This document shows positions 1 to 64,000 of a DNA stretch of 64,000 nt, one piece after another. Source of the DNA: Rhizoclosmatium globosum (Eukaryota; Chytridiomycota; Chytridiomycetes; Chytridiales; Chytriomycetaceae); assembly GCA_002104985.1 (NCBI GenBank), contig MCGO01000007.1:682001-746000 (forward strand), read 5' to 3'. Position 1 is the first letter of the stretch, and every line of letters starts with the position of its first letter. The position numbers and the translations under genes were made by a program. The notes beneath the pieces are model-generated. The model was not told the origin of the DNA. It saw nothing but the letters and a program-made list of their open reading frames with translations, and searched no databases.

Positions 1-993
1 GCATACGGTCGGAACGGTAGTTGAAGAAAACGACAGTGTCTCCGTCCTGAATAGTTCCCTTCGCCTCCTCAAAACAATTGGCTTCAAGAACTCGTCAGTC
101 TCATCACGGGTGTAACAGTCTTGACAGCATCAATGAAGGATTGGAATGTTGTGCACTTGGTTTCTCCGGCTCCAAGAACAAGGGCGTCGTATGCAAGCTT
201 AACTCTCTCCCAACGCTTGTCACGATCCATGGCGTAGTAACGACCGACAATGGTGGCAAGAGTTCCATAGCTGACACAGTTATCGGTGAGATCTACGTCG
301 CGTGATCTAAATCAACACTCACTTGAGCTCATCAACCTTCTCCTTCAAGCGCTCCAAGTAAGTAACTGATGAACGAGGGGAAGTGTCACGCCCATCACCA
401 AAGAAGTGGATGTAAGTCTGCGGGACACCAGCGTCCTTCGCAGCCTCCAACATGGCATGAAGGTGGTTCTGGTGGGAGTGGACACCTCCATCCGAGACTA
501 ATCCAGCCAAGTGAAGACGGCCAGTTCCCGTTGAAGAAGCTGCACGCGAAAGGGCGGCAGCAAGGGCAGGCTGCGACGAAAGGGTCTTGTTCTTGAGCGA
601 GAGATCAATTCGAACAATGTCCTGGTACACAACTCGGCCTGCGCCAATGTTCAAGTGGCCGACCTGGTTGGCGATGGTGATGGTGATGGTGAAGAAGATA
701 AGCTGATCGAAATCTGAAGGTGCGTGAACACGGTACCTCCGAGTTGCCCATGAGTCCTTCAGGGAGGCCAACAGAAAGCCCGTGTGCTTCCAAGGTCGTG
801 TAGCCAGTCTCCGATTGCGCAAATGCATCCATCACTGGCGTCGCGGCATTCAACACGGCATCACCATGCGCTTCGGCCGCTGGTGCAACGCCCCATCCAT
901 CAATCACAATCAACGCTACTTTTTGCTGGTTGAAGAATGTGTTAGTTGCGAAGGTGAAGCATGAAAGGGGCTTACAGAGGCTGTCTCAGTCAT
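1..993 (-). CDS. gpmI: 2,3-bisphosphoglycerate-independent phosphoglycerate mutase (5' part)
   Basis: Cytosolic glycolytic enzyme converting 3- to 2-phosphoglycerate. Exons on the minus strand: 993-976 (MTETAS), 925-737, 663-323 and 270 to beyond the window edge. They give [12 protein letters not shown], then MGNSEV joined across an intron to GHLNIGAGR (the catalytic Ser lies in the GNSEVGH motif), then the [14 protein letters not shown] and GDGRDTSP motifs. All are diagnostic of the metal-dependent alkaline-phosphatase-fold mutase, not the cofactor-dependent yeast type. The short first exon is the only start that keeps the frame into the conserved metal-binding DGWG. Two single-base frame breaks occur near 113 and 72, each at a T run in the coding strand. 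Protein similarity continues on both sides, so I read them as sequence errors in a live gene. Confidence 0.93.
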
Positions 994-1348
994 TTTTTGC
1001 AAGTCTTGACAGTGTCAACGAAAAACACGTGTGAGTCAATCAGCTCTAGATAGCGATAAGGTTGAAACCATACCAGCTTTCTTCAGGTTCCACATCTTCT
1101 TCATTTTGGGTTACAGCCCGTTGGTTTAAATTTGACAGTTATGGCAGTTAAATTTGACAGGTCAACAAACTTCACCAAACATCTACAATGTATGACCATG
1201 ATTTGCAACAGGATTTTAATTATCAGCAATGAGTAGCTGTGTTAGCGATTCTACTTTTATTTGAGTTCGGCGTCTATTTTTTTTTTAAAAAAAAAACGCC
1301 CCCTTAAAAGTTGAATGCAACGGAAAAACCCAATTTAAAATCCTGTCC
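994..1348. promoter_or_regulatory. Divergent intergenic region between mutase and surface-protein gene A
   Basis: About 355 bases with no supported gene, shared by two divergent promoters. A 13-base direct repeat, TTAAATTTGACAG, occurs at 1126-1138 and 1148-1160, 22 bases apart (two helical turns), which could be a paired activator site. A T-run/A-run block lies at about 1277-1297. No factor can be named from sequence alone. Confidence 0.4.
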
Positions 1349-1387
1349 ATGAAAGGAAAACCCCAATTTAAAATCCTGCCCATGAAA
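1322..1387 (+). repeat. 33-bp tandem duplication covering the start codon of gene A
   Basis: Copy 1 (1322-1354) and copy 2 (1355-1387) are directly adjacent, 33 bases each, and differ at two positions. Each ends in an ATGAAA, so the gene has two in-frame start codons (1349 and 1382). The second is followed directly by a signal peptide and is the better start. Confidence 0.9.
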
Positions 1388-4300
1388 ACAACGATCGTCT
1401 CTGTTGTAGCCTTGTCTTGGCTCCAATTCGCAGTAGCTGCCCCTGCTAAAAGTGGAGGATACGATTGTACTGACCTCCATAACAAATGGCCTGCTGTTTT
1501 TAGAGACCCATCTAACTGTTGCGACTACTCTGATATCGATTGCAACGGAGCTACGCATTCTACACCTGCGCTGAGTACTGATGATTGTTATATTACCTGC
1601 GGCTCACCGATGCCTTACATCACCCAAATGTGAGTGTGGCTACTTTAAATGTGGTTGTGAATTAACCATTCAATATGTAGTCGCTTGCTGAATTCTAAGC
1701 TACCGACTAACGAAATTCCTGATTTGAGTGTATTCAATGCATTGACGTATGTGTAAGTAAAATCTTCTCTAGGTAGGAAAATGGCGGACTTAAAATATCG
1801 CAATCAGATACATCTATAACAATTCATTCAATGGCTCTCTTCCAACTTCCCTGCCGTTCAACATTCAAGTTTTGTAAGTGTTATATTCTTTGTTATTTCT
1901 CTAAATCTTTCTTAAAGTAACGTGTACAACAACACATTGGTTGGAAATATTCCAGACTGGTCTCGCTACACCAAACTAACGTTATAATCGAAGTTTGCAA
2001 TTTTCACTCATTTCGTCTCCAAAGGAATGTCGAGAGCAATTATCTTTCTGGTTCAATCCAAACATCTTGGCCACCTTCTATCCAAGAAATTCATGTTGGA
2101 TACAATCCCATGATTTCTGGACCCGTTCCGACGTTACCAAACAGCTTAGTTCAGTTGTGAGACGTTTAATTCATTATGTTCTCGCTCTCTTGACATACTG
2201 TTCTCTAGCACATCGGAGTCGACCAACCTCACTGGGACACTTCCGTCCACGTTTCCGCAAACTCTTACTGTTTTCAAGGTGAATGATAACAAAATCGGAG
2301 GCACGATTCCATCGTCTTTCACTTCGTCCAACCTGGCAACATTTCAAGTGGCCAACAATAAGTTGACTGGAGTTATTCCAAGCAAGCCAAGCTCTTTGAA
2401 TACCACGTCAGACCCGTTCGCGGGGCTGAGACTCGAAGGAAATTGTTTCAGTAACATAGCCAGCGTCAATTCTTTGAATCATCTTAATTTCGCCAACAAT
2501 TGTCCTGTGACGGCGTCAACCGTGATGACCACATATTCATCTACTTTACTCGTTTCAACTGTTTCTACGCGTGTATCAAGTGCTCCTACAACTGATGTAA
2601 ACTCTACTGTTCAAACGAGTACATACTTTTCGTCATCGGTTGAAACTACACCATTCAATAGCACGTCTGCTTTAATTGCATCTACAGCAGCGACTACAGC
2701 CTCGACTAAAATTTCAACTGCGGCCGCTGCGTCCACTGCATTTACCAGTACAACCTTCCCAACTACCACGATGACTCCTTTGGTCACGACTAAAGAGTCA
2801 ATCCTAAATACATCGACAATCGGTTCAACGACCCCATCACCAATGGCTTCGTCGACTGCTTCTACCAACAATATTTCGACAGTTGCACCTGTAATGACTT
2901 CATCTTCCGCACCGGCTTCATCTTCTAATCCTCCAATTTCGACAAAGGCCACTACATCTTCAGCAGCTCAACCACCACAATCCACGACTCAGGCTTCGTC
3001 GCCTCTCAGCGCTGATGATATTGCAAACCAGATTGCGGCTGGTCCAATCCCCTCTTATTCCCCTCTCATCCCACTTGATTCCAACAGTGCCCAGGCTGTT
3101 GTTGACAGCTACTCAACTCTACTCGGAAATTCAAACTATCGATTAGAGCCTGTTTCGTTTACAAAATCGTTGGGATATATGCAGGGAACTTTGCAGCCCG
3201 GTTTAACGTTCAGTTTCGCTGGATATCCGTTGGCAGGAAGTTCGCAGACAGGACAAGACCAGAATGGTGCTGCGTATATACTTTCATTCAATCAATATTC
3301 GGTGAGTTGTAATCTTCTTATATAAGTTTCAGTCTGTTCAAAAGTTCCCATCGTTAGATTAATAGTGTGGCAACGTCTTCATCGCGATCGGGTATCTTGA
3401 CAACGTAACGCAAGTGCATTGGAGATATTGCTCCCTTTGGAAATCGCCATTGCAACAGAGTGGATCGGAATGCAATTGTTGGCCAATAGTTCAAATGTAG
3501 TTGTCAGCATCAATACGGGCCATACCTCCCTTAAACTTCAATGTGGCTATATCCAAGTCCGCAAGAAAAAGAGCTGCTGGAATTGCACCCTTCGTTATCA
3601 ATGGAGCTGCACCACTTGTTCCCATTTTCCCAAGGATTATTCCAAACCGACCATTGGTAAATAAGACCCATTCTCCTTTGACTGACCAAGACTTTGTGGA
3701 TATTGCGAAAAGCATCATTGTTCCTGATTGTGCGCGATCTTGTGAATCACAGGTACCTCTGATATTGTGTTAGAAGCATCTAATGAGACACATACAAGAT
3801 TCCAAACTTTGCAGGATTCCGTGAAAGCGCGACTATCCAGACATTGAATTCAACCTGCCAGCTTGTCACTCACTCCACATTCGCGTCGTATGTGTCGTGT
3901 GCCTCTGCACTGCCAGCTTGTCAAGTGCCTGGATCCTTTGGTGTTGCTTTGGCCATAGATTTTGCCGATCGTTTTGAAGTTACTTGCAAAGGTTTATCCA
4001 ACCGACTCCGGATGTCTTGGCAAAGAGCAGAACTCTTGAATTCAATTTCAACAACACTGCAAACCAACAAATTATCAATTTCCAGTTCTCTGTGACGGAT
4101 ATAACTAACACGACAACGTACGCTGGTCTTCCTTACCCAGAATTCAATGATGTGCTTGTTCCACGTGACTTGATCGACTCCGCGCCGCTTATGTACGATG
4201 GATGCGAACCAGTAATTGCTCACATGAAATACGATATCTGTGAAGGAAGCGTGATTGGCAGCAACGTTTGCAACGGAACCTTCACGCCTCACTTAAAGTT

Positions 4301-5069
4301 CCCAGAGTACGATTTGACCCAGATTCCAGGAAGTGGATACGATTCGCAGTCATGCAAAGCGAAACCTGTGGACAATGGAGGTGGACAAACCCCTGTTACG
4401 ACTCCAGCGCTCATCTTGGGTGGTGAAGGTGATAAAGGACAAGGACAAGGACAGAATCCAGTCAAGACCCAATCACTTGCCATTGTGAACGACGAGCCAA
4501 ATTACCCAGCTCAGATTGCGACGGTTGATTCAGGTAACGGAAATACAAGCGGGGATGTCGTTGGACCACGACGTACAGTTGGTTGGCTCACTGAGAATTC
4601 CGGAAAAGGAACCAGTCCACAAACAACGGCAGCCGTTGCGGATCAAGGAAATACGGGAAACTCTCCTGTCACTATTCCAAGCAATCCAGGTACTGGTAAT
4701 CCAGCTATCGCAACTGCGGCTCTGCAAGTTGACAATGGAGGTTCATCTGCTATTCAAACTTTGATTGTGCCACAAGATTCTGGAACACCACAAAACCAAG
4801 GAACGGCTGGGGTAATTGTTTCTCCTGTAAATTCGCCTGGAATTCTTCCCCAAGCAACTGCAGTCGTGGTTGTTCCTGACACGCCGTTTGTCCCTCAAGC
4901 AACTTCAACACGAAACTCAACTCAGTCAGCGTCTTTGACTTCAACGCAAGTGACAAGTGTTGTGACAAATACGGGAGAAGGAAACGCGCTTGGATCAACC
5001 AAATCCAGCGCGTCTAAGTTGAAGTATATGCTTGGGTTATTTGGACTTAGTATTTTGTCATTTTATTAG
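1382..5069 (+). CDS. Surface-protein family gene A: LRR, Ser/Thr stalk, conserved ectodomain, GPI-type tail
   Basis: Predicted secreted, GPI-anchored protein of about 1,110 residues. Exons: 1382-1629, 1681-1752, 1808-1873, 1918-1980, 2025-2156, 2209-3301, 3358-3752, 3799-5069. A signal peptide (MKTTIVSVVALSWLQFAVAA) leads to a plant-type LRR cap (NKWP...NCC...IDCNGA), then LRRs (YIYNNSFNGSLP, NKLTGVIPS) encoded roughly one per exon, with all five early introns in phase 2. A long Ser/Thr stalk follows, then the family domain starting SADDIANQIAAGPIPSY and running through PLEIAIATEWIGMQLL to KFPEYDLTQIPGSGYD, a Gly/Gln-rich linker, and a hydrophobic C-terminus after SSASKLKYM. Three frame breaks (about 3412, 3534, 3989) are inferred by comparison with gene B, so the copy may be decayed or mis-sequenced. 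Function unknown; adhesion or matrix binding is only an inference. Confidence 0.8.
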
Positions 5070-6282
5070 TTGATTTCATGATGGGCCTGTTTTAAGGCAT
5101 TGGTCCAGCCATTAGGAAAAAACGCACAATTTTTGATGCCAGGAAAGTGTCGAGATTGCCAACCCTCTAAACTCCCCCACCACTTGTATGTGCAGCAGCG
5201 CCTTGAGCTTTGGAGAACGTCATCTAATGCAGTGTAGCTATGTAGTCTGGGTGAATAGATTGAGTACAACAGTTGTATTTATTATTTGTTTTCTGCAGTC
5301 GAAGCGAGACAACTGCCAAACCACTCTCATCCACATCAAACTCAGTATTTATCAAGTGACGAATAGCCCGAATTGTCATTGCAATCGCGTTGTTTTGATC
5401 AGTCAAGACAAGCTGGCCCAATGCAATCACCTACACCAAGCGGGTCAGCCTCTTCAGGTTCGCAATTCTGATCGATTCGACGTGCAAGATGACAAGCGGA
5501 CATCGGCAGCATTAGCTTTCTTCGCTTCCTTTGCCTTCTTTGGTGTGTGTCCGGATTTCGACGTCAAAAAACAAAACTACAGAAACGAAATCCGAAAAAG
5601 CGTTCTATAGAAGTTGTAGATGCACTATAAAACTTCGATTTGGGACCATGGATATGTTGATACAATGTGCGTGGCTGCCGTTCTATTCGTTTGCGCGAAA
5701 AAATGCATCAAACTCTATTTTACTCATAAAATCTTACTGCTAGAAACAAAATCAATACTTTCGCTCTATAGAAATTAAAGAACTATGTTTTACCGACATT
5801 TTGAGCCACAATAGACAGTGTTGCGAGTATCTGCCGTCGAGTTCTATTCCGTTGAAGTTTTCAACATTACCTGATTTCAACACTGTTCTCCAACAGAATG
5901 ACACATACTAGCCAGATACCCCTTGTACATATATATTTGCAGGTTACTCATTTCTGTGTTTCTTTTGTTCCTTTACTTCTTCCTTTTATTGGGATCTCAC
6001 AAATCGTGTTTGAGAGAGGCAACCAAAATTGAAAATTTTCTGGCTTCATTTTTTTACTCAACTCTGGACCGATGCCTTAAAAGTGCCAAGACTTTGAATA
6101 AAGAATTTTTTGGGAAAAGTTCATACTGATGAATATATTTGAAGTTTTCAATTTAAATACGCGATATTTTTAGCAAAACTCAAGACAAAAAAAGCGAAGC
6201 TTTAGGAACCATACAGTCACCTAATTTTTTTCTTGAAGCTGATACCATATTGAATGTGGAGATTGGATTGAAGTTGCAAAAA
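5070..6282. other. Intergenic region between surface genes A and B
   Basis: About 1.2 kb without a convincing gene. Short open frames exist on both strands (about 5188-5610 plus and 5224-5430 minus, the latter including IALGQLVLTDQNNAIAMT), but none has a good start, partner exon or recognisable family. It becomes AT-rich towards gene B. It may hold a decayed fragment. Confidence 0.4.
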
Positions 6283-9200
6283 ATGCAGGTTTTGCTCTTC
6301 GCAGCAGCCATTCTCGGGCTTACAGGCAGAGTCTCAGCGAATGTTGCACTCGGGCAACAGTGTGCGAGCAGCTCAGGTGTTTTAACCGGCACTTGTGATG
6401 TCAGCGACACAAATGGCACAATTAAGTGTTTGAAAACATCGTGCTACTCAGTTGGCAATGGTTGCCCATCCATCTGTGGATACAATAATTGTAATACTCC
6501 TGGATATATTGTGGATGCGGCGATGACATCTTGTGTGGTATGTTTGAATGTTGAGTGAGGTTGGAGGCGAACCTCATTCAATTTTGCAGCTCCGGCCCGC
6601 GAACTCTGTTCCACTTGGCGAATCTTGCGCGAATAACTCCCAATGCAAGAACCAGGGCATTCATCTGAACTGTCTCAACAACTTCTGTGGCTGTGACTCT
6701 CCATATGTCGCAAACACTACCTCTGGCTTGAATCAGTGTGATGTAAACTTACCTATCTCGGCGTATATGTTTTCTAATATATCGAGGAACCTACGAACGT
6801 GACCCTTGGCAGTGCCTGTGCTTATACTGCTGATTGCACCAAAAACAAGAATGGAACAACTATTTGCACGCTTAATTCTTACGGCATTCATACTTGCCAG
6901 TTCTCTCAATGTGACTATGGATTTACTCTTTCAAGCAACAAGTTGGATTGCACCGTAAGGCCTGATTGACCAAATCGCATCTAAATACATTAACCATGTG
7001 CGCAGGAATCAACTAACGTTAAAATCGGTAATCATTGTGTTCAAACTGCTGATTGCGCTCTCGGAACAAATGGTAATACTGAGTGTAAATCGGCTCCTGG
7101 GACATCCGCAAATATTTGTCTTTATTCAAAGTGTAACACTGGATTCGGTTTAAACTTCAACAGCACTCTTTGTGTGGTGTGTATTCGCTTTTTTCAAGAA
7201 CCAAAACTCTTTACGTTTGATTTGCAACAGGCAACAACGACAACCACGAGCACAACTTCAACTACCACAAAAACAACTTTGACAACTCAAACGACCGAAA
7301 CTACAGACTGCTCAGACTACTCAGACTACTCAGACTACTCAGACTACTCAGACTACTCAGACTACTCAGGCTACTCAGGCAACAACGTCAAACACCACAT
7401 CTAGGTTCACTGCTACAGCAGTTTCCAAGCTGTCGACTCCCTCTTCGCTCTCAGCTGATGATATTGCAAATGCCATCGCTGCAGGACCAATCCCAACATA
7501 CGTTCCACTCCTTCCACTCTCTTCCTCCATCATTCAAGGCGTTACCAACAGCTACTCGGCGCTTCTCAAAGGTGCCTCATACATAATGGACACAAATGGA
7601 CTGGCTCAATCCTTGGGTTTGATGCCTGGAATCCTTTTTCCTACTCAAACTTTCAGTTTTGCTGGTGTTCCACTGGATTCCTCTGCACTCTTGGGAATTA
7701 ATGGTGTACCTTACATTATTTCTCTTTCACAATACTCTGTAAGTTGATAACGCGTGTTCGACGATATAAGCTCACTGGTTTCTACAGATCAACAACGTCG
7801 TCACGTCCAGTTCTCGTCAAGGTATTTATTCTGACGTCATTCAATTCAAGTGCTTTGCAAATCTTCCTTCCATTGGAAGTCGCGATCTCTGCTCAGTGGA
7901 TTGGAATGCAATTGTTGTCCAACAGCTCAAACGTAATTGTTTCGATCAACAATGGCCACTCATCCCTCGTCAACTTCAACTTGGCCGTTACTTCGTCTAC
8001 TAAGAAGCGAGCCCCTGGTGTGAGCTCGAACATTATTAACGGAGCAGCCGCTCTAGTTCCTTCAACAACCATCACAGGTCCGATTATTCCACCAATTGTT
8101 CCTGACAGACCTCTTGTAAATGGTACACACTCGGCATTGACGGATCAAGACTTCGTGAACAGCGCCTTCGGACTCGTCAAAACGATGACCCCCGTTTGTG
8201 CCAGTTCTTGCGAACCGCTTATTCCAAACTTCCCAGTATTCAAGCAAGATGCATCGATTTCCACACTGAACGCAACATGTCAATTAGTCACTGCTTCAAA
8301 CCTTGCTGATTATTCAAACTGCGCCTCTTCCAAGCCAGACTGCAACAGCCCAGGAATCTCATCGGGTGCTATCCTAGCCAAGAACTTCACTGTTCTCTTT
8401 GAAGATCTCTGCAGACGTTTCATTCAACCAACGCCTGCACTCAACATCAAAAACCGTCAATTCACGTTCACATTTAACAACACCAAGTCCATCAACGCCT
8501 TGAACTTCAAGTACTCTGTCACAGACCAACTTAACCAAACAACGTATGCTGGTCTCGACTACACAGCTTTCCTCACCGACAACTCCCGACGCGATTTGAT
8601 TGACGTGACTCCAATCAACTATGACGGATGCGGGCCGGTTATTACCCACATGAAATACGACGTCTGTGAAGGTGACTTGGTTGGAACGAATGGATGCAAT
8701 GGAAACGTCACCGCGCACTTGAAGTTTCCTGAAATCGATTTGACAAAGATCCCGGGAAGTGGATATGACGATGTTGTGTGTAAAGGGGTTCCTGTGAAGC
8801 CGCCTTCTGTTGCCACTTCTACTCTTGCATTGGACAATGGAGGGGAGCCTGTGGTCCCAATTGCTACCGCGCCTGTCCCTGCCCAGAATACATTGGGTTT
8901 GAGTGTCGGTGAAGCTACTCAACCAGTTGTTCCTGCTACGATGCCTGTTGTTATTAATACAGCCCCTGTTGTGGTTGCGACCGTTGACAGCAGTCAAGGA
9001 TCTGGAAACCAAGGAACTGGTGATCAAGGATCTGGAAACCAAGGCACTGGTAATCAAGGCGCTGACAACCAAGGGTCTGGCAATCAAGGGTCTGATAGCC
9101 AAGCTGTAGTCGCTACACAAGTCCAGGTTCAAGATGTTCCTGTAGTCATTGTTCCCAATCAAGTTCCAGTCATCACTTATCAGACTGTAAACGCGACTGC

Positions 9201-9342
9201 TTCGCAAACCGTATCCGCCAGTACCATTACTCAGATTGCCACCGCTCCTGCTGCTGCAAACTCAACCACGACCAAATCCTCGTCTCCAAAAATGTTCACT
9301 GTCTCAGTTGTTGTTCTTTTCATTTTCGTATCTCTTGTTTAA
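6283..9342 (+). CDS. Surface-protein family gene B: cysteine-rich modules instead of LRRs
   Basis: Same family as gene A with a different N-terminal head. Exons: 6283-6537, 6590-6742, 6787-6954, 7006-7176, 7231-7738, 7788-9342 (about 935 residues). Signal peptide MQVLLFAAAILGLTGRVSA, then four small cysteine-rich modules of the form LG..C....C.........C......C, one per exon, with phase-0 introns. Next is a Thr-rich stalk containing a 9-base repeat coding TTQ, then the family domain (SADDIANAIAAGPIPTY; PLEVAISAQWIGMQLL; KFPEIDLTKIPGSGYD). A linker of SGNQGTGNQG-type repeats and a hydrophobic GPI-type tail (SPKMFTVSVVVLFIFVSLV) close it. Frame breaks at about 7304 and 7822 are needed to join the parts. 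Gene B ends about 240 bases from the convergent enolase gene. Function unknown; extracellular binding is inferred from architecture only. Confidence 0.8.
7304..7380 (+). repeat. 9-base minisatellite coding Thr-Thr-Gln
   Basis: Unit ACTACTCAG repeated about eight times within the stalk of gene B. The frame that joins to the downstream family domain reads it as TTQ. The upstream exon frame reads SDY and hits a stop, so a frame break lies at the left edge of the array, where repeat slippage is expected. Confidence 0.8.
8992..9105 (+). repeat. 15-base-type coding repeat (QGSGN/QGTGN) in gene B linker
   Basis: Imperfect tandem units of about 15 bases encode QGSGN, QGTGD, QGTGN, QGADN. Related Gly/Gln/Asn-rich linkers are present in genes A (GQGQGQN) and C (SQNQNTNNQD), although the exact units differ. 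Confidence 0.75.
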
Positions 9343-9579
9343 CTTTCTTCGTTAACTCTATTTGTGGCTTTTTGCCCCACGTATCTCTTTAACTTACGAA
9401 TAAAGAAAATATGGTTACATTAAGTGAATCAAATGAGTTAAGTGTCATTGATCGAGACAACCTCTTCAGATAAAAAGACAGAACTTAAAACAATAATTAC
9501 AGTATCACCAAAATTCGCCTTTATTATAGAGTTTAAAAACGAGCGACGAGTATTTTTGCAGAATTCAAGATGCAGAGAT

Positions 9580-11192
<1,613 letters not shown>

Positions 11193-11961
11193 TTTTGGGG
11201 GTTGTTTTTCTGTTGCTTTGCAGTTTTCGCCTCCTTTCTTCCCCTTCAAACACGTTTTTCCACTTTGATCCCTTCATTCTCTGTGCACTGACTCACAAAC
11301 ACGTGGCGTGATTCATTTACTCTAGATTATAAATCGCGTAACCATTCCTTCTTAGTCCCACCTAATGCTTCAGATCGCAGAGCTACAACAAGGTCTTTCA
11401 TCGGCGGATTTCGGAACAGATTCCGCCACCGCCAAAACCTCATGGAACTCTCCCGAAATCGCCCGGGGGCACTAAAAGGACAAGTTCCGGACAACTCCGA
11501 TTGCTGTAAACCACATGTCTGGTTTATCCAGGCTCAGTTAAGCTCTTATCAATAATAGGGTAGATAAGGCGAACTCCTCCTTTCTTGCATCACCTCCGTA
11601 TCTTATCAATAATTCATAAACAAGTCTTGTAACTTCTGAATTAGCGAATAGTTAAGTGAGAAGAATCAAAGTCTAGATCCGAAAAGTGGACAAGAACGCC
11701 AATTTCGCTAAAATTCGCGATAACCAATAATTGATGTTGTAACTTATGTATGTTTAACTTATAACAGCTTCATAAATCCTATTAGTTTATAACAGAATAC
11801 AACAACCATGAGGAAGTTAAGTTTTGTGATAGTTTCGACTGAATTCAGACAGACCTCACAGTTGAAAGTAGTTATTTATTGGAAGAAATGCAAAAGAAAT
11901 GCTGAAAGCTTATGATATAGAAAAGTAAAACCCGCAACGGAGTCTGGCTGAACAAATGATT
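11193..11961. other. Upstream region of enolase, no gene seen
   Basis: About 770 bases, increasingly AT-rich away from enolase. A 13-base direct repeat, TCTTATCAATAAT, lies at 11544-11556 and 11601-11613; both copies contain a GATA core (TTATC on this strand). No open frame with coding character. Confidence 0.4.
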
Positions 11962-12171
11962 TTATAGCTTGGCGTATTCCTGATGCTTCCAGTGTGGGAC
12001 GGAACTGTGCGTGCAAGTGGTACAAAGCTGTGCTGATACGTCTTGTTTGAACATCGTAAGACCGTATGGCTCATCTCTTGTTGTTGTTGAGGAGGAACGA
12101 GTGCTGGAGTAGTACGTGGAAGCAGAAGCTGCTGAGAGAGACTGTGATTCGGTATAGCTCTTGGATGGCAT
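11962..12171 (-). CDS. Small hypothetical protein, 69 residues
   Basis: Open frame with an ATG in a reasonable context. The first half is Ser/Thr-rich and the C-terminus is distinctive (CTTCTHSSVPHWKHQEYAKL). It is longer and less repetitive than expected by chance at this base composition, but I recognise no family and see no splice partners. A 218-residue frame over the same bases (11910-12566, minus) has shadow-like composition and was not preferred. Confidence 0.3.
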   Translation of the reverse strand: MPSKSYTESQSLSAASASTYYSSTRSSSTTTRDEPYGLTMFKQDVSAQLCTTCTHSSVPHWKHQEYAKL

Positions 12172-12570
12172 TCTTGTTTGCTTTTTTGGATGGTGAAAGA
12201 CATTGAAGGGTGCATTGAATTGATGCTGCGGGACCCAAAGCAGAAACCGCTTCCGAAGTATTCCGACGAGAATCGTAAAATTTTGAATATGAACTTTTCT
12301 AGAGGCTTTCTTTTCCTTTGTACGTACTTAATTCTTTGAAGAATGTTAGACGGACGGAACTCAAACATGATTCGGTATTTAATCGGCTTCTTAAATGTGT
12401 GGGATCCCAACGTGTCACCAAAACTGGCTGTTTCTCCCCCGCATGATCCGGTATTCTGATGAATCGAATCGGATCTAATATATTTACTGAACGAAAAGAA
12501 GGGTTGTGGCACAAACGACGGGTGACACAACCAAACAAATCGAATCATCCAAAAAGAAGCAAACAACCAG
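12172..12570. other. Intergenic, no gene seen
   Basis: About 400 bases between two weak small frames on opposite strands. Nothing recognisable. Confidence 0.4.
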
Positions 12571-12813
12571 ATGCCATACCTCTTTCCAGTGCCATTTCTG
12601 TACCAGAGACGAGCTAATACTACTCTGAATGCTGCAGCTGGATCAAATTCACTGATTCAGTCTCAAAGTGGGATTGCTACTCCTTCAATGACAACTACCA
12701 CTGCAACACTGCCGTCAGCACCACAGCTTCCAACTCTATCATCTCCTTCGTTTCTGCAAAATCTAAGCTTGGGTTCGCTTGCTAGTGCCGTGGGTGGACT
12801 GTTTGGCCGGTAG
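12571..12813 (+). CDS. Small hypothetical protein, 80 residues
   Basis: Opens with MPYLFPVPFLYQRR, is Ser/Thr/Leu-rich, and ends FLQNLSLGSLASAVGGLFGR. No clear signal peptide, domain or paralog in the window. Could be a real small gene or a chance frame; reported because the region otherwise lacks genes. Confidence 0.28.
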   Translation: MPYLFPVPFLYQRRANTTLNAAAGSNSLIQSQSGIATPSMTTTTATLPSAPQLPTLSSPSFLQNLSLGSLASAVGGLFGR

Positions 12814-13085
12814 CGATTGGTCCATAGACCCAATTTCATCCCTCCTACAACAAAGCACCTCATACTGCATAAACTATTATCTCATACTCTTCTGAGTTTT
12901 CTGTCTATCTCTTCAACCTGGGTTTGTCGATGATCTTATCGACCAATAAATAATGTATAACCGTTTTATTGCATTCAACTCGAACGGAAATCTTTAGCCC
13001 TTATACTTCATTTTCCGTTACGTTATTTTTAGTTATGCATAGTTCAATGTTACTTTTGTTGTCAGTGTGACAAACCAAGACAGAA

Positions 13086-14286
13086 ATGGCCTCAGAATCA
13101 GAATCGCAGTTATCCGCACCACCAACCCACCTCATTTCAACGTCACCGGCCCAGACTTCTCCTTCGTCCGAGCTTCCAATTCTGCGACCACTCGGAAACT
13201 TCCTCCCAAATCAAGCCACTCAAAACGCACAAGACCAACAACGTCGTCTCAGTTTAGTCCTCGCTGCCATCCAAGGCGGAGACCCACTCGATGCGGAACT
13301 CGAAGTCCAACAAAACAGAAAGTGGAAGCGTATCTTTACCCTGCATATATGGTACCATATCCCGCCTAATATGCCCCAAACTATCTGCTAACTGAAGCCA
13401 ACCACATGGACCAGCTACACCCCACCAACGTTCTTTGGCGAAATCATGCCTGATATCCTCGAAGGAAAACTAAGCAACTTTGTGTACACGGCCCGTATCA
13501 AATCAGTCAACCAGGTTCTCGCAGCGCAAAGGAATATTCGCGATGTATCCCACGTATGGAGGAATTCAATCACACTTGTCATGTTGGCTGCGACGATCGT
13601 GACCATGGCTGTGCTCAGGGAACCTGCGTTTCCTATTTACTTTGGCGCGTTGTTGGTTCTGTTTACTGTTTGGGCTTTTGTTCAGGCGTGGGCGGCGATG
13701 GAACCGAAGGTAAGATGTTGGATATTTGGTAGGTACTTGTGTATTGATAGTAAATATGTACAGTACGAACGTGAAATCACAAAGCTTTGTAAATCGTGGA
13801 CGCAGGAAGATACACACCTCCACCTTGCATACCTCTCTCGTCGTTCTACTGCTCCGCGCCCCGTAAATGTCCTTGCAGCACTCAAAACTTCCTTCACTCC
13901 ACAGCAGACAGAATGGTCACTTCAGATATATGAGAGTGTTCCGATATTCCCGATTCGTCAGTTTGGAACTCATGCGGATGATGGAAGTGCTTGGACGGCT
14001 GCGACTATTGATTCTATTGTTGAGAGGGCGTTGCCGCTTTACGTTCCGCGATGGTAACTCCAATACTTCTCGTGAGTGAGTTGTTTTCTTAACCCTGATT
14101 CAAAAAAGGGACGCGACACCGGCTCCAGAATATTGTACACAGTCTCGAGAAATGCAGCAAGTGGTTGGATCGTCTGAGACTCTGGGAGATGAGAGTTCAG
14201 ATGTGAGGAATGAGGATGAAGATCAATTACGGAGGAGGAGCGAAGGAACTGTGACGCTGGTTCCTGGGACTCTGACTCGACCGTGA
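13086..14286 (+). CDS. Two-helix membrane protein E (paralog of protein F)
   Basis: Unrecognised family. Exons 13086-13351, 13415-13709, 13764-14053, 14109-14286 sum to 1,029 bases (342 residues) with every junction in frame. A low-complexity N-terminus precedes RKWKRIFTLHI; EIMPDILEGKLSNFVYTARIK precedes two adjacent hydrophobic segments (LVMLAATIVTMAVL and FGALLVLFTVWAFVQAW). The region after them holds KLCKSWTQEDTHLHLAYLSRR and ends DATPAPEYC plus an acidic tail. The same blocks occur in protein F at 18 kb, so this is a real conserved family. Both ends are probably on the same side of an internal membrane. It converges on surface gene C, 115 bases away. Confidence 0.85.
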
Positions 14287-14401
14287 TTTTAGCAGTGATT
14301 TTAATGAACTGGATCAACTCATTGTATTTTTAGCATTCTGATAAAAAGAAACTTTGATAAGGTATGTTGAAGGTTTCAAACTTTTAAAAAAGCTACTATT
14401 T

Positions 14402-17400
14402 TCAAAAGAGATGGAAAGAGAAAAGGATAAAGACATAGGATATAGGATTCAAGATGGCCGTGTCAGACTTTTTGACAGTTGTAGTTGCAGCAGCGTTTCC
14501 GGCATCGGCGCGTGTAATTGTCGAAGATGCGAAACTTACAACTGTCTTGGAGGTGGCGGTAATGAAGGTTGTTCCCTGCAAAATAACTGGTTGCCCAACG
14601 ATGGGTGCATTACTTGGAACCACACCGATAACTGTGCCTACAGAATCAGACTGGCCACTTCCGGGTTGATTATTTCCAGAACCAATAGTTTGTACTGGTT
14701 GCTGTGTTGGTTGTGGCGATTGACTCGTCGCGAGTATGGCAGTAGGTCCTTGCGCTTGATTCACAAGAATGTCAGAGCCTCCATTCAAAATCGCTGCAGC
14801 ACCTGGAGATTTTGGTCTTGTATCGGTTGTAAGGGGTTGCAACTGAGAAACGTCGCCATTCGAGGAGGAAACGCCTCCAGGAGCCTGAACGCCCCCATTA
14901 CCTGATGTGCTTCCTGTACCATCAACAAGACTTCCTGCAGTCGTTGTAGCTTTTACTTGCTGATTTCCGGATCCACTGTTTGAATTTTGATTTTGAGAAT
15001 CTTGATTATTCGTATTCTGATTTTGGGAGCCGTGACCGTTTCCATTTTGATTTTGAGCGCCCTGACTATTCCCAATCGCCGAAGTAGGTGCAGGAATACG
15101 AGGGCCAGTACTTGGAACAACGACGCCTCCTCCCTCTCCTACATTATTCAAAGAAAGTCCCGACGCTGTAGTAACCACACCACCACCACCACCACCACCA
15201 CCTATAGGAGATGCTTTACACGTCTGCCCATCATAGCCACTCCCCGGAATCTTTGTCAAATCAACTTCAGGATACTTCAAATGTGCCGGACTAAAGACGT
15301 ATGTGCCGTGTTGATACTGATGACCACGTTCGAGTTGTTTGACAATAATTGCATGCTGACCCATTCCGAATCGATTGCTACTTCAAGGGGTAAAAACAGT
15401 TGGAGAGCACTCGCATTATAGGTTGTCAAAATTCCTTGACGCGATGAAGACGTGACAACGTTATTAATCTGGAAGAGAATTAGCGATGCAAACCAAAAAA
15501 AAAATCGACTTACGGAATACTGAGAGAAAGAAAAGACATATACAGCCCCGTTCTGCCCAAACGGTGTTGACGCATTAAGTGGAACAGCAGCGAAACTGAA
15601 CGTCTGACTCGGGTACAAACTTCCAATCATGAGCCCCAGAGACTGAGTCAGTGACAGAGGATCCACTTTGTACAATGCATTTTTGAGTAGGGCTGTGGTG
15701 CTATCAACAACTCGTTGAGCAGCTGCAGCGTCGATTGGAAGAAGCGGGTTGTACGGAGGAATGGCGCCTGCAGCCATTTGGTTCGCGATATCATCTGCAG
15801 AAAACACGCTTGGGATGGAAATTGGCAATGTAGTTGTGGTTACTAAGGGTGTCGAAGATAATGAGGATGCTGGTGCGAGCAATGATGAGAAAGAGGTTGA
15901 AGTAGTTGGTGTTAACAGGGTAAATGAGGCTGAGGAGGAAGAAGTTGTGGATGAAATTTCGGTGGATGTTGTCGCATTATTTGAAGCTGATGTTGAAATC
16001 GAGGAAGCTGTTACAGAAAAACTAGGCTTACTAGTTGTTGTGGCTGTGGTCAAGGAATTAATGGTTTGGGTTTTTGTAATGGTTGTTGTAGTTGACGAAG
16101 TGACCGTCGTCTGGGTTGTCTTTGTTCCTGTAGTAATGGTTGTTCCGCTTGTAGCAGATGTTCCAGTTGTTTGAGTAGTTCCGGTTGTCGCCGTTGGACC
16201 AAGAGCTCCAGTCGTGGTGGTGGCCGTAGTATAACTGGTTCCAGTAGTTGTCGTTGTTTCGGTTCTTGCGGTTGTATCGGTCATATGTGTCGTTTGCGTT
16301 GTTACCGTCGTATCAGTTGTCGATGTTGTTAACGTGGATTGTGTTGTCAACGTTGTCATGGTGGTGATTCTCTATACCCATCTCTTGGCATTAGAGACCT
16401 CTCCCGCCTTTCGAAAACATAACACTTACAACACATATGAAGTGGCTGTACGAATCTTGCTCACGAGTGAATCCGCTATCACAATCATGATTTTGACAAA
16501 CGTTTAATCCGAAAGTATCCGTCTGACAAGTCACCGTTCCATTGATATGTGCAATACAATCTGTGTCGACTGTACAATCGCCTCCAATTCCAACCTTATT
16601 TTGATTAATTCAAGAATCGCAAACAGTAAAGCTCACTGTGCATGTTGTGTTTCCATTTGTTGGGGTTGATCCCGGTGCGTTACAACAAGTAAATAGACAT
16701 TGGAGGGCACCAGACGATGATGCAGCAACACAGTCCACAATACCCGTTGCGTTATGCTGAGCACAATCTGCTTGGGAAGAACACGTGGATGCAATTGGAC
16801 ACGAGTTTTTAAATGTCACACTGCTTGGCCGCGAAAAGCAGTTTCCATCAAATTTGCCTGTTGTCAACGATGACGGCAAGTTCGGAATGGCGCCTGTTAA
16901 TTGGTTGTTTGTTACCTCAAACTGTTTCAAGGAAGAGCTCGAAAACGAGAGTGGGATCGTTCCGTTGAGCTGATTGTCTGTCGCATTGAACGAGACGAGG
17001 TAGGGTGTGTTAAATTCTGGAAGACTGCCAGTGTGTTGGTTCGAGTTGGAGCAGCTGTATGGGTGGCATAACCAGTGTAAGTGCCAGTGATGATATAAGG
17101 TGGGGATGGACTTACAACTCGATAATATTGTTGGGTAGAGGCGGAATTGCGTCGCTCAATGCATTGCAATCAAAGTATGCGTGCGAGGTTGTGAAAGGCA
17201 AAGTGGGGATGGGGCCATCAATCTGGTTTCGGCGGATATCGCTGCACAGTGGAAACCTGTTATCGCTTCAAGTAATAAAGGCGGGGACTTACACGAAAAC
17301 CAGTGTCGTTGGCCACCGACTTAATTGTCCTAGAAATGAGTTGTTGGCTATGATTCTGATGGAAAGGTTAAGAAAGATGAGACCTTTACCACATTATCAT

Positions 17401-17771
17401 CGACTTACAAAGTTGTCAATGAGCCCAAATTATTAAAATTAGGCACAACGCCAGCTGCCAAGTTTGTATTTTGGATCTTACTGTAATTAGGATGAGATGA
17501 ATGAGTGTTTGAGTGTTTTGATCTTGGGATCTCACATTCTGTCAAGTAATCCGTAGCTGTTGCAAGAAACGAAGCAATCATCCGAGTCGATCAAACCGGT
17601 TGAGTTTGAGGCCCCGTTGCAGTCCACTGTGGCTGTAGTGCAGCAATTCGTCAAACTGGTAAACACGGCTGGCCAAATCGAATTCGCCGTGGTACAGTCT
17701 AGGTCTGTTACACCGGCGACAACCATGATCGCACAAGAAAAGATTGCTGCGAAGACGGGTATACCAAACAT
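14402..17771 (-). CDS. Surface-protein family gene C: LRR plus cysteine modules, internally deleted
   Basis: Starts MFGIPVFAAIFSCAIMVVAG (signal peptide; exon 1 is 17771-17536). LRR exons follow (NTNLAAGVVPNFNNL; NQIDGPIPTLP; NQLNGTIPLSF; NQLTGAIPNLP), then two cysteine-rich modules like those of gene B, a Thr-rich stalk, and the family domain (SADDIANQMAAGAIPPY; TSSSRQGILTTYNASAL; PLEVAIDSEWVSMQLL). Directly after SINTAHTSLV the sequence jumps, out of frame, to HLKYPEVDLTKIPGSGYD. About 200 residues present in genes A and B, including most cysteines of the second ectodomain half, are absent. An NQN-type linker and a hydrophobic tail (ISYVFILFSFHLF) remain. It combines both head types (LRR and cysteine modules). 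Probably a damaged or remodelled copy. Confidence 0.75.
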
Positions 17772-17983
17772 TGGTTGTTGGCGTGATTTGAATTCGCCGA
17801 GGTGAAGAAAAGAAATGAGATGCTGGAGAATAAATTGATTAAAATTAAAACAATTAAACAAAGTAACTTTCCTTGTCACTATTTATAATGTCGTATTCGT
17901 TTTATTGATACGAAGCCGAGACTTCCGAACTCTCGTTGCCTTTCCACACGTATGACTCACACTGAAACTCTCCTTTGAAGCAC

Positions 17984-18988
17984 ATGGCGACCTCATCACC
18001 TTCCTCTAATCCAACGCAACACCAACCACGGCGTTGCCATCAGTAAATATGCAAACACAACGGCATGGAAGTTCGCCAGATGTTCGTATAGTTCCAATCT
18101 CACCCAGAATAGTTCAACCATCAAGACAGATCAGTCAGCAAACTCTTTACAGTCAAATACACCACTGGCTCGCAACCCATTCTGTCCAAGATCCAAATAC
18201 AGCCGAAAGCGATAGCAACCCGGAAGGGAACTTGCCTATAACAGCCCCAAACCGGAAATGGAAACGAATTCATACATTGCACCTCCGATACGACTCTAAA
18301 CCGTTTTACTTTGACGAAATCATGCCGGAAGCTCTGGAAGGAAAGATTAGCAATTTCATCTTTTCGTCGAGGATCAAGGAAATCAATGCTATTTTAAACA
18401 ACCAGAGAAGTATTGCGGATCGTTCCAATATATTCAGGAATGGAATCACTGTTGGTCTTGTTCTGATCACGATTCTTGCTTGGCCGCTTTTCTACCGCCT
18501 AGCTTTCCGATGTACTTTGGATGGATTCTTGTTGTATTTGCTGCATGGAGTTTCTTGCAGATTTGGGTTGTTATGGAGCCAAAGGTGTGTGCTTTGTCTT
18601 TGTATTGACTGGGTCTAACTCTATGGGTCAGTACGAGAAGAAAATCAAGAAACTGTGCGAATCGTGGACGCAAGACGATACACACCTTCACTTAGCATAT
18701 ATTTCTCACCGATCTCTTTCGACAAGGCCGAAACATTTATGGATACGTCCGGAGCTTGTATACGCCACAGTTACGGATTGGTACATTTTCATCAACGAGA
18801 ATGTGGCGATTCTTCCTTGCGATTTGTATGGAAGGCATCGAGAAGATGGGAGTGGATGGACTGTGGCGACAATGGGTGATGCTGAAGTACGAGCCTTGCC
18901 TGCATATATCCCAGCATGGGATGCGACACCTGCACCAGAGTATTGTCCCGACACCAGTATATCTATTCCTCTCCAAGAAAAGCAGTGA
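17984..18988 (+). CDS. Two-helix membrane protein F (paralog of protein E)
   Basis: Paralog of protein E. The first exon runs to 18584, the second is 18632-18988. Shared blocks: RKWKRIHTLHLRY, EIMPEALEGKISNFIFSSRIKE, two helices, AAFLPPSFPMYFGWILVVFAAW, VVMEPK at the intron, KLCESWTQDDTHLHLAYISHR, DATPAPEYCPD. The intron that splits W/DATPAPEYC in protein E is absent here. The best start is ATG 17984 (MATSSPSSNPTQ). One base is missing before 18049 and another at about 18479 (T run). If the first break is real, the start would be ATG 18049. Gene F starts 212 bases from surface gene C on the opposite strand and ends 46 bases before the channel gene. Confidence 0.8.
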
Positions 18989-19034
18989 AACTTATAGAAT
19001 CTTTTTCTTTTTTCGTTTGAATTCAATCCAACCA

Positions 19035-21690
19035 ATGAATGCAACCAACAGCACCGGCGATGCACCAATCAACGATGTAACGCTGGGCAACTTCACCGCG
19101 GCCGTCACGACGAATGCGATCGTAGCGTCCGTGTTCCTACTCGTGTTTGTGCTAGTTCGGCGGGTGTGGAAGGAAGCCTATGAAACCAAGGGCATCCGAG
19201 GCAGCCTGTCAATGCACCTGATCAACGGTGACTCATCGCTGGCCGACACGATCGGATTCGACTCGTTTGCCGCCTTTGTTTTTGTGCGGACACTTTCGCT
19301 TCTTTTTGTTTGTGCGACGATTCCTGCGTTGGTTTTGTTGTTGCCGTTGAACACTGTTTCTGGTTCTGGTTCTGGTTCTGGTTTGGACGTGTCCTCGGCG
19401 ACTGGGCTTAATGTGCTGTCACTGGCTCACGTGTCCGATTCGGACAGATTGTGGGGTCACTTTGTTGTGCTTGTTTGGGTTGCTGGTGGGGCTGTGTTTG
19501 CTGCGTTTAGCTTGCTGTCAACGGCGGTTCAACTCAGACAGCGCTTTCTGCTGAATGCTTCGACTGCGGGAAGAGTGCTGATGGTCAGGGATGTGCCGAG
19601 GGAGTGGCGGACAACTGAGAAGTTGACTGGTATGTAATGTGTTTCACCAGATATCATGGTACCTAACCTGTCACACTTTCCATTAACCATTCAGTCTTGT
19701 TCAACCGTATTTGTCCTGACAGTGTCGATTCTATTGTTATTCCACATAAAGTACCAAGCCAACTCGCAAAAGTCGCAAAGAAGCAACTCAAATTCAGATC
19801 CCTTTTGGAATCCGCAATTTGCTCTTATTATTCCAAATCCAGCAAGCAATTTGGTTCCGGTATTGAATCAGAAGACCCTGAAGCTCAGCAATTCTTAGTG
19901 TCTGATTCCCCATCCACAAATAACGATCCATCAATGCCTTCAACTCATATCAATTAATGCCTCAATCTGAATCTTCTGAAACTCGTGACTCACCTCTTCC
20001 AATGCGAAAATTCTTGACAAGCCGATTTCAGACTCACAACTCGCACGACGAAAACTGAGACCTACTCACCGTGTTCCATCAGTCTATGGCGAGAAAGTCG
20101 ATTCCATCAGTAATTATTCCGCTGAACTCCGAGACCTCAACAAGAAACTACAAGACTTGAAATCCAAACAGGCAGATGATACTCCTGCTTCTACTATCTT
20201 TATCGTTTTCAAAGAGCCATTTCAAGCTCATTTGGCTGCTAGCACAGTTATTAGCGATGCTCCTGCTGTTATGGGAGAAAAAGTGGCGAATGTGAATTCG
20301 AAGGATGTAATTTGGCAGAATGTTCGACTTCCTTTCTTGGAGAGACAGGGAAGAGGTTTCGTGTCTGGGGTCATCATGTTCTTTATGATTCTTTTGTGGG
20401 GTTCTATTGGTATGTTCTGATGAGTTACAATTCTATGCTAACCCAACGTTTCATCAAAGTTGCCTTCATTGTCGCTCTCGCCGACATCAAGAGTCTTGGC
20501 GACCGAATTCCAGCCTTTGAAACATTCATCAAAAACAACCAAACCCTCGCAAACATAATCAGTGGAGTTCTCCCTCCATCATCGTCGCCGTCCTCCTTTC
20601 CCTTGTCCCGCCCATCCTCCGCCTCCTCTCCAACTTCTCAGGAACACCCCTCAAAACCCAAACCGAACAAAAAGTATTCTCAACATACTTCCTCTTCCAA
20701 CTCTGCAACGTCTTCCTCATCAACGTAGTCGGCTCCTCCATCCTCGCCTCCCTCACAGAATTCCAAAAGGGCACAGACGGCGTAATGCAGATCCTCGCAA
20801 TCGCAATCCCAAAGTCCGCAAACTTCTTCATCCAATACCTCTTAGTCCTCGGCCTCACCGCCCCCATGGCCGAACTCGCGCAACTCGCCCGCGTAGTACT
20901 AACCCCCATCCTCACCCACCTTTCGGAAACACACCACGCACGCTCGCCGAACAACTAAACCCGCCACAATTCAGTTACGCAACGGCCATGTCCGTCCACT
21001 GCCTTGCAACAGTCATCGGACTCGTATACGCAATCATAACCCCGATCGTGCTTATCTTCATCACGGTTTATTTCTGCTTGTATACGTGTGTGTATGGGTA
21101 CCTGTTCCGATACGTGTATGCGATCGCGCCGGAGACGGATACAGGCGGGCGGTATCTGTTTCAAGCTGTGCGGCATTTGTTTTGGGGGTGTTTTTGATGG
21201 AGGGGGTTGCGGGGGCGTTGTTTTTGTTGAGGAGGAATGTTGGGGTTGTGGTTTGTACGGCGATTCTTGGGGTGGGAGTTTTTGGGCGTATCGGATTGTT
21301 GGGAGGTTTAGTGTGGTGTTGATGGGGTTAGTGTGCAGGCGGTGTTGGCGAGGGATGGGAATGGGGGTATGGGAGTTGTGGGATGGAGGGGAGACATACT
21401 GGGTTCTCGTGGTGGATGGAGCAGGCTGTGATTTGGTTGTTTCCTGGATTGGTTTGTGCAACTGAAGGTGGGTGGAGAGTAGTGCAGAAGTGGAGAAGCT
21501 GTCAGAGGAGAAGTTGAAGGAATTGTATTCTAACCCGGCTGGAGGAAGTGAGAACAGTAAGCTGTGGATTCCACACTGTGCTGTTTGGGGTATTGAGGAA
21601 GAAGTGTTGAATGACTTGCACAGCATTGATGTTGTAAACGGGAATGGTGCTCGCGTTTCTGCTAAAGGGAAAGTGATTATTGACGGTTAA
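19035..21690 (+). CDS. Calcium-permeable stress-gated cation channel, CSC1/OSCA/TMEM63 family
   Basis: Multi-pass membrane channel. Exon 1 (19035-19629) has an extracellular N-terminus with glycosylation sites, a first helix (IVASVFLLVFVLVRRVWKEA), two further helices and VLMVRDVPREWRTTEKL, typical of the start of the cytosolic domain. Exon 2 (19695-20409) holds VLFNRICPDSVDSIVIPHKV, LRPTHRVPSVYGEKVDSIS and FIVFKEPFQAHLAAS, the RSN1/PHM7 cytosolic domain with its RNA-recognition-like fold, then helix GFVSGVIMFFMILLWG. Exon 3 (20460-21690) covers the pore helices (ALADIKSLGDRIPAFE; FQKGTDGVMQILAIAIPKSANFFIQYLL) and C-terminus SKLWIPHCAVWGIEEE. Frame breaks near 19950, 20015, 20580, 20922 and 21310-21470 interrupt an otherwise complete family member. 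One of the first two could be an unrecognised intron. Confidence 0.88.
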
Positions 21691-21811
21691 AGCATCCGCA
21701 TTCTTTTTTCGTTTTCAGCCTTTTTAATTTCTGTTTGATTGTTATTTTACGTTTGATAGTATGTTGCTTTGAAATATGATTGATATATATATTTAACAGC
21801 ATCAAAAAGTA

Positions 21812-24800
21812 ATGTGCTGTTCCAATACAGCTTGAGCCAACATACTCGACCCATTCGCATGCAAAATAAGTGCAAGATTATACGCAGCTTCTTTCGTGGG
21901 CTGTCAAATTCCTTCAGCAAAAACTAACACGATCACAAAAAAAAACTCACCCATAACCCACTCATATCCTCCGTCTTCAACACCCGCTCATAATATTCCA
22001 CAGCCAAGTGATTCAATCCAAGCTGATGGAACGCACGACCAATATTGTACAACGCTTCCGGACTTCCACCACGAATCTCCTCGTACTGATACAAGAAGGT
22101 GAATCCTTGCAAGATACGTTTGTGTCGATCGTCGATTCTGCGTTGCATAGCCCAGTGGATATATGCAAGACCTACTGAGAGGTTGATTAATGGGTCGCGG
22201 GGACTCAATGTGTACGCTTCCAGATATAGCTCTATGTAAGTCTATTAGCAAATAGAAACACGAAAACTGCAACTTTACTTAGGCCGAAGCATATGATCGA
22301 GCTGAGAAGACAATATGTCCGTAGAGTGTCAGTAGAATTGGGTTCTTGTGTATCTCTGATTCTGGGTGTTTGTTGAGGTATTCGTGGAATTGCTTAATTT
22401 GACGCATGAAGTGTTTGGCGCATATGTCGGAGGCAAAAGCGGAGACTGCGTCAGGACCACTTATGGAGAAAGGCGTCAAACGATTGAGATTGGGAAACGT
22501 ATTCGTAGTTACCCATTCAAAACAGCACAGTAAAGGCGATACATATCGTTATCGTGATAATTTGTGACACAAAACGCTTTCGCTAGTTCAACGACGCGTC
22601 CATAGTTTCCACAAACAGTTGCAGAGGCTGATAAAAAACAAGTCAGAACTATTAAACCAAAGAGCCTGACTCACCAATCATGTACAACCGCAACTGCAAC
22701 TTCAAAGCATCGTTGTGATAATAAATATTGGCGTCATATGCCGTCTTCAATGTTAAATACGCGTCTTCATCCCTCTTATCAATCGCAAGCGCCATGCACA
22801 CTTTACAAACACTTCAAACCACTGGCTGAACGCAAGTCCCATGTACTCATCTGTGGATAGTCATCAATTATCACAATATATTCAAGAAAAGCTTACTCTC
22901 TCGATCTTCTTCACCGCGATACCCCCTAGGTTCATACAACTTTGCTCGGTCCGCAGGATAAAACCTCCGTTCACTTTGAAACCGAATCACAAGTTTTCGC
23001 GCAAACCGTACAAAATCAGCTCGTTTGACGGGTTCCGAGAGTTTCAGCTCCAGGGACAGCATTTTCGCGTACCATTCGCGATGTTCGGAGATTGCGAGGC
23101 GTTCTGCGGCGAGGAGGACGGCTTTGTCTTGCGTGTGGGAGGGGTTGCGTGGTTTCAAGAATCCTTGCACGTTTTCTCTGGGTTCTGTTTCGGTTTCTGC
23201 TGTTCCTTCGTCGTCTGAGTATTCGGGGTCTTCTTGGTAGTCGGTTTCGTTTGTTCGCGGGATGGTATGTTTTGTTGCGCGGTGTTTGCGGTTCATGGGT
23301 CGGAGAGCGGATCCGAGGAAGTCTTCCTTGTCAACTCGTTTACTTGATTTACAATTGCTGTTGCACGGTCTGATTCTCCCAAAGCTTCATAGATTTCGGC
23401 AAGTTGCAGTTGCCAATCGTATTGGCGGGGCTCAACTTCGATGGCTGAATGGATGGTGTATGGGTCAGTATTTTAAACAGATATTGGTGGTCTAAGAGCT
23501 TACCTGATCGGTACAAGTCAACGGCATCCTCCAATCTCCCTAGATGTTGGAAGCAATCCGCCATTTTCGCCCAAACACTAGCAACATTCATCTTTTCACA
23601 TTGAACAATGTGTTCGAGAATCCCAACCGCCAAAGCAAACATGCGCTTCTTCATGTACGCATCGATAACTTCCAAAAAGAGATCCGAGTATTCTTCCACT
23701 TCAAGCTCGAGGAGGGCGTCAAAATGAGTCTTTTCGTTTCAAGTGGATGTTAGTGACACGTCCAACACTCCGCACGAATAATACCTTGGCAATATCGTGA
23801 TCCTCCATCCACAATTTACAAATACCATACTTGACACGAACTTCAATGGCACATTCTCATAATTCGCCAACACAATCCCATAATGCTTCCCATCCAAAAT
23901 CCCCGCCTCCAACCTCCCAGTAACAATTTCCACCGACCGAGCACCTTTATCATACTCCCCACATCAATATACAGCTCCAACAAGTTCATAAGCTCATCAT
24001 ACCCAACCCTCCACTTCCTCTTTGGAGGTTCCGGCCTTCGCCCCCAAACGCCATCGCTCATCCTCCTCATCTTCATTCAGATACAAGGCAACGGGTCTTT
24101 TACGTCCGCTTCAATCGCTGACTCAAAAGCCGAATGCTTTATGAGACTCACGCAGACGCATGTAGATACGCGCAAGTTCTTGGATTGTTTGCATGGAGTA
24201 TGGGGTTACTTGGAGGATGGCGTTGAAGCCTTGGATGGCGCGGTTGAGTTGTCCGTTGTCTGCGTAGATTACTGAACGCGTGAACCAGGCGGAAGTGTCG
24301 GTTGGGTCTGCTGAGATTGCTTTTGTGAGGCAGTAGAGGGTATCGGTTGTGTTTCCCTTGGCTCTAGAGCGTTTGTATAAATGGATGAGGAATATGGTGA
24401 GGGTGTGAAATGTATACGAACTGCGAGATTTCAGCCAAACGTTTCCAGAGTCCCGCGTCTTTGAGGTCCAAGTGGGCAGCCATGAAGTTGGCTTGGAGGG
24501 CTTTGGCAGGGTCTCCCAGTTCATCGTGACAGACGGCGAGAAGCTTCCAAGCAGCGGCGTGTTTGTTGTCGATTTTGATGATTTCGTAGAGCAGTTTGAA
24601 GGCTTCAGGATACTTTTTGTGGACGTAGAATTCTCTGCATTCCCCCATCATTTCCTCGACAACAGTTGGTTCTTCTTGTTGCTGGTGCATATACTTTAAG
24701 CTACATCATGCACAAGCACACAGACAGTACCGGTTTGCGACCTCTCTTTCCCTTTCCCTTCTGAGGTCGGTCTTCCATTTCACCATAGATTTGCAGTTCA

Positions 24801-25215
24801 TCGAAACCAAGTTCTCTCTGCGGCTCCTTCCCTTTTCCTCTCTGCGAAACCAGTTGTTGATCGCCCTCGATTTGTTCTCTTTGGCCAAGGATCTGGTGCG
24901 AGGCCAAGTTGACAGCACCGGCTGCCTGGGCCATAAGCTGTCTGTTTACCTATTAGAAGGTGCTACTCCAAGTACTACTACTACTAGATACTACTATCTA
25001 CTAGATAAACATCTTAAAAAGAGAACAAACACTTACTCAATGTCCGCAGGGATCCAGTTTGGATTTGCCTCAAAGTCGGCTCCATTTGACGTGCCAACGA
25101 GCGCCTCTTCGTCAAAGCCATCGTCTTGGTAGTCGTAGAATGCGTACTCTTCGAAGGCCGCTGGCTGTGCGTTCTCGAGAAGCGCGAGAAACGAATCTTC
25201 GCCTGGTTCTTGCAT
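21812..25215 (-). CDS. TFC4: Transcription factor TFIIIC subunit, tau131/Tfc4 (GTF3C3) type TPR protein
   Basis: Nuclear RNA polymerase III assembly factor subunit. Start MQEPGEDSFLALLENAQPAAFE (25215-25037), acidic; exons 24941-24731 (basic, KGKGKRGRKP), 24693-24418, from 24356, then several more ending at TAA 21812. TPR units are clear: YPEAFKLLYEIIKIDNKHAAAW, NTTDTLYCLTKAISADPTDTSAW, MFALAVGILEHIVQCEKMNVASVW, RQYDWQLQLAEIYEALGESDRA. The C-terminal signature includes PRDPLINLSVGLAYIHWAMQRR, GFTFLYQYEEIRGG, NIGRAFHQLGLNHLAVEYYERVL and KEAAYNLALILHANGS. At least six single-base frame breaks are needed (for example near 24125, 23955, 23845, 23330, 22810 and 22285), nearly all missing bases in short runs. 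The gene is essential in fungi, so sequence error is likelier than loss. Confidence 0.9.
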
Positions 25216-25298
25216 TGTGTAATAAAGAAAAGAGTAAAAGTATAAATGGATAACTGTATTCAACCTAGTATTAAAAATAACATAATTATTTACTCTAT

Positions 25299-26362
25299 TT
25301 AAGCAGAAGCAGCTGGAGCTGGAACAGGGACAGCAGCAGCAGCAGCAGCCTCCTGCTTCACACGAGTCTCCAACGCCTGGTACAAAGCCGCAGCAACAGC
25401 AGGCCTCTCAACAGATCCAGAAAGAAGTTCCTGCGCCCCAATCACGCGTCCATAAAACTTCTCGTTCTGCTCCTTCCCCTCCATCACCGCAGATCCATCC
25501 AACGACGCACCCGCAAACAACCCCTTCGACTTGGAATACGAAAACACGGGCGACGCGTAGTTCAACGACGCAGAAGCTTCAGCGGATCGGCCCACCGGTC
25601 CGGCAGCTACTGAAAGTGACCCTCCAACCTTGATATCTCCTCCCTGCGAGAACGCCTTGACGGCTTCAACTGTGTTGAGTACCATCACAAAGTCGGTAAT
25701 GTCTCCACCGATTTGGAATCCAACTCCCTGTATCAATAATCAGTTAATTATTATTAGTCATGGAGACACCACAGTCACACCCACACCCACAAACTCACCA
25801 AACCAGCTGTCTTGCAGACATTGGGGCAGACCAGGTTCCATCTTCAAGCTTGGCAATCACGATTCCGGATCCGTAACGGCCACTGATTCCCATCCCTGCA
25901 CGAGCGACTGATATGATATCCAAGAGATAAGTTAAAATTGCTTGTGCCTCCCTACAAAAACACACCTTTCGAAATCAACGCTTACCTTGCAAGATGGCAA
26001 GTCCTTTACACTTGCTGATCACATCCATGGGGATCGTGTTGTCCAGGCCGCCCGTGGTTGGGTCCGGGATGATGAACTGGTTGATGATGGCGGCGGCTCT
26101 TGTGCATTCGCCGGCGTAGTCTTGGTTGAAGACTTGGCCGGATGGGGTTGTTTCCTTTTGATTTGCGACAGCCTGTAGGGAAGAAAGGGGGGTTTGTGAT
26201 GAGTGTGTGTGCTTGAATGTAACGTAAATTGGATGCACAGGTTCAAATGTTTTTAACCTTGTCAATGCTGGCAGATCCCTTTTCGGCAACTTCAGAGATC
26301 TTGGCGCTGACGGTCGTGGCCGCTGCGTTCATCTTGGTGGAGAGCTTGGAGAAGAAGGACAT
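25299..26362 (-). CDS. SYLF-domain (Ysc84/SH3YL1-like) lipid- and actin-binding protein
   Basis: Family members bind phosphoinositides and actin at endocytic sites. Exons 26362-26258 (MSFFSKLSTKMNAAATTVSAK), 26172-25986 (ATTAAIINQF-type block, TIPMDVISKCKGLAIL), 25907-25799 (RAGMGISGRYGSGIVIAKLEDGTW) and 25737-25299 (GVGFQIGGDITDFVMVLNT, GGDIKVGGSLSVAAGPVGR, SYSKSKGLFAGASLDGS). This covers the full SYLF core. No SH3 domain follows; the C-terminus is a short Ala/Pro tail (AAAAAVPVPAPAASA), as in SH3-less relatives. One base appears missing near 25823 (ACCCCAAT-type context), which otherwise disrupts the conserved Cys-Lys-Thr-Ala-Gly stretch. Confidence 0.9.
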
Positions 26363-26528
26363 TGTTGGGTTTTGTTGTGTCTTTGGTTTGGGCAAGCTGG
26401 AAATTCAGATACAAATGGAGATGGGGAAAGTTATCATTTTTGTCAAAGAGCGAAGTATGTGATACTTCATTGAACGAAATACTTTTTTCTTTATACAGGA
26501 TATATATACTGAACGAAAACAATATAAA

Positions 26529-29500
26529 TTACAGAATAATCAAGAGTCCAAAAATGAAATGGCTTATTCCAACACGCATTGCTGTCGATGCTTTGGTAGT
26601 GCTGGCTGGAGTCGATGGAACTATGGCGTTCCCGCCACCAGAGACTGATATTGTTGGATTCGGATAAGATGGTACGTTTGGTCCTTCGCCTGGCAATGGA
26701 TTGCTTCCAGCGGGTTGAAGAGGCTGCGCAACATCTGTTTGTCCACTTGTTGACGTCGTAGATGAAGACGATGGCGTTGATACACTTGACGATGCTCTTA
26801 CAGAATGCGAGCGAATTGGGCGAATTTCGGAGTCGTCGTCACCGTCGTCGTCATCATCAAAGGGACTTTTTGTATTTGCCGTTGGGACTATTGCATCAGA
26901 ATTTAGTGTCACGAATCCGGCGTCAGTCACAGTAGCACTTGATGAAGAAGTCCTCGTTCTCCAATGATGATGCTCCAAATGTGTGATTCTGTTCAAGTTG
27001 ATCTGCCCTTCAGCCTCAGTCACTCTCATCAACCGCGTAGTTTTCGTCAAATCCCCAACATTAAGCTGACCTCCGCTCAAACTCGAAGTTCGAGTCTTTG
27101 GGGTTCTAGTCCATTGTTCAATGGTAAAGGAGAAGTCGTTGCAGTTTTCGTGACTTTGGAGGAACCACACGTTGCCTCGTCGAATCCGCTGTCTGGGATC
27201 TTTGTTGGATCTAAAACTTGTGTCTTCAAGTGTGCTGTGACAGTTCCGTCACATTGATTGTCGATAAGGAGTGTTCCGTCGCATACTCCGTATTTCATGT
27301 TCACTGTGACTGGATCGCAATCTGGGAAAGTGAATGATGTTGAATTGAAGACTTTTAAGTCTCGACGGCGGCTGTTGAATTGGGAGAAGGGGGTTCCAGC
27401 GAGTGTGTTTCCGTATCGATCCGTGATGGAGAAGTCGAATTCTATAATGTTGAGGTTCGCAGGGATGTTGAAGCTGAATGTGACTGTTTTGTTTCGAGCA
27501 GAGACTGTTACGATGGGTGATGGTTGGATGAAACGTTGGCAGAGGTCGGCGAGGAGAGCAGTGAAAGTGTTTGTTTGGTTGAGGCCTTTTTGACACGAAC
27601 TTTGGAGTCAACACAGTCACTGTATGCTTTAGGATAGTAGGGGTGACTTCTTGACACGTTGCATTCAAGGTATCCACTGACGCGTTTCGTTGAAACAAAT
27701 TGAAGTTAGGGATCTGACATGTGAAAGTTAGTATTCTTCATAAGCTCACAACATTATCTTACAAGGGATGGACACGTATCAGTACATGGAGGACCATATT
27801 CTGAACGAGTGCTGTCGCGTTGTTTACAAAATCTTGATCGGTGAGCGCGATAGTTCCATTGACCTTTGGACGATTCGGAACGCTGGTTGGAATGGAATTT
27901 CTCATTGAAGTGACAATCATGGTTGTTGTAGTAGAAGTAGCTGTGCCGTTTGTGGAAGAGCCTGGATTCGGTACTATAGTAACCGGAGCAACAGTGCCTG
28001 GAGCAATGGGTACATTCGTGGTACCTGGAGCAACAGGCACACTGAATGTGCCCCGAACAACAGACACACTAGAAGTACCAGAGCCAACAGATTCGCTCAC
28101 AATGACTGGACCAGCAGACGCCGTTGGAACTGAAGTCCCAATGGGCGCCGTATTATCAGCGATTGTGGAGGTTACAATTGGGCTCGATACACTAGCAGAA
28201 GTAATGGGTCCAACCGAATTCACAGTCCCAGTTCCTCCATTACTCGTTCCACTTGCCACCAAGCTTTGAAATACAGTCGCAGTTGTCAACACAGTCTGAC
28301 CACCAGCCGAGCTCGTCACAACAACACCACCAACAACCAGAGGAACCCCGCCACTCACAGCCGTCACCCCAACATCTCGTTTCTTTCTCCCACCAACTCG
28401 CGATGACACATCCATGCTGAAAAACGCGAGCGATCTGTGTCCAGAGTTGATTCCGACAACAAGGTTCTTGCTATCTGGTGAGACTTGCATTCCAACCCAT
28501 GTGCTTGTGATTGTTCGTTCAAGGGAAGGAATACTTCAAGTGCTGATTGTGTGTTACTGGAGAGGACGTCTTGAGGGGGCTGGATGCTGATACTTTGGAT
28601 ATCTACAAATCGATGTTAGGTCGAATAAGGGTAAGAAGGGTATACCGTGTATTGGTCGAACGATATGAGAAAACTGCTCCATTTCTTCCTGTCTCCGATG
28701 TCGCAGGTAGAGACGCAGCAACGAAGCTGAACGTCACGCCTGGTTGCAGCGAGCTAACTAATTGGCCCAAAGATTGTGTAAGAAGCGTCGAATCAAATGT
28801 GAATGATGTGCCGCTGATTAAAGAGGAGAATGCATCAACAATTTTTTGACGTGCTGAATCTGGAACGGGTAAAGAAGCTTGTCAGTTGGAATTTCTCCAG
28901 CCGCAATAGATGCTGCAACATCCGATGCGTTAAAAGGGGGGTTATTGGAGGAGTAAATACAGTCGTTGTTGTTGTGGATGACTTTGCGGTAGATGATGTT
29001 GTTGTTGAAGTGGTTGATAATGCGGTCGCGGTGGACTTTGTTGTTGATGATGTCGACGTAGATGTTGTTAGATTTATTGTGAATTTTGTAGTTGTGGAAG
29101 TGGTGGTGGTGTTTACCTTCGTGATTGTGGCAGAAGTTGAAGAAGTTGAAGAAGTGCTGGTTTCAGCTGTTGTCGATGAAGTTGTTCCTTTCGTACTCGT
29201 TGTAAATGTACTCGAGGAAGTTTCGTTGATGATGTATCACTCGTCGTAGTTGTTTGCTTTGAAGTACTTGTCGTCGTTGTTTCCTTTGAACTACTCGTCG
29301 TTGTACTTGATGTTCTTTCTGTGGACGACGTATTACTTGTAGTAGTTGTCATTTTTGAGGTACTCGTCGTCGAACTTGACGTTGTTTCTGTGGAAGACGT
29401 TCTGCTAGTAGTCGTTGTTATTTGTGAGGTACTCGTCGTTGAGCTTGATGTATTGCTCGTAGTAGTAGTCGCCTCTGTCGTGGTTGTAGATGAACTTGAT

Positions 29501-30521
29501 GTCGTTGTATCTGAGGTTGTTGAGCTCGATGTAGTCTTCATCGTTGAAGTGGTCGTCGTACTAGTAGTAGTCGTCGTGCTTGTGTAAGAACAAGATCCCT
29601 GATTCACAACTCCAAAGGACCACGCGTTTTCAAAGCAGTTCCCATTCAAATCATAATTCGGTAGAATTAGCGATTCAGGAAATGGAGGTATCACGCCATT
29701 CATTTTGTTATCGGCAAGACGAAGGGAACTCAGTTGTGTAGGTAGGGGGCTGGGGATAGGTCCTTCGATTTTGTTGTTTTCCGCGGAACTAGACGGAGGG
29801 CATTAGAATATCAACGGTTGAGGATATCCAACATACAATACGAGTAAATTTTCGGGTAGGTTTGGAAGATTCCCATTTAGTTGATTGTTTGAAAAGATCT
29901 GTATTCAAGATGATGAGAAATGTCAGCTTGAGATGGATAAGGGGTCCAAGCAGATTTTTTAGAGTAAATACGAACGCGAAAGTTAGGGTTTCAGGAAGAG
30001 GTGGTATAGGCCCTGATATTGAGTTTTTACTTAAGTCGCTACGAGATTGGGTATTGGGTATTAGTAAATGTGTCTTGTTGTTCAATACGACTCACAGCCA
30101 AGCAAGAGCCGGTGGGAGACACGTTGGCATATCGCCTCCAATCTGGCTATTGCGCAACTCTCTGAATGCGGGTTTAATACGGCATGTTGGATACAAGGAA
30201 CACTCACAGTTTTGTGAGTTTGTGAGGCTGCTGAAGTCCGGCATTGAGAGTTTGCACGTTAACGGATCAGTCAGGTCAACCAGCGAACTGCGCAACGAAC
30301 GGGTCCTTAGGCTCTTCCACTACCAACCAAGAACCAAGTACGATGCCACTAACATGCTCGTGATGAAGCCATCGCCATCGCACTCAACATACTCGCAGCA
30401 CGCTGTCTTATCATAAGACGGAAAGAGAGGATCGTACGGGAAGGCTCTCGAGCTAGGCGCAATCGGGCGTTGGAACCGGACAGAAGATTGAGACGACATA
30501 GCTCCATATGATGTTGACCAT
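26529..30521 (-). CDS. Surface-protein family gene D: LRR, long Ser/Thr stalk, diverged ectodomain
   Basis: Fourth member of the family. The start ATG 30521 gives a signal-like MVNIIWSYVVSIFCPVPT, then a cysteine cap (TACCEYVECDGDGFITSM), LRR exons (RNSQIGGDMPTCLPPAL; KNSISGPIPPLPETL; ADNKMNGVIPPFPESL) and a very long Ser/Thr stalk (about 29600-28980). The family domain is diverged (SDVAASIAAGEIPTDKLL; PGVTFSFVAASLP; VGMQVSPDSKNLVVGINSG). An extra Thr/Ser/Val-rich insertion sits before NRPKVNGTIALTDQDFV. The second half has NLNIIEFDFSITDRYGNTLAG and a hydrophobic tail (GISHFIFGLLIIL). Numerous single-base frame breaks interrupt it (near 30475, 28880, 28670, 28535, 27795, 27650, 27585 and 27100), so exon limits are approximate. 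It lies head-to-head with nothing close; the Rmd1-like gene J ends 164 bases upstream of it. Confidence 0.72.
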
Positions 30522-30684
30522 TATTGAGGGTTTTTCAATCTTCTATTTGGATTGCTTGGGTCCGGCCCACACCCCAATTCATTGCCCTGTTTTGGTCAGC
30601 CAGATTTCTGTACCGTTTACTTCTCTCTTTGTATTATTGTCGGTGTTGAATAGTAACGAATTATAGACACAAATTTAATGTGCG

Positions 30685-32047
30685 TTATGCAGCAACCTCA
30701 TCAATCTGACTCTTCTTCCCAGCCTCCCGAGCCTCCAACGCCAACCTCCTCCTCTCCAACACCAATTCCCACCGCTTCAATTCCTCCCGCTCCTCCCTCT
30801 CCTCCTCCTCCCGATCCTTCATCTTTTCCCAATAATGCACAACCTCAAACGCAATCTCAACACTAATCAACACAATAATCGCCCACTCCAACTTCAAACT
30901 GTGCTCCTCATGCAAATGATTCCGCAACACCTCCGCCAACTCGTTCGCGTAATCGAGCTTCTTGTTGAAAATCGCAATCCGTGCGCGACGTCCAGGTTCT
31001 TTGAGATTTCGTGGAAGAGGTGTTCCATGCGGGGCGAGGACCAGCAGAAGTCCGGGAGGTCGAGGAGTTCTTGGTGGAGGTTGAGGTTTCCGCGGAGAGA
31101 AAAGAGTTCGCCGAGGGATTTGAGGATTGCGTGGCGTGAGAGGGGTAATGGTTTTCCTTGGAGGAGGAGGGTGGGGATGGGTCTTGTTTTGTCGAGGTGG
31201 GATTCTAAAAGAGTTTCGAGGGAGGCGAGTTTGGCGGATCGTGCTAGCCCTGAAGAATAGGCTAGTTTCTGTTGATCGGGAGGTAGCGATGTTGAAATCA
31301 CGATGGTGTCGTTCTGGATTCCGCCATTACTATGGTATTTTGTAGGTAATCAGCATACATGAAACTCCCCTCAATGCAAAGATCTAAGTAAACTCAACTG
31401 CTCTGGATCGATGGTATAATCAAACCATTCCACTTCCAAGTCCTTGTACTTTCCAATGCCAACTTCAGTTGCAACACACAACAGATCTTCAATCTCTGCA
31501 TCTGATGCACCCCACGTCACAAGCACACCATTCGTGAAAAAGAACGCCTCGCTCTGAGAAGACATTCGAATATGATACACATCATCAGCAATAAAGGGCA
31601 GAAGAGCGTATTTGTCTTCAAGAATGGAAAGCAGAGCGGGAAAGTCGTACGATTCGCCGTAGAAAACGCCGAAGTTCTATGCGTCTAATTGAAGGATAAG
31701 TACAAGTATCAGTAGGTATCAGCAGTTAAGCTCACCTCGACCTGCTTCCTTGCCACGCCTTCTTCCTCGACTTCCTCCACCTTCTCAACAGCTCCAACTG
31801 ATCGCAGCGTCTTCTTCTTTGCCTTTTGCGCCACCGAACACCGGAACCAGGCTGACTAATGCGTTCTTTGTAAGCTGCGGCGACCGAGTCCAGCGCCCGT
31901 TTCGCATCGGAAGTTAAGCTGCGTCCAATGATCCGCGTACTTGGCTGAGTGGTAGTTGTGATGGATGCAGTTGGTGGCTCGGATCGCTGTTCCGCAAAGT
32001 CGTAGTGGCTTTGGAAGGTGTGCGACGATCCGAGGAATGCGAAACAT
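30685..32047 (-). CDS. Rmd1/Sif2/RMND1-type DUF155 protein J (mitochondrial, one C-terminal helix)
   Basis: DUF155 proteins are mitochondrial inner-membrane proteins linked to translation and ribosome anchoring. The N-terminus MFRIPRIVAHLPKPLRL looks like a targeting peptide; KAKKKTLRSVGAVEKVEEV precedes an intron ending at 31736. The domain reads ADDVYHIRM, EAFFFTNGVLVTWGASDAEIE, EVEWFDYTIDPEQLSL, SGLARSAKLASLETLLESH, LKSLGELFSLRGNLNLHQEL, DLPDFCWSSPRMEHLFHEIS. A predicted transmembrane segment (LEWAIIVLISVEIAFEVVHY) and a charged tail follow. Frame breaks occur near 31870 and 30988. It is a close paralog of gene K; the two bracket the GH31 gene. Confidence 0.88.
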
Positions 32048-32337
32048 TGGGTGCAACTTGGACAAAGAAAGGAGGTTGGAAACCACGTCACTCACTCTTA
32101 CACCCCTCGCTTTGTTTCATCATTTCAAACAGCTGCTTTATTCATTTAATATTTGAATTTATTATGTTGTTGATCCAAGTGTGCAAGCTGTCCACTACAT
32201 CCATTCTGCACTATCGTGTTGGGTTTTAAACTATTACAATGTCTCTTGATTTAATCCAATAGGTTCCATGTGATTTTGGCTTGTTCTCAATATTAATCGG
32301 AACGGAAGGAATTGTTATCCGAAGTTTCTCTGCAAGA

Positions 32338-35130
32338 ATGATGTGGTTGGCAGTCCTCATCCTCCTTTCAACCACAAACATCATCGACTGCAAAGCACAG
32401 CATCCACTCTTTGAATCCTTCGAAGTCCCAGTCTTCAATCCAAAGCCAAGCAGCGGGTCCCTTGTAAAACCAAATGCAGTTGCTCGCTTCTCCATTCTGA
32501 CTGAAAGACTAATCCGTCTCGAGTTTGACGAAAGCGGAATATTTCGAAACTTTCCTTCGTTTGCTGTGGTGAATCGGTGAGTGATTGCCTGTCAAGTTAA
32601 TAGTCAAGCGATTAACTCAAATAGATACATCAAACCGCCTCCATTCTTAATCGAATATCCTGGAAATGGACGAATGCTCGTGAAAACAAAATACCTTACT
32701 CTCTCCTATGCATACCAACACAACAACTCTTTCACCGACGATTCCTTATCCATCGAATTCCTCCACTCCAACGGAACAACATCAACCTGGAAACCAAGCA
32801 TGGACCCTGCAGAAGGAAACCTACGCGGCACAGTCAGAAACTTGGACAATTACTACAAAGCACCTGACCTCGATTGCCGCTTTGAAACCGACCCAAACCA
32901 ACATTGCACATTAGGACTCATATCCAGAACCGGATGGACACTTATCGATGATACATTCACCCCACGACTCGACCACCAAACTCCCTCAACGCAACATTCG
33001 ATTTCCCCTGGATCCTAAACGAAACCGTTCGCGACGAACCCACGAAACGCGACTGGTATTTCTTGGGGTACGGTCTTGATTACAAAGCCGCGTTGGAAAG
33101 TGGACGCTCGTGTCTGGGAAGATCCCCATGATTCCGCGATACGCGCTTGGGTCGTGGTCGTCGCGATACTGGGCGTATAATGAAGCAGAGTTCCTCCGAG
33201 TTGTGCAGACGTATCATCAGAACCGTGTTCCGTTGGACGTTTTGGTGGTTGATATGGACTGGCATAAGACTTTTTATGCTGTGAATGGGGGGCAGTGGAC
33301 GGGGTGGACTTGGGATCCGCTTTTGTTTTCTGACGCGAGAAGGTTCTTGAGTGTTTTGAAGGAGATGGGGATTCGGGTGACGGTGAATTTGCATCCTGCG
33401 GATGGTGTTATGGCGCATGAGGATGTGTATCCGGAAATGGCTCGACGGCTTGGGTATTCCAACAATCTTACGATTCCGTTCCAGTCGACAAACACGACGT
33501 TTATGAAAGAGTTTTTCGAGTGGTTATTGGAAATATTGAGAAGGATGGAATTGAGTTTTTCTGGTTGGATTGGCAGCAAGGTGAAAGCTGGCAAAAATGG
33601 ACTGGTATTGATGGACTTAATCCAACATTATGGCTCAACTACGTTTTTTGGAAGCACAGCGAACTTGCACATCCCTCTTTCCGTCCACTCAACTTTCATC
33701 GATGGGGAGGACTCGGGAACCATCGCTACCCCATCGGATTCTCAGGTAATCCCACCTTCCTCACTCCCACCAAATCACTCATCATCGCCCTCAAAAAAAA
33801 AAAAAAAACAGGCGACACATTCCCAAGCTGGGAAATGCTCACCTCCCAAATCAAATTCACAGTCACATCCTCCAACGTCCTCTTCGGATACTGGTCCCAC
33901 GACCTCGGCGGACACATGACAACCTCCGAACCAGAGCTATACACGCGGTGGGTCCAATTCGGAGCCTGGAGTCCCATTTTTCGAACACATAGCACAAAGA
34001 GCGGGAATAATGTGCGGTACTTTTGGAAATACCCGCGTGGGGAGAGTGAAGGTATGACGAGGGCTGTTTATGGACGGATGGAGCTTTTGCCGTATAGTTA
34101 CTCGATGGTGAAGGTGGCGCATGATTGTGGGGTGAGTCTTTTGAGGCCGTTGTATTATGAGTTTCCGGAGATGGAGGAGGCGTATTTGCGTGGGTCTGAG
34201 TATTACTTTGGTGATTTGTTTGTTGTGGCGCCGATTGCGAAAGCTGTAGATGCGAATGGACTTGTAGAGGTTGATTTGTGGGTTCCACCGGGGGAGTGGC
34301 TTGAAATGGGTACGGGGAAGGTTTTGAATGGTCCGTTTGTTCATTCTGGTCATTACCTCTTGGAAGATGTTCCTGTACTTGTGAAGTCGGGTGCTATTGT
34401 TCCCAAATCTTTGATGGACGATACAAAGTATTTTGGTCTGGCCTCGGAAATTCCGCGTCATTTGGTTATCGAAATCTTTATGGGACAAGCATTGAATGGG
34501 AACTTCAGTCTCTATGAAGATGATGGACTAACTTCAGATTATGACAACCCGGAGCGACAAATGAACACTCACCTTACATATAAACGGGAAGAAAAAGACA
34601 TTGTATCAGTATCAATCACTCCTGAAAATGGCGTTCTCAGTGGTATTTCAGGAAGACGAGCTTACAGACTGAAATTTCTTCAAACAGTTGGAATCAAGTC
34701 CGTACAAGTCAACGCGGTTGATATTGATTGCTCAAAGTTATGTGCGTTCCGAAGTCAAGAAATGGCCGCGTATGTTGATATTGGCGAGTTTGAAATTGAC
34801 CAGAAGTTGGATATCGTTGTTCAGTTTTCAAGCCCTTTAACTCAAGTCCCAGATGGACTCTTAGTTAAGAAAAACAGAATGTTGAAGGCGAAAGAGATGC
34901 TTGATAATCAATGGGAGCTTGAAGAGCCGTATATTTATCAAGATTATTATGCGAGCTTGCTTAAGTCGCTGTCGTTTATTCAAGCAGCTGAATTTAATCC
35001 ATTGGAGGCGGGAGAGTTTTTGAAGAAAGCAGACGCGTTGTATGGAAATGTCGTGGCTGAAGTAGCGCAGATTGTTGAGGGACGTGGAGAGGCATTGGGT
35101 TATATTTTGGATATTCTTACAAAGTTGTAA
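32338..35130 (+). CDS. Secreted glycoside hydrolase family 31 (alpha-glucosidase/xylosidase type)
   Basis: Retaining glycosidase with an N-terminal signal peptide (MMWLAVLILLSTTNIIDC). Exons 32338-32576 and 32625-33745, then 33812-35130. An N-terminal beta-sandwich is followed by IPMIPRYALGSWSSRYWAYNE, VPLDVLVVDMDWH, GWTWDPLLF and VTVNLHPADG. The nucleophile region is GIEFFWLDWQQGESWQ and the acid/base region FGYWSHDLGGH, then FGAWSPIFRTHS. The proximal and distal C-terminal sheets follow (FVVAPIAKAVD; EVDLWVPPGEW; GNFSLYEDDGLTSDY). The WLDWQQ form resembles a bacterial-like GH31 branch rather than glucosidase II; substrate not predictable. The intron 33746-33811 contains an A17 run and is readable through. 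Frame breaks lie near 32969, 33094 and 33519. A C-terminal region past the GH31 fold has no known domain. Confidence 0.9.
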
Positions 35131-35172
35131 CTTGAATCATGAAAAATGTATTAAATTCGCGATGTTCTTTAT

Positions 35173-36502
35173 CTATTCGCCGACAGAGTCTCCACTGTCA
35201 TTTGCAGAAGTTTCAACTCCATCAATCGAATCCCCAATAACCAAATCTTCCATCTCCCAGTCCCGCTCCTCGCGTTCCCTCGATTTACGTTCCCGCACTT
35301 TCTCTCGCTGCTTCAAGGAATCCACATAATTGACAGTCTCAAACGCAACAGCCACACCAATCAACCCAATCACAACCCACTCCAATCTCAAGCTATGCTC
35401 TTCATGCAGATGGCTCCTCAAAACATCCGCAAGTTCGTTCGCATAGTCCACTTCTTATTGAACACTGCGATTCTTGCGCGAACGTCCAGATTCCTGGATA
35501 CTTCTTGGAACGCGTCCTCCATCTTTGACGAAGTCCAACAAAAGTCAGGGAGGTCGAGCAACTCAGAATGGAGGTTTACGTGTCCACGGAGAGAAAATAA
35601 TTCACCGAGGGATTTGAGGATTGCTCGTCGACCGATTGGAAGTGTTTTGCCGAGAAGGAGGAGAGTTGGGATGTTTTTGTGTTTGTCCAGGTGAGTGTCG
35701 AGTTGAGTTTCTAGGGATGCGAGTTTGGCGGATCGTGCAAGGCCTGACGAGAATGCTAGTTTGGATTGGTCTTGTGGGAGGTTTGAGCCTATTATTATCG
35801 TGTCGTTTTGGATTCCGCATTCTCTGAATTTTAGTGATGCGTTAGGTTGTCTGCACGAGTTTCTAGGATGCAGAGGACTCAACTGTTCTGGATCCACAAC
35901 ATAGTCGTACCATTCGACTTCTAGATCCGGATACGATCCACTCGCCACCTTATTTGCCACACGTAACAGCGACTCGATATGATGGTCTGATGCGCCCCAT
36001 GTCACAAACACGCCATTGCTGAAAAAGAAGGCTTCTCCGGGAGTGGTGGTGGATAGGGAAGATTGATCCAAGGGAAGCTCAATGTGATAGACATCGTCAG
36101 CAACAAATGGCATTATTTTGAATCTGTTTTCGAGGATTGGAAGTAGAGTTGGGAAGGCGTATGATTCTGCCGTTGAGAAGGCAGTTGCGCGAAAGAGCTA
36201 GAAGCAGTTACTAGTTAGTACACTGTGGTATTTAAATGCGAATGAGAGTGGTAGAAACCTCCTTTCTTTGCCGAGGAACTTCTAGTTGGTTGACAGCTCG
36301 CACGCCTTTCTTCTTTGACTTTGCTGTGACGCCGTGGACTCCGCGGGCCAGCGATGTCAGCGAAGGCGATGGTTGTATCTGAATCGGCTTTTAGAGACTC
36401 GGTTGGTTGTTTGTTGGATGTTCTCACCCGAAGTGATCGTGCGAAGGCATGTCTGCTCACTGCCAACGCATTTCCCCGAAGAGTCCTCCGAATGTTCCAC
36501 AT
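35173..36502 (-). CDS. Rmd1/Sif2/RMND1-type DUF155 protein K
   Basis: Paralog of J with the same plan. Basic N-terminus MWNIRRTLRGNALAVSRHAF (targeting peptide), then AKSKKKGVRAVNQLEVPRQ at the intron. The domain contains VADDVYHIELPL, EAFFFSNGVFVTWGASDHHIE, EVEWYDYVVDPEQLSPL, SGLARSAKLASLETQLDTH, LKSLGELFSLRGHVNLHSEL, DLPDFCWTSSKMEDAFQEVS and ELADVLRSHLHEEHSLRLEW plus a transmembrane helix and charged tail. Frame breaks near 36345 and 35460 (a missing G after AAGAAG) are inferred from J. A short intron of about 33 bases (GTGCAG to TTCAG) probably interrupts LHPRNS/ECGIQND. It shares about 210 bases of upstream sequence with the divergent membrane-protein gene at 36714. Confidence 0.88.
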
Positions 36503-36713
36503 GGTAATCGAGTGGATATGGCTCCCGAATGAAAGGCCTCTGACTGGAACGAAAGAGTGACGTGGTTATGAAACGATGTGTCATCATTGTTTTGTGTGAA
36601 ACATAAAACGGGGATAATGATGAATAAGTTATGAAATCAGTGAAATTATATCATGTTTCTCCTACCATATGAATGGTTTTTAAATTACACTGGAAATCTT
36701 CAACAATACATCA

Positions 36714-38374
36714 ATGCACTCAGCAAACAATCTATTAACCAACATCAAGATTGGTTTCCTCGGACTGCTGTATATACCAGTGATAATCTACGAAGATCTT
36801 CTTAACCAGATCCAACACAAAGCGGCAACAAGTATAGCTCTGGTGCTTTATATTCTCGCAGCCATTGGATTCTTTGTCCCCTTAGCCCTTTCCTCGCCTC
36901 CTTCTTACACATATGTCCAAACTTATTTAGTTCTATTCGTCTGCTTTGTGTTCTTTCCAATGATTCTTGGTGGAATTCGTGTCGCGTTTTCAAATAATGC
37001 TGCTGGCTTGCAAACCGACCTTGTCTGTCCAATCCGAAAGCCAAGTCTTAAAACCATCACATCATGAGTATCTTGGGATATCTTCAAGAAGCGCTTGAAC
37101 TTCTGGCCGCAGGCTTAAAATGTGCTTTGGAATCTGGGTTTCCTTTGGATTTTATGGATCCAACATTTTTGGTCGACTTTGGTTTCTTTGCTGGTGTAAC
37201 GCAGTATTCTAATGTTTTCAGGGTTGTATTTTGGATTTGTGTGTTCTGGGTGTTTATTGCCAGGAAGTATACTTCAGCGTTGACTAAAAAACTCGGTGTC
37301 ACACACTGGTTTGTCATCTGGTGGTCTCCCACGATCAGCTACGATTGCCCGTTCTATATTCTGGTTTGTGAACTCATGATAAGCGTTTTTCGATGCGTTG
37401 ACGTTGAAGGATCCGAGGGCACTTTGCAACAATTAGGTGACTTGACACCGCAAATTATTTGTTGGCAAGGAGAGCATCTTATCTGTGTAATTATCGCATT
37501 TGCTTCAATGATTGCCTATTTTCCTTCAGGTTGTTCAATGTGTTCAGCTAAAGACATGATCACTTATGAAGAATCTGACTTGCGTTTTGTTCCTGCTTAT
37601 GTCAAGTTCAGCCAAATGATCAAAGGCGTATGTATATGCTCAATGGTATTGTTTGCCAAGACTCCAGTTGTTGCTTATTCCATTGCTACAATAACCATGG
37701 TGATTATGTTTGCAACCACTGTTCGCTTCTGGCCTGCTGCAGCATTTGGATTGAATGCCGTCAAGCTGTTTACGTATGGAAGCTCTGTTTACCTGTATAT
37801 ATTTCTTGCAGTTACCATCTATAACCCCCATTTATCAATTGGTGCGGCCTCAAGTCTTATGTCCACTGGAATCATACTTGTCGCGATCATAACGTTCAGT
37901 TATGAATTTTACGTTGCGCAGAAACGAATGCGTGCAACTGAGAAGAATTTATGGGATATATTGGAGGCGTTTTCCCCGTCTCCAACAAGTCAACCCAAGA
38001 AGCTTGAAATATTGAGACCAGTAGAAATGTATTCCTTGTATCTGTTGTCAGATAATGTCGAGCAGTTCCGCCCTGCATTTTTAATGCTTCCAGAAGTGGA
38101 AGCCAAGATCAGTTCTTTAGATTCAGAGCGCCGACAAGTCCTACTTCTAGCATTGAAGCAAACCCATGACCGCCCAAGAAAGCATCCAGCACATCAGACA
38201 ATGAAAGAAGCATTGAAAATAAGTCCTAATGAAAAGCTTTCAACAGCGATGCAATCGTTTGAACGTCTTTTGAGTATTCTTGACGAAGCCAAAGTGGTTG
38301 GGAAAGGCGAAGTTGCAACCTTTGTTAAAACAACAGAGTTGACCAAAGAAGAAAAGGATTCTTCTCGTATTTAA
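36714..38374 (+). CDS. Multi-pass membrane protein M
   Basis: Two adjacent frames (36714-37067 and 37064-38374) overlap as ATGA. I treat them as one gene broken by a missing base, since the second frame continues the same type of hydrophobic sequence. About nine hydrophobic segments are visible, for example IALVLYILAAIGFFVPLAL, YLVLFVCFVFFPMILGGI, VVFWICVFWVFIA, LICVIIAFASMIAYF, TPVVAYSIATITMVIMFA and SLMSTGIILVAIITFSYEF. A cysteine-bearing loop (RCVDVEGSEG...PQIICWQGEH) and a cytosolic tail rich in Lys/Glu follow. That loop resembles a TRP-like membrane domain seen at the end of protist and chytrid surface proteins, but no large extracellular part is encoded here. Function unknown. Confidence 0.7.
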
Positions 38375-38470
38375 TATTTATCCTTAATTATTTTACCACA
38401 ATACTTCTTTTCGATATGTTATTCCATTGTCATTTTGAACAATACCATTACCCCACCGAAATCAAAATTC

Positions 38471-39277
38471 ATGGATACGTTACTTCATACCAATGAAACT
38501 GATGCCCGCACAATATCTGTACTCGCAATGGAAGCACTATCGGTACTTTCTGGTGTAGAGCGAATCCTATTCCTTGGCTTCTTAACCACAACTTCAACAA
38601 CGTTACTACACGTAATCTCATTGAAAAATCAAATGCTCATCTATTTGCTCATTTCGCAATTGGGGTATTTGTTACACACACGTTGTATATCAAGCTTCCT
38701 TTATCCAACGCAATCAATATGATAAATACTCTCATCTTTGGACTATGGGAACTTTTCTACTTGTGGACGGGATGGCTACGATCGTATGATGTTTCGTGTT
38801 ACATGCTCTGTCAGAACGCTTAATGTTGTGAAGGCGGTTTTGATTTCGACTACCATACTATGCTTCACTCCATTCTTTTCTTTCCTTATACGTCTATCGA
38901 ATGATACGTAGCAATACTTGGTTTTGCTCACAAACATAATCTGTGGCATTTGCGTTTTTGTTTTAGATGTTTTCTTTGGTTATTCGCAGTTTGCTTATAT
39001 ATTCAAGAGGACACAAGAGACAGTGGAGTTAAAAGGTCCGAATAGTAAGACCGTTGGGGTCTTCAAGTTAATCTCGAGTTATGGCCTTCCATCGTTGATC
39101 ATGGTTTTCACAGCAATTACATTGATTCATTTTTTTTTGGTCTACAATGGCAGGATATAACAGTAATTTGGACGAATATGCGGCGCTGTTGGTTTTCATT
39201 GATATTTGTATTTCGGAGTTAGCCTTCCTTTGATTATGATGAAGGTAAAGCTTTTTCTCTGTTCAAGACAAAAGTGA
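38471..39277 (+). pseudogene. Decayed seven-helix membrane protein N (paralog of O)
   Basis: Starts MDTLLHTNETDARTISVLAM and shows VISLKNQMLIYLLISQLGYL, LFGLWELFYLWTGWLRSY-type, VLISTTILCFTPFFSFLI, YIFKRTQETVELKGPNSK, ISSYGLPSLIMVFTAITLIHF and SLPLIMMKVKLFLC. Each block aligns in order with gene O. The frame changes at about 38665, 38785, 39157 and 39215, and an in-frame TAG lies at 38909-38911. The intron found in O between VFIL and DTFF is absent: N reads straight through VFVLDVFF. The in-frame TAG cannot be explained by a base-count error, so this copy is probably dead. Confidence 0.7.
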
Positions 39278-39358
39278 AAACAAAAAAGAAGGTAATAAAA
39301 TGCTGACATTGTTCTGTCCACTTGAATATCATCATTGTCTCTAAGAACAATCAGCAAA

Positions 39359-40261
39359 ATGGACATCCGCCTGCATGAAACCGGTGAGGAGTACCAAATA
39401 GAAGCCGTCACATCTATAGCTGTTGTTGCCGCGTTTTCGGTGACTGAGTTGGGTATATTGGGTTGCTTTCTATTTGTTACAGCACCAACAATCCATGATG
39501 TCTTCTCGCTCAAGAATTGTATGCTTCTTATGCTTCTAGTTTCACAATGCGCATACCTGATTACACATAGCTTGTATATCTCCATCCCAATGTGGTCTGC
39601 TGCATCTGTTGGCCTCAATATCGTGAACGCTATATCGTTTGCACTGTGGCTTATATTTTACCTATGCAGTAGCTGGACGCGTTCTTATGAGGTGTTTCAA
39701 ACTACTTCTTCAGTCATCGTACTCAAAATTGTACGAATACTATTGATTTTCACTTGCTTGATAACGTTTGGCCCGTTGATTGCTGTAGTTATTCCAATAG
39801 ATCCAGACTCTCAAGAAGTTGCTGCAACAACTGCAAATGTTTTGGCTGGCGCGGGTGTTTTTATATTGGTAAGGCGTAACTATTAATGGTAAAATAAGGT
39901 ATCAAATTAAATGAGCTATTAGGACACATTTTTTGCGGTAAATTACTTGAAGTACATCTTTCAGAAGACAGTCGACACAGTGAAGCTCAGAAACGATTAC
40001 AAAATCCTCGCTATTGATTTGTTCGTCATCATTACTCAATACGGGTTAATGTGTTCGCTTGCTATGGCAATATCGCTTGGGATCTATATTGCGTTTCTTG
40101 TCGTCGCTTCGAATGATTCGCAAGAAAATCTGACTCTTTACACTCGATTACTTCAAGCCGTGGATTGGTCAGTCTTCTTCATATCCTTTCCTTTGGTTAT
40201 AATGAAAATCAAACTTGTGATGCTACGAAAGAAGAAAAATGAAAAGGAAGCGCCAAGCTGA
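39359..40261 (+). CDS. Seven-helix membrane protein O
   Basis: Exons 39359-39868 and 39923-40261 (849 bases, 282 residues), intact. Seven hydrophobic segments: SIAVVAAFSVTELGILGCFL, MLLMLLVSQCAYLITHSLY, VNAISFALWLIFYLC, IVRILLIFTCLITFGPLIAV, NVLAGAGVFIL, LFVIITQYGLMCSLAMAISL and VFFISFPLVIMKIKLVM. There is a short extracellular N-terminus and a Lys-rich cytosolic end. No DRY or NPxxY motif, so not a standard GPCR; it belongs to the same family as N and the gene at 57.2 kb. Gene N lies directly upstream in tandem. Function unknown. Confidence 0.8.
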
Positions 40262-40300
40262 TGACTATTACTGTTTATTATAATACATTAAATAAAGCTG

Positions 40301-43300
40301 TTAATTGAGTTCGTCCACTGATTTTGCCATATTGAGTCTAACTTTTGCTCCAAAGTCTTTTGCAAATGTTTGAGGCCACCACTTTCGAAGTAAAGCGCGT
40401 CGAAAAATTGAGTAGATAAATACGAGAGATCCAGCGCTTAGTGGAATGAGCAGAAAGACCGGATTTAGAGCGTTTGATGTCATAAACACCGCTTATAATC
40501 AAGTTAGTGACAGGATAAACGAAGAATTCTGTACCATTCATAAACGGCGTGTAAACAATCAGCATCGCAAAAGTTACTCCAACAGCAACTGCGATTAAAG
40601 TAGTAACATTTGCAACAAATATCTTTTGAGTGGGTAATCGCAGCCTGGTCTTGCAAGCAAATAGATTCCATAGCTGTACAATAAGAATAGAAAGATAGAA
40701 AGCAGACTGTGCTTGTTCAAGTGCCTCCAGTTGTTCTTCACCTGTCTAATTGTAAAACGCGTCAGCTGCGCATAACCGAGGGAAATCCTTACAATAATTA
40801 TTCCACTTTCAAGTGTATGATTAGCAGTATGTGGTTTAAAACCTCGAGAACGCTGAATGCGCTTTGCGTCTGTCGGAGTCATATCCCAACCCCAATACAA
40901 AACAGCAAAGAAGGTTCCGATGCATATCGATGCTTCCATCAACCCAGCTTCCAGATAAGACCAACTGAGTACTTCTGCATCGACAAGTCTTTCTCCACTC
41001 TTGATTGCTACCAAAGCTTTCCACTCTTTCTGTTGAGCTTTCCAATACCGAATGTCGGTCATCATTGCCTTTAACTCAGAAATGTGTCTCCACCATCTCC
41101 CTTTCAATTTCAATGCCGCTTTTTGCGCTTCATTCAAGTCTCCGTATATCTCGTCATTCGAGTTTTCCAATAGATTTTGATAATCGTCGTCATCTGCTGA
41201 AGTCAGCTGATACTTTGGCGTGATGCTGGTTTTTTGTTTTTCGAGATCTAACTGGTTTCCAATGGAAGACCGTCGTTCGGCGGCATCATGAATAGCATTT
41301 GCTTGCGCCTCCAGCAAATCTTTCTTTGCCTGGCGTTTATTCTTCATTAACTGGATACTTTCGGCTGTGACGGGTTGTCTTGGGCCAAGACGGAGCAGAG
41401 CCTCTGAATCTTCCGGAGGCTCCCAAGCAAAAGAAAGAGTAATGAAAAGCTCAAATCCAAGATCAACGACAAGAATTTGGATCGCGGTCAAGGCTAGAGG
41501 GATGGGGATAACTACGTTGGCGAGATATGGGAAAACTTCGGACATGATGTGTGTGAGGAAGTATTGAATCGATTTCTTCATATTCACAAAGATCAAACGG
41601 CCTAATTAAGACGTCATTAAAGCTTTGTTTAAAATTTAGTTGCTTCTCACCTTCCAAGATTCCAACCACAGTACTGGCGAAATTATCGTCCATCAGAATC
41701 ATCCCTGCTGCTTCTTTGCTCACATCGCTTCCTGTTTTGTTCATCGCAATCCCCAAGTCGGCGTGACGTAGCGCTGCAGCATCATTCACACCATCACCAG
41801 TGACACCAACAATATGGCCTAAACTTTGAGCACGCTTTACAATCTCTAGCTTCTGTTTCGGACTCGTTCTTGCGAAAATAACTTCCTGTTTACTCAAGAC
41901 TCGATCCCAATCATCGTCTGTAAACGAAGCAAGAAGCTCTCCATTCACAACTACAGCATGCACTTCGGAATCTGGAATTTTTGACGGTGGCTTTCCGCAT
42001 TCTTTCGCGACTTCTTCGAGGGTCGGTTGAGTGAGAAGATTAATTCTTCGCGCAATAGCAGCGGCTGTGAGTGGATGGTCTCCCGTCACCATTATGACTT
42101 GGATTCCGGCCTGGCGAATACTTCCAATCGCTTCTCGGACGCCATGTTTTGGTGGGTCTTCTACTGAAACCAAACCGACAAATGTCAGGCCCGTCTATTT
42201 ACGAGTCAGCAAATACTTGCGAAACACTTAAAAGACATACCGTTGGAAAGTTTGTCTTTTCTAAACTGAATCGATAGTTATCAGGAAACTTTCGTCCCGG
42301 AAGCCAATACTGAGCAAATGCAATCACACGTTCACCACGCTTAGCCATCTTTTCGTAAGTTTCCTTAAATTGAGTTCGATGAAAGTCAGTTAGGGGTTCT
42401 GCTTTCCCGTTCATCAGGATTGTTGCACATGATGCAAGGACACGTTCTGGCGCTCCTTTGACGTGCATTGTGAGAGTTCCATCAGGATGTCCTTTTCTGT
42501 GAATACTCAAATGCGTCTTTGTCTCGGAGGAAAAGGGAATCTCAAAGATTTTGGGATATTGGGTGAAGAGCTTGTTACGTATACTTTAGTCTGTGAGTGA
42601 ATAATCTTTGCCATACCTTATCGACATTTGCCAAACGACTAGCCGCAAATTGAAGAAGCCCTGTGTCTGTCGCATCGCCAATAATTTTCCGTTCTGAAAT
42701 CTTTCCCTCCGTTGAGTCAAAGCGCGCTCTATAGCATCGAACTAATAAGCAACAATAAGAAATTCACCACAAACCTTGTACATGTCGCAGCCATATGCAA
42801 AATCTGAGCAACACCACTGACATCCAATTTCAACAACCGCTCGCCCACAGGCGCCTCCCCATCACCAGCATACATGTTAACCATATTCGTCCAAACACGC
42901 GAAACTTTCATCTGATTCATGGTCAAAGTTCCAGTCTTATCTGTCGCCAACATTGTAATCGCACCTAAGGTCTCAACGCCATGTAAATCCTTAATCAAGA
43001 CCTGTCTCTTCGCCATACGTTCCCCCGCAACAGCCAACAGCATTGTTACTGTAACGGGGAGACCTTGGGGAATCCATGCAACAAGAATCCCAATGGCAAA
43101 TTGAAAACTCGAATTGAACTCGCTTCCACGTGCAAGACTGATAAGGAAGAAGAAAATGGCGGTCCCACTTGCAAGAAGGGAAATAAGTTTACAGAATCGT
43201 TGGATCTCAGAACTGAGAGGACTGCGTTTTTTGGATTTCTTGCCTCCATGAGATTGGTTTGTGAGGTTTGCGATTTTGCCGAGGACTGTGTGTGCACCTG

Positions 43301-46300
43301 TTCGGATAATGATGACGTATGCTTCGCCTACATACGATCGAAAACTTAATTTGAAAAGATTGGGTGAGTTCAACATACCATTTGAGACAACAGTTCCACC
43401 AAACACGACATTCTTTGCCTCCAAAGCACCCGCATCAGCAGCAAGAACCCCAACCAAAACGGGACTCCTCTCCACACTCTCACTCTCCCCCGTCAACGAA
43501 GAATTATCAACTCTTAATTCATGACTATGAAACACAATCGCATCTGCAGGAATCTTGTCTCCAGCCTCCAACAAAATAACATCTCCAGGAACCAATTCAG
43601 CAACGTTAATACGCTGCAACATGGATGCGCGAATACATCGAGCCTCACGTGGAATCATGTTTGTGAAACTTTCCACGATTTTAGAGACTTTTGTGAGCTC
43701 GTAAAATTCAATGAATGCATTTACAAAGGCAACACAGAGGAGTACACTTCCGATGTAGACCTAGACGTGTGATTAAGTAATAAAGCAATCCTTATTGACA
43801 CAACATACATTTGAAAAGTTTTCCACTGGATCAAAGCTATAGAGTACTAAATACCCCGTCCCTCCAAATAGCAGCAGTAAATTAAACATGTTTGTGATAC
43901 ACATGAAGAATCTATAGAATGCTGACTCCTTCTTGGGCCGAGGTAAGATATTTTTCCCATGTTGATACCACCTAGTCTTTTTCAGTGCTATGATAAAACA
44001 TAAGAAACAATTTTTCCTATCGCCCATCCCTCATCAGCAGGGAAAAGAAAAGCGCACGCGGAGAACAAAAGTCTCGGACATCCAACACATTCCCAACATC
44101 AAAACGTTCCACAATGGCAAGTGCACCCTCAACAGTACTAACTACACACAACGAGAACTAATACGCAGATAAAACTACAGGCTCAGCAGGGATCAAAGCG
44201 AAAGCGATCAGATGATGATATGTACTTCGGCCTTTCTCCGTTTCAGCTCCAACAACTCCGCTATCATGTCCATGGGATTGGAGTCAAAGCGACTGAACCC
44301 TTTAAGAAAATGAACGAGGTGATTGCGGCTCTGTGTGGTGTCAGGTATAACCAGATCACATAGTCTATTGTGATGCCCAAACTAAACCAGCGATGATCAC
44401 AGGTTCTCATCAAGAGGATCGCGAAAGAGTGATTCCAAAGCTCAGAACCGTTCGTCAAGTCGAAACGCCGAGAGTATACGACCAATACTTGAAATATGCT
44501 GGAAAGCTTGTTGCAGGCACGAGTTACATGAGACATGAGACATTTGCTAGTGCTAATCCGTTGATTCAGATTTAAATGCCGAATGATGGGGCTCCAAGTT
44601 ACGAATCTGTCAACTTCACCAAATGGACTGCTGCATACAAACGACAACATGGAAGCACTTTATTTCAAATAATTAAGGGGCAGAAAACCGCAGAGCATAA
44701 GCGTTGATGGAAAAGTGGAAGTCTCAAGTAGAAGAGTTGAAACGGACCCAAAACCAAAGAGGTTTCAGAGAGCTCACAAGACTCAACCGAAAACAGTTCA
44801 AGCTTGTTCAACTAAGCAAGTTGTTGCGACCTGAGGGATTTCACGGTGTTCGTTTAGAAGGGTTTGGTTTCACGCCAAAACAGTTCGGAAGTCAACACAC
44901 TACGGTAAGTGATTAAATATGAAACACTCATTAATATAAATAAAAGGCCTGTGCTACAATATTGAAAGAGCTAAAGATTCCTGGAAAAATCCGCTTGGTC
45001 TTGGTGAAGCCTCCAGAAGAAGATTCAGACTCCAACAAGGAAAACAGCGCAGTGGATGACGAGGGCAATTCAAATGGCGAAGACGAAGACGACAAATATG
45101 ATGGTTTCGACATAGACGTCGACGAGATTGACGAAGACGATGCGATTGAGGAAGACGAATGGATCAACGCGATTGACAAAAACAAAGGGGTGATTGAAGA
45201 AGACGGAGATATCAACGCAATTGACAATATCGAGGACGAAATTGAGGGAGACCAAGACGATGCGATTGAGGAAGATAATATGAGTGTTGAAGATGCCAAG
45301 AACAATAAAAGTGTTCTAAACGAGGTCGAAGACAATGGAGACGTGGAAAATGAAGAAAATTTGTGATTATATATACGGCGGGAGTTGGGTTGGGTGATTC
45401 GAGTTGGGTCAGTTGGAATCATCAGATGGAGTATGTTTTACACCCTCAAGTATTACTTCCTTTACAGTTGCTTATTAAACCTTTCTCCCTCCTTTCTCTT
45501 TCTTTCTTTCTTTGTTCCTAAAGTAAGCAGAGTTCAGAGAGCAAGCTAGACAAAGTTTGGAATCAAGACGACCATTTTCGTTCTATTTGAGCTGCCAATT
45601 GTATTTTGCAGTTTGGCTGAGAAAGATCAAACCACCCTCAAACGCAAAATAAGCCAACTATAGAAGTCGAAAATGAAATTAATGCTCAAAAGAACTTACG
45701 TCGAGTGTTTCCTGGTCATATTGTTCAATAAATTACACTCCGTGGAGTTTAATGTCTTGGAGGCATGTTTTCAACAGAGTTTCGTCAACCTTTCAACCAC
45801 TTTCAACCTTCTGCAACATCATTAGCTGAACAAAACCCGTTAAAGTAAATATCAGATCTTACTAAATAACACACAATCTTCTTGATCGTGGTATTGTTAC
45901 GCGTCTGTTGTCATTGCTAGTTTCGCTATTCAGTTTTATCGCAACCAAACTCGCTCCACACGTGCAAACACGACGCAATCGCTTCGTAGATCGATTAAGA
46001 CTACGCTGTTTTCGACAGAGGTGAAGTTTGGTGTGTCCTGATTTTGTCAATCTTTCAATGTTTATCTTGTGTCAACACTTTCACTGTAAATGCACAAAGA
46101 CTTAAGCTTTCATGATCGATGCGTATAAACCTCCAGAATCAGTAAAAACAACCCGCTCTTTCTATCGCAGGTAGTCATTGATCTCTGTCTATTGTCGTTG
46201 GTGCGCTATTGAGGGCAGAATATCATGGATTTGGCTTCAGTATCAAAAAGATGGCCACATCACACTTATTTTGGTGTTCCGACAACGCGAATATGCGTAA

Positions 46301-49067
46301 TATGCCATCATCTTATCGCATACGAAAGGTTATGAATATTGCCCGCTTCAGTCAGGAGCTGCAGTTTTTAGGGTTAATAACTGACAAACCCGTATTCCAG
46401 TGTTATTTCTTATATTTCCACGTTTAATGTAAAGCACATTATGAGAGGAAGGATACGTAACAAATACCTTCATCAAGTTTGGTGTGTCAATGTTGATTGT
46501 TGGACTGTAGATTTGTGTGTGATGACTTTTACTTCTGCATGTGAATAGAAACGAAAATGCATTAACTTTACTTTAACTATCTTTTATTTATTATTTACTA
46601 CTTCGGAAGTTTTGGCAACTTAACACTGAGTCTTTCGACCGAAAGGCCGTTCTGATTTCACCCCAATTGCTTCTCGAAGTACAAGGAGGCATATTCCCCA
46701 TCAGCGTCAAAAATATTCAATGCTTCCTTGGCCAATCTTGAGTGTTTCCTCTCCACTTCCATACGTCTCCACCTCAAGCCCATGAATGCTTCTGTTGACC
46801 GAGAATCACAAACTCCAACTTTCTCTTCTACAACCCTCCAGTGCTCCATTTCACGCTGTTCATAGAATCCAACTATATTCTTCAAGTAGTTCTGATGATG
46901 AAAGAGATCTTCACAATTTCGAAAATAGAACGTGATGAACGAATCAACGTCAGACTGAGAGCTTTCCACCGCTGCGGGAGTAAGAGCTGCCTTAACCTGA
47001 GCAAATGAAACTGGGGGGTGCCGGGGGGTTGCCTGGTTACATTGCTACAAACTACTTATGAGAATTAAGGTTGAGAAGAAGTACAACTATACCATTGAGC
47101 GCATCCAGCTTTTAAACTTCGGCGGAAACTTGAAGTGCAACTCCAAGTGAACAAAGTTTGAGACCCAAAGACACAAGCTGAAACGAAAATGCATGGTCTA
47201 CTTGTGTTGCGAACTCGTGATGGAAAGAAGCCATGGTCTTGTAATAGTACCACACACATTTCGTGTCCATTTGCATGATTTGTGCACGTCACAAGTTGAG
47301 CTGGCTCATGACCAGTCAGGGAATGCAGTAGAGCTCTCCTCCCAGTCCCACGTGCAGCTTCACAACAGCGGATTTTCTTTGATCGTGTTCTACCAGATGG
47401 AGTTGTCAAAGGAGTGGGAGAGCAGTCCAATCGGTCTAAAACACAATGACAGTGATTGTCCCACCAATGCCCAGTTGCGTGAGTGCGGCAGAAGTGGGAA
47501 AGAGAAGGGACCGTTTCGGCACAAGTGTAACACTTGAAGGACAGGACAAGGGAACAGTTGGGTGCAGCACGGCAGGAACTTGCGACGTCAACAGTTTCCA
47601 AGCCACTGCCATGATCAACAGAGGTAGAACGGCTTCCGTATCAGCGAACCACTTCTCTCGTTGTTTCTTCCAGAACTTTGGGCTGACTTGCTTTGAGGTC
47701 GGGAATCGTAAGAAGGATGTGAAGTCAGTTTCATGACCCTCAGTCCAAACTCCGTACATATCAGGGAATTCGACGTCAATGCTATCTAATTTGTTATTGC
47801 TTTCGACAGATTCCGCTTCATCACTGACAGGAGGTATTAGTTCAAGTGAGGAGAGGGAACAGGTGGAACTTACTCAGAATCAGCAACATAGTTATCGGCG
47901 TTCTTCCACAGATTTGGCGATGACTATGCAGTTTGCGTAACAGTGGGAGATACGTTGGCTGCTGCTCGCGATACCGATGCAGATTGCTGCTGCTTGACAA
48001 AGGCCCAAGCCTCCCTTTGTAGCTCTGAATCAGCATCCGACAGGTCAGAGGAGTCACTGCTGAGATCTCGGTGCTTCCTTTTGTTGATAGTGCTGCTTGA
48101 GGAGTAAAAGTTTTCCTGCGAAGGGTGGCCATGATTCATTGTGTTGGAGTTGTCCAAGAGTCTTCGTTTTTCAGCGTGCGCTTTTCTTTTCCCTGCTGAT
48201 GAGGGATGGGCGATAGGAAAAATTGTTTCTTATGTTTTATCATAGCACTGAAAAAGACTAGGTGGTTGATACAGCAACTCTTTGGCAAGTGTGTGTGTCA
48301 GACCCGTTGAATCTCTTGGACTCTTTACATTGATTGATGTTTTGTATCTTGAGACTAACGCTTCGATCGGAAGATGGTGTTCATCCTGAGTAAAGGTTGT
48401 TAGGAAGTGATTCCGCAACGAGAAACCTTACAATTGTTACACTCGCGTCTTTCAATGCGCCAACATCTTTCGCATCCTTTGAATCGTCCTTCTGTAAGAT
48501 TTCTCCCAAAGGATGGTGCTCCTCCACTGGCGTTGGTGGAGCCTGATTTGCTCCTGCGGCTGTGTTTGTTGGGGTCACAAGTGTTGGCGGATTTCGTGAT
48601 TCTGGAGTAATCGAAGCTGCTCGCGACCGCGTTGATGGTACATGAGCAGCGTGCAAGTGGGACTTTTCCTTTGGAGGATGTGGAAATGGAGCTCCAATCT
48701 GATCGTTATTCTGAGCTTCCTTGTCGCTCATCAACGCTGAAGACGCGCGTTTTAAAAGGGGAGCCGGTTTTTCCATGTATTGGATGAAGGAACGAGCCTT
48801 TTGACTTGAAGGTTGTTGTTGGAGGGAGGGCGTTGATTCGGGGACACTTGTTGTTTGTCCTTTTGAGGAAGACGAGTTTCGGGCGTGAGACTCGTCGCCT
48901 TTTGGTTCGATTGACGTGGATCCGAGAAGAGAATGTTCGCTCTTTGACATGTTTTTGGATTCTCCTTTCGCGAGCTTGTTTTGGGAGGCCGTTGTTGCGC
49001 CTTCCGCGATGGAATCGACGGACTGCGAAACTGGTGGAAGATTTTTGCGGGGCTGGAGCGGAGGCAT
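40301..49067 (-). CDS. P2C-type (Na,K-ATPase-like) cation pump, coding sequence split by a transposon
   Basis: Plasma-membrane P-type ATPase. The disordered N-terminus starts at 49067 (MPPLQPRKNLPPVSQSVDS). After an intron the cation-ATPase N domain reads DEHHLPIEALVSRYKTS...AKELLYQ up to 48266, is cut by the element 43968-48265, and resumes as HGKNILPRPKKESAFYRFF. Core motifs: LTGESESVERS (actuator), ATDKTGTLTMNQM (phosphorylation), HVKGAPERVL (nucleotide binding), MVTGDHPLTA and VGVTGDGVNDAAAL. M4 reads AWIPQGLPVTVT where animal pumps have PEGL. An extra cytosolic segment of about 130 residues sits between M6 and M7 (about 40990-41390). The stop is at 40301. A frame change near 40490-40530 may be an intron or an error. 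With the insertion this copy should not make an intact pump unless the element is excised or another allele exists. Confidence 0.9.
43962..43967. repeat. Target-site duplication, left copy (TTGATA)
   Basis: TTGATA immediately left of the element; the same six bases follow its right end at 48266-48271. Removing the element and one copy restores an uninterrupted pump reading frame, coding LLYQHGKN. Confidence 0.93.
43968..44059 (+). repeat. Terminal inverted repeat, left
   Basis: 92 bases, identical to the reverse complement of 48174-48265. It contains a GATGAGGGATGGGCGATAGG-type motif (on the minus strand) and A/T runs that could be transposase-binding sites. Confidence 0.95.
44114..45366 (+). 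CDS. Element-internal gene, unknown protein with long acidic tail
   Basis: Starts MASAPST at 44114; an intron with a CTAAC-type branch site joins it to AQQGSKRKRSDDDMYFGLSP. It continues through FKKMNEVIAALCGVR, VIPKLRTVRQVETPRVYDQY, FTKWTAAYKRQHGS, MEKWKSQVEELKR and LLRPEGFHGVRLEGFGFTP. After an intron (about 44908-44948) comes ACATILKELKIPGKIRLVLV and a tail of about 110 residues dominated by Asp/Glu. Two breaks (near 44573 and 44705) are needed. Basic start, central Trp/Arg-rich part and acidic tail suggest a chromatin or DNA-linked protein; no family recognised. It lies wholly within the transposon, so it is probably its own gene or cargo. Confidence 0.6.
45367..46657. other. Internal region of the transposon without clear genes
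   Basis: About 1.3 kb. A CTTT/CTTTC-rich stretch lies near 45480-45515. Small open frames are short and unsupported. It may be the scar of a lost catalytic domain. Confidence 0.4.
46658..48157 (-). pseudogene. Element-internal cysteine-rich gene, transposase-associated (KDZ CxC-like?), broken
   Basis: Starts MDNSNTMNHGHPSQENF at 48157 and continues through KRKHRDLSSDSSDLSDADS to an in-frame TAG near 47927, then SSPNLWKNADNYVADSE at an intron. Exon 2 has EFPDMYGVWTEGHETDFTSF and KFWKKQREKWFADTEAVLPL. After a frame change come SFKCYTCAETVPSLSHFCRT, HATGHWWDNHCHCVLDRLD and VTCTNHANGHEMCVVLLQDH. The spaced Cys/His pairs look like a zinc ribbon followed by the short CxC segment found N-terminal to KDZ transposases. 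The last frame (46969-46658; FITFYFRNCEDLFHHQ) may be part of the same gene. The catalytic core is not found. The TAG and frame changes indicate a dead copy. Confidence 0.5.
48174..48265 (-). repeat. Terminal inverted repeat, right
   Basis: Reverse complement of 43968-44059 over all 92 bases. Identity stops abruptly at 48173/44060. Confidence 0.95.
48266..48271. repeat. Target-site duplication, right copy (TTGATA)
   Basis: Six bases directly repeating 43962-43967 at the other border of the element. Confidence 0.93.
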
Positions 49068-49239
49068 CGTGTTGGAACTGGGAGGTTGAACTCCTACTTT
49101 TGATTTGTTTGCAGATCTTGGCAATCTGTGTAAACAGGACTTAGTTAAGAGGTCCACTGGAACGACGACAAGATACATTCATACTGTATTTATTCATGAA
49201 AACAGTGCATTATATTCTAGAAAAGAAATATATACTTCA

Positions 49240-50535
49240 TCAGTATCCCAACATCCTCCTCCGAATCGCTTTCAGAAATCTGAAAAACACAAGCCGATGT
49301 TGCATTTGAAGCCATAAGATCAAAACAGGAGTCCATAGAACATCAATCGCCGGTAATATTGTGGTAACTGGATAAAACCATGAATGGTCTGTGAAATTGC
49401 TTGTTCCAGTAACCGAACATCCCTTGGAGGCCAAAGTCAAATTGAAATTCTCGGCTTCGTTTTGTCGCTTCCAGCTATTTTGAGGAGTCACTGGACTCAG
49501 CCGATCAAGGAATATGATTATGATAGTTGGAAGATAGAAAGCTAAACTCCCAAATCCCATCAACGCACATCGAATCAAGACTGCAACTTTTTGTTTCTTG
49601 GTAGCTGACTCGATACTGCTGCTAGTTTCCTGCGATTCATCGAAATCAGGGGTATGGTGGATCTCATATGTTTCGTCAACAATTTTGGCAATGATTCTGT
49701 AGCTCGCTAGATAGACTCCGAAAATAATGACAATTGAGATGGGAAAGTAGCAGATTCCTACGAGGAAGTAACGCTGGATGACATGGTTTGATCTGTTTCC
49801 TGGCATGGCGAAGGGGCGGCCATAGTGAAAGTTCAGGCCGCTTCCGGTGCATGACTTGATTTTCTGTTTTGTTTAGAAGAAGAGGGTGTGAGGGTGTAGT
49901 GTGGTGGTCAATTTAGGGTGGTGTCGGAGATCAGGTGACAGACTCACGGCCAAGATGAAAGACGTCACCAAGCATGCAAAAAAGACTAACGAGGGAAGTA
50001 CTATCGCTGCAATAGCTTTCAAGGATAGTGACTTTGAATATCGAATGACAGAGTATCGTTCAAAGGCAAGAATTGTGTTGGCGCAGAATAAGGCCACAAC
50101 CGTAGCGTATCCCGAGAAGCAGAGTATGTATCGCACTGCCACCTCCGTGTCGCTGAATCGGATGTTTGGGTTCAGCTCGGGACCGCCAGGCAGGGCTGTC
50201 AGGACTGTGGTAAGGTTGAGGATGTTGGAGGCAAGCACAATTATAGCGCTGATTGACACAATTATCAGGATCACAAAGATGATCCGGTCGAGCACCATCG
50301 CCGAGCATTTCTTTGGCGGAAGTACCGGGGTATCAAGGGATTCGGTGGAGCTGGATGTCGGGGTTCCCTTTGGCAGCAGTTGGGCCCGGTTCATCAAGAT
50401 GCATACGATGAACACTAGATTGACAACGAGGCCGACTGATGCAAACGCCAAAGCTGTCGCATGTGATTCGGTGTGTCCGTCATTGGCTCGGTTTATCGTC
50501 CATGTCGAATTGTCTCGGGGAGAAGGGGACTTCAT
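49240..50535 (-). CDS. Rhodopsin-like (class A type) G-protein-coupled receptor
   Basis: Exons 50535-49948 and 49863-49240, 1,212 bases, 403 residues, intact. N-terminus MKSPSPRDNSTWTINRAN has a glycosylation site and no signal peptide. Seven helices: LAFASVGLVVNLVFIVCIL, IIFVILIIVSISAIIVLAS, YILCFSGYATVVALFCANTI, IAAIVLPSLVFFACLVTSFI, FLVGICYFPISIVIIFGVYL, CALMGFGSLAFYLPTIIIIF and ILPAIDVLWTPVLILWL. ILAFERYSVIR at the end of helix 3 matches the E/DRY motif. Helix 7 has DVLWTP in place of NPxxY. The third internal loop is long and Ser/Glu-rich (DFDESQETSSSIESAT), a likely phosphorylation site. It starts about 170 bases from the pump gene's start on the same strand. Ligand unknown. Confidence 0.8.
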
Positions 50536-51152
50536 GGAGGCAACCGCAAAGGTGTCACAAGGAAAGCAAACAGAAATTTTGGAAAGGAAAGTTGGGCTTA
50601 TCCCTTAACTTCCCTTTGACAGCTAAAGCAAGAGCCTTTAAGTAATATAAGCAGAAGCATCGATTTTCATACAAACCACACAAACCAGGAATATCACCAC
50701 ATTGATGGCAATGGAGGATTTTTTTGGAAAAATCTTTGTGTTGTTGATGATAGCTGCACCAAATCATTGAATTTGAGGAGAACAACTTCTTCCTCGGTTC
50801 TGTATTGATGGGGTTGATGGTTGACCATAAGATCAATGGCGTGACGCCTCTGCCTGTTGATGCAACCAAGTAGAGATGCAGCTACGAAAGTAGTGGTGGT
50901 TATATGGGTTCAAACGGGCTGCATCTTGCAGCCAGGCAGATACAACACTTGAGGTTGTCTGTGATGGTCATATAGTTGGTTGGATTAAAATTTCTTCAGT
51001 GTCCGTTGCTGGTGCTCCAGCTGAACTGTATAATTTCTCAAACTTGGATGTTTGCTTGGAACCATAAAGATAATTATCATGAAGAATTATTTCAACATTG
51101 TATATGCAAACTGTGAATGTTTACTAGCACGGTTTAATACAAGTAAATTATT
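50536..51152. other. Intergenic, no gene seen
   Basis: About 620 bases upstream of the receptor. A minus-strand frame (50555-50869) has no family resemblance and abuts the receptor start, so I treat it as upstream sequence. Confidence 0.4.
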
Positions 51153-51935
51153 TCATCGTTGTAAGCCACGTACTGAACATGAACCACAATATCGATTCGA
51201 AAGAATCAAGTTGGAGGAAGATAAAGGGTGGTGACTGGTATGACCGCACAAGCAGCACTGGATTATTGAGCCACTAGCGTCACAGGAATGTCCGCATTCT
51301 TTGACGGAACTGTAATTAAGTGGCGAAAAGGAGTGATTAGGATGGATGAACGCGGCTGAGCGGTAGCAATCGGTGCAAAACAGTGTATCGCGGCAGCTGT
51401 TGCATTTGTGGAATGATTGATTGTATGGGAGCTGTTTATCGCAGCCAGAGCACGACAGTATCCTCAATTGTGGCCCCATATTTGGTCGTATTTGTAGCGA
51501 AGAAGTTGATCGAATGACTGAAGGTGGTTGTGTGGCTGACGACAGCGAGCTTTGGTTTTTGTGGAAGATTCTACTCATGACTGATTGGACGTGGTTCTCA
51601 TTGGCAGGATGGGTAGAAATTGATGAAGAAGCAGAGGCTCCAGAAGGTGAAGGTTTCAAGGACGTGGAGCCTGTGGATGACACATTGTTCAATAGTCTCG
51701 CTGGTCCCTCCTTTCCATTCAATCTTTCAACGATTTCTGCAACAATTCTGTCTGGCGCTTTGAAACCTTTGACGTGCGTGCGATCAATTGGGCATGTCAT
51801 TCTGTCCTTTCTCAGCCAGCCTTTGATGCAGGGCCGGCAGAAGTAGTGGTCACATGGATCGACTCGGACGGGATCTTGGAGGAGTTCCATGCATATTGAG
51901 CAGGTGAGAGTGTCGGTGATGGATGGTGCGTGCAT
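51153..51935 (-). CDS. RING-finger E3 ubiquitin ligase-like protein R with ZZ-like zinc finger
   Basis: Best start ATG 51935 (MHAPSITDTL), 260 residues. C3HC4 RING: CSICMELLQDPVRVDPCDHY, FCRPCIKGWLRKDRMTCPID. A Ser-rich middle follows, then a second zinc cluster (CSGCDKQLPYNQSFHKCNSC, FCTDCYRS) like a ZZ finger, then a C-terminal Cys/His block (KECGHSCDASGSIIQCCLCG) and YCGSCS. The C-terminal block is shared with genes S and T and with the fragments nearby, so this is the intact, most complex member of a local family. Likely a ubiquitin ligase; substrate unknown. Confidence 0.85.
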   Translation of the reverse strand: MHAPSITDTLTCSICMELLQDPVRVDPCDHYFCRPCIKGWLRKDRMTCPIDRTHVKGFKAPDRIVAEIVERLNGKEGPARLLNNVSSTGSTSLKPSPSGASASSSISTHPANENHVQSVMSRIFHKNQSSLSSATQPPSVIRSTSSLQIRPNMGPQLRILSCSGCDKQLPYNQSFHKCNSCRDTLFCTDCYRSAAFIHPNHSFSPLNYSSVKECGHSCDASGSIIQCCLCGHTSHHPLSSSNLILSNRYCGSCSVRGLQR

Positions 51936-51989
51936 TTTTTCACCGGTGAGAGTGGGACTCTTCTTTTTCAATTCTTTTAGCCAATAAAT

Positions 51990-52114
51990 AATGCAATTTA
52001 AGGTCCCGGTAATTTTCTTATTGACTCGTTTACGGACTATAAGTCAGTGGCTCTCGTTTGCTCTTGCACACAACAAAGTAATTTAGGTCCCGATGCAATC
52101 CACTTCCATCTACA
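51990..52114 (-). pseudogene. RING-family C-terminal relic, left half (split by transposon)
   Basis: Matches 55985-56130 (for example GTGGCTCTCG, TTGCACACAACA, CAATCCA.TTCCATC.ACATA), which is the end of another RING-family fragment. The similarity stops at the TA where the pogo-like element begins and resumes at 55034, to its right. This proves that the element landed in an already decayed gene copy. Confidence 0.7.
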
Positions 52115-52116
52115 TA

Positions 52117-52139
52117 CCGTATTCACTGCATTTTCCCGG
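52117..52139 (+). repeat. Terminal inverted repeat, left, of pogo-like element
   Basis: About 18 of 23 positions match the reversed right end at 55009-55031. Confidence 0.8.
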
Positions 52140-52253
52140 ACAAGAAATTAAATATCTTCCTGTCTTAATCCGACAAAAATAATCCCTTAAATATGTAATC
52201 CGACTTTTTTATTATTTGTTTTGACGTTTTCCGCCAAACCAACAAACGTCAAA

Positions 52254-54888
52254 ATGATGAAGGCATTTCTTGCGAGGGGAAAGGGCGTCGCGCCAAATTT
52301 TGCCCCAACACCCGAGCAAGTAGCTCAAAATGCCGCGGCTGCCAAGAAAAGAGCTGCATTTGAGTTCTTCACGGAAAAACTGAACCTCCCAACTGCTGTT
52401 CTGGTCGGACGGCCAACAAAAGACTACCTGGAAAAGGTTGCTAAACGTGGCGAGCTTTTGAAAGAATACATGGCTTTGGATGGTCCCCAAACTGTGGCAG
52501 AGTGGTATGCAGAGCAGGACCTTCCTGCACTACCCCCAGCAACTTTTGCAAGCAAGCATACAGAAAACTCTGAACCAAAGACATATTACTCAAAAGACCC
52601 ATCTGTCCAGAAGTTGTATGACGAGAAGTGGCATTTTTGGGCTGGAGATGGTGAGTTCCGTCTCCACGTCAACGTCAAACTAAAACTGTCATTAGGCTCT
52701 CACATCGGGTTTAAAACTATTGATCAGTGGATTACGGATATACAAGTAGCGTACAATATTACTGTTGCTCGTTCAACTGCTGGGGATTATCGAAAACGGT
52801 ACATTACACTTTACAATGAATGTCGTGCCAATAATTGGGGATCAAATGGCCCCCTTGCTGTAAAGTGGAAGCGTCAGGCATTGAGAGTCAAGCCAAATCT
52901 GGTCGAAGCTGTTGTTGTTGCTGCAAAGGAGAGAGCCCAGCGAAAGGCCCAATTGGAACCACCTTCTGATCGTATGAAGTTGGGTCCTGTCGCAGCTGCC
53001 GAACTTGTTGCCCTTTGTATTGAGCACAAGGACTATCCAGGGTTTGGTGTTGAGATTGTGGCGGCGTTTGCCAATCAAGTGCACAAGCGTCACTACCCAT
53101 TTGAGCCTGATTGGACTCCAAGCTCCACGTACGCCTATTGGTTCCTACTATCAGAAGCGCAATTTTGTAATCGTCGTGTGACTGGTTCTAAGGCTACTGC
53201 TGCCCAAGTTGTTGAGCAGGAGAGGTTGTTTGGCTTGTTGTTGGACGAGTTGGCCATTCTTATTGCCAATGGCATGCCTTTGACCCACCTAGTTTGCTGC
53301 GATGAATATGGGGCGCATCTCATCCCACAAGGCGACAGGAAATGGGAGTTGAAAGGGTCAAAACATGTGGAATCGATGTTTCCCAAGGATAAACGCCAAT
53401 ACACTGGAAATCTTGCAGTGGACGCAACTGGAAACGTTGTTGCAATTCACATGATCCTTGCTGGAAAGACTGATCGCAGTTTGCCATCGCAAGAAACCCG
53501 AGAATTGTTTCCTCGTTTTGTTTTCCACAAAACAAGCAATCATTGGTGTGATCATGACACCAAAGTTGGATTTGTGGTACGAATCTACACTGTTTTGAAG
53601 GAAAAGGAGGCTTCTCGCCGCAGAATTTCTGTTGCGGATGTAACCTCTTTTCTTTGCGTTCTCTTGCTTGATTGCTGGCCTGTGAATCTCACTGCCAAAT
53701 TTTGATCCGAAATCAAGGAGAAATGTCCTGGAATGCTTCTATTTTTTATTCCAGCTGGAGGAACAGGGACATATCAGGTGAGTTTTTTTGATCAGTGCAG
53801 CATTTATTTCAAATAATCAACAGATCAATGACACACATCTCCATAAGCCATTGAAAGACATGCTGAAAAACCTTACAAGCTCATTCATATTCAGAGTTTT
53901 GACTGATTTGAAGGAGCAAAAAGCGGCTGACTTGGCAGCAGGATTACCACCCCTTGAAGCAGAAGCAAATCGAATTGCAGCATTGAAGCGACACTTAAGA
54001 ATGGATTCGTTGAAGGATTTGGCTGTGGACTGGACAGAAAGGGCCTGTAACAGATTGGAAGAGATTGGTGACGATGGAAAGAACATCATTCAAAGAGGAT
54101 GGAACGACATTTACCTGGACAAAGCTTTGGATCCAGATTTCATTGTTGCAGCTCGTTTTCGGAAGGCTGAACGTGCCGCAAAACAAGCTGTGGAATTGAA
54201 AGAAAAGGAGGAGGCGGCCCAAGCCGCTGTATTGATTACTGCTGTTGGAATGCCGCCAGGAGAAATCGTTGCTGCAATGACAGAGGCAAGAAATGCTGTT
54301 GCTGCAGCAGCAAGAGAGGCAGCCAACAATCCACTGGGATGGGATGATGTTCAAGTTGTAGCCAGGGCTGAAGCTGCGTTTCACGAAGGCCAGATCCCTA
54401 AGAAACGGACTCTCCGTTCCTCTGCCAAACCAAGACCTGGCAAAGGAAAGTCACTGAAGCGGAAATTGGGAACAGGATCTGCTGTGGAGAGAATGGTAGC
54501 TGAACGTGTAACCAAGGCACGTCGCAAAGGACCCTCCAACGTTTCCAGAGCTCCAATGGTAAAAGAAATGAAAGCATTCCTGAAATCGAAGGATGTGGAA
54601 GTGGTAGGGAGAGGGCGGCTCATTGACTTGAAGTCGAAAATTGAATTGAGTGGGTGGTGGGCCGACCTCCAAAGCTTTGTTGCTGAGTACAGGAAAGGGA
54701 GAGAAGGAGACTTGACTGAGGACCAGCAAGCTGCGCAGCAGGAGGACGATGTAGAGGAGGAAGAGGTCGAGGAAGAGGAAAGAGAGGGTGTAGAAGCAGA
54801 GGAAGTCAACTTGCAGTCTGAGGAAAGCGAGAGCGACGATGATGACAGTGAGGATGTAGATTATGAGAGTGAGGTGGAAGTGTGGTGA
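52254..54888 (+). pseudogene. DDE_1/pogo-type transposase with one internal stop
   Basis: Start ATG 52254 (MMKAFLARGKGVAPNF). A 45-base intron (52651-52695) and another (about 53779-53822) interrupt it. The DDE core is clear: LTHLVCCDEYGAHLIPQGDR (first Asp), YTGNLAVDATGNVVAIHMIL, SNHWCDHDTKVGFV, VLLLDCWPVN (second Asp), LLFFIPAGGTGTYQ joined to INDTHLHKPLKDML (third acidic position). A long C-terminus follows with a coiled, Ala/Glu-rich part, a basic patch (KRTLRSSAKPRPGKGKSLKR), a SAP-like stretch (MVKEMKAFLKSKD) and an acidic tail. A TGA at 53703-53705 interrupts the frame between LTAKF and SEIKEKCPG; the sequence continues in the same frame after it. One C-to-T change at a CGA codon would explain it. 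Confidence 0.88.
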
Positions 54889-55008
54889 GGTGGACGTGAC
54901 GTGACGTGTGAGATAATGTTACAAAGAGAGAATCCGACTTATGAAATTCCTTTTTGAAATAAATCCGAGAACTTATAATTATTATTTATTGATCTGACAT
55001 TTTCCAAT

Positions 55009-55031
55009 CTGAGAAGATAGAGTAAATACGG
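55009..55031 (-). repeat. Terminal inverted repeat, right, of pogo-like element
   Basis: Pairs with 52117-52139; followed by the TA duplicate. Confidence 0.8.
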
Positions 55032-55033
55032 TA

Positions 55034-55061
55034 GTGTTCGTCGTCAGTTCGAAATAGCCAA
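55034..55061 (-). pseudogene. RING-family relic, right half (split by transposon)
   Basis: GTGTTCGTCGTCAGTTCG continues the relic cut at 52114: the intact order is seen in the related fragment at 56130 (GTGCTCGTATGTCAGTTGC) and at about 61300 (CTGCTCGGTCAGTTGCC). Confidence 0.6.
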
Positions 55062-55862
<801 letters not shown>

Positions 55863-55864
55863 TT

Positions 55865-55913
55865 ATATCCATATTGAGCAGGCGAGTGTGTTGGTAATGA
55901 ATGGCGCGTTCAT
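55865..55913 (-). pseudogene. N-terminal RING relic
   Basis: Reads MNAPFITNTLACSIWI, matching the start of gene R (MHAPSITDTLTCSICM). The second RING cysteine is Trp and a stop follows, so only the first 16 codons remain. Confidence 0.7.
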
Positions 55914-56025
55914 CTTTGATGGAAGTCGGATTCATGAATGTTACCATTAAATATTGTGCAATCCAATGATATTTTATTACATATATTTAAGCAATTCCAA
56001 GTCTCGGTGTTTCTGAAGGCGGCCG

Positions 56026-56316
56026 TTATCGACTCTTTTGCGGACTAGTAAGTGGCTCTCGCTCGCTTTTGCACACAACACAGTAATCCGCAGATCGCAT
56101 AGCGTCCAATTGCAATCCATTTCCATCCACATAGTGCTCGTATGTCAGTTGCTGCGGTCGTCCATCAGCGCAAAAGCAACATGATGGAATTGAGGCTGTG
56201 AGGGAACACAAATGACCGCACGTCTTTGTATATGAATAAGCTGGCTTTTGACGGGGTAGTTGACAGAGTCTTTGCTGCTTGCTGATTATTAGACAGGTTT
56301 TCTTTGCATCTTCCAC
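56026..56316 (-). pseudogene. C-terminal RING-family fragment
   Basis: Carries only the C-terminal block: KTCGHLCSLTASIPSCCFCA, HYVDGNGLQLDAMRSADYC, VVCKSEREPL. The RING half is missing; the frame opens with MEDAKKTCLI, which has no counterpart in the family. Sits between the full copies S and T. Confidence 0.7.
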
Positions 56317-56468
56317 AAAATGCTAAATCCAACAATCCATTTTGTATGAGGATTGCGATACCACTGGCAAAATAAGAATTCGAAAAGCATATAATCGAAT
56401 GAATAATTAAAATTTCTGATCAGAGGTGGATTTGGGTTTAGTAGGATTTAAGCTCATAGGATTTAAGC

Positions 56469-57116
56469 TCAATCAAAATCCGAATTACGTAAAGGCTCCC
56501 TTCTATTTCTAAAAACTATGCAGTAGTCAGCAGATCTCATGGCCCCGAGTTGGAACCCACGTCCATCGATATAGTGACGGTAAGACATGTGATGGGGCCG
56601 ATTATCAATACAGAAACAGCATGATGGAATAGAAGCACTTAGTGAGCACATATGTCCACATGGTTTTGGGTGAGAGAATTGTGGTCTTTGACGTTGAGTG
56701 TTGGGTTGAAGTGGATTTTCGTTGATGGGAATTGTTCGTTGGATACTCGTGAAATTCTGCACAGCGATAAAAGCTCTTCGTAGTGAATTTGGTACTGAAG
56801 CTGTTGAGGGACCTGAGGGAGGCAGAGGTGGAATAGGGGCAGGGTTCCAAGATACTGGTTCAGGGTCAAGGTTCATTCGAACAACATCCAGAATTGAAAC
56901 AAGAATACGACACGGTTCATTGATGTACGTTGTTAAAGCATACTCGCGATCAATTGGGCAGGTTTTGTGTTGTTCGAGCCATTTGGTGATACAGCCGCGG
57001 CAAAAGTAGTGTTCGCAGCGTTGAAGACGGACTGGGTCAAAAAGTACGCCCATGCAGACAATGCATGTTAATGTATCTGCTATGGAGGATGGTATACTCG
57101 CAGTGGATTTCAGCAT
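56469..57116 (-). CDS. RING-finger protein T
   Basis: 215 residues from ATG 57116 (MLKSTASIPSS). [44 protein letters not shown]. Linker as in S. C-terminal block KPCGHMCSLSASIPSCCFCI, GRGFQLGAMRSADYCIVF: the final cysteine of the CxxC pair is Phe here (CIVF, against CAVC in S and CVVC in the fragment), so one metal ligand is lost. The C-terminus is also shorter. May still work through its RING. Confidence 0.8.
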   Translation of the reverse strand: MLKSTASIPSSIADTLTCIVCMGVLFDPVRLQRCEHYFCRGCITKWLEQHKTCPIDREYALTTYINEPCRILVSILDVVRMNLDPEPVSWNPAPIPPLPPSGPSTASVPNSLRRAFIAVQNFTSIQRTIPINENPLQPNTQRQRPQFSHPKPCGHMCSLSASIPSCCFCIDNRPHHMSYRHYIDGRGFQLGAMRSADYCIVFRNRREPLRNSDFD

Positions 57117-57186
57117 TTTTGATGAGTTGTTCGCTTTGTTGTGGCAAAGTCACGTACAATCAAATTCTCCAGAATTCTAACAACAT

Positions 57187-58236
57187 TCACATTGTTAAAA
57201 CGGCCTTTGCATCCCCTTCCGTGGTAGCAGGAATACTCCTCTCCCGTCTCGCCTCTTTATCAAGCAACAGCTTCATCCGTACCATCGAAACCCCCATCAT
57301 AAATATAAAGAAATTCACAGAAACCTCAACAAGCATCCACCCCGTAACCCACTGCTCCCCGTTCTTCAACTCCTTCCCCGCGCGTCCCATATAGAATCCC
57401 ATCGCCAACCAAACACAAAACGCGACAAACGTTGAAATCGCGTAGAAACTCCCCTGAACAGAATACTTTGCAATCACTCTTGTATACCTCTCTGCCTTGC
57501 TATACGACAACTCACCCTCCTTCATCGCGTCCACTTTTTCGGCAAGAACTCTTCGACACTTAATCATGAATATCACGTCAATCAGAACGAGGAAGAATCC
57601 AGTCACGGCGGCAAGAACTCTTTGTCCTTTGAAACTGACGAACCCGACTAAAGGTGATATACAGGCTCCGATAGATGTTGCGAGTAACATCCCACGCAGA
57701 GTGTTAACTTGAAGGACTGTTAAATCAGACCGGATAATGGCTGACGCGCGCGTCCATTGATACCACTTTTCCGAAAAAAGAGGATGTCAAAATTTTTAAA
57801 CAAAAACTTTTGGAACTTTCCAATAACGATAACTTACCATGAACATACACTCCTCAAACGCTGCAAACGTGTATCTTAGTTGATTCATAGATAAACTGGG
57901 ATCGACAGTTGCTGTCGCGCTTGACACCTGGAACCCCAATTCCGCCAATAACGCGCATATTAACAACGCGTTTTTCTGGGTTATAAGGCTTCGTGCGCCG
58001 TTGTGGAACCATATGGACGACATTAGGCCGAGCGTCATTAAGCCTGTTGCGATGGCTAGGAAGTAGTAGATGTTTGTTTGGAGGGATGCGAGGAATGGGT
58101 TCGTGAAGCCTGTGAAGGCATCAAAGTCGAATTGCGGGTCTTGGGGTTGAGAGTTTGTGGAGTTTTGGGGTTGGGAGGAGTATGGTGGGGACGTTGTGGT
58201 GTTTTGGGGCGAGTCGGGGAAGTCAGTTTGGGGCAT
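57187..58236 (-). CDS. Seven-helix membrane protein P (family of N and O)
   Basis: Exons 58236-57838 and 57765-57187, 978 bases, 325 residues, intact. A Ser/Thr/Pro/Gln-rich extracellular N-terminus (MPQTDFPDSPQNTTTSPP), then helices IYYFLAIATGLMTLGLMSS, ALLICALLAELGFQVSSAT, MLLATSIGACISPLVGFVSF, LAAVTGFFLVLIDVIFMI, ISTFVAFCVWLAMGFYM and MLVEVSVNFFIFMMGVSMV, with a further hydrophobic stretch around the intron (FAAFEECMFM/WYQW). The loops carry RVLAEKVDAMKEGELSYSKAE and a Lys/Arg-rich tail. The ATG at 58236 is preferred; an upstream in-frame extension lacks an ATG. Function unknown; receptor-like topology. Confidence 0.8.
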
Positions 58237-58593
58237 TGTTTTTCTGCTTTGTTGTCGGAGGGGAGACAATGGGTTTGATTTAGTTTGTTTGTATTGTAAA
58301 AAGCCGATTTAGATATAATTGCCGTTTCTCCAACGCGGTTGCTTTTTGAATGGATGCGGGATGGAAGTATGTATTACGAGCGGAACACAAACGAGGGGTA
58401 CCATTTGCAACACACACACGAAACATATTGGATTTCTAATATATACCCTAGTTTTGATTGGTGATGATGATTCCACGAGGTAGTTGAAATACAGATGTGT
58501 TGCTTGATTTTCACATCGCAGAAAAGGACCAAATTGATAGAAAGAAAATCAGATACAAGTGATAATAACAATTGAAACAATTTAATAAACATA
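58237..58593. other. Intergenic, no gene seen
   Basis: About 360 bases between the start of P and the end of the ankyrin gene, AT-rich, no coding frame. Confidence 0.45.
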
Positions 58594-60947
58594 TCATCTT
58601 CTTCCTTTGGTTGCGTGTATACTAGCTACAGCACCCACGTCCACCAAAAACTTCATAATCTTCATGTTATTCTTTTTAGAAGCATTCATAAGATTCTTTT
58701 GAGAAGCAATCATAAGAGGAGTATCGCCATTCCCGTTTGCCAGATTTACATCCGCTCCTTCAGAAACCAAAAATTTCACGATTTCGTAGCAATTTAAACG
58801 GGTTGCTTCGGTTAAAGCGGTACCATTTAATCCAACTGCATTAACATCAACACCGTGGTCAATAAGCGCCTTGACAGTCTCCAAATGCTTCAATTCATAC
58901 TCGCAAAGATAAACCCCACAAGCTTTCATTAACGCTGTGGAACCTCGATGAAGTGTATCCGCAGCAGCTCCATTTTGAATAAGTAGGTTAACAATATGCG
59001 TATTTCCTCGAGAGCATGCCATAAACAAAGCCGTGTGACCATATGTGCCAACCTTGTTCACATCTGATCCAGCCTCGATCAACATTTTAACTGTTTCCAG
59101 ATGGCCGCATGAAAAATTAAAGTTGAAGCAGCATTCAGATCCTTTTATGAGAGCAGTGAGACCATCACGATTAGTTTGGTGCACATCTGCTCCATTTGCA
59201 AGCAAGAGCTTGACAATATCTGCAAATCCTCTGAAAGCGGCGCGAGTCAGTGCACTATCCAAAGAACTATACCCTCGGGATTCGACTGTATTTACATCAG
59301 CACCATATCTGATCAATATTTCTGCAATTTCCAGATTCCCTAACCAGCATGCACCGAAAAGGCAAGATTCCCCATTATACTTGCGCTCATTCAAGTTGCT
59401 GATTCCATGTTTAAGCAAGAAGCAGACTGTATCATGGTGATTCTTCCAGCAAGCAGCTGCAAATGGGTCATTTCCATCATGGCCCTGTGAAGCGATTTGG
59501 GCACCGGAATGTACAAGAAATTCCACCATTCTGGTATTTCCGCCGGAACAAGCTGTAAGTAACGCTGTATTTCCGTCTACAGACAAATAATTCACATTGG
59601 CACCCTCCTTGATTAGAGCCTATCATTAAAAGTCAATATTGATAATCGATCTCATGAATAAATAACCTCTACAGCTTTGAAATCTGAATTGCTCACAGCC
59701 TTCAACAATCGAAATTCTTTGCTACAGGCTATTTCAGCTTTCCTGGCTGCAATTAAGTCACATATATCCAAATGGTTGTTCACTTCTGCGACCTCATATA
59801 TATCTAGATCATATGAAGTCTCCCATAAAAAATTCGCGCCATTCTCGAGCAAGACTTTTGCCACCTTGACAATTCCTTCCTCACATGCCAAGGATAACGC
59901 TGTGTATTCATGATCTCCGGAAACAACATGATTAATATTCGCGCCTTTGGATAGCAAAAGCTGAACCAACTCAACATTTCCTGCTTGGCACGTCCTAATA
60001 AATGCCGTTTGCCCAGTACCAGGCCAATCAATGTCTGCACCATTCTCCAATAAGTACTTAGCCATAGACATGTCATCATTGTCACATGCTATCATTAGAG
60101 CACTCCTAGGATCTCTCATAGAACGAATCACGGACTTTGACGGATCAATATTGACGCCATTATCCAAAAACAGCTCCACTGCCTCCTGATTCCCGTATTC
60201 GACCGCCTTATTCAATAAAGAATTATCAGCAATTCCATTCCGAATAAGCTCCCGCACAATGTTGTTGAAACCCTTATTCAAAGCAAAACACATTCCAATG
60301 TGACCTGCATCACGCAAGTTCGCACCATGTTCAAGTAACAGTTCCAGAATATCCAAGTGGCCGTTCTCGCACGCAGCTGTAATGGGAGTCCTGTCGCCAA
60401 GGCGGATATTGAGATCTGCGTTGTACTTGATGAACAGACGCACCATATCCACCTGGCCAAGGCGACATGCAATTTCAAGTGGCGAAGTGTTGTTTTGCAG
60501 ATACTTGTTTGGGGTTGCACCTGATTCCAGCAACAAAATTAGGATACTTTTATGGTTTTGGGCAACTGCTTCTGAGAGCGCGTTGAAGTGGACGTTGTCT
60601 TCTTCGCGCGTAAACGACACGTTTGGGTCAGCGCCTTTTGAAAGAAGGAAGCGCGCAGTGTCCTCGTTCCCGCCAATAACTGCATTGATCAGTGTCAAGG
60701 GAGGGTCGTCGAGGCGATGGCCCCTCCGAATCAGCGCTTTTACAACATCGACACTGGAATGCTTTGCTGCTTGGAGTAGGTAAGAGCTGTTGTTGCTGTG
60801 GAACGGGTTGATGGCGAGGCTGTGGTGTTCCGCGACAATGAGCCGGGAATGGAAGCTTTTGCTGGTTGAGGCAAGCCTGGCCACATCGGTAGCAGACAGA
60901 AACTGCATTGCGAGTAGTTGCCATATCTCTGTGGGTACTTGATCCAT
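58594..60947 (-). CDS. F-box protein with about twenty ankyrin repeats
   Basis: Exons 60947-59667 and 59619-58594, 2,307 bases, 768 residues, intact. The F-box is at residues 3-38 (VPTEIWQLLAMQFLSATDVA, RLASTSKSFHSRL). The rest is nearly continuous ankyrin repeats, for example NEDTARFLLSKGADPNVS, GHLDILELLLEHGANLRD, GNVELVQLLLSKGANINHV, GNLEIAEILIRYGADVNTV. The single intron falls between repeats (FKAVE/ALIKEGANVN) in phase 0. The ATG at 60947 puts the F-box at the very N-terminus. Likely a substrate adaptor of an SCF ubiquitin ligase: the F-box binds Skp1 and the ankyrins bind the target. It neighbours the RING cluster, although there is no sign of a functional link. Confidence 0.92.
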
Positions 60948-61489
60948 GTCTCTTATCTTAGATGACTTTTTTTTTGGAAAGCGGCCAAGCACTACTCTGC
61001 CTCATTCCAGCATGAACCTAGTAGGCCTGAAATCAAATTCATACCTGCGATCAACATTGATGCAACTCTCAAATTGCTGCTTTTTGATATATTCGAAAAA
61101 AAAAAATGCGTGAGAGTCGGAGTCTCAAGTTATGTATGTTATTACCAAATAGTGCTACCCAATAAATAGTCTTTCATATACAGTTAGGCAATTACAGGTC
61201 CCCGTATTTATTGAAGACAGAAAAAACGGGCTCTTTTGCACACTAGCAATGGCTCTCCATAACAAAGTATACTTGCAATCCACTTTCATCCACATACTGC
61301 TCGGTCAGTTGCCGAGGTCACCAATCAGGTTTTGTTTTGATTGGTTTATTCGCAATATGACTCTTATTGATTGGCATCGTCGATTTGATTAAAAAAGATT
61401 CGCTTGATTTGTGAACCTTTCCGGCTCACCGAACCCGCTATAAAACTAGAGTGAACCATTTGCCGTAATCAATATCACTACAAAAAAAA
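60948..61489. other. Intergenic region containing a RING-family relic
   Basis: Mostly AT-rich. Positions about 61193-61330 match the ends of the RING-family fragments (GGCTCTTTTGCACACTA, CAATCCACTTTCATCCACAT, GTCAGTTGCCGAGGTCACC), minus-strand sense, with frame lost. A run of A9 precedes the start codon of the next gene. Confidence 0.6.
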
Positions 61490-62849
61490 ATGAATCTGAT
61501 AATCCCACTTATACTCGCATCCCTTGCATCCGCTGACACATCCATCGACGCGCAAAAGGCTGCAGCCCTACTCAACGCTACACCCCCATGTGCCGCTCGC
61601 GAACTCAACAACGTCACTGTATTATCCTGTCCCGCTTTCCCTAGTATATCCCACTAACATAACCTTCATAGTACCCCGGCTTAACACCCTTCCTCACAAC
61701 CCCAACCCCCGAATCCTTCCTCACAATATGTCCACACCTCCTCTGGGGAACACCACGCCTCGGAAACGTCGCCTACGCGGGGTTAACAACTTGTACAGGG
61801 ACGCAACTGGCGAGTTTACAGGCGATGGTTACACTCTTGTTTTTCCACTGTATTGCTGCTTATGTAGGAAAATAGGTCGACGCTGTTACTCCCCTGTGCT
61901 ATACCGCCATCTTAACCGCGTCTCCAACACTCACACATTACGCAGAAGCGTTTGAGTACCTCTCCCTCTCGAAAATCGGGTACACGCTACCCCAATGCGC
62001 TAAAGCCTGTGTGAACGAGGACACGTTGGGTGGGTATAATGAGTTTCTGAATGCGACGTTTTGGATGAGTCAGAGTCCGTATGTGAATTGGACGCGGGGG
62101 ATGGTTGAGGGGGAGGGACGGGCGTTTGGGAAGGTTTGTGAAGGGGTTTTGGGGAGGGGGAGTGGGATTGAGGTGTGTGTTGAGGGGAAGGGGTGTGCGG
62201 ATGCGGTGGTGGATGTTGTTAAGGGATATGTAAGTGTTTTTTTGCTTTAGAGGGTGTGTATTAGTGATTAACTTTTCGGCGGGGGTTTAGGAGGTGGAGG
62301 TTTTGGGGATGTGTAAAGCTGTACGAGGATTTGGAGTTGTTGAGAGGGATTTGGAGGAGGTTTGGATGGGGGTTGTTGGGTTGCCTAATTGTGTGAAGGA
62401 TTATTGTTTGAATGAGAAGGGGTTTGGGAAGGGAGTTAACGAGTTTTATTATGGGCTGCAGACGAAGGAGCTGGTTGGAGTTGTTTGCAGTGGGTATAGT
62501 TTTGGGGCTTTGGAGTCATGTGCGGCGGCAACGTGTACTGCGAAGGATGTGGATGCCGTCAAGGCTTTCGTGAGTTTGAAGATTGTTGGTTTTTTGATGC
62601 ATAAATAATGTTGAGTAGGAGCCTGGATTCCAAAAGTCGTGTGATTCTGTTACGAGTTGGTCTGCGCTTGCAGTGACAACTGTTGCTACCGCCATGCCTA
62701 CAAGTACCTTGACTCTTTCTACTCAACTGAATACTGCTGCATCTACTGGTACAACTAAAGCCGCGGTTACTACAAACCTTTCCTCTGCGGCGATGACAAC
62801 TGCCATCAACCTTGTAGTTGCTACCACTTGTCTCTTTATCTTCTCTTGA
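61490..62849 (+). CDS. Secreted cysteine-rich CFEM-like protein with GPI-type tail
   Basis: Exons 61490-61618, 61672-61827, 61876-62229, 62291-62569, 62619-62849; 1,149 bases, 382 residues. All four introns are phase 0; the first has a CTAAC branch site. Signal peptide MNLIIPLILASLASADTSID. Cysteines come in recurring patterns: TPPCAARELNN, LTTCTGTQL, TLPQCAKACVNEDTLGGYNE, VCVEGKGCADAV, GLPNCVKDYCLNEKGF, ESCAAATCTAKDVDA and KSCDSVTSWSA. The LPxC..xC blocks resemble fungal CFEM domains but spacing is not canonical. A Thr-rich stretch and a hydrophobic end (INLVVATTCLFIFS) suggest GPI anchoring. Several Asn-X-Thr sites. Cell-wall or surface role inferred only. Confidence 0.8.
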
Positions 62850-63022
62850 TTTCTATCCTATTCTTCTTTAATGGAGGAAGATACTATTGAGAATTGCTTT
62901 GATCAGAGACATTTTGGTGTATTTGATTTATCAATAAAACCAAAATATAAAAGAATTTTGTTGCTGCATATGATGCCACCAAATTGGATCCTCCAGAAAC
63001 GAAGTAAGATAAAAAAACATAT

Positions 63023-64000
63023 TTAGTAGAAAACTTGATCGTCCTTTACTCCGGGCGGAACAACGACAGCCATGGCCCATCCTGCAATGATTAAATTCAA
63101 TATGCTGTTTTGATCAGTCATCTTTATAAACCTGCTGTCGGATGATTCTCCCAATACGTGTCAAGAACTGCAGAAAGCATTGTTTTCAAATGTTCCTTCA
63201 CTTGCTCTCGATTACATCCAATTTCCATTGGTTTCAAAACTCGCGACATAGTTCCCTAGAAAAAAAAAATGCAATTAAATGCTCATTATTCTCAGAAGAG
63301 CTTCACACAAACATGATCGGGACAATGTCCGCAAAGAAAAATAATGGTGGTAGATGCTTTCACGTCCGATTCGAGACACAAACTGGGGTTCAACCAGTTC
63401 CCAAACAACGGAAGCAAGCTAATCTGTGCTGCACTCAAGGATCGAATAGCAGCAGGTTTTGTCATAATCTTGTCCGTCATTTTATGTGGAGTTTCAGGTG
63501 CCCTAAGAATGGGATCCACGACCATCAACGCCTCCTCAGGAGCAACTGGCAGTTTCTTGCAGATTTCATCAATATCATGGATTGTGATAAAATGCTCGAA
63601 GAGCTGGATTCGTCTCTGCTCTTCACCAGTTTCATCATTCTTAAAGGGCCGTCCAATTGTCATGACATGAACGGCCGTCTTCCCTACTTCAGTTTCAGCG
63701 ATATTAAGTTTTCTTTGCGGAATCGGAGAAACATCATAGCCACTGTCCCATGGTCCAGGACCTTCACTTCCCGGAGCTATCAATACAGCAAGTCAGAGAA
63801 GGGTTTCCAAGTATATATAACGTTCTTTATGTTACGGATACTCACGTGCAATTTTAATAATCTTATCATACGTGATAAGTTTCTTAAACGCCTCCTTCAT
63901 ATGTTCGGTAGTCCCTTTCAGATCTGTCGGAGAAGCAATATTGGAAGAAGTGGACGTGCGTGATGAAGTTTTGGAATCGCGAGTCTTGTTTGATTCGGCG
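63023..64000 (-). CDS. Unrecognised protein, C-terminal part (5' end outside window)
   Basis: Coding on the minus strand through at least four exons: beyond 64000 to about 63842 (SPTDLKGTTEHMKEAFKKLI), about 63779-63315, 63257-63135 (GTMSRVLKPMEIGCNREQVK) and a last exon ending at TAA 63023 (GWAMAVVVPPGVKDDQVFY). The large middle exon is charged and helical (FEHFITIHDIDEICKKLPVA, MVVDPILRAPETPHKMTDKI). No signal peptide, membrane segment or known motif in the visible part. The order of good splice sites and the smooth composition argue for a real gene; I cannot name the family. Confidence 0.6.

Follow-up and report, generated by a model that had tools for sequence, protein, structure and literature searches.

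Four related genes in the window

The DNA analysed here, referred to as the window, is a stretch of 64,000 nucleotides from the genome of the aquatic chytrid fungus Rhizoclosmatium globosum. A sequence-only reading had placed in it four large genes, A to D, with a common bipartite ectodomain, a Ser/Thr stalk, a linker and a hydrophobic tail, topped by differing N-terminal heads. The locus thus raises the question of whether these genes represent a family of surface proteins with interchangeable heads, and how such proteins would be built and anchored. The account that we consider probable is that of a modular surface family in which exchangeable heads are carried on a chassis of two modules, D1 and D2, with two kinds of anchor.

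All four genes are real and lie where they had been placed, A and B on the forward strand and C and D on the reverse strand (Table 1). The stalk, the linker and the hydrophobic tail were recovered in each of them, and the heads differ as had been claimed, with LRRs in A, C and D and cysteine modules in B and C. By sequence comparison, the likeness among the ectodomain copies is far above chance, because one ectodomain query gave 60 exon-level matches at E ≤ 1e-3 across the genome, alleles included; D1 alone as the query gave 59, again with alleles included. Three protein searches for relatives of D1 and D2 found them within Rhizoclosmatium and none outside it. The sole R. globosum gene model met in the searches, P0008 (BCR33DRAFT_531849), spans part of gene C. 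The D1/D2 family looks like a set of modular cell-surface proteins of Rhizoclosmatium, the placement at the cell surface being predicted.

Table 1. Parts of genes A to D in the window and the basis of their assignment.
Feature	Position	Strand	Basis or remark
Gene A head	1382..2520	+	Signal peptide and LRR N-cap-like cysteine segment; several exons with plant-type LRRs; reading frames
Gene A Ser/Thr-rich stalk	2521..3007	+	ORF 2150-3322 joins it with last LRRs and D1 start
Gene A D1	3008..3585	+	Two exons, ends near dibasic site; profile matches; near-identical P0004; exon junction as in annotated P0008
Gene A D2	3651..4364	+	One intron and frame breaks; profile matches; P0004 continuous across it
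Gene A Gly/Gln/Asn linker and hydrophobic C-terminus	4365..5066	+	ORF 3978-5069; hydropathy
Gene B head	6283..7180	+	About four cysteine modules, counted by eye, behind a signal peptide
Gene B Thr-rich stalk	7228..7450	+	Short tandem repeat; frame changes inside
Gene B D1	7451..8040	+	Two exons; motif pattern and profile
Gene B D2	8101..8787	+	Unbroken reference copy, in alignment A6; 456.6 bits (itself one of two seed rows)
Gene B linker and hydrophobic C-terminus	8788..9339	+	ORF 7702-9342; best 15-aa hydropathy 2.89, nothing after
Gene C D2 remnant, linker, hydrophobic C-terminus	14405..15287	-	Profile, ORF, hydropathy
Internal deletion junction in gene C	15288..15290		About 0.8 kb, the larger part of D2, present in C411 and C347 but lost here
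Gene C D1	15289..15801	-	One intron, end cut short; 259.7 bits, profile positions 1-157 of 174
Gene C Thr/Ser stalk	15802..16371	-	Inside annotated P0008
Gene C head	16450..17770	-	Signal peptide and N-cap-like cysteine segment, followed by LRRs and, after these, two cysteine modules recognized by eye
Gene D linker and hydrophobic C-terminus	26532..27166	-	ORF 26529-27248; hydropathy
Gene D D2	27167..27883	-	Frame breaks; 161.1 bits for ORF 27080-27607
Gene D D1	28350..28909	-	Frame breaks; allele L014 has D1 in longer frames
Gene D Ser/Thr stalk	28910..29569	-	Reading frames
Gene D head	29570..30521	-	Signal-peptide-like start, N-cap-like cysteine segment, LRRs, frame breaks

The D1 and D2 modules

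The bipartite ectodomain consists of two separable modules, D1 of about 185 amino acids and D2 of about 230. Two of its motifs were located by pattern in all four genes, namely W..MQ at 3461 (A), 7897 (B), 15349 (C) and 28485 (D), and IP[GD]SG[YF]D at 4323, 8749, 15230 and 27179 in the same order. The start motif of D1 was matched at 3008 in A, 7451 in B and 15801 in C, and occurs in a diverged form near 28907 in D. Of D2 in the window copy of gene C, only the last 24 profile positions remain; the module is kept in the C347 and C411 copies of this gene. Therefore, the similarity that had been described is real, but both halves are present in only three of the four window genes.

The proposal that the ectodomain belongs to no named family agrees with the profile searches, in which none of 21 D2 rows and none of 13 D1 rows reached a Pfam family at its curated cut-off. 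Neither module has a PDB match by sequence. Structure prediction of the two halves gave weak models except for the helical half of D2. That half resembles the CFEM domain (PF05730) in being small, helical and rich in cysteines. The CFEM domain has eight cysteines, whereas six are found in the helical half of D2. The CFEM profile lists 22 loci of the genome, none of which is a D2 locus on comparison of coordinates, and the GPS profile (PF01825), used for a GAIN/GPS arrangement, lists 6 loci, again without a D2 locus; neither profile matched any of the 21 D2 rows. The two modules could nevertheless have known folds that a sequence search no longer recognizes, for example a GAIN-like pair or a helical domain of the CFEM kind together with Ig-like sandwiches, and work as such folds do. 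The results of the Pfam, CFEM and GPS searches all argue against this, as does a Foldseek search without a match at E ≤ 0.001, in whose list the GAIN domain of Latrophilin-3 appears at E = 0.073 with a probability of 0.12, from a weak model. We regard such hidden homology as unlikely; judged by their sequences, the two domains are new and are to be named.

A dibasic pair is located at the end of D1 in 27 of 33 cases and is missing from the three genes with a TM-SAM end described below. The site is a putative target of Kex2-type cleavage.

Heads and their exchange

The LRR_1 scores of genes A, C and D (18.6, 14.1 and 12.8 bits, respectively) are under the Pfam cut-off of 20.6, and the signal peptides of the four genes were recognized by eye only, that of D being weak. 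The closest named relative of the cysteine modules is the Pfam family CPL1-like (PF21671). The likeness is found in L012 gene 2, whose tandem cysteine modules are similar to those of the window and match the family in four stretches with 24.1 bits against a cut-off of 27.4; the cut-off is exceeded at two paralogous places, probably alleles. Here, by contrast, such modules are one of several heads on D1/D2, and those of the window itself gave no match, including the pieces of gene B, one of which gave EB at E = 0.12.

Across the genome, the heads joined to D1/D2 comprise LRRs, CPL1-like cysteine modules, ephrin-receptor-like repeats, a GDSL esterase, an S28 peptidase, a DUF3472 protein and a mannanase-like enzyme. 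A tree of 20 D2 rows contains three strongly supported clades of mixed heads, with at least eight changes of head and one change of anchor. Because well-supported clades hold different heads, the heads have been exchanged, and at the sequence level this exchange is clearer genome-wide than within the window alone. Since the wider family also has several enzymatic heads, the recognition or adhesion role first proposed is too narrow; its modular, surface-type and interchangeable layout is retained, with an anchor that is not always GPI-like.

The same layout would be obtained if heads, chassis and tails were adjacent genes that the sequence-only reading had joined, given that introns are many and that the gene structures were read from DNA alone. 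Head and chassis share single ORFs at several loci, however, and for these the artefact is already contradicted: the last LRRs of gene A with the start of D1 (window 2150-3322), an Ephrin_rec_like head with D1 (L044), DUF3472 with D1 (L045), and an S28 peptidase with D1 and the tail (L047). Moreover, LRRs and a stalk, D1 for the most part, the last portion of D2 and a tail are joined in one annotated protein, P0009. An artefact of this kind is therefore hardly credible. At L041, a GH18-like head, a cysteine module, a stalk and the start of D2 were recognized by eye. The heads of the window are thus parts of the same genes as the ectodomain, but these genes do not run in single clean frames.

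GPI-like and TM-SAM ends

Hydropathy analysis shows that the products of genes A to D have an uncharged hydrophobic C-terminus, with 0-3 residues after the best 15-residue stretch and no charge in the last eight residues. A GPI-like hydrophobic end was found in 13 of the 13 non-TM tails scored, which are a chosen sample. GPI attachment is predicted for the window proteins.

A second kind of end, a putative transmembrane helix followed by a SAM-like tail, characterizes a clade of three genes that is well supported on the D2 tree (L012 gene 1 with L023, L021, and L022). In L012 and L022, a strong hydrophobic stretch is followed by basic residues, whereas A to D end right after theirs; in L021, the putative membrane helix is spread over two reading frames. 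SAM scores are under the Pfam cut-offs in L012, L023 and L022, and the tail exon of L021 gave no match. The SAM assignment is made because the tail of L012 is homologous to that of L032, which has a different outer part and passes the SAM_2 cut-off (25.4 versus 20.5).

Fungal GPI-anchored adhesins such as Als and Flo have a signal peptide, an N-terminal head, a Ser/Thr stalk and a hydrophobic C-terminus, and the Rhizoclosmatium family shares this plan. It differs in its LRR, cysteine-rich or enzymatic heads and in a folded two-module unit near the membrane. The stalk and the hydrophobic end of all four window genes, together with the GPI-like tails of the sample, would also agree with a family made up of adhesins only, linked through GPI to wall or membrane and used like those of yeast, in which the TM-SAM genes are a minor offshoot without a signalling role. 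The presence of a GDSL esterase, an S28 peptidase and a mannanase-like enzyme among the heads, and of the TM-SAM end in three genes of one clade, makes this improbable.

Eph receptor tyrosine kinases combine ephrin-receptor-like repeats outside with a SAM domain inside. Counterparts of both are found here, in the head of L044 and in the inside domain of the TM clade, but they belong to different proteins and there is no kinase; descent is not implied.

LRR receptors have been defined by at least one LRR domain at the Pfam threshold and a single transmembrane helix, and a survey of 49 fungal species was left with five of them, none with another functional domain (PMC2939053). The LRR threshold is passed by two of the three TM-SAM genes, L012 gene 1 (33.2 bits) and L021 (21.9 bits), and missed by A, C and D of the window. 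Like the receptors of the survey, L012 gene 1 has LRR_1 above the cut-off, one predicted hydrophobic helix and a predicted cytoplasmic tail, and L021 resembles them less cleanly owing to its split helix. By contrast, the tail in this clade is SAM-like instead of a kinase or TIR domain, and the stalk, D1 and D2 lie between the LRRs and the membrane. The four window genes, without a helix followed by a tail, fall outside the definition. The combination of an LRR head with a SAM-like, signalling-type tail in one fungal protein is not reported by the survey of 49 species (PMC2939053).

Haplotypes and frame breaks

The head of gene A (1355-2254) is 61-76% identical to that of the C411 allele, and the gene beyond the head is 90-95% identical between haplotypes. 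In sequence, the allelic heads of gene A have diverged far beyond their flanks. Modules are also gained and lost between haplotypes, and the C388 copy of the L012/L023 gene is without D1.

Besides introns, genes A, B and D have frame shifts inside domains at places where their relatives have none, and in L012 and L023 the frame shifts within D2, at a different point in each. In the window haplotype, genes A, C and D are damaged or misassembled, and the frame breaks in many copies may be assembly errors. Alternatively, the window copies could be pseudogenes of a once-working family, C having lost D2, and A and D their frames. The deletion in gene C fits such decay, as do the small, frame-changing indels that separate the haplotypes (A 11, B 16, C 10, D 23 and enolase 1), counts that leave the changed side undistinguished, include some indels in introns and, for B, refer to the 3' part that was aligned, where they are clustered and partly alignment noise. 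On the other hand, in the gene D alignment the density of single-base gaps is higher outside the gene (38 in 2836 bases) than within it (23 in 3686), frame switches also occur in the GH31-like gene at 33080-35130, and copies with longer frames exist elsewhere in the genome (L011, L014). We consider decay quite unlikely.

Proposed working of the family

Our preferred account, exchangeable heads on a D1/D2 chassis with two kinds of anchor, builds on what is observed directly in the DNA: the module order, the exchange of heads, two kinds of C-terminus, the repeated use of modules, and their gain and loss between haplotypes. Expression, glycosylation, ligand binding, signalling, adhesion and any zoospore role are putative. 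From the outside inwards, a member would comprise a signal peptide, an exchangeable head, usually a Ser/Thr-rich and presumably glycosylated stalk, at least one D1 and/or D2, and an anchor. The recurrence of D1/D2 with many heads and with GPI-like or TM-SAM ends makes them look like a membrane-proximal display chassis, which would hold away from the surface a head that binds or cuts something. The hydrophobic segment without a tail in most members read would be a GPI-type anchor, and in the TM-SAM clade a transmembrane helix with a SAM-like cytoplasmic domain would relay binding inward. New surface proteins would arise when a new head is put on the existing chassis.

A joint reading that we offer tentatively, as possible rather than probable, is that one home-grown chassis underlies both the GPI-anchored surface tools and LRR receptors that cross the membrane once and carry a SAM signalling tail. 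Sensing would have evolved independently by head exchange, in a layout matching plant and animal LRR receptors, and the allelic heads would have diverged as under diversifying selection. Loss of the dibasic pair from the D1 of TM-SAM genes would leave head and tail joined in a single chain for the inward relay, the GPI forms being cut there.

The family provides a concrete, testable set of proteins for chytrid surface biology. With heads exchanged on a common chassis, a strongly diverged allelic head and modules lost between haplotypes, it offers a chance to follow the evolution of receptor repertoires. L012 gene 1 and, less cleanly, L021 combine an LRR head with a predicted hydrophobic helix and SAM-like tail. 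The probable setting would be the contact of the fungus with particles, such as the remains of chitinous material, and their use as food; R. globosum grows on such remains (PMC12115818).

The shared ectodomain consists of two modules

The four genes described in the sequence-only reading (genes A to D, see table) were found at the positions given there, and reading frames and pattern matches recovered the motifs ascribed to them. The family of Rhizoclosmatium globosum, a free-living chytrid, is real, modular and larger than that reading had seen. It is, as far as searched, unnamed, as had been proposed: at the curated cut-off none of 21 D2 rows and none of 13 D1 rows has a Pfam match. The ectodomain, taken at first for one unit, is indeed shared, but reads as two independent modules, D1 and D2, because D1 copies without any D2 match occur in genome stretch L033 and the order is reversed, D2 then D1, in L035. 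The SADDIAN motif opens D1, which ends in a conserved strand (IINGVSPL or a similar sequence) directly past a basic stretch; D2 begins with an LTDQDF segment and closes with the GSG[YF]D motif. In the subfamily to which genes A, B and C belong, D2 contains 10 cysteines, several of which are missing from some distant rows. D2 is present twice in L028 and L041 (by eye); in the stretches read of L043, L045 and L047, D1 lies close to the hydrophobic end and D2 was not seen.

Searches of the genome assembly (56.9 Mb in 420 contigs) gave 60 matches to the ectodomain (E<=1e-3), 34 to a D2-TM-SAM query and 59 to D1 only, alleles and separate exons counted. Three protein searches returned 6, 8 and 1 relatives, or 9 different proteins, all from Rhizoclosmatium; this restriction is bound to the scope of the searches, in which the first two scored the 8000 candidates with the most shared words and the third scored 7410, and which relatives lacking exact shared words or similar length escape. 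The sequence of database protein P0008 (BCR33DRAFT_531849, R. globosum) is the stalk and D1 of gene C. In the AlphaFold model of database protein P0003 (9-row alignment) the first half of D2 forms six helices at pLDDT 73-89 (blocks of ten), followed by strands at 52-66, and D1 of P0008 (8-row alignment) was modelled at about 48-73. Structural matching gave no significant match. In genes with many cysteine modules, a further common stretch, D3, separates D2 from the hydrophobic end (by eye).

An adjacent pair of basic residues lies near the D1 end in 27 of the 33 matches reaching that end (alleles included), of which at least two are to be discounted, L008 for its shifted frame and L019 for a pair away from the site. 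The pair is absent from the second gene in L043, two L033 copies, and the TM-SAM genes (transmembrane helix plus SAM-like tail) of L012, L021 and L022; as these last three make one clade, the lack of the pair in them is a single event. Cleavage at the pair is putative, a guess from the motif.

Heads are exchanged between family members

In gene A, L041, L044, L045 and L047, the head lies in one open reading frame with some or all of a D1 or D2 module. The D2 tree of 20 rows has strong support on 8 of its 17 inner branches. One clade (support 99/100) unites gene A (LRR), gene B (cysteine) and gene C (both), another (99/97) L021 (LRR) and L022 (jelly-like), and a third (100/99) the second D2 copy of L028 (GH18-like) and L036 (LRR). 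Because well-supported D2 clades combine different heads, the sequences indicate that heads have been exchanged within the family. The tree requires at least 8 changes of head, 6 of LRR presence, 5 of cysteine-module presence and 1 of anchor type, counts that are provisional and will shift, the remaining branches being weakly supported.

Since D1/D2 and the anchor are kept from member to member and the head is not, the head would do the specific work and D1/D2 would hold and present it. The recognition or adhesion role first suggested is too narrow: some heads are enzymes, which argues for general display rather than adhesion alone. CFEM, below cut-off in L046, passes it at ten loci of the genome. 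The stalk in L010 consists of 14 short acidic repeat copies containing DATDDPN.

Anchors and SAM-like tails

Genes A-D end in a hydrophobic C-terminus: 0-3 residues lie beyond the best 15-residue stretch, and the last 8 are uncharged. These ends are GPI-like, in line with the GPI-type anchoring first proposed, which stays putative; other members of the family end differently. In L012 gene 1, in L023 (a copy of it) and in L022, the open reading frame that holds D2 goes on through a hydrophobic helix and basic residues to a tail of cytoplasmic type. The window occupies 682001-746000 on contig C388, and a copy of L012 gene 1 on this contig matches the D2-TM-SAM query across equal length. L021 resembles them, but its helix is divided over two frames. 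L012 and L023 have frame shifts in D2, at differing places, and every copy of L012 gene 1 that was read is broken.

Alone, the SAM-like stretch scores below the Pfam cut-offs (L012: SAM_Ste50p 15.2 vs 21, SAM_PNT 13.9 vs 24), and the L021 tail exon has no match. L032, whose tail is a relative of the L012 tail (31% identity over 175 columns), exceeds the cut-offs (SAM_2 25.4 vs 20.5, SAM_PNT 24.5 vs 24). The outer part of L032 differs from that of L012, and therefore the TM-SAM unit, too, is combined with different outsides. Compared with the definition of an LRR receptor in PMC2939053, L012 gene 1 has an LRR at the Pfam cut-off, a helix by hydropathy and, in addition, a SAM-like tail. We infer that the clade may act as receptors, with an LRR or other head outside and, on the inner side, a SAM-like domain to which partners could be recruited. 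A short PLF-like motif recurs between membrane and SAM-like stretch (by eye). Genome-wide, SAM_2 gives 54 matches at E<=0.1, and two apparently allelic clusters are candidate further receptors.

In titles and the starts of abstracts among the literature records listed, neither the D1/D2 family nor chytrid LRR-SAM receptors are described, and the main text of an R. globosum chitin paper (PMC12115818) contains no "leucine", "receptor", "adhes" or "GPI".

Differences between haplotypes

Window positions 1-17751 align with contig C411 and 25444-32272 with C80, both of the other haplotype, at 94-96% identity where the aligned pieces are long; some short pieces align at 87-88%. Four differences are of module scale. 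The gene A head (1355-2254) is sharply bounded and only 61-76% identical to the C411 allele, against 94% before it, 90-93% across 2255-2735 and 95% after; LRRs and a signal peptide can still be read from the C411 allele. Divergence of the head and not of D1/D2 is the pattern that a recognition surface would produce, and relaxed constraint or allelic recombination would be expected to leave the same one. For gene B, 5097-8658, which takes in most of the gene, is without a close counterpart in the C411 stretch, except for 6077-6323 (76%) and short paralogous pieces. The window copy of gene C lacks about 0.8 kb that includes most of D2 (junction 15288/15290), and the L012 gene 1 copy in L020 (C388:765901-770500) lacks, near 754, about 0.67 kb bearing D1 that C80 and C278 keep.

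Frame-changing small indels between haplotypes, counted whichever side changed, number 11 for gene A, 10 for gene C, 23 for gene D and a single one for enolase; gene B has 16 in its aligned 3' part, clustered and partly alignment noise. The frame breaks may reflect either decay of gene copies or assembly error. Small assembly indels are suggested by the GH31-like gene, where the frame switches without an evident intron (by eye). Around gene D, the alignment has 38 single-base gaps over 2836 bases outside the gene and 23 over 3686 within it, so that the density is higher outside.

Other genes in the window

A pair of similar genes, which we take to be DUF155/RMND1-like, flanks the GH31-like gene; further genes are included in the table.

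Heads, tails and other features, with location and Pfam score where available
Feature	Location	Strand	Bits (cut-off)	Remark
Gene A	window 1382-5069	+		
Gene B	window 6283-9342	+		
Gene C	window 14402-17771	-		
Gene D	window 26529-30521	-		
LRR head	L012		33.2 (LRR_1, 20.6)	above
LRR head	L021		21.9 (20.6)	above
LRR head	L025		33.3 (20.6)	above
LRR head	P0009 (database protein)		36.9 (20.6)	above
LRR heads	genes A, C, D		18.6, 14.1, 12.8 (20.6)	all below
Ephrin_rec_like head	L044		43.3 (23.1)	
GDSL lipase head	L043		25.6 (23.6)	frame neighbouring that of D1
S28 peptidase head	L047		57.4 and 51.1 (25)	
DUF3472 head	L045		139.5 (24.8)	
CPL1-like module			24.1 (27.4)	below; two genome places pass
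Ricin-type lectin	L045			below Pfam cut-off
CFEM	L046			below Pfam cut-off
Mannanase-like head	L033			matches PDB entry 4qp0, E=3.6e-8
GH18-like head	L028, L041			by reading of sequence only
Jelly-roll-like head	L022			by reading of sequence only
D3 stretch	L018 8339-9460; L019 3611-4963			by eye
Acidic-repeat stalk	L010 4376-6373			
Tails with PLF-like motif	L012 3370-3972; L021 2948-3523; L022 2910-3758; L032 3249-4034			by eye
SAM_2 clusters	C24:117260-206538; C103:24796-45438			
GH31-like gene	window 33080-35130			
Pair flanking GH31-like gene	window 30685-31676; 35418-36197			
Two similar membrane-protein-like genes either side of gene C	window 13392-14057; 18010-18988			by eye
Transposase-like frames (DDE-type look), two pieces	window 52191-54888			by eye
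Three RING-finger-like genes	window 51153-52043; 55062-55862; 56469-57149	-		by eye
Two successive ankyrin-repeat-like frames	window 58594-61001			by eye
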